The translations under genes were made by a program, and so were the position numbers. This document shows positions 1 through 39,467 of a stretch of 39,467 nucleotides of DNA, one piece after another. The notes beneath the pieces are model-generated. The model had not been told where the DNA came from, searched no databases, and was given only the letters and a program-made list of their open reading frames with translations. Location: NCBI GenBank assembly GCA_017478245.1, contig JAFVDW010000083.1:1-39467 (forward strand), given 5' to 3'. The DNA is from Lachnospiraceae bacterium (GTDB lineage Bacteria; Bacillota; Clostridia; Lachnospirales; Lachnospiraceae). The stretch's first letter is position 1; the number at the start of each line of letters is the position of its first letter.

Positions 1-130
1 CGAAAATATTGAGAGGAGCGAAGCCCGACATGAAATAAGCCGGTTAAGCCGGCTTATGAATGGCATGGCGAAAATATTGAGAGGAGCGAAGCCCGACATG
101 AAATAAGCCGGTTAAGCCGGCTTATGAATG
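1..130. repeat. 62-bp direct repeat, two copies, each with a hairpin
   Basis: Positions 1-62 and 69-130 are identical 62-bp copies separated by 6 bp. Each ends in a perfect 9-bp inverted repeat with a 5-nt loop (35-57 and 103-125), but no T-run follows. Read forward, each copy has the frame KILRGAKPDMK followed by TAA (3-38 and 71-106). The first copy may therefore be the last codons and hairpin of a gene beginning left of the window, and the second a tandem duplication of that gene end. The identity is seen directly; the origin is inference. Confidence 0.85.
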
Positions 131-191
131 TTCTGCATATTTTTCCCAGCTCGTCCATATACTGTAATAAACAAAGATTTAGGAGGCAAAT

Positions 192-431
192 ATGGCGAGA
201 GGTCAGAGAAAAACTTTGGAAGAAAAAATTCAGGCGAAGCAGGAATTGATTGCAGCCTTGCAGACGCGTGTGGAATCGGAACAGAGAGAACTGGAAGAGT
301 TGTTTGCAGAGAAACGCAGGCGAGAGCTGGAAATAGTGAATGACTTGATTGAAGAATCCGGTCTGGATGTGGAAGAAGTGGCGGAAGTATTACAGCAGTA
401 TATTGAAAATCAAGCGGCGAGTGCCTCGTGA
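192..431 (+). CDS. Small coiled-coil protein, DUF4315-like (79 aa)
   Basis: A short, highly charged protein. Residues about 7-50 are rich in Glu, Lys, Gln and Leu and predict a continuous coiled coil (KTLEEKIQAKQELIAAL and onward). A short C-terminal helical segment follows (SGLDVEEVAEVLQQYIE), like a small helix-turn-helix-like or dimerisation tail. The layout resembles DUF4315-type small proteins of Firmicutes, some of them on mobile elements; this is recalled similarity, not a search result. The start is set by a strong AGGAGG at 181-186. The gene is monocistronic: a terminator follows directly and the next gene has its own promoter. Function is unknown; a DNA- or protein-binding role is only a guess. 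Confidence 0.75.
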   Translation: MARGQRKTLEEKIQAKQELIAALQTRVESEQRELEELFAEKRRRELEIVNDLIEESGLDVEEVAEVLQQYIENQAASAS

Positions 432-437
432 ATGTGT

Positions 438-470
438 AAACAGTCGGAGTTGTCCGGCTGTTTTGCTTTG
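438..470 (+). terminator. Rho-independent terminator after the 79-aa gene
   Basis: A 9-bp stem (440-448 with 453-461, one G-T pair) with a GTTG loop, extended by A-T pairs and followed by TTTTGCTTTG. It begins a few bases after the stop codon. Confidence 0.85.
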
Positions 471-555
471 AATAAGTTTCCTACAAAATACCTCTTGTAA
501 GAGGCTGATGTGAAAAATTAATTTAAAAAAAATGAAATTGTATGAACAATAATTG

Positions 556-584
556 TTGAGTTTGTTGTCTAAATGTGGTATTAT
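556..584 (+). promoter_or_regulatory. Predicted sigma-A promoter of the chemoreceptor-like gene
   Basis: TTGAGT at 556-561 and TATTAT at 579-584 with an exact 17-nt spacer, in an AT-rich gap between a terminator and the 662 gene. Expected transcription start is near 591, leaving a leader of about 70 nt. Confidence 0.6.
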
Positions 585-661
585 TTTTATATTGATAGGA
601 GGGCGTACTTGGCAGGAAACAGAATTTTACAACAAAATACGAGAAAGGATAGGATTGGGGT

Positions 662-1276
662 ATGATAATTCAAGATTTTGCAGATATGGAGAGATTGGAG
701 CGGATTATTTCTGACTGGGCGAAGGTGTTTGGAATGCCTATTGCTGCAGTGGACGAAGAAGGAGAATATATATCCGGCTGCTACAATTTTGATACAAACG
801 AGTTGGATTTGCGCAATTTACCGAATGATTGCAAGCATGTTGAGTTTGATTTGCTGGCAGTGGAGGAGAGAATTGGAAAGGTGATTGTTGTTCCGGGAGA
901 TAAGGAACTGAATGAGGCGGAATGGAGTCTGTTAAAGAGTGCGGTTGAGTATTATGTCAGCGCAGAATATAGAATCAAATACGGCAGCAACAAGATGGTA
1001 GAGAATATGCAGAAGGGTGCTGCCGAGTGTGAAAAGCTGGTAAAGGAGATTCAGCAGAATGCTTCCAAATTAGATTCTGTACAGCAGCGTCAGAATATTC
1101 TGGCACTGAATGCCAGCATTGAGGCAGCCAGAGCAGGAGAGGCGGGAAGAGGCTTTGCTGTTGTGGCAGGCGAGGTTGGTAATCTGGCAAAGACCAGTAA
1201 GGAGCTGAATAGTTCTATCGAAACGACGGTTGCAGAGATTTCGAGAGTGGTACATAATATGGTATCTAGAAATTGA
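662..1276 (+). CDS. Short soluble methyl-accepting chemotaxis-like protein with PocR-like sensor
   Basis: 204 aa with no transmembrane segment or HAMP domain. Residues about 1-110 look like a PocR-type ligand-sensing domain (opening [20 protein letters not shown], then a VDEEGEYIS strand pair). Residues about 120-204 are a minimal chemoreceptor signalling hairpin: [20 protein letters not shown] followed by [15 protein letters not shown] is the near-invariant CheA/CheW-contacting tip. The methylation helices are much shorter than in classical receptors, so adaptation may be absent. It would act in the cytoplasm, feeding a CheA kinase. It lies just upstream of the pilus operon but is separated from it by a terminator and a separate promoter. 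A role in steering pilus motility or adhesion is suggested by position only; a flagellar role elsewhere is equally possible. Confidence 0.85.
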
Positions 1277-1293
1277 CAAAATAAAGCAGGTGC

Positions 1294-1330
1294 AATAGCT
1301 GGGAAATTTTATATTTTCCAGCTATTCTGT
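1294..1330 (+). terminator. Terminator after the chemoreceptor-like gene
   Basis: A 13-bp stem (1294-1306 with 1314-1326, one G-T pair) and 7-nt loop. The following T-run is weak (CTGTATGTTT). It separates the 662 gene from the pilus operon. Confidence 0.7.
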
Positions 1331-1413
1331 ATGTTTGGAGCATATATTTTAATATAAAATTCAAAAAAATGGTACTTTTGTAACAAAAAATAATAAAAAA
1401 CGTTTTAAAAAAC

Positions 1414-1442
1414 TTGACGAAATATACAAAATATACGATAAT
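1414..1442 (+). promoter_or_regulatory. Predicted sigma-A promoter of the type IV pilus operon
   Basis: TTGACG at 1414-1419, a 17-nt spacer and GATAAT at 1437-1442, one mismatch to consensus in each box. It sits in a very AT-rich stretch about 65 nt upstream of the first pilin gene. I looked for a cyclic-di-GMP riboswitch core in this leader (some clostridial pilus operons have one) and did not see it; the leader is probably too short. Confidence 0.7.
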
Positions 1443-1506
1443 ATTTAATAAATAGCAAAAGTAGTTGTGTAATTTTATGAATTTTTATTAAAAGTGAAGT
1501 GATTGG

Positions 1507-1998
1507 ATGAATGGGATGAGAGAGAAACAAGCCCCGTATAGTTTTCGTTCAATTAAATATGACAATAGAGGAGCGTCTCTGTTAATCGTGTTGGGGCTTT
1601 TTGTGCTTTTGACAGTGGTTGCCGCTAATATGTTGATGTTGGTAAATGCAGGGAATACCGAGACTGCTGAGGAATACGAAACAGAGCAGACGAATCTGAT
1701 TGTGTCATCTATATATGAGACGTTGAATGCGCAGATGGAAAGCGACAGCAATCCCTGGAAGGATGCTTTTGTGCAGGATACAACTACCTATATCGACGTG
1801 ACCGGGTTTGAATCTCCCGAAAGGGAGGCGATTACTGTCAGCATGGAAGTGACACTCAAACGCAATCAGGCGGAGGTGCAATATGAGATAGGGACTCCTG
1901 ATGGTGAAACCTATCGAATTTATACAAAATATAACTGTTACGGCACCGGAGATGAATTAAAAGCCACGCTAAAGGAATGTACGAACCAGAATCCTTAA
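1507..1998 (+). CDS. GspK/PilX-like minor pilin lacking Glu5
   Basis: 163 aa, first gene of the pilus operon. A positively charged leader ends in DNRG at residue 22, followed by a 20+ residue hydrophobic helix (ASLLIVLGLFVLLTVVAANM) and a globular acidic domain. Cleavage after Gly22 leaves Ala at +1 and Ile at +5, where ordinary pilins have Glu. Absence of Glu5 is the hallmark of GspK/PilX-type subunits that cap the pilus tip. A fused T2SSK domain is not evident; the protein is shorter than GspK (about 300 aa). The ribosome site is weak, so the start is less certain; an in-frame ATG at 1516 is an alternative. Likely role: initiating or capping the fibre together with the next two minor pilins. 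Confidence 0.75.
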   Translation: MNGMREKQAPYSFRSIKYDNRGASLLIVLGLFVLLTVVAANMLMLVNAGNTETAEEYETEQTNLIVSSIYETLNAQMESDSNPWKDAFVQDTTTYIDVTGFESPEREAITVSMEVTLKRNQAEVQYEIGTPDGETYRIYTKYNCYGTGDELKATLKECTNQNP

Positions 1999-2041
1999 AG
2001 GCGGAAGCTGAAACATATAGGCAGCAGAGAGGATATGGAAA

Positions 2042-2353
2042 ATGGGAGATAAACGGGGAGAGACTTTAATTGAATTAGTGGTAAGTCTTGCACTGTTTGC
2101 CTTAGTTATAACGATGCTGGTAACAGTCTTTAATGCGTCTGCCAATTCGTTGGCGACCAATGTGGAGACGAAACGGATGCTGAACCAGCAGGAGGTGACG
2201 TTGGCGAGGGAAGACGATGTGATTGTGGAGGAGCTTTCTATACAGTCCACGATTCGCATTGGAGCGGATGCACATGTAGCGGGAGAAGTGCCGGTGCAGC
2301 GATTGCGGCCGGTAAATGGTTCTCTATACAAGTTTCGTCCCAAGACGGATTAG
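2042..2353 (+). CDS. Minor type IV pilin (103 aa)
   Basis: Short leader MGDKRG, then ETLIELVVSLALFALVITML: a type III prepilin motif with cleavage expected after Gly6 and the required Glu at +5 (Glu11). Residue +1 is Glu instead of the usual Phe or Met, which is uncommon. The remaining ~75 aa form a small hydrophilic domain rich in Val and Glu, much shorter than most PilV/GspI subunits. AGAGGA at 2028-2033 sits 8 nt upstream and decides this ATG; the nearby ATG at 2035 is in another frame and stops at once. It lies 43 nt after the first pilin gene and 12 nt before the next, clearly co-transcribed. Confidence 0.75.
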   Translation: MGDKRGETLIELVVSLALFALVITMLVTVFNASANSLATNVETKRMLNQQEVTLAREDDVIVEELSIQSTIRIGADAHVAGEVPVQRLRPVNGSLYKFRPKTD

Positions 2354-2365
2354 TCTGTAAAAGGA

Positions 2366-2956
2366 TTGAGAGGATGTGTAAAGACATTGAATAGTACATT
2401 GCATAGAACATCGCATGGAAGCACGAATATAGCAAGACGCAGGCTCAGGCAGGACAACAAGGGATTTACCATGATAGAGATGATAATCACTGTTGGGATT
2501 ATCGCAGTGTTGACCGGAAGCATAGCAGTTGTGTTCCCCCAGTGGCTAAGACAGTATGTGTCGCTTAGGCAGATCGCGGAGGCGACGAACATGGTGGATG
2601 TTATGGCATCGGGTATCAAGGAGGAGCTTCAGTTTTCCAAGAACCGTACCTGGGATGAAGAGGGGCTTCATTATGTGAGAGATATTCGTATGGGAGATTT
2701 CCCGCTGAATGAGGATGAATGTACCATCAATTATGATGAAGCTGCCAATACACTTACAGTGGTTGGCAGACCGGAGATATTTGGAACAGTGTTTGATGCC
2801 GATTTTTACGGAGAAATGACAGCGACGGTTGTGGTGGAGAATGAGACGAGAACGCGGGATAATAAGAATTTCTTGGCTGTGGATATTGAAATCCGCAACG
2901 CAGAGGGGCAACTAATGTCCAGTGAGAAAATTGCGGTGAATTTATATAACCAATAA
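2366..2956 (+). CDS. Minor type IV pilin, PilW/GspJ-like
   Basis: 196 aa. A long basic leader (residues 1-33) ends in DNKG, followed by FTMIEMIITVGIIAVLTGSI. Cleavage is predicted after Gly33, giving Phe at +1 and Glu38 at +5. The C-terminal ~130 aa are predicted beta-rich (TVVGRPEIFGTVFDADFYG), consistent with a pilin globular domain. The start is uncertain: TTG at 2366 has an AAAGG only 1 nt upstream, while TTG at 2387 has AGAGGA 12 nt upstream and would shorten the leader by 7 residues. It lies between the 103-aa pilin and pilC. The third minor pilin in a row is consistent with a GspI/J/K-like tip complex. Confidence 0.8.
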   Translation: MRGCVKTLNSTLHRTSHGSTNIARRRLRQDNKGFTMIEMIITVGIIAVLTGSIAVVFPQWLRQYVSLRQIAEATNMVDVMASGIKEELQFSKNRTWDEEGLHYVRDIRMGDFPLNEDECTINYDEAANTLTVVGRPEIFGTVFDADFYGEMTATVVVENETRTRDNKNFLAVDIEIRNAEGQLMSSEKIAVNLYNQ

Positions 2957-2974
2957 CAAAACGAGGGTTTTTAG

Positions 2975-4159
2975 ATGGCTACATATCGATATAAAGCGAA
3001 AGCGGAGGACGGTAAAATTGTTACCGGTAAAATAGAGGCAGCAAATGAGCAGATTTTCTATCGGGAATTAGAAAATAGAAAGCTCTATTGTATTTCTTAT
3101 AAAGAGCTCGGAGCGGTCAGCTCCAACGAGATCAACAGTAAGCTGACGCTGAAGGAGTTGAATGTATTCTGCAGGGAGATCGGTGTTATGATCGGGGCAG
3201 GTGTCCCGATGGTAAACGTGTTAAATACCATGCACCGCAGATCCAAGAATAAAAAGCTTAATGCCTGCTATCTTGCACTGATTGAGCAGATTGAGACGGG
3301 AAGCTCCTTGGCAGAGGCGATGCGCAGCATGGGAAATGTGTTTCCTGATATTTTAATTGCCATGGTAGATGTGGGAGAACAGAGTGGCTCGCTGGATACG
3401 GTGGTAAGTCAGATGGCTGAATTTTATGGCAAAGAACATGCGACAAAGAGTAAGGTGCAGACCATGATGATCTATCCGGTGATGTTGCTTGTGATTACCA
3501 TAGCTGTTGTAATCGTTGTATTCACTTTTGTGTTACCTAAGTTTTTCAGTTTGTTTGTTGGAGAAGATTTGCCTTTGATTACAAAGGTGTTTATTGCTAT
3601 CAGCAATTTTCTGGTGAATGATTGGCCTTATTTACTGTTGGGTGTGCTTCTGGTGATTATTGCTTTTGCAGGATTTAGTAAAACAGAGGCAGGAAGATAT
3701 TACATTGACAAATTCAAATGCAATATCCCGGTAGTCAGTAAGCTTTTGGAGAAAACCACTATTTCAAGATTTGCCAATACAATGGGCATTTTGTTGGGAA
3801 ATGGTATTCCGGTGTTGGAGGCCATTGAGATTTGTGCCGGAACCTTTGGAAATGTATACACCCTGGAGCGTATGAACCGTATACGCGAGGAAGTGGAGAA
3901 GGGTATTCCTTTCTCGGATGCCATGGAAAAGGAAGGGCTCTTTGAGGATATGGTCTGGTCCATGATGGCTACAGGCGAGGAGACCGGACAGTCAGCGGAA
4001 ATGTATCAAAAGCTGTATGCTTACTATACACAGGAGTCGGATATTGCGACACAGAAGCTGATGGCATTGATGGAGCCGTTGATGATGGTTGTAATCGGTT
4101 TGATCATTGGTTCCGTTTTATTCTCGGTACTGGTTCCAATCTATAGTATATACGGATAG
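2975..4159 (+). CDS. pilC: Type IV pilus inner-membrane platform protein PilC (GspF family)
   Basis: 394 aa, the usual length for the family. Two T2SSF repeats are visible: residues about 65-185 (FCREIGVMIGAGVPMVNVLN, then GSSLAEAMRSMG and GEQSGSLDTVV) and about 260-385 (ISRFANTMGILLGNGIPVLE, then GEETGQSAEMYQKLYAYY). Hydrophobic segments lie near 165-190, 205-230 and 368-392. PilC is the membrane platform that couples PilB ATPase rotation to pilin insertion. GAGGG at 2963-2967 supports the ATG at 2975. Its gene is 18 nt after the minor pilin and ends 25 nt before pilM, in mid-operon. Confidence 0.95.
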   Translation: MATYRYKAKAEDGKIVTGKIEAANEQIFYRELENRKLYCISYKELGAVSSNEINSKLTLKELNVFCREIGVMIGAGVPMVNVLNTMHRRSKNKKLNACYLALIEQIETGSSLAEAMRSMGNVFPDILIAMVDVGEQSGSLDTVVSQMAEFYGKEHATKSKVQTMMIYPVMLLVITIAVVIVVFTFVLPKFFSLFVGEDLPLITKVFIAISNFLVNDWPYLLLGVLLVIIAFAGFSKTEAGRYYIDKFKCNIPVVSKLLEKTTISRFANTMGILLGNGIPVLEAIEICAGTFGNVYTLERMNRIREEVEKGIPFSDAMEKEGLFEDMVWSMMATGEETGQSAEMYQKLYAYYTQESDIATQKLMALMEPLMMVVIGLIIGSVLFSVLVPIYSIYG

Positions 4160-4184
4160 TGAAAAGAGACAGAAAGGGTTGGCT

Positions 4185-5720
4185 ATGAAAGTATTATCCA
4201 TAGAATTTACTTCGGATTATATTTATATGTATCAGCAGGATGCAGGAAAAAAGGGTGTGACAGTGGAGGCAAAGTATCGTCTGACCATGCCTACAAATGC
4301 CTATGTCAATAGGATGTTGATCAATAATGACCGGAGTGTTTCGGATACGATTAAGAATTGTATATCGGAACATGGAATCAAATGCAGAAAGGCGATTGTG
4401 GTAATCCCCAACTCGGACAGTATGGTGGAAGAGTTTTCGGTGTTGGGAGGCAAACGCAAACAGATGGACGGACTGGTGGAACAGGAATTGCGTAAGCGCC
4501 ATCGTTTGAATGCGGATTACCTGTATGATTATATTGTTCTTGGCGAGGATGGATTGAAGCCCGGATTTTTGAAGGTTCAAGTTACCTTATGTGCAAAGGC
4601 TATGATACAGAATCTCTATGATGTGGTAAAGAAAGCAGGGCTTAGCCCCTACCGCCTGGTATTTACCAATCATGCCATGGAGAAGCTGGCGAAGATGGCA
4701 GGCTTTATTGATGCCAAAAGAAGTGCTATTTTATCCTGCGTCAACGGAGATGAAGCGCATTTTCTCTATGTAGGACATAGAGAGGACCCTTATTACCGCT
4801 ACAGTCGGTTAAAGACCGAAAACAAGATGGAGGAAAATCTCTATGTTTTATCTAACATCACGAACATAGTTGATGAATCGGATTCAGATGAAGTGATTTT
4901 GAGAAAACTGCAGGGCGATTTGGCGAGACTGGAACGTTTTCATGTGCAGCGCCATCCCGATGAGGAACTGGGCGGAATTTATTTTTACGGCAGCTACAAT
5001 AAGCATGCTTGGTTGGCGGATGAGATTTCGGATTTCCTGAATGTTCATGCGGAGCCCTTTAACATGCAGAACGAGATCATGATGATTCGTTATAATTGCC
5101 AGGAGCAGGAATATACTTACAATGCGGTGGCGGCAGCCGCTACCATCATACCTTCCGATTCGGAGGAGACTTATGATTTCTTCGGCAAATTAGAAGAAGA
5201 AAAAGCGGAAAACATGAATGCAGGCTTTTTCACGCCCCTGATTGTTGCGGGTGTATTGGCGATTGCTATCTTGTCTGCTACCTTATGGATGCGTATAAAA
5301 GGGGATGAGATACTGCGCGACACGGAGAAGACAGTGGCATATCTTTCCGATCAGGAAGTGGTGGATACATATGCGAAGCATAATCAGATGTTGGATGAAA
5401 TTGGGAGATATTCTAATTATAATCGACAGGTTGAGAGTGCGATAGACTTGTTGGAAAACATGCCCAGGTATGAAAGTGAGATATTCAGAACCATTGACAA
5501 TAGAAAACCGGAAGGGGTTATTATTACCGGATATGATTTCAATAACGGCAATTTGATTCTGGGTTGTAGCGCGGATGACCAATATACACCTGCAAATTTT
5601 GCTAAAATACTAAAGGAATCGGGGGATTATGCCGATGTAAGTTATAGCGGATTTAATAAAACTTCAGGACTTTTCGGAGAGGAAAATTATACCTTTAGTA
5701 TTAACATAGCTATGTGGTAG
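4185..5720 (+). CDS. pilM: PilM-PilN fusion, type IV pilus assembly complex
   Basis: 511 aa. Residues 1 to about 330 resemble the actin-like ATPase PilM (opening MKVLSIEFTSDYIYMYQQDA, with a VLSCVNGDEAHFLYVG-like middle strand). A membrane helix follows at about 348-368 (FFTPLIVAGVLAIAILSATL), then a coiled-coil and a small alpha/beta domain ending in FSINIAMW. That second half has the topology of PilN. PilM and PilN are normally separate: PilM is cytoplasmic and binds the short N-terminal tail of membrane-bound PilN, so a covalent fusion makes mechanical sense. I chose ATG 4185 because AGAAAGGG lies 7 nt upstream; the longer frame from 4107 would overlap pilC by over 50 nt and lacks a ribosome site. 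PilO follows by 18 nt. Confidence 0.85.
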   Translation: MKVLSIEFTSDYIYMYQQDAGKKGVTVEAKYRLTMPTNAYVNRMLINNDRSVSDTIKNCISEHGIKCRKAIVVIPNSDSMVEEFSVLGGKRKQMDGLVEQELRKRHRLNADYLYDYIVLGEDGLKPGFLKVQVTLCAKAMIQNLYDVVKKAGLSPYRLVFTNHAMEKLAKMAGFIDAKRSAILSCVNGDEAHFLYVGHREDPYYRYSRLKTENKMEENLYVLSNITNIVDESDSDEVILRKLQGDLARLERFHVQRHPDEELGGIYFYGSYNKHAWLADEISDFLNVHAEPFNMQNEIMMIRYNCQEQEYTYNAVAAAATIIPSDSEETYDFFGKLEEEKAENMNAGFFTPLIVAGVLAIAILSATLWMRIKGDEILRDTEKTVAYLSDQEVVDTYAKHNQMLDEIGRYSNYNRQVESAIDLLENMPRYESEIFRTIDNRKPEGVIITGYDFNNGNLILGCSADDQYTPANFAKILKESGDYADVSYSGFNKTSGLFGEENYTFSINIAMW

Positions 5721-5738
5721 GAAAGACAGGACGAAAAT

Positions 5739-6404
5739 ATGACGAGACGAGAGAAGGTTTTATTACAGGTGTTAGCCGCTATTGCCATAGTGGGACTTAG
5801 TTTTCTTTATCTGTTTATGCCCTCTGTTCGCAGGAGAACAGAGCTGAAAATATCACAGGAAGAGCTTCAGATGCAAGAAGCACAGGTTCGCTCCATCGTA
5901 AACCTGACAGGTTTGGAAGAGGCGTTGGATAAAGAAAAAGAACAGGCAGACAAGAATTATGAGTATTTTTACAGCAAACTAAATAGTTATACTGTTGATG
6001 GTATACTAAACGGTCTGGTTACGGAGAGCGGGCTGGAGGTTCAGTCTATGACTATCAGCTCTTACAATCCTATTGAAGTTGATACGCTAAAGAGAGGCGT
6101 TGAAGCGGAGGAGAAGGAAGGAACAAAGAATGCCGGAGAAGAAGAGGAAGGCGCAGCCGACGAAAATCTTGAAGTTGAAGAGATAGATTTGTTGTTGGGC
6201 TGCAGGGTCAATCTTGAGGTAAAGGGTTCTTACGGAGAGGTTCTTGAACTGGCAGACAAATTGAGAAAGGAAAGTACATGTATTGAAGTGACTTCCATCA
6301 GTATTACCAGAGAACAGAGAGATGTTGCATCTTATGAACCGGTGAGTGCCTCTATGACACTGTTAATTTATGGAATAAATAAAACGGTAGAGGAGGATGC
6401 GTAG
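5739..6404 (+). CDS. pilO: Type IV pilus assembly protein PilO-like
   Basis: 221 aa bitopic membrane protein. A short basic N-terminus (MTRREK) precedes one transmembrane helix (about 7-28, LLQVLAAIAIVGLSFLYLFM), then a coiled coil (about 35-80), an acidic low-complexity stretch (about 120-150, many Glu) and a C-terminal ferredoxin-like domain (VNLEVKGSYGEVLELADKLR, then VTSISITRE). This layout is that of PilO, which dimerises with PilN outside the membrane to form the alignment complex. The acidic insertion is not part of the core PilO fold and may be a surface linker. It lies 18 nt after the PilMN fusion and its stop abuts the start of pilB. Confidence 0.85.
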   Translation: MTRREKVLLQVLAAIAIVGLSFLYLFMPSVRRRTELKISQEELQMQEAQVRSIVNLTGLEEALDKEKEQADKNYEYFYSKLNSYTVDGILNGLVTESGLEVQSMTISSYNPIEVDTLKRGVEAEEKEGTKNAGEEEEGAADENLEVEEIDLLLGCRVNLEVKGSYGEVLELADKLRKESTCIEVTSISITREQRDVASYEPVSASMTLLIYGINKTVEEDA

Positions 6405-8102
6405 TTGAAAAAGATTAGACTTGGTGAACTGCTGGTAGATGCCGGTTACCTTACCAATGCCCAACTGGAGCAGGCGTTGGCGATACAGAGAAGCAGTGAA
6501 AAGAAGCAAATGCTTGGTGAACTTCTGATTGAGCTGGGATATGTTCAGGAGGAGGAAATATTACAGGAATTGTCCAGACAGTTGAGAGTGCCGGTGTTGG
6601 ATATGAGTCAGATTAATCCTACTGCGGAAGTGGTGGCGCTGATTCCAAGAGAGACAGCGGTAAAGCTTAGTCTGGTACCTCTGTATATCGAGGAAGACAG
6701 CCTTTATGTGGCAACGGACAATCCGCTGAACTACTATGGATTTCAGGATCTGGAGGAACAGATCGGTAAGCAGATTGTACCTTATCTGGCAAAACACGAA
6801 CATATTAATATTGCGATAGAACAGGCATATGCCAACAAAAATCTGTTCAATGTGGTGAATGAAGCCAATCAGATGTTCGGAAGGGACTATGTGGAGCGGG
6901 ATACCTCGGAGTCGTACCAACAGATGATGGATCGTATCGATAGCTCACCGGTGGTGAAACTGGTGAATTCGATTCTGACCCAGGCTGTCACCATGCAGGC
7001 CTCCGATATTCACATTGAGCCCAAACAGAATAATGTTTTGGTGCGAATGCGAATTGATGGTGATTTGGTTCAGGTTATGGTGTTGAATGCGGCGATTCAT
7101 ATGCCGTTGGTCACACGTTTGAAGATTATCTCTTCACTTGATATTGCGGAGAAGCGTGTGCCGCAGGACGGACGCTTCAGCCTGGAGATGGGAACCAAGG
7201 AAGTGAGCTTCCGTATCTCTACGCTACCCAGTGTATACGGTGAGAAAATTGTTATCCGTGTACTGGGAGACAATAAGGTGGATCTCATTCCACTACCACT
7301 TTTGGGGATGAAGGAAGCGGATTACAATAAATTTACAAGACTGATTCACAATCCCAACGGAGTCATTCTGGTGACGGGACCTACGGGAAGCGGTAAGACC
7401 ACTACTATTTATTCCGCTTTGGATGAAGTGGCAAAGCCCAATGTAAACGTGGTTACGGTTGAGGATCCGGTAGAGAAGAACATGGATAACCTGACGCAGG
7501 TACATATCAATGTGAAAGCGGGTTTAACCTTCGCCAGCGGTCTCCGCTCTATCATGAGACAGGATCCGGATGTGATCATGGTAGGTGAGATTCGAGACAA
7601 GGAGACGGCATTGATTGCGGCTCAGGCGGCAATTACCGGACATTTGGTGCTTAGTACGATTCACACCAATGATGCGGCGTCAACCTTTATGAGACTGATT
7701 GATATGGGAGCTGAGCCCTATGTTGTGGCATCCTCTGTGATCGGCGTGGTGGCGCAGCGATTGGTGAAGCTGATCTGTGAGGATTGTAAGGAGGAGTATA
7801 CACCCACAGATGATGAGCTTCGTTATTGGGACGGCAAGATGATGCCTAAGTTCTATCGGGGGAAGGGCTGCAGTAAATGTAATCACACCGGCTACAAAGG
7901 CAGATTGGCGGTGTATGAGATTATCATGGTAAACGGAGCGATCCGTAGTTTGATCATGGAGAGGGCATCTTCTCAGAAGATTAAGGAAGAAGCCATTCGT
8001 TCGGCGGGCTTCACTGACATGAAACATAATGCGATGCAACTAATTATGGAGGGCAAGACGACCTTGGATGAGATGCGGAAGGTCATCAACTTCTTGGATT
8101 AA
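6405..8102 (+). CDS. pilB: Type IV pilus extension ATPase PilB (GspE family) with MshEN domain
   Basis: 565 aa, full length. Residues 1 to about 140 are a GspE_N/MshEN domain with two RLGELL/MLGELL repeats each ending in a conserved Gln (about 4-28 and 36-60), the pattern that binds cyclic-di-GMP in MshE. The ATPase core has Walker A GPTGSGKT (about 325-332), the Asp box VVTVEDPVE, Walker B DPDVIMVGEIRD (about 387) and the His box STIHTNDAAST (about 417). A tetracysteine zinc knuckle (CEDC about 457, CSKC about 489) is as in PilB/GspE. It powers fibre extension in the cytoplasm. The start is TTG: GAGGAGG at 6390-6396 is 8 nt upstream, and the pilO stop codon directly precedes the TTG, indicating translational coupling. 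Confidence 0.95.
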   Translation: MKKIRLGELLVDAGYLTNAQLEQALAIQRSSEKKQMLGELLIELGYVQEEEILQELSRQLRVPVLDMSQINPTAEVVALIPRETAVKLSLVPLYIEEDSLYVATDNPLNYYGFQDLEEQIGKQIVPYLAKHEHINIAIEQAYANKNLFNVVNEANQMFGRDYVERDTSESYQQMMDRIDSSPVVKLVNSILTQAVTMQASDIHIEPKQNNVLVRMRIDGDLVQVMVLNAAIHMPLVTRLKIISSLDIAEKRVPQDGRFSLEMGTKEVSFRISTLPSVYGEKIVIRVLGDNKVDLIPLPLLGMKEADYNKFTRLIHNPNGVILVTGPTGSGKTTTIYSALDEVAKPNVNVVTVEDPVEKNMDNLTQVHINVKAGLTFASGLRSIMRQDPDVIMVGEIRDKETALIAAQAAITGHLVLSTIHTNDAASTFMRLIDMGAEPYVVASSVIGVVAQRLVKLICEDCKEEYTPTDDELRYWDGKMMPKFYRGKGCSKCNHTGYKGRLAVYEIIMVNGAIRSLIMERASSQKIKEEAIRSAGFTDMKHNAMQLIMEGKTTLDEMRKVINFLD

Positions 8103-8262
8103 ATCGCTTATGGATAAACCTGTCTGATACATGCAGGAAATAAATGTATCAATGCCATGGAAGGTACCACATGCCAAGATGGCAGTATCTGCAACAAGGC
8201 AATACATGCCTAAAAGGACACATGCCACAAGGCATGAAAAAAAAGAAAGGTAGGAACCAATT
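8103..8262 (+). promoter_or_regulatory. Structured leader of the major pilin gene
   Basis: 160 nt between pilB and the major pilin hold three possible hairpins: 8126-8132 with 8144-8150 (7 bp), 8172-8176 with 8180-8184 (5 bp, 3-nt loop), and 8221-8226 with 8231-8236 (6 bp, 4-nt loop, just before an A-rich run and the ribosome site). TGCCAT at 8153-8158 can also pair with 8179-8184, so the middle hairpin has a competing form. ACATGC recurs four times. No convincing promoter was seen. An RNA-processing or stability element raising pilin mRNA over pilB is inferred. Confidence 0.45.
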
Positions 8263-8718
8263 ATGAAGAAGACAATGAAAAAGGTAATGAGGAACAATGA
8301 AGGCTTTACACTGGTGGAGTTGATTATCGTAGTAGCTATTATCGCGCTTTTGATCGCTATGATCGCACCGAATCTGACCAGCTTCCTGGGAACCGCATCT
8401 GACACCACCAGACAGGCAAATGCAAAGACTGCTTACACCAGTGCTAATGCGTGGCTGACACAGATGAGAGTGGACGGTGTTTCATGTCCTGATTACTCAT
8501 CCACTCCTTTGTCGATTTCCGTTGATGCCGGCGCTTTGAAGCTGAGTGATACGACGCTTGCTACCGCACAGGCTGATGGCTTGAAGGCAATGTTTAATGT
8601 GGGCGAGTTCAAGAGCGATACAGTAGTTAAGATTTATGCAAAGAATTATGTTGTTTCCAAGGTAGAGTGGGTTGATGGAACAGCCGGAACCGGAACCTAT
8701 CCTAAGACAACAGACTAA
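8263..8718 (+). CDS. pilA: Major type IV pilin (PilA/GspG-like prepilin)
   Basis: 151 aa. The leader MKKTMKKVMRNNEG is followed by FTLVELIIVVAIIALLIAMI: a textbook class III signal, cleaved after Gly14, with Phe at +1 and Glu19 at +5. The mature protein (137 aa) has a long N-terminal helix, an Ala/Thr-rich spacer (TASDTTRQANAKTAYTSANAW) and a C-terminal beta region ending near KVEWVDGTAGTGTY. It contains one cysteine and no obvious disulfide pair. It is the most typical pilin in the window and the best candidate for the fibre subunit. AGAAAGGTAGG at 8244-8254 supports the start. It is last in the pilus operon proper and precedes a perfect palindrome and the giant pilins. Confidence 0.9.
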   Translation: MKKTMKKVMRNNEGFTLVELIIVVAIIALLIAMIAPNLTSFLGTASDTTRQANAKTAYTSANAWLTQMRVDGVSCPDYSSTPLSISVDAGALKLSDTTLATAQADGLKAMFNVGEFKSDTVVKIYAKNYVVSKVEWVDGTAGTGTYPKTTD

Positions 8719-8764
8719 GTGCTGCAAGGGAAATAACAGAATCAGACAGTTAGATATGAAAAAA

Positions 8765-8802
8765 GGAGTATACGATATGGCTATAGCCATATCGTATACT
8801 CC
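8765..8802. other. Perfect 38-bp palindrome downstream of the major pilin
   Basis: Positions 8765-8783 and 8784-8802 are exact reverse complements with no spacer. As RNA this would form an extremely stable hairpin. On the plus strand it is followed by AAAGTTGTTTT, a poor terminator tail; on the minus strand by TTTTTTC. It contains a GGAG (8765-8768) and an ATG (8777) that would open a 45-codon frame (8777-8914), so both would be buried in the stem. It may limit read-through from the abundant pilin message into the giant pilin gene. Confidence 0.8.
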
Positions 8803-8896
8803 AAAGTTGTTTTATAAACCGGGAAAAATTGACTATATTTCGGTATGGAAATCCTTCCGGATGAATCTGGAATATTTAAGAGTTATGAGGTTCTTT

Positions 8897-8925
8897 TTTA
8901 CATATTTAGACTAAATGTCTATAGT
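8897..8925 (+). promoter_or_regulatory. Possible promoter of the first giant pilin
   Basis: TTTACA at 8897-8902 and TATAGT at 8920-8925 with a 17-nt spacer. The predicted start (about 8932) lies almost at the ribosome site, so the leader would be very short. The signal is plausible but the placement is a concern. Confidence 0.35.
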
Positions 8926-8945
8926 GTGTAAATGGAGTGGTGAAG

Positions 8946-11900
8946 ATGATGGAACGCAGAAGCAGAGAAACGAATCAGGTATGGGCCCAAAAGCATAGGA
9001 AGAGTAAGGCGCTGAACAATCAGGGCTTTACTTTGGTTGAGATGGTCATCGTGGTTGGGATCCTCTCTGTTTTGATTGCTTTGGCGGCAATCGGTATCAA
9101 CGGCTACTATGAGTCTGCCAAACAGATGAAGCGGACAGAGGTGGCGGAGACTGCTTTCTACAGTATCCAGAGTCATGTGAATTATCTGAAGAGACATGAT
9201 TTGCTTGAGCCTTTTAACCAGGAGCTGGAGGACTACTATCATCTCAATGATAGTGGTAGTTTTAGAGTGCTTCGAGATGAGGAGAAGAATAATAAAGAGA
9301 AGAATAAGCTGCTTATCACAACCAACTATGAGGGCGCGGGTGATGCTGACAGCTTTTATAACAATGAATATGAGCCTGCCCACAAGGGCAGTAAAATTAT
9401 ATATCTTACATTGGATGGAACAGATGCGGACAGAAAGGCGAATCCGCTTTATGATATTTTGTGGAATGGACTGCGAGATGAGGAAGCGATCGGAAACAGC
9501 TTTTTGGTAGAGTATGATATGACCAGAGGTGTTGTGCGTAGTGTGTTCTACAGCGAATATGTGGACAGTCTTGGCTTTGACTTTGCGAATCTGGATGGAG
9601 CAAAGGAGGACAAAGCTGACTGTATATGGCGTGCAAGCGGTTATTTGTCCCAAAAACAGCAAGGATATTATGGCTTGGTGTTTACTTCTCGTGAGTATAC
9701 AGAGTTGATTGATGTGATTAAGGGACCCGAAAATGTGGTTTTGGTAAATGAAGATTGGCTGTATCTGAAGTGGAATGAGAGTAACACAGAAGTGCCTGAG
9801 TTTATAGATGGTACATATGACGTGAGCAACTTGTATTATACCATCCATCTGTACAGAACAAATGGCGTGGTGACTGACGAGATTGCCACATACGAATTTT
9901 TACAGGGCGATATTTATGAAGAGCAGAGCAATCCGTCTCCGGAAGGAGCACTGAGCAGGATTGATGACAGTGTTACAGGTGTGGAAAATGGAAAAAGTGT
10001 TATTTTGACAGATGCTATAGGTGGCGTCAAGAAAGCACGCATCGGTATGGCGGATATCACAGGAGCCGGTTCGATGAGCGGCAAAGATGAGCTTGAGTAT
10101 TTTCTGCTCTTGGAATGTCTGGATCATCGGTTTGATGCGGCTGACAGCGGCTATGCTTTGAAACCGGACGATGTGTTGTCTGCGACGGTGGAGGTCACTT
10201 ATAAGGATCCTGCGGGACGCCTTGCAAACGTGGAATCAAAGGACAGCGAAAATCAGGAAAGTGCTTATTTCGCTTACGTTGAGAAAGATGGTGTGGATGA
10301 GGTTGGCATTAGCTTCAGCAGACATCTGCAGAACATCAAAAATGGCGATTATGAGGGCGATTATAAGCTGATAGCAAATATTGATTGGGCTGATATTGAG
10401 AACAGAGGTAAAACCTTTGATTTTGAACCGATTGTCTTTGCTGATGAGACACCGGGCATCCTGCATGGTTTGGCAGGAAGCTTTAACGGAAGATTGACGG
10501 GGGATGATTTGGTAAACTTTGCCGATCGCTCCTATTATGATTGTTATGAAATTCAGAATTTGAAAATCAATGCACCCAATGATGCTTTGGTGGGTCTTTT
10601 TGCTACGAATAATGGAGAAATTAAAAATGTGATTCTGCGAAATCCTGCTGTGGTGGGTTCCAGCATGGTGGGAACCATTGTGGGTAGTAATCAGGGAACT
10701 GATTCTAAAGCGGCGAAGCTTAGTAAGATATGCGTGCTGAATGCCTCCGTGACTGCAAAGGAGCAGGCGGGTGGTCTTGCGGGAGCAAACAGTGGCACCG
10801 GAGCTTTGATTGAGAATTGTTCTGTCACTACCGGGGCAAATAGAATCTTGGCGTGGCGTGAATTGGGCGGCGCTGTCGGTGTGTCGGAAGGAACCTTGAC
10901 GAATATATCGGTTGCTGCTAATGTATGGGCGGCATTGCCTGAGGAAAGCCTGAATATATCCTCTGAAAATATTGGGAAATGGATTGGCGGCGTAATCGGA
11001 AGAGGTGCTGCGGGCAGTAAGGCAACGAAGCTGGTCAACGGAGTCAGATTGGATGCATATGGTATCCCGAAGGAGCTCTTTGGAACGGATGGACAGCGGG
11101 CGGATGCTGCGTTAGAGGAGATTGTTCCTTCTTCTGTTGTGGGAATTGCTTCGGTAGGTGGTATCGTCGGCAGTCTTGATGCGAATGCGGGCAGCTACAA
11201 GCATTTGTATAATTATGCCACGCTGCAGGCACTTCATATCAGCGATAGCGAGAGAAGTGCGAGGGGGAATGTCTATGTAAATCTCCATTTGGCATATGGA
11301 GGAATTGCCGGTAGCATTGCACAGAATGCGTCGGTAGAAAATTGTGTCAATTTCACGGAGGTATCGATCAGTCTGGCGGTGGCGGACAATGAGGGAAATC
11401 TCACTGCGATGAGCGCAGCAGAGGAGAAGGCGTTGTCGCTTCAGAATGCGAAGTATCATCCGCAGAAGATTGGCGGCATTGCCGGATTAAATGATGGTCT
11501 GGTAAAGGACTGCGCTTCCCGATTTGCGAGCTACGGCACACTGGCACAGGAGGCTGAGATACAGTTGAAGCGTCTGACAGGTGAGGAAGACTACTATTAT
11601 TTCGGTTATTATGTAGGTGGATTGGTGGGTAGCCAGGAGAAGGGTGAGCTTCTCTTCACATCGGATGCAGATGAAAAGGAAATGCAGGTATCTGTCAGGG
11701 GCTATCACAATGTAGGAGGTTTGGTGGGACAGCAGTTGGAGGGAGCCATAGGCTGTTTCAATGAGGATGCAGATGCCATTGTCGTGAAAGGAACAGTTGC
11801 GGGCGCCAGAAATACGAATAATGCTGTTTCCTTGCATGATACTACGCTGCGATACGGCTCTGTGGGCGGCGTTATGGGATATTGCGTGGGCGGCGTGCTT

Positions 11901-14900
11901 GATGGCGCATATACCAATGAAAGCAACGTGTTCGGCGTTGGGGCAGGAGGTATCATAGGCTTCCTGCAGAATGATATGACTTTGGAGAACTGTGCAAATA
12001 CCGGTAATGTTATGGCACTGGGCTTTAATACAATGGTTGGTTCCTATGTGGGAGGAATTGTTGGAACTAACTTTGGAACGGTGAGAGAGTGTGCCAACAG
12101 TGGTACGGTATCTACCTATATTGCAGATGGCGTGGTGGATGACTGGGCGACCGCAAAGACTTATGTCATGTATGTGGGGGGGATCGTTGGATGGAACTAC
12201 GGTATTGTGGAGGATTGTCATTCCAGACTGAATGCGGAGAAAACCAATTATCTGGCGGGGAATGGTCTGTCCATGGTGGGCGGTCTGGTCGGTAAAAATG
12301 AGAATAACGCAGGGGTCAATCTGGCTTTGATTAAAAACAGTGCCGAAGAGGAAGTGATAGATATTCCGATTGTGATTGGAAAGAGCAATGTCACCCAGCC
12401 TTCCAGTATCTATGGAACTTTTCCCCAGGCGGGAGGTGTGGTCGGCAGCTCCCCTGTGGTTACGGATTCAACCAGTACATCCACATTTTATCTGGATCAT
12501 TTTACCTATACGGGTCATATTGAGGTGCGGGCTGTCTCGAATGTTATGAGTGCTTATATCCGCGGCATAGGCGGCATTGCGGGTACCTGGTATGATGGGG
12601 AGGTCATGCGCTACTGTAAGATGACCGGTTCCATTGATTCCGCAGTGTCCAATACAGGTGGACTGGTGGGGTATCAGGAGAGCGGCATTATCGATGCGAC
12701 CAATGAAGTGGCACCGGGTGTTGTAATCAAAGGCACTACGCAGGTGGGAGGTATCGTCGGAAGATTTCACGCTGTTTATGCTGACAAGGCAAAGAGAGCA
12801 GATATGCAGGTGAAAACCAATTATGCTACTGTCACCGGAACGGAAAGGGTGGGCGGTTTCTTTGGGGAATTCAAAGGCGGCCATATAGAGTTCAACGACC
12901 GTATCAATGAGGGAACGATCACCGGAAGCGGAAGTTATGTGGGAGGACTTGTAGGGTATTATACTGCCGGCTCCAGTACAGATGCGCCGACCTATAAAGG
13001 ATTTCAAAATTGTACGAATAAGGGGACAGTCACAGGACTTAGCAATGTAGGCGGGCTTGTGGGATATTATGCACCTTATTCCACTCAGGTATCCTATAGA
13101 CCTTCGGAAACTTTGACGATATCGGACTGTAAGAATCTTGCCACTGTCACGCAGAAGGGCGGAAATGGAAGCAATATCGGCGGCATCATTGGATATGCGC
13201 TCAATCTGACTCTGTCGGTCTCAAACTGCACCAATTCCGGCGATGTGGTACTTGCGGATGAAACGGCACAGTCTTATAATGTGGGCGGAATTTTTGGATG
13301 GGTGAATTATACTGTTACCATCAGCGGATGCAACAATGAAGGAACGATCAGAGGAAACGACAGAACGGGCGGAATAGCCGGTATGCTGAGTTCTACGGGC
13401 ACAGTTACAAACAGTCATAATAATGGCGCGGTTTCAGGCGGTAAAAATGTGGGAGGTATCATCGGAAATGTTGGTACCGCAAACGGTCAGGCAGTGAAGC
13501 TTACGATGTCAGGCTGTACGAACAAGACAGGCGGCAAAATTGTTGCGTCGGATAGCTGTGCAGGAGGTATCATAGGGTATGCGAGAGTCGGTGCCCAGAC
13601 GGCGACGACGGCACCGCTTTCACTCACAAGCTGTACCAATCAAGCCACTGTGGATGCACCTCATGAACTGGGAGGAATTGCCGGATACATCTATTTGACA
13701 CGTTATACAATAACATCCTGTAACAACACGGGAAATCTGGGCTCTTCAAATCGATGGGAGATTTATAATGCGGGCGGCATTGTGGGATACGGTCAGATTT
13801 CTGCCGGAACAGTGGAGAGCAAGATCACAAGCTGTACCAACAGGGGCAGTCTGTTGCATCTTTCCGCTGCTGCAGATACGGCTGCAGCCGGCGGAATCAT
13901 GGGGAAGACCAACCAGACCATCGCGATTGATAAATGCACCAGTGGTTCTACACTCGCCGGAGCAACAGGTGATGTGAACAAATACACGCTATCCGCAGAC
14001 GCAGCGACCAGCGCTGTGGGAGGCATTATAGGTTGGATTGAAGACGCGAAAAGTACGGGTACAGCGGTCAAGGTTACATTGACGGGTTGTAAGAATTATA
14101 TGAAAATCAGCGCGGGCGGAAATCTGGGCTATGCGGGAGGACTGATCGGGCGTGTGGATAAAATGCCGGTGGTGCTCGGAAGTGCAACTGCCTCCTATCT
14201 CAATAATGCAAGCTACTATTGTGTGAATTACGGTATGATTACCTCTAATGGTGCAATGACCAATAGCGGTGGTCTGGTCGGAATGGCTGATGGCGGTACC
14301 TCGCTCGCTTTGTACGGTGCGAGAAACATTCCTGCGAGCAGTGTTAATTCTGCTACTTATACCTTGGCGCTCGAAGCCGCAGGTATGAGCAATGTGGGCG
14401 GTCTGATTGGCCATGTGAACAATGTAGGCACCCTGACACTTACCGGTGTTTCCGGTGTGAATGACAATCAGAGAACCATCAGGAGCACCGGCAATGTAGA
14501 GAATATAGGCGGTATTCTGGGGAATATGCAGAACGTCACTACTGTAAAGCTGACGGAGCTGGCTAATACCGGTACGTTTACCTACAACGGAAGCGTGACA
14601 AGGCATGGCGGTATTGTAGGTCATATTAATAATGTAAAAGATGCGGTCTTGTCTAACACCGACCAAAATAATACGGCAGGTGTCAAGACAACCGGTTATA
14701 ATAATGTGGCTCAGAGCGGCGGCATCGTTGGAAGTGTTACCAATTCGGTTGTGACGCTTGGCACGGAGGGCAATGCTGCAAGCGCATGTGACAATATCGG
14801 TGCATTGGATACCACAATGGGTCTTGTCTCCAATTCCGGCGGAATCGTCGGCTATGTGACCGGTGCATCCTCTGCGGTTACGGTAAATCAAAGCAGTAAC

Positions 14901-17900
14901 AGCGGCAAGATTTACAGCTTCGGATTCGGCAGCAAGAATGGCGGTATCATCGGAACTGTAGAGGGAGCTGCTTCCGCAGAGGCTGTGAACTGTGCTAATA
15001 GCGGAGAAGTAGGTGGAGAAGGTACGGCTGAAAAATATGGCGGTATCGTAGGCAATGCGGATGGTGCCGGAGCGATTGCGGTTAAGGGAAGCACCAACAC
15101 CGGCAAGATTTATTGTAAGGGAGCGTCCTATGATTGCAAGTTTGGAGGCGTCGTTGGATATGCAAATAATACGGTATCGTTGAGCGTTGTAAGCAGCGTG
15201 AACCGGGGCGAAGTCACATCCGGCAATTATGGCGGTCAGTTGGGCGGTGTTCTCGGTTATGCAAACAATGTAACGACTTTAAGTCTGGATGGTGCGGAGA
15301 ACTATTATGCGTTGGGGCAGAGCTTGAATAGCATCAGACAGTCGGGCGGTATTATTGGAGTGGTTAATTCGAGTTCAGGCACGGACAGAACCACTAAGCT
15401 TGCAAATTGTGTGCAGCATGGAAGCATTCTTCATGCGGAATATGAAGTAGGTGGTGTGGTCGGAAGGCATGAAGGCATCGGAATGACACTTGATAGTTGT
15501 ATCAACGGCTCTGCAACGGATACGGCAGAGGGTAAGATTGATATAGTAGTAGATCAAGGGCATAATATAGGAGGCTTGATCGGATATACGAGAACCAAGA
15601 CAAAGGCTGACGGTACAATGTCCGAGGATAGATTGACGAATTGCTATAATTACGGAACCGTTTATGCGTCCAGTGATGCGGTCAACCGAGTGTATCACAT
15701 AGGGGCTCTTGTAGGATTTGTCAACGCGAATGTGGTGATGGGTGATGCCGATGATCGTACAAAGCAGTGCGGAAATCTGGGGGCGATCAACGGTATCAGT
15801 AAAATTGCCCTAGAGCATGTGGGCGGAGCCATCGGTCATGCTGAAACATCCACCATCAAGCTTTATGATTTCGTGAATGAAGGTATTTTTGGACAGAATG
15901 TTACAAGGATGAACAGTTCCGGAGGTGTGCTTGGATTTGTAGACCGCTGTTGGATCGATTTGTATCGTTGTAACCAGTTGGGACAGATTTATAAGGCAAA
16001 AGAAGGAGTCGGCGGACTGGTAGGTTATCACATCGGCTACAATCTGCGGATGGATGAGTGTAATAACGGAGATCCTTTGGATGCATCAAAGGGAACCATA
16101 TCCATGGCAGCAAGTGCATCAGAGAAGATTGGCGGTCTGATCGGTGATAGTGAATACAATATCAATCCTGACGGAACACATTCAGTGGAGGTTTTGACCA
16201 GAAGTAATAATTATGGAATGATCACCGGGATTGCAGGAACCGGTTCCACCAACCGTGTGGGCGGTATTATTGGCGTATGCGTGTCAAGCTTTACTGCAGG
16301 TGATCCGAATGATCCGACCATGGGATGTGCGAATTACGGAACCATCGATGGTCCCAATAATTTAAATATTGCAAATGCTGGTGGATTGATGGGACATTTC
16401 TGGGGACGTAATGATCCGGAGGAAGTACAGATTTATGATTTTGTCAACGAGGGTGTTATCGCACAGAATGCTGCCAGAGCAGCTTTTGTAGGCGGTGTGG
16501 TCGGCAATGCTGAGGGCGCGAATGTATTGATTGTACGCAGTGCGCAGAAAGCACCGATTTATCATGCAGTAGAGAACGTAGGCGGAATTGTGGGATATTT
16601 TGCAAGACATACGCTGAAAGTTGAGGATAGCGTGAATGAGGGCTTACTTTCTTCTACATCCTCGATGTTCAGGAATGGTGGAATCCTTGGATATTCCGAG
16701 AGAGGTGTTTCCACTACCCTTACAAGCTGCACGAACAATGGTAAATTGGAGATGGCAACCACCGCGACATGGATAGGTGGTGTGGCAGGAGCAATCGAGA
16801 ACGGAACAGAGGCAGCGATTATAGACTGCACGAACAATAGTGATGTGATGTTTTGGCAGGCAGCCAATAGTATAGGCGGTATTCTGGGACGTTTGAAAAT
16901 ACCTACAGCAGCTATTGTCAGAGCTGAGAATAACGGTGCAGTGGGTAAGACCGGCGGAACCAACGGTGAAGGAGATGGTCTGGGAGGTATTCTCGGATAT
17001 GCAGATGCCAATGGATTCCTTTCACATATCCAGATAGAAGACTGTGTCAACCGTGGCACGTTGAATGCCAGAGCAAGCTACCAGGGAGGCATCATGGGGC
17101 ATTTATTCTCCTCGGTGGCGGAAAGCGAGTTGGAGATTGTAGGCTGTGATAATTATGGTACGATTAACTATGGCAGAGATCGAACCGGCGGTATCTTCTC
17201 CGGACAGACAGAGCATTTGGGAGCAGTGTTCCTCGCTAATTGTGTGAATTATGCAGAGGTAAATGCCACCGGCACCTTCGCGGGCGGAATAGCAGGAACG
17301 ATTTATAGTTCTGCAGGTATGATTCATTGTATCAATGCCGGCAATGTGAACGCGCAGAACAGAATCGGCGGTCTGGTGGGCTCTGTTGTTTCACCCCGCA
17401 GCCCATATATTGTGGATTGTTATCAATTTGGTACTGTCACAGGAAATATTGCAAACCAAATGATACAGTTGGTGGACGGTGGTCCGCTCAATTATATTGA
17501 CAATTACTATTATGGTACACAGACCAATCTTTTGGGAGAAGGGCAGAACCGTGGCGATTTCTACAAGGTATGGCAGGCAAAGGATGATGCTTTGAATTAC
17601 GGTTATTTCAGTCAGAATGTGTATAATCAGCTCTGCGATAAGTTTGGCGTGGAACGGAATTGGCAGAATGGCGGCGTAGACGCGATGGTGGCAAATGCGA
17701 AGTATCTGATAGAACATTACCAGTATACACCTACGGAACCCAGAACCAATAGTTTCGTCTTTGATGAAAGTAACAATACACTTTCCTGGAAGATTACTGC
17801 GAATAATTACATTGCGGTAGACGGCATGGAATTGGCACTGTATCCCGTGGATATGGATGCGGCAGAGATTGAGGCGGATAATAATAATGAAAAGGCAGAG

Positions 17901-18248
17901 ATTATTCTGTATGCAGGATTTGCCGGTTCCAGAATTCCGGACAGCGCAAGTGTCACTGTTCAGACAGGGCAGTTGCCGGAGGAGAGGACCGAATATCAGA
18001 TTGTGGTTCGCAATATTGGTGCAACCTTTATTGCGATGGATGATGAGACCAGAGTGGTATCCTATGTAGGCAATTCCAACCGTGTAGTGACAGGGCAGAG
18101 AATCACTCTTCCCGAAAGACCGCTGGAGGCATTGACACTGCATATGCTGTGGAGTCTTCCGGACATAGAGGAGCTTGAGGAGCTTTTGGATGAAGAAGTC
18201 TCAGGCGGTGATGCTGCGGTATCTGACGGCAATATGGAGAAAGAGTAA
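8946..18248 (+). CDS. Giant prepilin-signal GLUG-repeat surface protein 1 (3100 aa)
   Basis: About 330 kDa. Residues 1-27 are a basic leader ending NNQG, followed by FTLVEMVIVVGILSVLIALA: a class III prepilin signal, cleavage after Gly27, Glu32 at +5. Residues about 50-540 contain a pilin-like segment (KRTEVAETAFYSIQSHVNY) and a region typical of the front of GLUG proteins (GDYKLIANIDW). From about 549 to 2810 there are dozens of GLUG units, each roughly C-x-N-x-G-x-[IV] then GG[IVL][VI]G, expected to stack as a beta-helix. A C-terminal domain (about 2895-3100) starts CDKFGVERNW and ends in an acidic tail. There is no LPXTG, LysM or second membrane anchor. GGAG at 8934-8937 favours ATG 8946; GTG 8937 is in frame but overlaps that site. 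It lies downstream of pilA. Probable role: pilus-linked or membrane-anchored adhesin; the ligand is unknown. Confidence 0.9.
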   Translation: MMERRSRETNQVWAQKHRKSKALNNQGFTLVEMVIVVGILSVLIALAAIGINGYYESAKQMKRTEVAETAFYSIQSHVNYLKRHDLLEPFNQELEDYYHLNDSGSFRVLRDEEKNNKEKNKLLITTNYEGAGDADSFYNNEYEPAHKGSKIIYLTLDGTDADRKANPLYDILWNGLRDEEAIGNSFLVEYDMTRGVVRSVFYSEYVDSLGFDFANLDGAKEDKADCIWRASGYLSQKQQGYYGLVFTSREYTELIDVIKGPENVVLVNEDWLYLKWNESNTEVPEFIDGTYDVSNLYYTIHLYRTNGVVTDEIATYEFLQGDIYEEQSNPSPEGALSRIDDSVTGVENGKSVILTDAIGGVKKARIGMADITGAGSMSGKDELEYFLLLECLDHRFDAADSGYALKPDDVLSATVEVTYKDPAGRLANVESKDSENQESAYFAYVEKDGVDEVGISFSRHLQNIKNGDYEGDYKLIANIDWADIENRGKTFDFEPIVFADETPGILHGLAGSFNGRLTGDDLVNFADRSYYDCYEIQNLKINAPNDALVGLFATNNGEIKNVILRNPAVVGSSMVGTIVGSNQGTDSKAAKLSKICVLNASVTAKEQAGGLAGANSGTGALIENCSVTTGANRILAWRELGGAVGVSEGTLTNISVAANVWAALPEESLNISSENIGKWIGGVIGRGAAGSKATKLVNGVRLDAYGIPKELFGTDGQRADAALEEIVPSSVVGIASVGGIVGSLDANAGSYKHLYNYATLQALHISDSERSARGNVYVNLHLAYGGIAGSIAQNASVENCVNFTEVSISLAVADNEGNLTAMSAAEEKALSLQNAKYHPQKIGGIAGLNDGLVKDCASRFASYGTLAQEAEIQLKRLTGEEDYYYFGYYVGGLVGSQEKGELLFTSDADEKEMQVSVRGYHNVGGLVGQQLEGAIGCFNEDADAIVVKGTVAGARNTNNAVSLHDTTLRYGSVGGVMGYCVGGVLDGAYTNESNVFGVGAGGIIGFLQNDMTLENCANTGNVMALGFNTMVGSYVGGIVGTNFGTVRECANSGTVSTYIADGVVDDWATAKTYVMYVGGIVGWNYGIVEDCHSRLNAEKTNYLAGNGLSMVGGLVGKNENNAGVNLALIKNSAEEEVIDIPIVIGKSNVTQPSSIYGTFPQAGGVVGSSPVVTDSTSTSTFYLDHFTYTGHIEVRAVSNVMSAYIRGIGGIAGTWYDGEVMRYCKMTGSIDSAVSNTGGLVGYQESGIIDATNEVAPGVVIKGTTQVGGIVGRFHAVYADKAKRADMQVKTNYATVTGTERVGGFFGEFKGGHIEFNDRINEGTITGSGSYVGGLVGYYTAGSSTDAPTYKGFQNCTNKGTVTGLSNVGGLVGYYAPYSTQVSYRPSETLTISDCKNLATVTQKGGNGSNIGGIIGYALNLTLSVSNCTNSGDVVLADETAQSYNVGGIFGWVNYTVTISGCNNEGTIRGNDRTGGIAGMLSSTGTVTNSHNNGAVSGGKNVGGIIGNVGTANGQAVKLTMSGCTNKTGGKIVASDSCAGGIIGYARVGAQTATTAPLSLTSCTNQATVDAPHELGGIAGYIYLTRYTITSCNNTGNLGSSNRWEIYNAGGIVGYGQISAGTVESKITSCTNRGSLLHLSAAADTAAAGGIMGKTNQTIAIDKCTSGSTLAGATGDVNKYTLSADAATSAVGGIIGWIEDAKSTGTAVKVTLTGCKNYMKISAGGNLGYAGGLIGRVDKMPVVLGSATASYLNNASYYCVNYGMITSNGAMTNSGGLVGMADGGTSLALYGARNIPASSVNSATYTLALEAAGMSNVGGLIGHVNNVGTLTLTGVSGVNDNQRTIRSTGNVENIGGILGNMQNVTTVKLTELANTGTFTYNGSVTRHGGIVGHINNVKDAVLSNTDQNNTAGVKTTGYNNVAQSGGIVGSVTNSVVTLGTEGNAASACDNIGALDTTMGLVSNSGGIVGYVTGASSAVTVNQSSNSGKIYSFGFGSKNGGIIGTVEGAASAEAVNCANSGEVGGEGTAEKYGGIVGNADGAGAIAVKGSTNTGKIYCKGASYDCKFGGVVGYANNTVSLSVVSSVNRGEVTSGNYGGQLGGVLGYANNVTTLSLDGAENYYALGQSLNSIRQSGGIIGVVNSSSGTDRTTKLANCVQHGSILHAEYEVGGVVGRHEGIGMTLDSCINGSATDTAEGKIDIVVDQGHNIGGLIGYTRTKTKADGTMSEDRLTNCYNYGTVYASSDAVNRVYHIGALVGFVNANVVMGDADDRTKQCGNLGAINGISKIALEHVGGAIGHAETSTIKLYDFVNEGIFGQNVTRMNSSGGVLGFVDRCWIDLYRCNQLGQIYKAKEGVGGLVGYHIGYNLRMDECNNGDPLDASKGTISMAASASEKIGGLIGDSEYNINPDGTHSVEVLTRSNNYGMITGIAGTGSTNRVGGIIGVCVSSFTAGDPNDPTMGCANYGTIDGPNNLNIANAGGLMGHFWGRNDPEEVQIYDFVNEGVIAQNAARAAFVGGVVGNAEGANVLIVRSAQKAPIYHAVENVGGIVGYFARHTLKVEDSVNEGLLSSTSSMFRNGGILGYSERGVSTTLTSCTNNGKLEMATTATWIGGVAGAIENGTEAAIIDCTNNSDVMFWQAANSIGGILGRLKIPTAAIVRAENNGAVGKTGGTNGEGDGLGGILGYADANGFLSHIQIEDCVNRGTLNARASYQGGIMGHLFSSVAESELEIVGCDNYGTINYGRDRTGGIFSGQTEHLGAVFLANCVNYAEVNATGTFAGGIAGTIYSSAGMIHCINAGNVNAQNRIGGLVGSVVSPRSPYIVDCYQFGTVTGNIANQMIQLVDGGPLNYIDNYYYGTQTNLLGEGQNRGDFYKVWQAKDDALNYGYFSQNVYNQLCDKFGVERNWQNGGVDAMVANAKYLIEHYQYTPTEPRTNSFVFDESNNTLSWKITANNYIAVDGMELALYPVDMDAAEIEADNNNEKAEIILYAGFAGSRIPDSASVTVQTGQLPEERTEYQIVVRNIGATFIAMDDETRVVSYVGNSNRVVTGQRITLPERPLEALTLHMLWSLPDIEELEELLDEEVSGGDAAVSDGNMEKE
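10591..17400 (+). repeat. GLUG repeat array in giant pilin 1
   Basis: The coding repeat recurs as GGI[VI]G or GGLVG about every 35-50 residues, usually preceded by a Cys-Asn/Val-Asn-x-Gly turn. Towards the end it is organised in a longer unit: IYDFVNEG recurs at 15862 and 16432, a period of 570 bp (190 aa) holding about five GLUG rungs. The DNA copies are diverged rather than identical, so this is an old expansion. Confidence 0.85.
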
Positions 18249-18253
18249 TTTAC

Positions 18254-18292
18254 AAAAACGCAAAGTTCGGTGAGCTTTGCGTTTTTGTTGTT
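18254..18292 (+). terminator. Strong rho-independent terminator after giant pilin 1
   Basis: A 13-bp perfect stem (18254-18266 with 18276-18288), 9-nt loop, and a TTTTTGTTGTT tail, starting 6 nt after the stop codon. It isolates the second giant gene transcriptionally. Confidence 0.9.
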
Positions 18293-18332
18293 AAATTTTA
18301 ATGAAAATCCCTTTTTTATACTTTAAGATTTG

Positions 18333-18361
18333 TTGAATTATACCGAAAAATACTATATAAT
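18333..18361 (+). promoter_or_regulatory. Predicted sigma-A promoter of giant pilin 2
   Basis: TTGAAT at 18333-18338, a 17-nt spacer and a perfect TATAAT at 18356-18361. The expected start is near 18368, just before a 16-bp tandem repeat. Confidence 0.75.
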
Positions 18362-18369
18362 TTTAATAT

Positions 18370-18449
18370 GATAAAGTTGCTATAGTATGAAGTTACTATG
18401 GTACGAAGTTACTATGGAATGAAATTACTATGGAATGAAGTTATAATGG
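18370..18449 (+). repeat. 16-bp tandem repeat (five units) over the 5' end of giant pilin 2
   Basis: Consecutive units at 18370, 18386, 18402, 18418 and 18434 follow a TATGAAGTTACTATGG-type pattern. The first matches about 12 of 16 positions; the other four differ by 1-3 bases. Each contains one or two ATGs. A unit length of 16 is not a multiple of 3, so gain or loss of a unit shifts the frame of any start inside it. Confidence 0.8.
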
Positions 18450-21400
18450 GTAGTATGGAACGAATGGATGGTATATTTATGCAAGGAAAAGATAGGTTTT
18501 GGCACAAAAAAGAAAAAAATGGATTCACATTAGTAGAGATAGTGATTGTGGTGGCTATTTTGTCCGTCATACTTGCATTTGCTGCGGCGGGAATCAGTGG
18601 ATATATAAACTCCTCAGAGCAGATGCGTCGGACAGAGGTGGCGGAGACTGCTTTTTACAGCTTGCAGAGCCATATTAATTATTTGAAGCGTCATGATGCG
18701 CTACAGAGCTTTGAAGATCAGTTAAAGAGCTATAATCTTGCCATGACAGGGAGCGACCGGGTCATGACAGAGCCACAGAACCGGACGATTATAGTATCTA
18801 ATTATGAAGAGGGGGATGCGGCTGCATTTTACAATGAGGAGTATTATCCTGCGCATGAAAACAGTGAGATTATCTATGTGGCATTGGATTCTTTGAATGC
18901 TGTCGGTACTGCAAGAGAGATGAACCCCTTCTATGATGTTCTTGCCAGTGCAATCGGCGATGCTTCTGTGATGGAAAACAGTTTTTTGGTGGAATATGAT
19001 CTGAGTACCGGAATGGTTCGCAGTGTTTTTTATAGTGAGGATGCAGATAATCTTGGAATGGCTTTTGCCGACCCGGAGGGGACTAAGCATGACCAGGGAG
19101 ATTGTATCTGGCGAGACAGCAAGGCGCTTTCCAAGAAGAAACAGGGATATTATGGAGTTGTATTTACCTCTCACGCATACGAAGAAGTTGTGAACTCGGT
19201 GGATGTGCCTGATAAGGTGGAAATTGTGAATGGAGACAGACTCTATCTGACTTGGGCAGAGACCAATGCCAATAATCAAAGCTTCATTGACGGAACCTAT
19301 CGTATGGAGGCATTGTACTATACTATTCATTTATATGATCAAAACGATGTGGAGATTGCTGCCTATGAAGTGCCGAGGGCAGAGATGTATGAGGACATTT
19401 CCGGGACGCAAGAGGGTGTGTTGAACAGCCTGGATGATTATGACGTATTGAACGGAAAGCAGATTGTTGTGGAGGATACACTGGATGGCAGCACAAAGAC
19501 TGCCCGTATCGGTTATGCAGATCTGGCTTATGAGGAAGCACCTGACAATGTGTCCGGGGAGTATTATTATATGCTGTTGGAATGTCCGGATCATCCTTTT
19601 GGTGACAATGGTTATGCGTTTGAAGGGGCTGATACTATCTATGCAATACTGGAGCTTGCCTATGGGGAGAATGGCGCAGGAAATGGGGAACTCAGCCAAC
19701 GCTCCAATACGGAAAGTGTGTATTACGCTTATGTAAAAAACACAGATGGTGATACAGAATATGGAATCGCTTGCAGCAGACATTTGTGGAATGTGCGTAA
19801 TGGCTTTGCAGATGGCGACTATCGCCTGGTGGCAGATATCGATTGGACTGATATAGAGGGACGTGGGAGAGCAATTACATACACTGCTATTATGTTTGCA
19901 GATAAGGGTGTACCAGGTTCGGTGTTGAATTTCATGGGAACATTTACAGGAGAGAAAACGGAAGAGCTTCTGGGAGATGTGTTTCTGGACAGCCATGAGA
20001 TTCATGGAATCAAACAATCAGAAGACGTCAGTGCAGTGGGATTGTTTGCCACCAATGAGGGACTGATTGAAAAGGTAGTTCTGACAGATTATGAGGTGAG
20101 TGGAGTAGGCGATGTGGGAACCCTTGCCGGAATGAATCTGGGTACAATTCGTGATGTGTGGGTGCAAAATGCAACTGTGACAGCAGAATATCAGGCAGGT
20201 GGTCTGGTGGGCAATAACAGTGGCAGTATAGACGGGGTGGCAGTCACCGGCGCGGGCAGGATTAGTGCGCAGTATGCGGTTGGAGGAGTTGCGGGTGTAT
20301 CCTCCGGGTCAGTGTCCAATGCGGCTGCTGCTTGTCGGGTGGAAAGTTATGTCCCGGAGAATACACAGAAGCTTACCGGCAGCAAGGTGGGACGCTATGT
20401 GGGTGGTGTCATTGGGCAGGCGAAAGCAGGCTCCAGTGCACAGATGCTTTTTAGCGGTATTTATCTGAATACAGAGAAGGTTCCGGGGCATATGGAGCAT
20501 CTGCAGAACAGTGGTGTGGCAGTGAGTGACGTCGTTGCTTCCTCTGTCACAGGTATCGGGGAAATAGGCGGCGTAATCGGTACTCTGGAACAGGGTGCAG
20601 GCACCTATGAGAAGCTATATAATTATGCAGACCTGCAGGTCATCTATATTCCCACAGAGGGAACCTATGGAAGAAAGGCAAGGGGCGATAACAATACCGG
20701 GAATTCCTTTATTTATCAATATTATGGTGGAATTACCGGAAGGCTGTTGTCGGGAGACACTTTGCTTGCCTGTGAGAATTTTACACCGGTGAAGGTGACC
20801 TTTGTGGAGCGGGCAGATGAGGAGAGTGATTATACACCGGTGGCGGTTGAGACAGTGTACAATTATATTTTGCGTGTCAACAATGCCGGAGGCTATAATG
20901 CACAGATCAATCAGCCTCAATATATCGGTGGTATCGTGGGATTAAGCGATGGGACGGTACAGGATTGTCTGTCCGCATGCGCTGACTATGGACCCTTTGA
21001 GGAGGAGCTCTCCAAACAGCTTGTGCGCCTGGAGCATCAGCAGGAGACCTATGTAGGCTGGTATGTGGGCGGATTGGTAGGCTTTAATAGAGAGGGTGTG
21101 GTGCTTTTCACGCCCAGTCTTGGCAGACAGGAAATGAAGGTGTCAGTACAGGCATATATTACGGCAGGCGGTCTGGTGGGCTGGCAGGAAAAGGTGTCTG
21201 CAGCAGTGCGCAATGAGACTGGCAGTCCCATTGTGGTAAAGGGCGTGGTGGCAGCGGAACAGGATTATGCAGGCGGTGTGGCTGGCAGTCTGCATATTGG
21301 AGAAATCACTGGCGCCTATAGTAATGAATGCAATGTCTTTGGAGAAATGTCCGCTGGAATAGTCGCATGTCTTGGAGGTACAACACAGAAAAATCTGGTG

Positions 21401-24400
21401 CTGAAGGATTGTACCAATAGTGGAACCATCATCGGAAGAGGCTTCGGCGCTAAGGGGGCACTGTGTGGTGTGGGCGGTATTGCGGGAATCAGCTATGGGA
21501 CGCTTGAAAATTGCAGCAATACAGGGACGATATCGGCTTATTATGATGCAGGAATTCCCTCCGTGGTAGATAATCGTGGCGTAGTGGATATGGGGGGCGT
21601 TGTGGGTTACAATGCCGGAACAGTGAAGAATTGTCACAGCATGCTGAACGCAGATGAGTCTAATTTTCTTGCAAACAAGCATTATGGCAATCTGGGTGGT
21701 CTGGTAGGGCATAATATGAATAATGGCAACACTCTTCTGGGTGTGATTGTAAATGAGCGTAAAGAGGAAGAAATTGCAGTGCCGCTGTTCGTAGGAGAGG
21801 ATACGAACAGTAACGCAAATTCCCCCACCAAAGTCGGCGGAATCGTAGGGTATCCGGAGGGAAGTGGTGCAATCACGCTCCAAAATTATACTTATAGCGG
21901 GAGTATTTCTTTTTCCAGCAAGGCAGGTATGAATGGTCAGGAGAATGGCACCGGCGGTATTGCAGGCTATTGGCTGGCAAATCAGACGATGAGTGGCTGC
22001 AAGATGAAGGGCAGTATCGTATCCGTCAATACGCGCAATGGCGGTTTGGTAGGATACATGAAGGGCGGTGTGATTGATGGTACCAATCAGGTGTTGGAAG
22101 GCGCTTCTGTCATGGGCACAGACCATACAGGTGGCGTTATTGGTACGCATACTGCTAATAGAGCCGAATCCCGGATGGATGTACTGGAAAATCATGCCAC
22201 AGTTATCGGGGGAACCGGTGTAGGCGGTATCTTTGGATATGTCAGCAATGGGTTTTATGTGAGTCTGGATAACAGGGTAAACTACGGGGATGTGACAGGA
22301 ACCGGTAATTATGTGGGCGGTCTGGCAGGGCGTTATATGGCGGCTGTCACCGGAGCACCGGATGGCACGGAGGGGATAGTAAACGGTATTGAGAATGCTA
22401 CAAATTATGGAATCATCAAAGGGGTCTCTTACACCGGCGGTCTGGTGGGAGATTTGTATACCAATACCACAGCTCATGTGTATCATGTGAAAAATTGCTC
22501 CAATCAGGGTGATATCTATCAGTGTAAAAGCGGAACCAGTTATTACGGTGGTCTGATCGGACATTCTATTTGGGAAGCGGTAGTGGAGGATTGTACCAAT
22601 ACGGGCGCGATACTTCCGGCGGATACTGCTTATATTACGGATGCAGTGGGTGGTCTTGTCGGATACGAGGAAAACAATATATCATTCTATCGCTGTGCCA
22701 ATCACGGAACCTTGTATGGCAGAAGATGGGTGGCTGGTATGGCAGGCTATGTGATTAAGGCGAGCGGTAGTGTCAAGGCTATTGATTGCATCAACGGAAA
22801 GGGAGCGGACATGGTTGCCACCATGGCTTACTGTGGCGGTATGTTCGGCTCTATCCGTTTAGATAACATGGGAGAGACAGTGGCTTTGGAACTGCGGGGC
22901 TGCAGCAATGCCGGACAGATGGATGCACCGGAGCAGTTGGGCGGACTGGTCGGCAGAATCGAGAGAGCGCATTTTGAGATTACAGATTGTCATAATACAG
23001 GAGATATTGGATTCACAGGTAACTGGAAGATTACCAATGCCGGTGGCATGGTGGGCATCTATCAAACACTCGCAACCACGTCAGAAAGTCTGATTTCAGG
23101 TTGTACCAGTGAAGCCAATATTTCCCACCTGACTGCATCCGGAAACAATGGATTGACCGGCGGTATCATCGGTCAGAGTCTGGCAGCACTTCGTATAGAG
23201 CATTGTACAAATGGCTCCAAGAGCAAGACCTATCTGATTTCTGCGGAGGGAAACACCGGAAAAAGCGGAGGGATTCTGGGCGCGAGTTTATCTGCTTCGG
23301 TGCCTACCACCATCATTGACTGTGTCAACTATGCAGATTTCTATGCAGGCGGCTCGGTGGATCATGTGGGCGGTATCATGGGTGTCGGATATGGAACGAC
23401 GATTATGATCGGTGAACAAGGAGTGCCGGAGACTTATTGCTATAATTATGGCAATTTGGACTGTGGGAATGTTGGATATTATTTCGGAGGTATTCTGGGA
23501 TCAGGGGAGGCGAAGGAGCTTGGCATCTATGGTGCGGAGAATTATGGACTGATAGGAGAAAAGACTGCATATATCTATTCCACCGGTGGACTGGTGGGCA
23601 GATTGTCTGTGGCGAATGCTAACAGCTTTCTGGTGACGATGGAGGATTGCGTGCAGCATGGAACCATCTACCATGCAACCCAGATGGTGGGAGGTCTGAT
23701 CGGGCGTATGGCAAATGTAAAGCTGGTGATGGACCATTGCCGGAACGGAGTGGAGTCCGGAGAGGAAGGCAGGCTATATGCCATTGATGGTAGTGTCACC
23801 AGTTATCTTGCGGGGATCATAGGATATTGTGATATGAATCTCAATGTAAATTATGACAGACAGATTGTGATGACGTGTACTTACAATTATGGCGACATCT
23901 ATGTGGGAACCGCAGGCGGTACTTATTATGGAGGTCTGATCGGATTTACCTGTCTGCCTACGACCTTAGGCGAAAAGGAGAATACGGCGAAGGCATGTCT
24001 CAATTACGGCTCTATTTACTGCACCAATACTGCCACAGCCAAGGGAATGTCCTATGTGGGCGGACTGATCGGCAGTCTGAACAATAGTGCAACAGAGGCA
24101 ACTCTGGGGATTTATTATGGCGAGAACTATGGAATTATCGGCGCGAAGGAAGGGGGGACGGTTGGCTTTGGTGGCGGTATGGTGGGTTCTCTCGGGGCGG
24201 AAGCAGAGTTGATTGGCTGTATCCAGCACGGTGTGATTTGGCAGGGCTCTAATTATCTGGGTGGAATGATTGGAAATCATACCCATTTTAACCTTTTGAT
24301 TGAAGATTGCAGCAATGGTGTGGCAAAAGAGGCAGGAAGCGGTGCCCTCCATATGTATACGCCGGGTGGCGGCAGATGCGGCGGAATGATTGGCAATCTG

Positions 24401-25285
24401 TATGGTCCTACAGATCTGGCTGCCCACAAGAGTGAAGTCAATACCGTGACCATCTTAAACAGTGTGAACTATGGAGATATTTCATTGGATTCCACGGCTG
24501 CTTCTTTTTCATCGCTGTCCGGTATGGTGGGACGCGTGGACCGCATGCACCTTACTTTGGGAGACAGTGCAGATGCCACAAAGTGCTGTTTAAACTATGG
24601 TGATATTGACAGTGCGGTGAATGCGCTGATGGATAGTGCGGGGGGATTTGTAGGCTTAGTCACCGAATACGGTCCTTACGATATCGCAATCTATCATGGG
24701 GTGAATAATGGCACCTTTGGTGCGCATATGAAACAGGTACGCCTGAGCGGAGGATTTATTGGGAATTCTGTTGGCGGAGAATTAAAGCTCTACAGTTGTA
24801 AGCAACTGGGACAGATATATCATGCCAAGGATCGCGTGGGAGGTCTTGTTGGACTTAATCAGTATTATAATCTTGTGATGGATGGTTGTGTCAATGGCAG
24901 CGCAGAGGATGAAGCATGCGGTTATATCCAGATGGGTGTGAATCCGGTCGATTATGTGGGAGGTCTGATTGGAGCTTCCGAGGCAAATCTGGAGCAAAAT
25001 GGGGAAGCATGTAAGGCTGTACTCACCGGATGTATCAATTACGGTACGCTATATGCAGTGGATGCGGCTGTTTCGGTCAACAATGTAGGTGGTCTGATGG
25101 GCTTGAGCAGATATACTACTGTGATTGGCGAACCGGAGGATGCCGCAAAAGCCTGCTATAACTATGGAACCATTGATGGTACGAACAAGGCATTGTTCTA
25201 TCAGGCAGGGGGCTTTGTGGGGCAGGTGCTGGCACCTACCGGAGCGGCGGATAGTCTGTCTATCTACAATGGTGTCAACTATTGA
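18398..25285 (+). CDS. Giant prepilin-signal GLUG-repeat protein 2, N-terminal part (interrupted)
   Basis: 2295 aa to an in-frame TGA. KEKNG is followed by FTLVEIVIVVAILSVILAFA, a class III prepilin signal (cleavage after Gly42 in this numbering, Glu at +5). The next 500 residues are clearly paralogous to giant pilin 1 (MRRTEVAETAFYSLQSHINY; DGDYRLVADIDWTDIEGRG), followed by GLUG repeats from about residue 547. Several in-frame starts are possible: ATG 18398, 18419 and 18446 lie in the tandem repeat, while ATG 18455 begins MERMDG, matching the MMERR start of the paralog, and ATG 18479 has GGATGG upstream. None has a strong ribosome site. The frame continues past the TGA with the same repeats and the same C-terminal domain as the paralog, so this is one gene of about 3587 codons broken by one base change, or read through. 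Confidence 0.85.
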   Translation: MVRSYYGMKLLWNEVIMGSMERMDGIFMQGKDRFWHKKEKNGFTLVEIVIVVAILSVILAFAAAGISGYINSSEQMRRTEVAETAFYSLQSHINYLKRHDALQSFEDQLKSYNLAMTGSDRVMTEPQNRTIIVSNYEEGDAAAFYNEEYYPAHENSEIIYVALDSLNAVGTAREMNPFYDVLASAIGDASVMENSFLVEYDLSTGMVRSVFYSEDADNLGMAFADPEGTKHDQGDCIWRDSKALSKKKQGYYGVVFTSHAYEEVVNSVDVPDKVEIVNGDRLYLTWAETNANNQSFIDGTYRMEALYYTIHLYDQNDVEIAAYEVPRAEMYEDISGTQEGVLNSLDDYDVLNGKQIVVEDTLDGSTKTARIGYADLAYEEAPDNVSGEYYYMLLECPDHPFGDNGYAFEGADTIYAILELAYGENGAGNGELSQRSNTESVYYAYVKNTDGDTEYGIACSRHLWNVRNGFADGDYRLVADIDWTDIEGRGRAITYTAIMFADKGVPGSVLNFMGTFTGEKTEELLGDVFLDSHEIHGIKQSEDVSAVGLFATNEGLIEKVVLTDYEVSGVGDVGTLAGMNLGTIRDVWVQNATVTAEYQAGGLVGNNSGSIDGVAVTGAGRISAQYAVGGVAGVSSGSVSNAAAACRVESYVPENTQKLTGSKVGRYVGGVIGQAKAGSSAQMLFSGIYLNTEKVPGHMEHLQNSGVAVSDVVASSVTGIGEIGGVIGTLEQGAGTYEKLYNYADLQVIYIPTEGTYGRKARGDNNTGNSFIYQYYGGITGRLLSGDTLLACENFTPVKVTFVERADEESDYTPVAVETVYNYILRVNNAGGYNAQINQPQYIGGIVGLSDGTVQDCLSACADYGPFEEELSKQLVRLEHQQETYVGWYVGGLVGFNREGVVLFTPSLGRQEMKVSVQAYITAGGLVGWQEKVSAAVRNETGSPIVVKGVVAAEQDYAGGVAGSLHIGEITGAYSNECNVFGEMSAGIVACLGGTTQKNLVLKDCTNSGTIIGRGFGAKGALCGVGGIAGISYGTLENCSNTGTISAYYDAGIPSVVDNRGVVDMGGVVGYNAGTVKNCHSMLNADESNFLANKHYGNLGGLVGHNMNNGNTLLGVIVNERKEEEIAVPLFVGEDTNSNANSPTKVGGIVGYPEGSGAITLQNYTYSGSISFSSKAGMNGQENGTGGIAGYWLANQTMSGCKMKGSIVSVNTRNGGLVGYMKGGVIDGTNQVLEGASVMGTDHTGGVIGTHTANRAESRMDVLENHATVIGGTGVGGIFGYVSNGFYVSLDNRVNYGDVTGTGNYVGGLAGRYMAAVTGAPDGTEGIVNGIENATNYGIIKGVSYTGGLVGDLYTNTTAHVYHVKNCSNQGDIYQCKSGTSYYGGLIGHSIWEAVVEDCTNTGAILPADTAYITDAVGGLVGYEENNISFYRCANHGTLYGRRWVAGMAGYVIKASGSVKAIDCINGKGADMVATMAYCGGMFGSIRLDNMGETVALELRGCSNAGQMDAPEQLGGLVGRIERAHFEITDCHNTGDIGFTGNWKITNAGGMVGIYQTLATTSESLISGCTSEANISHLTASGNNGLTGGIIGQSLAALRIEHCTNGSKSKTYLISAEGNTGKSGGILGASLSASVPTTIIDCVNYADFYAGGSVDHVGGIMGVGYGTTIMIGEQGVPETYCYNYGNLDCGNVGYYFGGILGSGEAKELGIYGAENYGLIGEKTAYIYSTGGLVGRLSVANANSFLVTMEDCVQHGTIYHATQMVGGLIGRMANVKLVMDHCRNGVESGEEGRLYAIDGSVTSYLAGIIGYCDMNLNVNYDRQIVMTCTYNYGDIYVGTAGGTYYGGLIGFTCLPTTLGEKENTAKACLNYGSIYCTNTATAKGMSYVGGLIGSLNNSATEATLGIYYGENYGIIGAKEGGTVGFGGGMVGSLGAEAELIGCIQHGVIWQGSNYLGGMIGNHTHFNLLIEDCSNGVAKEAGSGALHMYTPGGGRCGGMIGNLYGPTDLAAHKSEVNTVTILNSVNYGDISLDSTAASFSSLSGMVGRVDRMHLTLGDSADATKCCLNYGDIDSAVNALMDSAGGFVGLVTEYGPYDIAIYHGVNNGTFGAHMKQVRLSGGFIGNSVGGELKLYSCKQLGQIYHAKDRVGGLVGLNQYYNLVMDGCVNGSAEDEACGYIQMGVNPVDYVGGLIGASEANLEQNGEACKAVLTGCINYGTLYAVDAAVSVNNVGGLMGLSRYTTVIGEPEDAAKACYNYGTIDGTNKALFYQAGGFVGQVLAPTGAADSLSIYNGVNY

Positions 25286-28200
25286 AATATCGCCCAGAAT
25301 GCCGGTGCACTGCGTCATGGCGGAGGAATTCTGGGATATAGTGTGGAACAGACTACGCTGATTGGGTGCACCAATCTGGGACAGATGTATCATCTGATGG
25401 GGCAGGGCTCCGGGAATCTTGGTAATGGAGGAATTGCCGGATATATTGGTTCATATGTGGAAGGAGAGGTCTCACGGATTGAAAACTGTGTGAATGGTTC
25501 GGCAGGCGATTCGGAAGCAGGAAGATTATTTGGAAGCAATAACGAGAATAATGTAGGCGGTGTGGGCGGTATTGTAGGTGGTATCGGAAATAGCGCCAAT
25601 ACGGAGGCAATCCTCAAGGGTTGTGTCAATTATGCGTCCATGGAGCTAAAGGCAAATTCTGTAAACTTCATAGGAGGCATCCTTGGAAAGCAGTATACTT
25701 CTAAGATGGTGACACTGGAAAATGTAGTGAATTATGGAGATATTGTGTGCAGGAATGCTACCGCTACCTGTATTGGGGGGCTGGTAGGGCAGGCAGAGAA
25801 TAACAATGCCCATATCACCATCGGAGGCGTACTGGCGGATGGTTCTACAGATACGTCTAAGGGCTGTCGGAATGAGGGCAACATCAGACTGGAAGAAACA
25901 AGCTATGGCAGACAGGTGGCAGGAATTGCAGGTCAGCTTTATAATGCTTCTCTGTATGGTGTGCTGCAAAATGGGGAGATTAAACCGGATGAAGGGTCTG
26001 TTGTGACCTCGGCGGCAGGTCAGGTATCTTATCTGAGAGGAAGCAGTGTGATGCAGGATTGCATACAGATGGGTACGCTGAATCATGTGGTGTATGTCAA
26101 TACTGTGCCAAATGCTACGGCAGGCGGTTTGGTTGCGAGAGCGGATGGTTCGCTTAAGATGCTTCGCTGTAGCAATGGTTCTGCAGAGAGCAGGACAAAT
26201 GGCGGGAATGCCGGAGGGATATATGCCTATAGACAGAATGCGAAGACAGGAGAGTTGGTGAACATATATCGATTGGGCGGACTGATCGGTCTGAATGTGG
26301 CATCGCTGACCATGGAGGACTGTGTCAATTATGCAGATTTAGAGATGGTGGGAATAGCCACTAACACCGGAGGCATCGTTGGGGAAGCTTATACGGACAA
26401 CAATGCCAATGGATATTATCCAGCAGTGATGAAGCGATGCATCAATTATGGAGATATCACCTGCAATGAGAACATGAGTAATGTTGGCGGTATTGTGGGC
26501 AGCGCAGCCGGTGGCACCTCTGCCACATCGCTTCTCACCATGGGTGAGGAGGCGGATGCTGCAAAGGCATGTATCAATTATGGAGCAATTACTGTGGGCG
26601 GTAATACGGTGTCCGTGGGTATTGGGGGACTGGTGGGTCTCTCTACCAGACCCATCGCTATCTATGATGGCGTCAATGAAGGAAATCTGGGCAATTTCGA
26701 CCGAGAGGAAGGCTTGCTTGGCAGTGCCGGCGGCATTGTGGGCAAGCTGGCAGCCATAAGCAGTATTCCTTCTAAGCTGATTCGGTGTCAGGAGAAGGGA
26801 GATATGAATCGACTGACTACGGCAGCTATGCGTACCCCCAACTGGGCATATCAGCAGGACGGCGGACCGGGAGGTATCGCAGGAACCATTCGTTGTACCA
26901 CTCTGATTGTAGATTGTGTCAATGGAGCGCCCGGTGTGGAGCAGACTATGGAATTTGTGAATGGTGCAGTATCCGGCGGTGGTATCGTAGGGCTTGCTTT
27001 TTGCGGAGCAAATGCTAAGCCCATCCGGATACAAAATTGCATCAACTACAAGGACATGGTGGGTGCGGGCACGCTTGATTGCACAGGTGGTATTATAGGC
27101 TGTTGCTATTATTTTGTAATCGGGGATGAGACAGATGAAGAATTGGGGTGCGTAAATTATGGAAATATTTACGCAGCAGGTAAAGAAATTTATCTGGGTG
27201 GTTTGTTAGGATATGCCGGTGCAGGCAAGATTTACAACAGTATCAATGAAGGAGATGTGACTAGTGGAAAGGCAGGTGCCAGCTTCAGTGGTGGAATTGC
27301 CGGATATATGTATGACGTTGATTTGAAGGTGGTAGGAAACGAAAACAGAGGAAACCTGTTGACGGCGGGAGCTCTGAATGATGGGGTGGAAATCAGAGGA
27401 ATCGGCGGTATCGTGGGACATTTCCGTTTCCCCAACAGTTCTGCCGACATAGTGCGTAACATTGATATCAGTCAGGTATATCTTGCAGAAAATGTGAACA
27501 AGGGTACCATCGGCGTGGAAGGACATTCTTTAAAAGGCATCCATATTGGTGGTATTGTGGGAGAATTTAACGGTACGTTGGAGAATTGCACCAATCTGGG
27601 CGCAATCTACATGGGAAACAGTTGTGTGGCAGGTATTGTGGGATATCTGAGCGGTGAGGCGACCAGGACATTGATTAAGGGCTGCGTGAATGGTTCTGCC
27701 ACAGATACAGAAGCAGGTCTGATTCATACAGATGAGGTGATGGATAAGGTGGCAGGAATTGCAGGCTATATTCAGACGCACAATTATGCAGATCATTTAC
27801 AGATTATGAATTGTATCAATTATGCTGATATTGAACTGAAGGCCGGTCAGCAGAACAATTATGTGGCAGGTATCATGGGGCATGTATACTGCTCAGGCGC
27901 CACGGCGCACTTGGAAATACTGGATTGCGAGAATTATGGAAATCTCTACAATGGTTATACCGGTGTGGCAGGCATCTATCCTATTATCACCAGCAATTCC
28001 GGACAGGATTATATTATCCGCTGCACCAATTATGGAGACATCTACGGAGCCGGAAATTATGCGGGCGGCATTTGCGGTACTGTGGGAGGTTACGGCGGTA
28101 TCATGCACTGTATCAATGTGGGCAATGTCTATGGAGCGGAATATGTAGGCGGAATCACAGGTTACTTTGGCAATGCTACTACCACACCTTACATGATTGA

Positions 28201-28330
28201 CTGTTATCAGTTTGGACAGGTGACCGGAGATTATTATGGTACATTAAATGTTGCGCGTGCGGGCGGTATCGTGGGATGGCTGGGAAGACCGGGCGAATAT
28301 GTAATCGACTGCTACAGTAACGGAGCGGTT
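20036..28330 (+). repeat. GLUG repeat array in giant pilin 2 (spans the stop)
   Basis: The GG[IL][VI]G / C-x-N-x-G rungs are as in the paralog. The super-unit IYxGVN recurs at 24689 and 25262, 573 bp (191 aa) apart, nearly the same period as in giant pilin 1. The order of rungs within a unit is conserved: QLGQIYHAK, then MDGCVNGSAED, then CINYGTLYA, then CYNYGTIDG. The array carries on across 25283-25285 without loss of register. Confidence 0.85.
25283..25285 (+). other. In-frame TGA at a conserved repeat glycine
   Basis: The codons read GTC AAC TAT TGA AAT ATC. In equivalent rungs the motif is VN-x-Gly or NYG with a GGA or GGC codon, for example ENYG at 23539 and 24122 and VNNG at 24704. 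One base, GGA to TGA, explains the stop. The same reading frame is open for another 3876 nt. Confidence 0.9.
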
Positions 28331-29161
28331 GTCAATGGAAATGCTATGATTGGCAGATATAATGCCGGCAATGGACCAGAGGTGAATCCACCGACCTGGT
28401 CTGCTGTGGATGCAGGTGAGGGAGAAGGTGCTTTTACTGAGTCGGTATATCAGCAGTTGTGTGAGCGCTTCGGTGTGGAAGCGCAGTGGAATGCGGAGGA
28501 TATGGTGGCGAATGCAAAGTACCTGATCAGTGTATACACCTACACGCCTCAAGACCCCGGCGGAAGCAACTTTGTGTATACTGCAGCCGATCCCGCGGAC
28601 AGCAAATCAAACAATACCATCAGTTGGAATATCACTGCAGGCGGCTATGTGGCTGTGGATGCCATGGAGTTGGTTCTTTATCCGGTAAGTGTAGTGGATA
28701 CAGTGGATGAGGAGTCCGGTGAGGTAACTTACCGTACATTGACAGAGGAGGAGATACTGGCTGATGAGGCAGGCGCGCTGTCTTATCTCACACTTAAGTA
28801 TGATTTTACGGGAACGAGAATTCCGGATACGATCAGTGTCATTGTGCCGGATGAGCAGCTTCCGATGGAGGCAACAGAATATCGCCTGGTGCTGCGTAAT
28901 ATCGGCTGCAGCTATGTGGCGTTAGATGACAGCTATCAGTTAATCCTTTCCCAGAATTCATCAAGGGTATTGGTGGAGGGAGAGACGATTGTGTTACCTG
29001 CCCGCCCGGAGGAGCTTAGTGTACTGGGACTGTCGATGTTTAGGCCGGAGAACCTGATTACGGACATTGCGCCGGAGGAGGAAGAGGAGACAGAAGGGAA
29101 TGTATCGGCGGGAGATATAGAATCTACAGATACGGTCTCCAATGGAAATACTGTACAATAA
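25343..29161 (+). CDS. Giant GLUG-repeat protein 2, C-terminal part after the stop
   Basis: 1272 aa counted from the first GTG after the TGA; homologous sequence begins directly after the stop at 25286. There is no ribosome site, promoter, signal peptide or prepilin motif before the GTG, so independent translation and export are unlikely. It carries GLUG rungs to about 28330 and ends in the same C-terminal domain as giant pilin 1 (LCERFGVEAQWN; MVANAKYLISVYTYTP; NTISWNITAGGYVAVDAMEL), with an acidic Ser/Thr tail. No sortase signal or transmembrane helix is present. Treat it as the distal part of the gene starting near 18398; whether that gene is functional depends on whether the TGA is real. 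Confidence 0.8.
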   Translation: MEQTTLIGCTNLGQMYHLMGQGSGNLGNGGIAGYIGSYVEGEVSRIENCVNGSAGDSEAGRLFGSNNENNVGGVGGIVGGIGNSANTEAILKGCVNYASMELKANSVNFIGGILGKQYTSKMVTLENVVNYGDIVCRNATATCIGGLVGQAENNNAHITIGGVLADGSTDTSKGCRNEGNIRLEETSYGRQVAGIAGQLYNASLYGVLQNGEIKPDEGSVVTSAAGQVSYLRGSSVMQDCIQMGTLNHVVYVNTVPNATAGGLVARADGSLKMLRCSNGSAESRTNGGNAGGIYAYRQNAKTGELVNIYRLGGLIGLNVASLTMEDCVNYADLEMVGIATNTGGIVGEAYTDNNANGYYPAVMKRCINYGDITCNENMSNVGGIVGSAAGGTSATSLLTMGEEADAAKACINYGAITVGGNTVSVGIGGLVGLSTRPIAIYDGVNEGNLGNFDREEGLLGSAGGIVGKLAAISSIPSKLIRCQEKGDMNRLTTAAMRTPNWAYQQDGGPGGIAGTIRCTTLIVDCVNGAPGVEQTMEFVNGAVSGGGIVGLAFCGANAKPIRIQNCINYKDMVGAGTLDCTGGIIGCCYYFVIGDETDEELGCVNYGNIYAAGKEIYLGGLLGYAGAGKIYNSINEGDVTSGKAGASFSGGIAGYMYDVDLKVVGNENRGNLLTAGALNDGVEIRGIGGIVGHFRFPNSSADIVRNIDISQVYLAENVNKGTIGVEGHSLKGIHIGGIVGEFNGTLENCTNLGAIYMGNSCVAGIVGYLSGEATRTLIKGCVNGSATDTEAGLIHTDEVMDKVAGIAGYIQTHNYADHLQIMNCINYADIELKAGQQNNYVAGIMGHVYCSGATAHLEILDCENYGNLYNGYTGVAGIYPIITSNSGQDYIIRCTNYGDIYGAGNYAGGICGTVGGYGGIMHCINVGNVYGAEYVGGITGYFGNATTTPYMIDCYQFGQVTGDYYGTLNVARAGGIVGWLGRPGEYVIDCYSNGAVVNGNAMIGRYNAGNGPEVNPPTWSAVDAGEGEGAFTESVYQQLCERFGVEAQWNAEDMVANAKYLISVYTYTPQDPGGSNFVYTAADPADSKSNNTISWNITAGGYVAVDAMELVLYPVSVVDTVDEESGEVTYRTLTEEEILADEAGALSYLTLKYDFTGTRIPDTISVIVPDEQLPMEATEYRLVLRNIGCSYVALDDSYQLILSQNSSRVLVEGETIVLPARPEELSVLGLSMFRPENLITDIAPEEEEETEGNVSAGDIESTDTVSNGNTVQ

Positions 29162-29204
29162 TCATAACAGCCGAAGGGGGCTTCACAGACGCCGAATGAT
29201 AGAA

Positions 29205-29240
29205 ATGGGAGGATGATCGGTTTAAGGATCATCCTCCCAT
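29205..29240. terminator. Bidirectional terminator-like hairpin between convergent genes
   Basis: A perfect 14-bp stem (29205-29218 with 29227-29240) and 8-nt loop, 43 nt after the giant pilin 2 stop and 4 nt from the stop of the minus-strand activase. On the minus strand it is followed by TTTCTATCATT. Confidence 0.8.
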
Positions 29241-29244
29241 ATTG

Positions 29245-32200
29245 TCAGACTGCTTTTTCAGTGTTCTTTGAAGTGTCAGTGGAAGCAGCAACGATTGTCT
29301 CGGAAATTGTAGTGGTGGAATCCGTGGGGAAGGCATCCACCCTGTCGGTCTCTTTACGCTTCAGATTCTTTTGCGCCGTGGAGAGCATCAGCTTGATACG
29401 ATTGAGCTGATTGACCTCACTGGCACCGGGATCGTAGTCAATGGCAACGATATTGGATTCCGGATATGCCTTGCGCAGTGCCTTGATGACGCCTTTTCCC
29501 ACCACATGGTTGGGCAGACAGCCAAAGGGCTGTGTACACACGATGTTCGGTACATCATCGTGAATGAGCTCCACCATCTCACCGGTTAAGAACCATCCCT
29601 CGCCGGTCTGATTACCGATGGATACAATGGGCTCGGCAAAGGAGACAATCTCCCGGATGGGTGTGGGCGGTGTAAAGTGCTGGCTCTTTTGGAATTCTTT
29701 TACAGCAGTGCCACGCAGCACATGCTCTATGCCCCAGATGCCTAAGGAGGAGAGTCTTGCAGCCTTTTTGCTAGTGCCCAGGTGCTCTGCCTTGTAGATC
29801 TGGTTGTAGAAGCAGTAGAGCATGAAGTCAATCAGGTCGGGAACCACTGCCTCCGCCCCCTCTGCCTCCAAAAGCTCCACCAGATGGTTATTGCCCGCAG
29901 GAGAAAACTTCACCAGAATTTCGCCTACGATACCCACCCGGGGCTTCTTAATCTCTTTGATGGGAATGGCATCAAAATCACGGATAATCTGACGACACAT
30001 CTTGTTAAATTTCAGCAGATTCATATGCTTTGCAGATACGAATTTCTGCACTTTTCCAAGCCACTCTTTATGAAGGGCATCCACACTGCCGGGTACAGCC
30101 TCATAAGGACGCATGCGATAGACGCAGCGCATGAAGATGTCTCCGAACTGTGCTCCGATGGCGGCGCGCAGAAGTAATTCTGCATTCAAGTGGAAACCGG
30201 GATTGGATTCAATGCCTGCCAGATTCAGGGAAATGACAGGAATCTGTTCCATACCGGCTTTCTTCAGTGCGCGACGGATAAAGCCCACATAGTTGGTGGC
30301 ACGGCAGCCACCGCCGGTCTGGGTCATAATAATCGCCGTCTTGTTCAAATCGTATTTACCCGTAAGCAGCGCCTGCATGATCTGACCAACCACCAACAGA
30401 GAAGGATAGCAGGCAACGTTGTTGACGTATTTTAATCCCACGTCCACAGAGTGTTTATTATCGTTATTTAACACTTCGAAATGATAGCCGCAGGCATTAA
30501 ATGCGGGCTCCAAAATATCGAAGTGGATCGGTGACATCTGCGGGCAGAGGATGGTGTACTCTTTACGCATTTCCTCGGTAAACTGTACCTTTTCAATAGC
30601 GGAAGAGTTGATGGAACGTTTCTGATTCAGTTTTTCCTTTACGCGTAGAGCGGATAACAGAGAGCGGATACGGATTCTTGCTGCTCCCAGGTTATTCACC
30701 TCATCAATTTTCAGGCAAGTATAAATCTTATCGGAGCCGGAGAGAATGTCGTTCACCTGATCTGTGGTGACAGCATCCAGTCCGCAGCCGAAGGAATTGA
30801 GCTGAATCAGATCCAGATTCTCTTTCGTCTTCACGAAGCTTGCTGCAGCGTAAAGACGGGAGTGATACATCCATTGGTCGGATACGATCAGGGGTCTCTC
30901 CGGCGCAGCCAGATGAGAGATGGAATCCTCTGTCAGCACGGCAATATCGTAGGAAGTAATGAGCTCCGGGATGCCGTGGTTAATCTCCGGGTCGATATGG
31001 TAAGGACGACCTGCCAGTACGATACCGCGTTTTCCGGTCTCTTCCAGATACTTCAGTACTTCTTCCCCTTTCCTCTGCATGTCCTTGCGGGCGGCAGCCT
31101 GTTCCTCCCAGGCAGCCTTACAAGCTTCTGCGACCTCTTCTGCGGGAAGCTCGGTGAACTCTGCAACCAGAGCTTCTGTCACGGTGGTAAGGCTTGTAAA
31201 TGCCATAAAGGGATTGCGGAACGCTATCTGTCCGTCTCCCAGTTCCTCCACATTGTTCTTGATATTCTCGGAGTAGGAGGTGACGATGGGGCAGTTGTAA
31301 TGGTTATTGGCTCCGTCGAACTCCTCACGCTCGTAGAACAGAGCAGGGTAGAAGATGAACTTGATACCCTGTCGGATCAGCCATGTCACATGACCATGTG
31401 CCAGCTTTGCCGGGTAGCACTCGGATTCGCTAGGGATGGACTCAATACCCAGCTCATAGATCTTGCGGGTGGAGACCGGGGAGAGAACTACGCGATATCC
31501 CAGGCGTGTGAAAAAGGTATGCCAGAAGGGATAGTTCTCATACATATTCAAAACTCTGGGGATACCCACTTCCCCGCGAGGTGCCTGATCCATGGCAAGA
31601 GACTCATAGCCGAAGAGTCTCTGTTGCTTATACTCGAAGAGATTGGGTACATTGTGAGCATTTTTCTGACCGCCGATTCCACGCTCACAGCGGTTGCCGG
31701 AGATGAACTGACGACCACCGGAGAATTTGTTGATGGTGAGGCGACAGTTATTGGTACAGCCCTTACATTTTGCCATGCTTGTCTCGAACTGCAATGCGCA
31801 GATCTTCTCGTAGGAGAGCATAGAGGTCTGATAGCCATCCTCAAAGCGTTCTCTGGCAATCAACGCCGCACCGAATGCCCCCATGATACCGGCAATATCC
31901 GGACGGATTGCCTCACAACCTGCGATTTTCTCAAAGCTGCGCAGTACTGCGTCGTTGTAGAAGGTACCACCCTGTACCACAATGTTTTGACCAAGCTCGG
32001 AGGCATCAGATACCTTGATTACCTTGAACAGAGCATTTTTGATGACGGAGTAAGCAAGACCTGCCGAGATATCTGCTACGCTTGCACCCTCCTTCTGCGC
32101 CTGTTTTACTTTGGAATTCATAAATACGGTACAACGGGTTCCCAGATCGATGGGATGCTCTGCGAAGAGCGCCGCCTGTGCAAAATCCTGTACACTGTAG

Positions 32201-33591
32201 TTTAAGGACTTGGCGAAGGTTTCTATAAAGGAACCACAGCCGGAGGAGCATGCCTCGTTTAATTGTACGCTCTCTACCGTCTGATTTTTGATTTTAATAC
32301 ATTTCATATCCTGTCCGCCGATGTCCAAGATACAGTCCACGGCAGGGTTGAAGAAAGCTGCTGCATTATAATGTGCCACTGTCTCTACTTCCCCATCATC
32401 CAGAAGGAAGGCTGCTTTCATCAGTGCTTCACCATAACCGGTGGAGCAGGAGCGCACGATTTGTACCCCTTCGGGCAGTTGTCCGTAGATTTCCTTCAGG
32501 GAGCGAATTGCCGTCTTCAAGGGGCTGCCGTCGTTGCTGCTGTAGAAAGAGTAGAGCAGAGAGCCATCCTCGCCCACCAGGGCAATCTTGGTTGTGGTAG
32601 AGCCTGCGTCAATGCCCAGGAAAGCATTACCCTTGTAATTTGTAAGCTCTGCTGTGGTCACATGATGGGCACTATGACGAGCAGTGAAAGCCTCATAGTC
32701 GTCTTTGGTGGCAAACAGCGGCTCCATACGCTCCACTTCAAACTCCATTTTGATTTCGGAGGAGAGCTTGCTCACCATTTCTTCCATCGTGAAAGACACC
32801 TCTTCTTTGGCATTCAGCGCAGAGCCGATTGCTGCAAACAGGTGGGAATTGTCTGTATCGATTATATGCTCTTCATCCAGCTTTAAAGTACGGATGAAAG
32901 CAGCCTTTAGTTCAGATAAAAAGTGCAGAGGACCGCCTAAGAATGCCACATGTCCTCTGATGGGCTTTCCGCAGGCAAGACCACTGATGGTCTGGTTCAC
33001 TACTGCCTGAAAAATAGAGGCAGCCAGATCCTCCTTGGTAGCACCTTCATTGATCAGGGGCTGGATGTCCGTCTTGGCAAACACGCCGCAGCGTGCCGCT
33101 ATGGTGTAGAGAGACTGGTAATTCTTGGCGTATTCATTTAAGCCCGATGCGTCCGTCTGAATCAGAGATGCCATCTGATCGATGAAAGAGCCTGTACCGC
33201 CTGCGCAGATACCATTCATACGCTGTTCTACATTACCGCCCTCAAAATAGATGATCTTGGCATCCTCTCCGCCAAGCTCGATTGCCACATCCGTCCGGGG
33301 AGCCAGCTCCTGCAGGGAGGTAGCTACTGCGATTACCTCCTGATTGAAGGGCACCTGCAGATGATTGGCAAGAGTCAGTCCTCCGGAACCGGTGATCATG
33401 GGATGCAGGGTCAGATTACCTAATTGTTCATATGCTTTTTTCAGGAGCGTGGCAAGGGTCTCTCGGATATTGGCATAATGACGCTCATAATCGGAGAAGA
33501 GAATATTGTTTTCCCTATCCAAAATAGCAATCTTTACGGTAGTGGAGCCAATATCAATGCCAAGGGTTGCCTCGTTTGCTCTCAAATTCAT
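29245..33591 (-). CDS. Large 2-hydroxyacyl-CoA dehydratase-type activase (double ASKHA, DUF2229)
   Basis: 1448 aa. The first BadF/HgdC-type ATPase domain is at about 9-270 ([31 protein letters not shown]) and the second at about 326-590 ([41 protein letters not shown]). A cysteine cluster at about 607-635 (CKGCTNNC ... NRC) could hold an iron-sulfur centre. A DUF2229 region starts about 677 ([20 protein letters not shown]), and the C-terminal third is HgdB-like. Activases of this family use ATP to push an electron to a dehydratase or another low-potential enzyme; for the fused ~1400-aa form the partner is not established. No dehydratase subunits are next to it. The longest frame starts at 33600, but AGGAAGG touches that ATG; ATG 33591 sits 9 nt away and is preferred. 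Confidence 0.9.
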
Positions 33592-33780
33592 TGAAATCAT
33601 CCTTCCTAAAAATGAAAACTGTGTACATATTCCATAAATAGTATATTTTTCTAATTATCACTGCATGACAAAAAAACGTCATAATTTGACATTCTTAGGT
33701 ATTATACGACACATAATTTGAAAATGCAATGTGTAAAAGTAGGAAGAATTATTACTTTTTTATTAAAATAATTTGGTTGG

Positions 33781-33819
33781 TTTACTTATTGAAAGGAAGA
33801 TGTTAAAATAGAGTATTAT
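33781..33819 (+). promoter_or_regulatory. Possible promoter of the rhomboid-like gene
   Basis: Two overlapping options: TTTACT (33781-33786) with TAAAAT (33804-33809) at 17 nt, or TTGAAA (33789-33794) with TATTAT (33814-33819) at 19 nt. The rest of the 33601-33847 gap is AT-rich. It holds ATGAC/GTCAT at 33665-33682, a small inverted repeat that could be an operator, but nothing firm. Confidence 0.4.
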
Positions 33820-33847
33820 TGAGTATATAAAAAATGGAGGGATTTTC

Positions 33848-34723
33848 GTGAACAATAGGAGTAGATTTGAAAAAAAGTTCGGAAAATATGCGATTCCCAA
33901 TCTCACATTAATCTTGATTCTATGCTATGTGGTCGGATATGTTTTACAGGCAGTGAATAGTAATCTGGTACTTTATCTTGCATTGAATCCCTATCTTATT
34001 TTAAGAGGACAGGTCTGGAGGTTGTTCACATGGGTACTGATTCCGCCATCAGGGTTGAATATTTTTACCGTGTTCATGTTGTTTTTCTATTACAACATAG
34101 GTGTCACCCTGGAGCGCACATGGGGAGATTACCATTATAATGTGTATTTGCTTTCAGGTATGCTTTTTACGATTTTGGGCGGCTTTCTGTGTATGGGCTA
34201 CCTTTATTTAAGAGGCTATACAGATGCCCAGGTGGGTGCATATTTCCTGCTGGGTGGGGCATTGTTTTTCAGCACCTACTATGTGAATCTGTCTATTTTT
34301 CTTGCATTTGCGGCAACCTTCCCGGATGTGGAGGTGCTTCTGATGTTTGTGATTCCGGTGAAGATGAAATGGATGGGATTTCTTTACGGAGGAATGATTG
34401 TGTGGTATTTTATCACAGCGGGAGGCGGTACGGAGGGTATTTTCACCAGATTTGCCATTGCTGCATCGCTGCTGAACTTTGTTGTGTTCTTTTTGAGGTC
34501 GCGGAATCTGTTTCGCTATCGTCCGAAGGAAGTCAAAAGAAGAGCACAGTTTAAGCAACAGGTACGCAGAAATCCCAATCCCAGAATCACCAAACATAAG
34601 TGTGCTATCTGTGGAAGGTCGGAGGAGGATGCTCCCGAACTGGAGTTTCGGTTCTGTTCTAAGTGCAATGGGAACTATGAGTATTGCCAGAATCATTTGT
34701 TTACCCATGAGCATGTAAAATAA
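33848..34723 (+). CDS. Rhomboid-like membrane protein without catalytic serine motif, zinc-ribbon tail
   Basis: 291 aa. Six or so hydrophobic helices lie between residues 17 and 220. The conserved rhomboid/Derlin entry motif is present (GQVWRLFTWVLIPP, 54-67) with an ERTWG turn (about 97-101), but the GxSG serine motif is absent, so it is probably a non-proteolytic pseudo-rhomboid. The C-terminal tail is basic (about 222-248), then has a Cys/His pattern: His250, Cys252, Cys255, Cys270, Cys273, Cys280, His283, as in a zinc ribbon. GTG start with GGAGG at 33836-33840. A role in membrane-protein quality control is inferred from the Derlin-like fold only. It lies 20 nt before the sigma-like gene, so they are probably co-transcribed. 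Confidence 0.8.
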   Translation: MNNRSRFEKKFGKYAIPNLTLILILCYVVGYVLQAVNSNLVLYLALNPYLILRGQVWRLFTWVLIPPSGLNIFTVFMLFFYYNIGVTLERTWGDYHYNVYLLSGMLFTILGGFLCMGYLYLRGYTDAQVGAYFLLGGALFFSTYYVNLSIFLAFAATFPDVEVLLMFVIPVKMKWMGFLYGGMIVWYFITAGGGTEGIFTRFAIAASLLNFVVFFLRSRNLFRYRPKEVKRRAQFKQQVRRNPNPRITKHKCAICGRSEEDAPELEFRFCSKCNGNYEYCQNHLFTHEHVK

Positions 34724-34743
34724 AATAGAAAGTTAGAGAGTAT

Positions 34744-35514
34744 ATGATGAATAAGGAAATGGTATTTGCGCAGACTTTGGAGCGGGTGAGAGTCCTGGCA
34801 AAGGAGCAGGGAAATATGGTCAGTGAGGATCAGGTGCAGGAGGCGTTTGCCACGCTTGGGTTGGACAACGATCAGCTTCAGCTTGTGTATGACTATCTGG
34901 TGAAGCATAAGGTGGGCATTGGGCAGCCGGTGAATCCGGATGATTATCTGACTGATGAGGAGAGGGATTACTTACAGACTTATCTGGATGAGATAGCGCT
35001 TCTTCCCACATACACCGAGGGCGAAAGAGAAGGATATACCTTGTCTGCAATGGCAGGAGATGCGGAGGCACAGGCAAGGGTCGTAGAGATGTATCTGAAG
35101 GATGTGGTGGACGTGGCGAAGCTCTACGCCGGACAGGGAGTCTTTCTGGAGGATCTGATTGGTGAGGGAAATGTGGCACTCGCCATGGGCGTCAGTATGC
35201 TGGGGAGTCTGGAGAAGCCCGCAGAGGCACAAGGAATGCTTGGTAAGCTCATGATGGACGCCATGGAAGATTACATTGCAGAGCATGCTGCCAATGAAAA
35301 GATGGATAAAAAGGTAGAGGACAAAGTGAATAAGGTGGCTGATAAGGCAAGGGAGCTGGCAGAGGATCTGCACCGCAAGGTGACTGTGGAGGAACTGGCG
35401 GCGGAGACCGGTATGTCTGCAAAGACGATTCAGGATGCCATGCGTATGAGTGGTTTTCGGATTGAAGATATCGAGGAAGGATCAGGCAGCAGCTATGCAG
35501 AAGACAATCTATGA
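34744..35514 (+). CDS. Degenerate sigma-70-like protein lacking regions 2.4 and 4
   Basis: 256 aa, acidic. Residues about 1-60 resemble region 1.1 (FAQTLERVRVLAKEQGNMVS). Residues 75-100 resemble region 1.2 (YLQTYLDEIALLPTYTEGE). Residues about 107-150 are clear regions 2.1-2.2 (YLKDVVDVAKLYAGQGVFLE, DLIGEGNVALAMG), the part that binds the RNA polymerase beta-prime clamp. The DNA-melting and -10-reading regions 2.3-2.4 are replaced by an unrelated Met/Ala-rich helix. A region-3-like segment follows (KVTVEELAAETGMSAKTIQ). Region 4 is absent. It may still dock on RNA polymerase but should not recognise promoters, so an anti-sigma-like or modulatory role is possible. The start is supported by a weak GAGAG; ATG 34747 is an alternative. 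It overlaps the next gene by 20 nt. Confidence 0.75.
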   Translation: MMNKEMVFAQTLERVRVLAKEQGNMVSEDQVQEAFATLGLDNDQLQLVYDYLVKHKVGIGQPVNPDDYLTDEERDYLQTYLDEIALLPTYTEGEREGYTLSAMAGDAEAQARVVEMYLKDVVDVAKLYAGQGVFLEDLIGEGNVALAMGVSMLGSLEKPAEAQGMLGKLMMDAMEDYIAEHAANEKMDKKVEDKVNKVADKARELAEDLHRKVTVEELAAETGMSAKTIQDAMRMSGFRIEDIEEGSGSSYAEDNL

Positions 35515-35914
35515 GGACGGAAAATACACCCTGCAGGATGTGGGGAATCTCTACGTCGGTACGAAATACACCCTGGAAGAAATTCTGAACGAGGAGAGTA
35601 TTACGTTTAAATTCCGGCTTGTGGTGGAACGCTATATGTTACCTGAGGCGGATTTACAGGATACACTGGAGACCCATTTGTATTATCTGGATGCAAAGAG
35701 CTTTCTTGTCAAGATATATAAACAGCTTAAGGCGAGAGTAAAGATGAATGTGATTGAGGAAAAGAAAAGTGTTGGCGGCGGCAGCAGGCGTGTGTATACT
35801 ACAAAGACTGTGACTGTGGAGGAATTGTCTGCTATGAGTGTGGCAGAGAAAGAGCAAAAGGGAGTTGTGGTGCAGGAGCTTATGGTGAGCAAGCTGGCAC
35901 TGATGGCTTTTTAG
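35495..35914 (+). CDS. Unknown protein overlapping the sigma-like gene (139 aa)
   Basis: I do not recognise this family. Residues 1-60 are predicted mixed alpha/beta with aromatic residues (YEDGKYTLQDVGNLYVGTKY; FKFRLVVERYMLP). Then comes an acidic stretch with a DLQDTLETHLYYLD helix, a basic helix (KIYKQLKARVKMNVIEEKK), a Gly/Ser linker (GGGSRR) and a C-terminal helix. No signal peptide or membrane segment, so cytoplasmic. I chose ATG 35495: GAGGAAGG lies 14 nt upstream, a rather long spacing, while the ATG at 35450 has no ribosome site. The 20-nt overlap points to translational coupling and a shared job with the sigma-like protein, possibly as its binding partner; this is inference. Confidence 0.65.
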   Translation: MQKTIYEDGKYTLQDVGNLYVGTKYTLEEILNEESITFKFRLVVERYMLPEADLQDTLETHLYYLDAKSFLVKIYKQLKARVKMNVIEEKKSVGGGSRRVYTTKTVTVEELSAMSVAEKEQKGVVVQELMVSKLALMAF

Positions 35915-35970
35915 GAGGAGTATCGCGTGAAAAATAAATTTGCAGGTTATAGAAAGGCGTGGTTATTAAA

Positions 35971-38895
35971 ATGAGAATTGAAGATGTATCAGCTTACGAA
36001 ATTGTAGAAAAAAGAGAGATTAAAGACATTAACAGTATTACTTATCTATGCCGGCACAAGAAGACCGGAGCAAGGGTTGCATTGGTGCAGAACGATGACG
36101 AAAATAAGGTTTTTTATATCGGATTCCGTACGCCGCCCAAGGACTCCACAGGTGTGGCACATATTTTGGAGCACTCTGTGTTATGCGGTTCTAAGGAGTT
36201 CCCGGTGAAGGATCCTTTTGTGGAATTGGTGAAGGGCTCTCTGAATACCTTTTTGAATGCCATGACTTATCCGGACAAGACAATCTATCCGGTGGCAAGC
36301 TGCAATGGCAAGGATTTTCAGAATTTGTTGCATGTGTATCTGGATGCGGTATTTTATCCCAATATTTATGAAAATGAGTCCATTTTCCGTCAGGAGGGCT
36401 GGCATTATGAGCTGGAGGATGGGAAGCTGACGGTCAACGGGGTGGTATACAATGAGATGAAAGGGGCTTTTTCCTCCCCGGATGATGTGTTGGAGCGGGA
36501 GATGATGAGTTCCCTGTATCCTGATATTACCTATGGCTGTGAGTCAGGAGGGGACCCGGACAATATTCCGGATCTGACCTATGAAGCGTTTTTGGATTTT
36601 CACAGGAAATATTATCATCCGTCCAACAGCTATATTTATCTTTATGGAAATATGGATATGGCTGAGAAGCTGACCTTTATGGATGAACATTATCTGTCTG
36701 CATTTGACAGGTTGGAGGTGGATTCCGCCATTGGAAGGCAGGAAGCCTTTCAGGAGCCGAAGCGTGTAGTGCGTGAATATCCCATCGGAGAAGGAGAGGA
36801 TGAGGAGGAGAATACCTACTTGTCCTGCAATATGTCTGTAGGAGACAGTCTGGATAGGGAATTGTATGTAGCTTTTCAGATTTTGGATTATGCTCTGTGC
36901 TCCGCGCCGGGTGCACCCCTGAAGAAGAGACTGGTGGATGCGGGTATCGGCAAGGATGTGTATAGTATTTATGAGAATGGCATTAAGCAGCCCTATTTTA
37001 GTATCGTGGCGAAGGATACTTCTGTGAGTAAGGAAGAGGAATTCCTGAAAACAACCAAAGAGGTGTTGACAGAAATTGTAGAAAATGGTTTTGATGAGAA
37101 AGCCTTGTTGGCCGGAATCAATTATTATGAATTTAAGTACAGAGAGGCTGATTTCGGTTCTTATCCCAAGGGATTGATGTATGGACTACAGGTGTTGGAC
37201 AGTTGGCTTTATGATGATACGAAGCCCTTCATTCATATTGAGGCAAATGATACCTTTGCTGCATTGCGCGGGAAGGTGGGAAGCGGTTATTTTGAGAAGC
37301 TGGTGAAAGAGTATTTGTTGGAGAACAAACATCGTTCTGTCGTGCTCCTAAAGCCCCGGTTGGGACTTTTGGAGGAGCAGGAGGCAGCTCTTGCCAAGCG
37401 TCTGGCAGATCGTAAAGCGGCTATGAGTGAGGAGGCGCTTGCCGAGGTAGAGGCAACCTATGAAAAGCTTCGCGCTTTTCAAGAGAGAGAGGATAGCAGG
37501 GAGAATCTGGAAAAAATTCCACTGCTGCACAGAGAGGATTTGAAGAAAGAGACATCTGACTTTGTGTTGGAAGAGCGCAGTATCGGAGAAAATAAGTTTT
37601 TGTATCACAATCTGTTTACCAATGGAATCGGTTATCTGCGATTGATTTTTAGTTTGGATGAGATTCCGGAGGACTATTTCCCCTATATCGGTGTACTAAA
37701 AGGGGTGTTGGGCTTGCTGGACACGAAGGATTATGAGTATGGGGATTTGTTCAATGAGATGAATCTTGTGACCGGTGGCATGGAAGTAGTGAATAATGTG
37801 TACGGAGCGGTGGACGATACAGACAAATGCAAGGTTACTCTGGAGATTAAGACCAAGGCTTTGTATGACAATCTGGAGAAGGCGATTGCCTTGATGCAGG
37901 AGATTATGATGACCAGTAAGCTGACGGACACCAAGAGACTGGCGGAGATTCTTGCAGAGGGTAAATCCCGTATGCAGGCGCAGATGATGTCTGGCGGACA
38001 TAGCGTGGCAGCAGGTCGGGCGTTGTCCTACGGAAGTGTATCGGGAGCAATCAGTGAACAGATTTCCGGTATTCCGTTTTATAAGCTGGTGTCGGCACTT
38101 TCCGATGATTTTGAGACGCGGAAGGAGGAATTGGTGACAAAGCTTTCTGAATTGGCGCGTATGGTTTTCCGCAAGGAGAATCTGATGATTGATTTTATCG
38201 GAGAGGAAAAGGCACTGGAGCGTTTGGAAGAGCCGGTGAAAAGCCTGGCTGACTGCTTATATACCTGCGATGTCAGAAAAGAGCATTTTGTTCCGGTAGT
38301 GGAGAAAAAGAATGAGGGACTTATGACCTCTGCACAAGTACAGTATGTGTGCCGTGCCGGTAATTTCCGTAAAAAAGGACTTCCCTACAAGGGAGCGCTT
38401 CGAGTCTTAAAGGTGATGATGGGGTACGAGTATCTCTGGATGAATGTACGGGTGAAAGGCGGGGCATACGGATGTATGTGCAGCTTTGGTAAATCGGGAG
38501 ACAGTTATTTTGTATCCTACAGAGACCCGAATCTCGGCAAGACCCTGGATATTTATGAGAAGGCGGCAGGGGCAGTGGCAGATTTTGAGGCAGATGAGCG
38601 CACCATGACCCAGTATATCATTGGAGCAATCAGTGATCTGGATATTCCGTTGAATCCGGCAGCAAAGGGCTTGCGCGCATTGAGCGCCTATATGACGGGA
38701 GTGACAGTGGAGATTCTGCAGAAAGAAAGAGATGAAATATTATCAGCCACACCTGAGGATATACGGGAATTGGCAGAATATATTCAAGCATTTATGTCGG
38801 ATGAGTTTCTGTGCGTTGTGGGCAATGCCAACAAGATTAAGGATGAGAAGGATAGATTTCTGAAGGTGGAGAACCTGTTAGCGTCAGATAAATAG
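35971..38895 (+). CDS. M16C zinc metalloprotease, PreP/falcilysin family
   Basis: 974 aa, the usual size for this family. The inverted zinc motif HILEH is at 64-68, with the third zinc ligand probably Glu162 in NEMKGAF. The C-terminal half carries the second pair of M16 domains and the Arg/Tyr-containing YLWMNVRVKGGAYGC segment (about 825-840) that completes the active site. A helical hinge at about 460-520 (LAKRLADRKAAMSEEALAEV) joins the halves. No signal peptide, so probably cytoplasmic, degrading peptides of up to a few dozen residues. The start is uncertain: GTG 35959 has AGAAAGG only 1 nt upstream; ATG 35971 has it 13 nt upstream and is preferred. It lies 56 nt after the unknown gene. 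Confidence 0.92.
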   Translation: MRIEDVSAYEIVEKREIKDINSITYLCRHKKTGARVALVQNDDENKVFYIGFRTPPKDSTGVAHILEHSVLCGSKEFPVKDPFVELVKGSLNTFLNAMTYPDKTIYPVASCNGKDFQNLLHVYLDAVFYPNIYENESIFRQEGWHYELEDGKLTVNGVVYNEMKGAFSSPDDVLEREMMSSLYPDITYGCESGGDPDNIPDLTYEAFLDFHRKYYHPSNSYIYLYGNMDMAEKLTFMDEHYLSAFDRLEVDSAIGRQEAFQEPKRVVREYPIGEGEDEEENTYLSCNMSVGDSLDRELYVAFQILDYALCSAPGAPLKKRLVDAGIGKDVYSIYENGIKQPYFSIVAKDTSVSKEEEFLKTTKEVLTEIVENGFDEKALLAGINYYEFKYREADFGSYPKGLMYGLQVLDSWLYDDTKPFIHIEANDTFAALRGKVGSGYFEKLVKEYLLENKHRSVVLLKPRLGLLEEQEAALAKRLADRKAAMSEEALAEVEATYEKLRAFQEREDSRENLEKIPLLHREDLKKETSDFVLEERSIGENKFLYHNLFTNGIGYLRLIFSLDEIPEDYFPYIGVLKGVLGLLDTKDYEYGDLFNEMNLVTGGMEVVNNVYGAVDDTDKCKVTLEIKTKALYDNLEKAIALMQEIMMTSKLTDTKRLAEILAEGKSRMQAQMMSGGHSVAAGRALSYGSVSGAISEQISGIPFYKLVSALSDDFETRKEELVTKLSELARMVFRKENLMIDFIGEEKALERLEEPVKSLADCLYTCDVRKEHFVPVVEKKNEGLMTSAQVQYVCRAGNFRKKGLPYKGALRVLKVMMGYEYLWMNVRVKGGAYGCMCSFGKSGDSYFVSYRDPNLGKTLDIYEKAAGAVADFEADERTMTQYIIGAISDLDIPLNPAAKGLRALSAYMTGVTVEILQKERDEILSATPEDIRELAEYIQAFMSDEFLCVVGNANKIKDEKDRFLKVENLLASDK

Positions 38896-39050
38896 TAGTT
38901 GACCAAAATTTTATTTAATCTCATGTCGCTTGAGCATCTTGTATATTTCAACACAGGCACGCTTCCGCTACATGAAATTCATAACGGTTTTTGGGCACCA
39001 CAGTTAGGAGTTTTGCGAATGCTAAATGCTGATACAAGGGAGGAAAAATT

Positions 39051-39467
39051 ATGAAACAGAAATTGAGCAGAGGGGTACTGGGAACGATTATCGCGCTAAG
39101 TATGATGGTTGGAATGATCGGATGTGGTTCTTCGTCGTATGATACGAATTATGCGGCAAAAACCACGGAGATGGCAGAATATGACAGCTATTCCGATTCC
39201 ATGGGAGCGGCTGCAAATGACGAAGCCTATTATGATGAGGCATGGGATGACAGCTATGCGCAGACCACATCGGATGTGAATGTGGATGAGAGTGCAGCAC
39301 AGTCCAACAGCAGCCGTAAGCTGATCCGCACCGTGAATCTGGATGTGGAAACGCTTCATTTTGAACAGGTGATGGAAGCGCTGCAGGAGCAGACCACTGC
39401 TCTTGGCGGCTACATAGAGAGTATGGATCTGTACAATGGCAGTAGTTATTCCGAACTGGTGGGCAAC
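39051..39467 (+). CDS. DUF4349-type lipoprotein, 3' end beyond the window
   Basis: 139 codons visible, open to the right edge. Signal peptide MKQKLSRGVLGTIIALSMMV ends in a lipobox (MIGC, Cys25), so the mature protein would be lipid-anchored on the outer face of the membrane. A Ser/Asp/Tyr/Ala-rich spacer (about 26-90) precedes RKLIRTVNLDVETLHFEQVM and LGGYIESMDLYNG, the beginning of a DUF4349 domain. Family members usually continue with a coiled coil and a C-terminal membrane helix, which are not visible here. The family function is unknown. AGGGAGGAAAAATT immediately precedes the ATG. It is separated from the protease by a 155-nt gap with only a weak imperfect inverted repeat (38918-38978). 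Confidence 0.85.
   Translation, partial: MKQKLSRGVLGTIIALSMMVGMIGCGSSSYDTNYAAKTTEMAEYDSYSDSMGAAANDEAYYDEAWDDSYAQTTSDVNVDESAAQSNSSRKLIRTVNLDVETLHFEQVMEALQEQTTALGGYIESMDLYNGSSYSELVGN

Follow-up and report, generated by a model that had tools for sequence, protein, structure and literature searches.

Two tandem genes encoding predicted giant modular pilins with GLUG repeat arrays beside a type IV pilus locus in Lachnospiraceae

Results

The analysed stretch of DNA, hereafter the window, is a 39,467-nt contig of a Lachnospiraceae bacterium. It contains a series of pilus-assembly genes followed on the same strand by two very long prepilin-like genes, named here giant 1 and giant 2. The features are as follows:

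1507..1998, +, GspK-like minor pilin without Glu5, reading G/ASLLIVLGL (NCBIfam GspK E=8.9e-4, 18.9 bits, far under the cut-off of 130)
2042..2353, +, small minor pilin, GspI/XpsI-like (Pfam N_methyl 26.7 bits; NCBIfam XpsI below cut-off)
2366..2956, +, minor pilin, 196 aa (Pfam N_methyl 27.4 bits)
2975..4159, +, PilC platform protein (Pfam T2SSF 3.3e-60)
4107..5720, +, PilM-like protein, transmembrane stretch close to the end (PilM_2 4.3e-5 and TIGR01175 1.8e-7, both below cut-off)
5739..6404, +, PilO/T2SSM-like protein (T2SSM 3e-4, below cut-off)
6405..8102, +, PilB extension ATPase (T2SSE 1.7e-129, MshEN 2.8e-15)
8263..8718, +, probable major pilin, 151 aa (N_methyl 33.2 bits; GspG/PilA-type matches below cut-off)
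8765..8802, either strand, hairpin of 17 pairs separating the major pilin from giant 1; both strands resemble a terminator, with the longer T run on minus
8946..18248, +, giant modular prepilin 1, about 3,100 aa (open frame, N_methyl, TIGR02532, GLUG motifs)
8946..9026, +, leader peptide of giant 1, Gly at its end, predicted cleavage before FTLVE (Pfam N_methyl)
9024..9923, +, carrier domain of giant 1, the pilin helix and putative head common to the family (alignment A1; HMM match 7.6e-77)
10770..17487, +, GLUG array of giant 1, 59 core motifs at a mean spacing of about 38 residues
17488..18248, +, C-terminal domain of giant 1, common to giant 2 (alignment A4; 38-50% identity per 100 residues)
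18252..18288, +, intrinsic-terminator-like hairpin 3' of giant 1 (1 found against a shuffle mean of 0.0)
18374..18443, +, 16-nt tandem repeat, 4.4 copies, overlying potential starts of giant 2
18398..25285, +, giant modular prepilin 2, first frame (part 1), 2,295 aa, ending at the in-frame TGA 25283-25285
18521..19420, +, carrier domain of giant 2, 56% identical to that of giant 1
25286..29161, +, part 2 of giant 2, in frame with part 1, with GLUG units and C-terminal domain (1,291 codons; 1,272 aa from the first GTG, 25343)

The GspK-like pilin, which matches no family in a Pfam scan, is a candidate tip or cap subunit, and the PilM-like protein is possibly a PilM-PilN fusion. The original prediction placed the giants directly downstream of a complete pilus operon. 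Their adjacency to pilC, pilM-like, pilO-like, pilB and pilin genes stands, but the operon is not complete, as neither a prepilin peptidase nor PilT is present in it. Prepilin peptidases that look bifunctional are found on two other contigs of the same genome (C46 and C77). The genome, which is 95% complete, yielded no clear PilT; one further contig (C119) gives a single weak T2SSE match, where the PilT query matches at only 2e-7. An Rfam scan of the window returned no family, and hence no c-di-GMP riboswitch, so control of the window giants by c-di-GMP was set aside. Among 29 sources scanned, the only c-di-GMP-I riboswitch precedes the giant operon of a relative (L071).

Giant 1 is a single open frame (8937-18248, 3,103 aa if read from GTG) with a likely start at ATG 8946, while giant 2 starts near 18398. 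Since a hairpin precedes giant 1 and a terminator precedes giant 2, the two look like separate transcription units. Both proteins had been expected to exceed 3,000 residues, which holds for giant 1 but not for giant 2, split by the TGA into 2,295 and 1,272 aa. Third-position GC is the same after the TGA as in the first part of giant 2 (0.477 v 0.473). Recoding of the TGA was rejected because this codon interrupts giant 2 only once and is absent from the other long frames read; the TGA may reflect read-through, a recent mutation, mixed strains or an assembly error. Given the interruption, either the pair can do without one member here or the sequence is wrong. At E 0.01, part 2 matches no Pfam family, and phmmer finds no solved-structure relative of part 1.

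The original prediction that both giants bear a full class III prepilin signal and no other anchor is borne out. Pfam N_methyl scores 25.9 bits in giant 1 and 27.6 bits in giant 2 (curated cut-off 21.2), TIGR02532 scores 23.7 and 26.5 (curated cut-off 16.3), and both giants show Gly-1, Glu5 and the hydrophobic helix. Where carrier frames were identified with no demand for Glu5, the residue is present in 14 of 14. In giant 1 and in part 1 of giant 2, the pilin helix is the sole hydrophobic segment, and part 2 has none. Among 40 prepilin-GLUG frames, which include 3 duplicate contigs and 2 cut at the 3' end, none has a second hydrophobic segment; 39 have exactly one, and the remaining frame has none at the threshold. 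The giants lack the ordinary signal and C-terminal anchor of LPXTG- or membrane-anchored GLUG proteins. GLUG itself is not specific to pili: 11 of the 14 frames in a second survey have no prepilin signal, and 7 of these 11 have a C-terminal membrane tail, as judged by eye.

Long GLUG arrays, also foreseen for both giants, are clearly present. Core motifs number 59 in giant 1, 40 in part 1 of giant 2 and 18 in part 2 (19 when read from the stop), dozens of GLUG-like units that lie far above shuffle means of 2.6, 2.4 and 1.3 and maxima of 11, 9 and 7 in 500 shuffles. The Pfam Glug model (PF07581) passes its cut-off at six single sites in the window, which fall across giant 1 and both parts of giant 2; at the whole-protein level only part 1 of giant 2 passes (25.4 bits), and giant 1 falls short. 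A profile of the GLUG unit matches IgA1 protease structures, i.e. solved structures that bear GLUG, and the available text of PMC7695701 describes the N-terminal domain of IgA1 protease as a beta-helix. From this sequence-level match, we infer that the GLUG array folds as a beta-helix. A beta-helix coil measures 0.48 nm, and the arm of giant 1, with ~60 units, is predicted to extend about 30 nm if each unit forms one coil. Identity as an M26 peptidase was rejected, as the M26 domain is absent from giant 1 and both parts of giant 2 (Pfam, E 0.01).

To analyze the distribution of the giants, we sampled 200 genomes of the family (inferred Lachnospiraceae), including the genome of the window. In 23 of the 200 genomes, a profile of the shared ~300-residue carrier identified 26 frames that reach 1,500 aa or more, with sizes from 1,555 to 7,664 aa. 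GLUG motifs are present in all 26, of which 21 were chosen partly for GLUG. The carrier matches total 30, and 21 of them are the rows that built the profile, selected by length, signal and GLUG; because only five of the other nine are giants, the carrier is not exclusive to giants. Compared with solved pilins, the carrier profile (A1, 280 positions) matches PilE1 (1.6e-11 over positions 2-89) and PilA (3.7e-9 over 2-61), mostly in the helix. The window and one relative (G184) each carry a pair of giants at the locus. The cultured commensal Diplocloster agilis ASD5720 (L070) also has a giant frame, of 3,039 aa. Giant prepilins without GLUG also occur in some of these loci. In a Pfam scan of C-terminal parts, most match no family; the 7,664-aa relative (G179) ends in two peptidoglycan-hydrolase domains, NlpC/P60 (7.8e-15) and Hydrolase_2 (2.5e-13).

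The architecture does not occur mostly in genomes without pilus genes, the outcome named beforehand as contrary to the original prediction: pilB, pilC or pilT lies within the fetched stretch for 22 of the 26 family giants, on the same strand in 22 of 22. The four unlinked giants (G084, G133, G052 and G087) adjoin small prepilin or GspK-like genes, with PilB elsewhere in the genome. Other Clostridia, in which the architecture and its linkage were also sought in a sample of 391 from the class, yielded five more giants outside the family, and each of their stretches contains pilB. The giants thus show two marks of a modular pilin, namely a non-pilin module (the GLUG array) C-terminal to a pilin carrier and linkage to a type IV filament machine, the latter in 22 of 26 cases within the family and 5 of 5 outside it. 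Within a single genus, the slot next to pilC is occupied by a bare carrier in some members (498 and 511 aa, with 1 and 0 motifs) and a carrier with an array in others (2,449 and 2,780 aa, with 22 and 31 motifs), and PilC is 69-78% identical among these loci. A slot occupied with or without ~2,000 further residues after the carrier indicates that the arm acts as a module that can be attached to a pilin.

Discussion

Together, our results suggest, with a probability of roughly 0.6, that both genes encode giant modular minor pilins, from which a long beta-helix arm would project on a type IV pilus, probably at the tip. We then propose a mechanistic model, in which cleavage, filament incorporation, tip position and adhesion are what we infer for the giants. 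The carrier, consisting of leader, Glu5-bearing helix and putative pilin head, would let Sec insert the giant in the membrane, and a prepilin peptidase encoded elsewhere in the genome would cut the leader in trans. The PilC/PilB machine would then receive the cut giant as a subunit of the filament, with the GLUG beta-helix grafted on the head of the giant and closed by the C-terminal domain. Since the arm should not fit inside the packed filament, the giant would most likely sit at the pilus tip, as modelled for PilB and PilC of Streptococcus sanguinis, and beside the Glu5-less GspK-like pilin. From there the arm would reach beyond the cell wall and would probably be adhesive. The bulky arm could instead block assembly. 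Also weighing against the model are the seemingly separate transcription units in the window, the interrupted giant 2, a carrier that is not confined to giants, the occurrence of GLUG outside pilus proteins and the giant prepilins that lack GLUG in some of these loci; for adhesion in particular, the lack of a Pfam match in most scanned C-terminal parts counts against.

A different reading is that the pilin helix, cleaved or uncleaved, is a mere anchor for a ~30 nm beta-helix that spans the wall, with no need of the pilus machine. This would suit a helix that is the sole hydrophobic segment, giants that look like their own transcription units in the window, and an arm whose length is of the order of the Gram-positive wall thickness. 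However, we consider it unlikely, given the pil genes in the stretch for 22 of 26 giants, all 22 on the same strand, the retained Glu5 and putative pilin head, and the C-terminal tail by which 7 of 11 GLUG proteins without a prepilin signal anchor instead. Less probable again is that the giants are infrequent insertions along the shaft, attached by a flexible linker, giving a bristled rather than a tip-armed fibre. The paired giants of the window locus and of that in G184 would accord with such a fibre, and the available text of PMC8179133 allows a shaft position for modular pilins with a flexible linker, but bulky modules are predicted there and in the available text of PMC10628169 to clash within the filament body.

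The arm might also be a spacer that presents catalytic domains, such as peptidoglycan hydrolases, to other cells, as the NlpC/P60 and Hydrolase_2 end of the G179 relative would suggest. This appears very improbable: in the window, neither giant matches an enzyme family at E 0.01; no enzyme family passes its cut-off in 4 whole frames or 12 other C-terminal pieces either, the nearest being Alpha-amylase_C in G012 (20.3 bits, cut-off 21.2). Hardly credible is a decaying or mis-assembled locus, with the giants as pseudogenes or as artefacts of assembling repeat-rich DNA: the in-frame TGA and a repeat at the contig end fit it, but giant 1 is open for 3,103 codons, 1,291 codons stay open past the TGA with equal third-position GC, and open giant frames occur in 22 other genomes.

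Returning to giant modular pilins, their recurrence beside pilus-assembly genes in relatives suggests a new class of pili with very long arms. It is tempting to speculate, with less confidence than for the two genes themselves, about a distinct type IV pilus class in gut and rumen Clostridia, whose tip pilins would combine one conserved carrier head with beta-helix arms tens of nanometres long. Species would freely swap the length of the arm and its end domain (adhesive, unknown or, in one 7,664-aa case, two peptidoglycan hydrolases); given such exchange, the pilus would be a general platform for arms or effectors acting on hosts, fibres and other cells. The subunits of this gut-type bacterium are about twenty times the size of ordinary pilins, and giants occur in 23 of 200 genomes of the inferred Lachnospiraceae, a major gut and rumen family. 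Their assembly, if it occurs, would show that type IV machines cope with subunits whose mass is tens of times that of normal ones, and these bacteria would have a surface-attachment system that we did not find in the literature searched. The bare carrier and the carrier with arm at one slot in one genus offer a natural graft series for tip-module size and binding.

The kind of repeat found in the giants also occurs in IgA1 proteases (M26) that bear GLUG and in GLUG surface proteins with LPXTG. Unlike the giants, non-prepilin GLUG frames have no pilin carrier, and 7 of 11 have a membrane tail. IPR011493 is presumably InterPro's GLUG entry. The IPR012902-IPR011493 architecture, which a single clause in the available text of PMC8179133 calls a predicted M26 peptidase, is very probably that of the giants, whereas the window giants have no peptidase domain; the most extreme multi-domain pilin in that text is 860 aa. 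A search of the literature, mostly without subscription papers, for GLUG combined with pilin returned only unrelated papers, PMC8179133 being the sole one with IPR011493, and PMC6958937 and PMC12206443, considered as prior descriptions of large pilins, are not relevant in their available text. Modular pilins are thus known, and the size and prevalence of the giants were not found in print within this literature.

According to the parts of each source available, three known systems come close. ComZ of Thermus thermophilus is a pilin with a beta-solenoid, for which a tip position and ligand binding have been argued (PMC6561018); its solenoid is inserted in the pilin sheet (PMC8179133) and binds DNA, whereas the array of the giants is far longer and lies after the head. 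KilN/TadG of Tad pili is likewise a large pilin, with a C-terminal module that forms an adaptable tip (PMC12075869), but it belongs to the Tad machinery and its module is unrelated to GLUG. PilB (vWA) and PilC (lectin) of S. sanguinis likewise join a pilin carrier to a grafted module in a monoderm host, and, as in the window, two modular pilins accompany a small pilin without Glu5 (PMC9934059, PMC10628169). Processed PilC of S. sanguinis is 52.8 kDa, and the modular pilins of the available literature carry modules of a few hundred residues, whereas the giants are 1,555 to 7,664 aa, their module is a GLUG repeat array, and a pilin carrier here holds 1,500 to 7,600 residues.

The window carries a pilus operon and two giant prepilins

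As judged from sequence, the + strand of the window, which is the entire contig C6 of a 2.49-Mb, 95%-complete genome, encodes a type IV pilus operon. Glu5 below is the glutamate at position 5 of the mature pilin.

1507-1998, +, GspK-like minor pilin without Glu5 (GspK match under the curated cut-off)
2042-2353, +, minor pilin
2366-2956, +, minor pilin
2975-4159, +, PilC
4107-5720, +, PilM-like protein (PilM match under the curated cut-off)
5739-6404, +, PilO/T2SSM-like protein (PilO match under the curated cut-off)
6405-8102, +, PilB
8263-8718, +, probable major pilin
8946-18248, +, giant 1 (prepilin signal, GLUG array)
from ~18398, +, giant 2 (prepilin signal, GLUG array)

In both giants, the prepilin signal originally predicted scores above the curated thresholds of Pfam as well as NCBIfam. 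Giant 1 holds 59 copies of the GLUG core motif, part 1 of giant 2 holds 40 and part 2 holds 18; the corresponding maxima in 500 shuffles are 11, 9 and 7. The units of giant 1 have a mean spacing of 38 residues and the pattern GGIxG...C.N.G. The original prediction took giant 2 for one uninterrupted protein and missed an in-frame TGA at 25283-25285. The frame stays open for 1,291 further codons, its third-position GC is alike (0.477 after the TGA vs 0.473 before), and it ends in the C-terminal domain common to giant 1; thus, the break is recent, mixed in the sample or a sequence error. This TGA is the sole one among the stop codons of 11 window frames checked.

The operon had also been called complete, but it contains neither a prepilin peptidase nor PilT. 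Two peptidases with paired CxxC and GGGD motifs, which we take to be the marks of prepilin peptidase, are encoded on contigs C46 and C77, adjoining two other pilus clusters. The genome has five T2SSE-family matches: three PilB-like proteins, a 409-aa protein on C84 beside two peptidase matches, probably a Tad ATPase, and a frame of 412 aa (C119, 51.7 bits). Against a PilT query, the C119 frame scores 2e-7, far short of the 4e-108 or better seen for the PilTs adjoining PilB in 7 of 21 relatives' stretches, and it was therefore not counted. When the T2SSE-family matches were checked in this way, no clear PilT was found in the 95%-complete genome, and a PilT gene on a missing contig is possible.

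A short chemoreceptor-like protein directly upstream of the operon (662-1276) combines a partial PocR sensory domain with a partial MCP signalling domain and is possibly a pilus-linked chemosensory input. At the contig end, a perfect 68-bp direct repeat (1.9 copies, 1-130) perhaps marks an assembly break.

A hairpin of 17 pairs (8765-8802), terminator-like on both strands, separates the major pilin gene from giant 1, ahead of which promoter-like sites are not above chance frequency. Ahead of giant 2 stands a clear terminator (1 vs 0.0 expected), together with promoter-like sites in slight excess over chance (3 vs 1.3). The possible start codons of giant 2 fall within or downstream of a tandem repeat with a 16-nt unit (4.4 copies, 18374-18443). 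Because the unit length is not divisible by three, a change in copy number could alter giant 2 expression, as in a phase-variation switch. Among 29 sources scanned, one relative's locus (L071) has a c-di-GMP-I riboswitch (4921-4998), followed by genes for pilins, an 858-aa modular pilin, a 1,888-aa giant and pilC.

Giant prepilins share an N-terminal carrier

When the first 618 residues of giant 1 were used as query, 68 of 200 sampled family genomes (G-numbers) gave a match, in many cases owing only to the pilin helix or to GLUG units. Nineteen of the resulting frames, each 1,500 aa or longer and with the signal and at least five GLUG motifs, were aligned together with both window giants; the alignment extends past the pilin helix over 300 residues, the domain termed the carrier. 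At E ≤ 1e-20, a carrier profile gave 30 matches, spread over 27 of the 200 genomes (the window's genome counted); 21 of these matches are the rows that built it. The other nine comprise five giants (G012, 3,211 aa; G107, 3,632; G087, 2,476; G129, 2,572; G026, 4,540) and four shorter frames (200, 226, 787 and 857 aa), which shows that smaller proteins can have the carrier too. G022, the other sampled genome of the window's genus, had no carrier-profile match.

In total, the family sample holds 26 giants of 1,555 to 7,664 aa in 23 of 200 genomes (the window's genome counted). All 26 have at least seven GLUG core motifs, which was partly a selection rule for 21; the other five hold 29, 28, 7, 7 and 26. 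A scan of named genomes found at least 40 loci, at least 17 with a prepilin-GLUG frame above 1,500 aa (one of these runs off its stretch), including those of the Lachnospiraceae Diplocloster agilis (3,039 aa) and Eisenbergiella tayi (3,057 aa) and of assemblies from rumen and gut that carry the label Lachnospiraceae; a further three of the loci, or some already named, are probably from the same genomes as G002, G015 and G086 of the family sample. As both named species belong to Lachnospiraceae, this is probably the window's family too. Beyond the family, a class-wide sample of 391 genomes added five large frames (E ≤ 1e-9; G295, G438, G284, G510, G358). Large prepilins without the GLUG core motif (1,169 to 2,230 aa) adjoin GLUG giants at loci L028 (G160), L035 (G120), L096, L084 and L081, so other giant modules exist at the same loci.

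Giants are mostly linked to pilus genes and have no second hydrophobic segment

The predicted linkage to pilus genes extends to relatives: in stretches of 15 to 60 kb in all, pilB, pilC or pilT accompanies 22 of 26 family giants, always on the giant's own strand. At contig ends, the stretches of G107 and G027 have only PilT and only PilC, respectively. The four giants with none of the three genes in the stretch (G133, G052, G084, G087) adjoin small prepilin or GspK-like genes, and PilB is encoded elsewhere in these genomes (in G133 ~40 kb off on the same contig). All five giants outside the family have pilB in the stretch, four on the same strand.

Since the first query held the prepilin signal and thus favoured pilus neighbourhoods, a separate survey started from GLUG alone. 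Pfam GLUG matches occurred in 23 of 60 genomes, and the 13 listed frames of at least 1,800 aa comprised eight prepilins, four with other N-termini and one left out by a filter. In 20 stretches read from this survey, 14 frames passed a filter (>500 aa, at least four motifs), of which three are prepilins and 11 have no prepilin signal; seven of these 11 have a C-terminal membrane or sortase-type tail, judged by eye.

Consistent with the original claim of no other anchor, none of 40 prepilin-GLUG frames (37 distinct contigs; two cut at the 3' end) has a second hydrophobic segment. The pilin helix is the sole such segment in 39 and falls below threshold in one (L087). Two tails (G004, G027) show a loose sortase pattern with no hydrophobic stretch after it, part 2 of giant 2 has no hydrophobic segment, and further carrier giants from the profile and class searches have one each.

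The role of Glu5 is packing, not mere anchoring, in line with passages of PMC9934059 and PMC10628169. The aligned carrier rows are no test of this residue because the first search pattern demanded it; among carrier frames found without that requirement, Glu5 is present in 14 of 14 (G129, G012, G026, G107, G087, G162, G044, G295, G438, G284, G510, G358, G257, G489), the short matches G172 and G152 being outside the count. G489 has Ala in place of Gly ahead of the cut site.

The array may be gained or lost at a single slot

In g258, a genus of another family in the same class, four species with 69-78% PilC identity have the carrier near pilC. It continues into 22 and 31 GLUG motifs in G438 and G284 (2,449 and 2,780 aa; the G284 giant is inverted relative to pilC) and stops at 498 aa in G257 (1 motif) and at 511 aa in G489 (0 motifs). 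Long and short carriers share 32-36% identity across 223 to 265 positions. With the slot holding either the bare carrier or carrier plus array, the simplest reading is that a pilin at a single chromosomal slot has acquired or shed the array as a module.

Proposed fold and role

A GLUG unit-pair profile matched six chains among solved structures, the best being the LPXTG protein 7uvl (3.9e-5), followed by IgA1 proteases at 7.9e-5 to 2.3e-3. From sequence, the array is predicted to fold as a beta-helix. The rise of a beta-helix coil is 0.48 nm, at which the ~60 units of giant 1 would span ~30 nm if each forms one coil. For the S. pneumoniae IgA1 protease, a section of PMC7695701 describes the N-terminal domain as a beta-helix.

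By analogy, adhesion is the likely role of the giants. Among the giants of relatives, 16 were scanned as whole frames or C-terminal pieces, and no enzyme family scored over the cut-off. At its C-terminal end, the 7,664-aa prepilin-GLUG frame of G179:C19, which adjoins pilB/pilT/pilC, has two domains, NlpC/P60 and Hydrolase_2, the latter a cell wall hydrolase family (L040 2577-3500, minus). This protein may be a pilus-borne peptidoglycan hydrolase, so that effectors other than adhesins could ride on such an arm.

Comparison with known modular pilins

Modular pilins as a kind are already known. IPR011493 is presumably the GLUG entry. Its pairing with a prepilin is named in one clause of PMC8179133, and we found no paper in the open-licence literature describing pilins of such size or a pilin-GLUG link. 

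Passages of PMC8179133 and PMC10628169 model type IV pilins with grafted modules at the tip, since the module stops further stacking. We propose that the giants are likewise tip subunits, from which the predicted beta-helix would extend outward with the C-terminal domain. In S. sanguinis, according to sections of PMC9934059 and PMC10628169, a Glu5-less pilin is the initial subunit, flanked by two modular pilins. Similarly, the window encodes a single GspK-like pilin that lacks Glu5 and two modular giants that have it.
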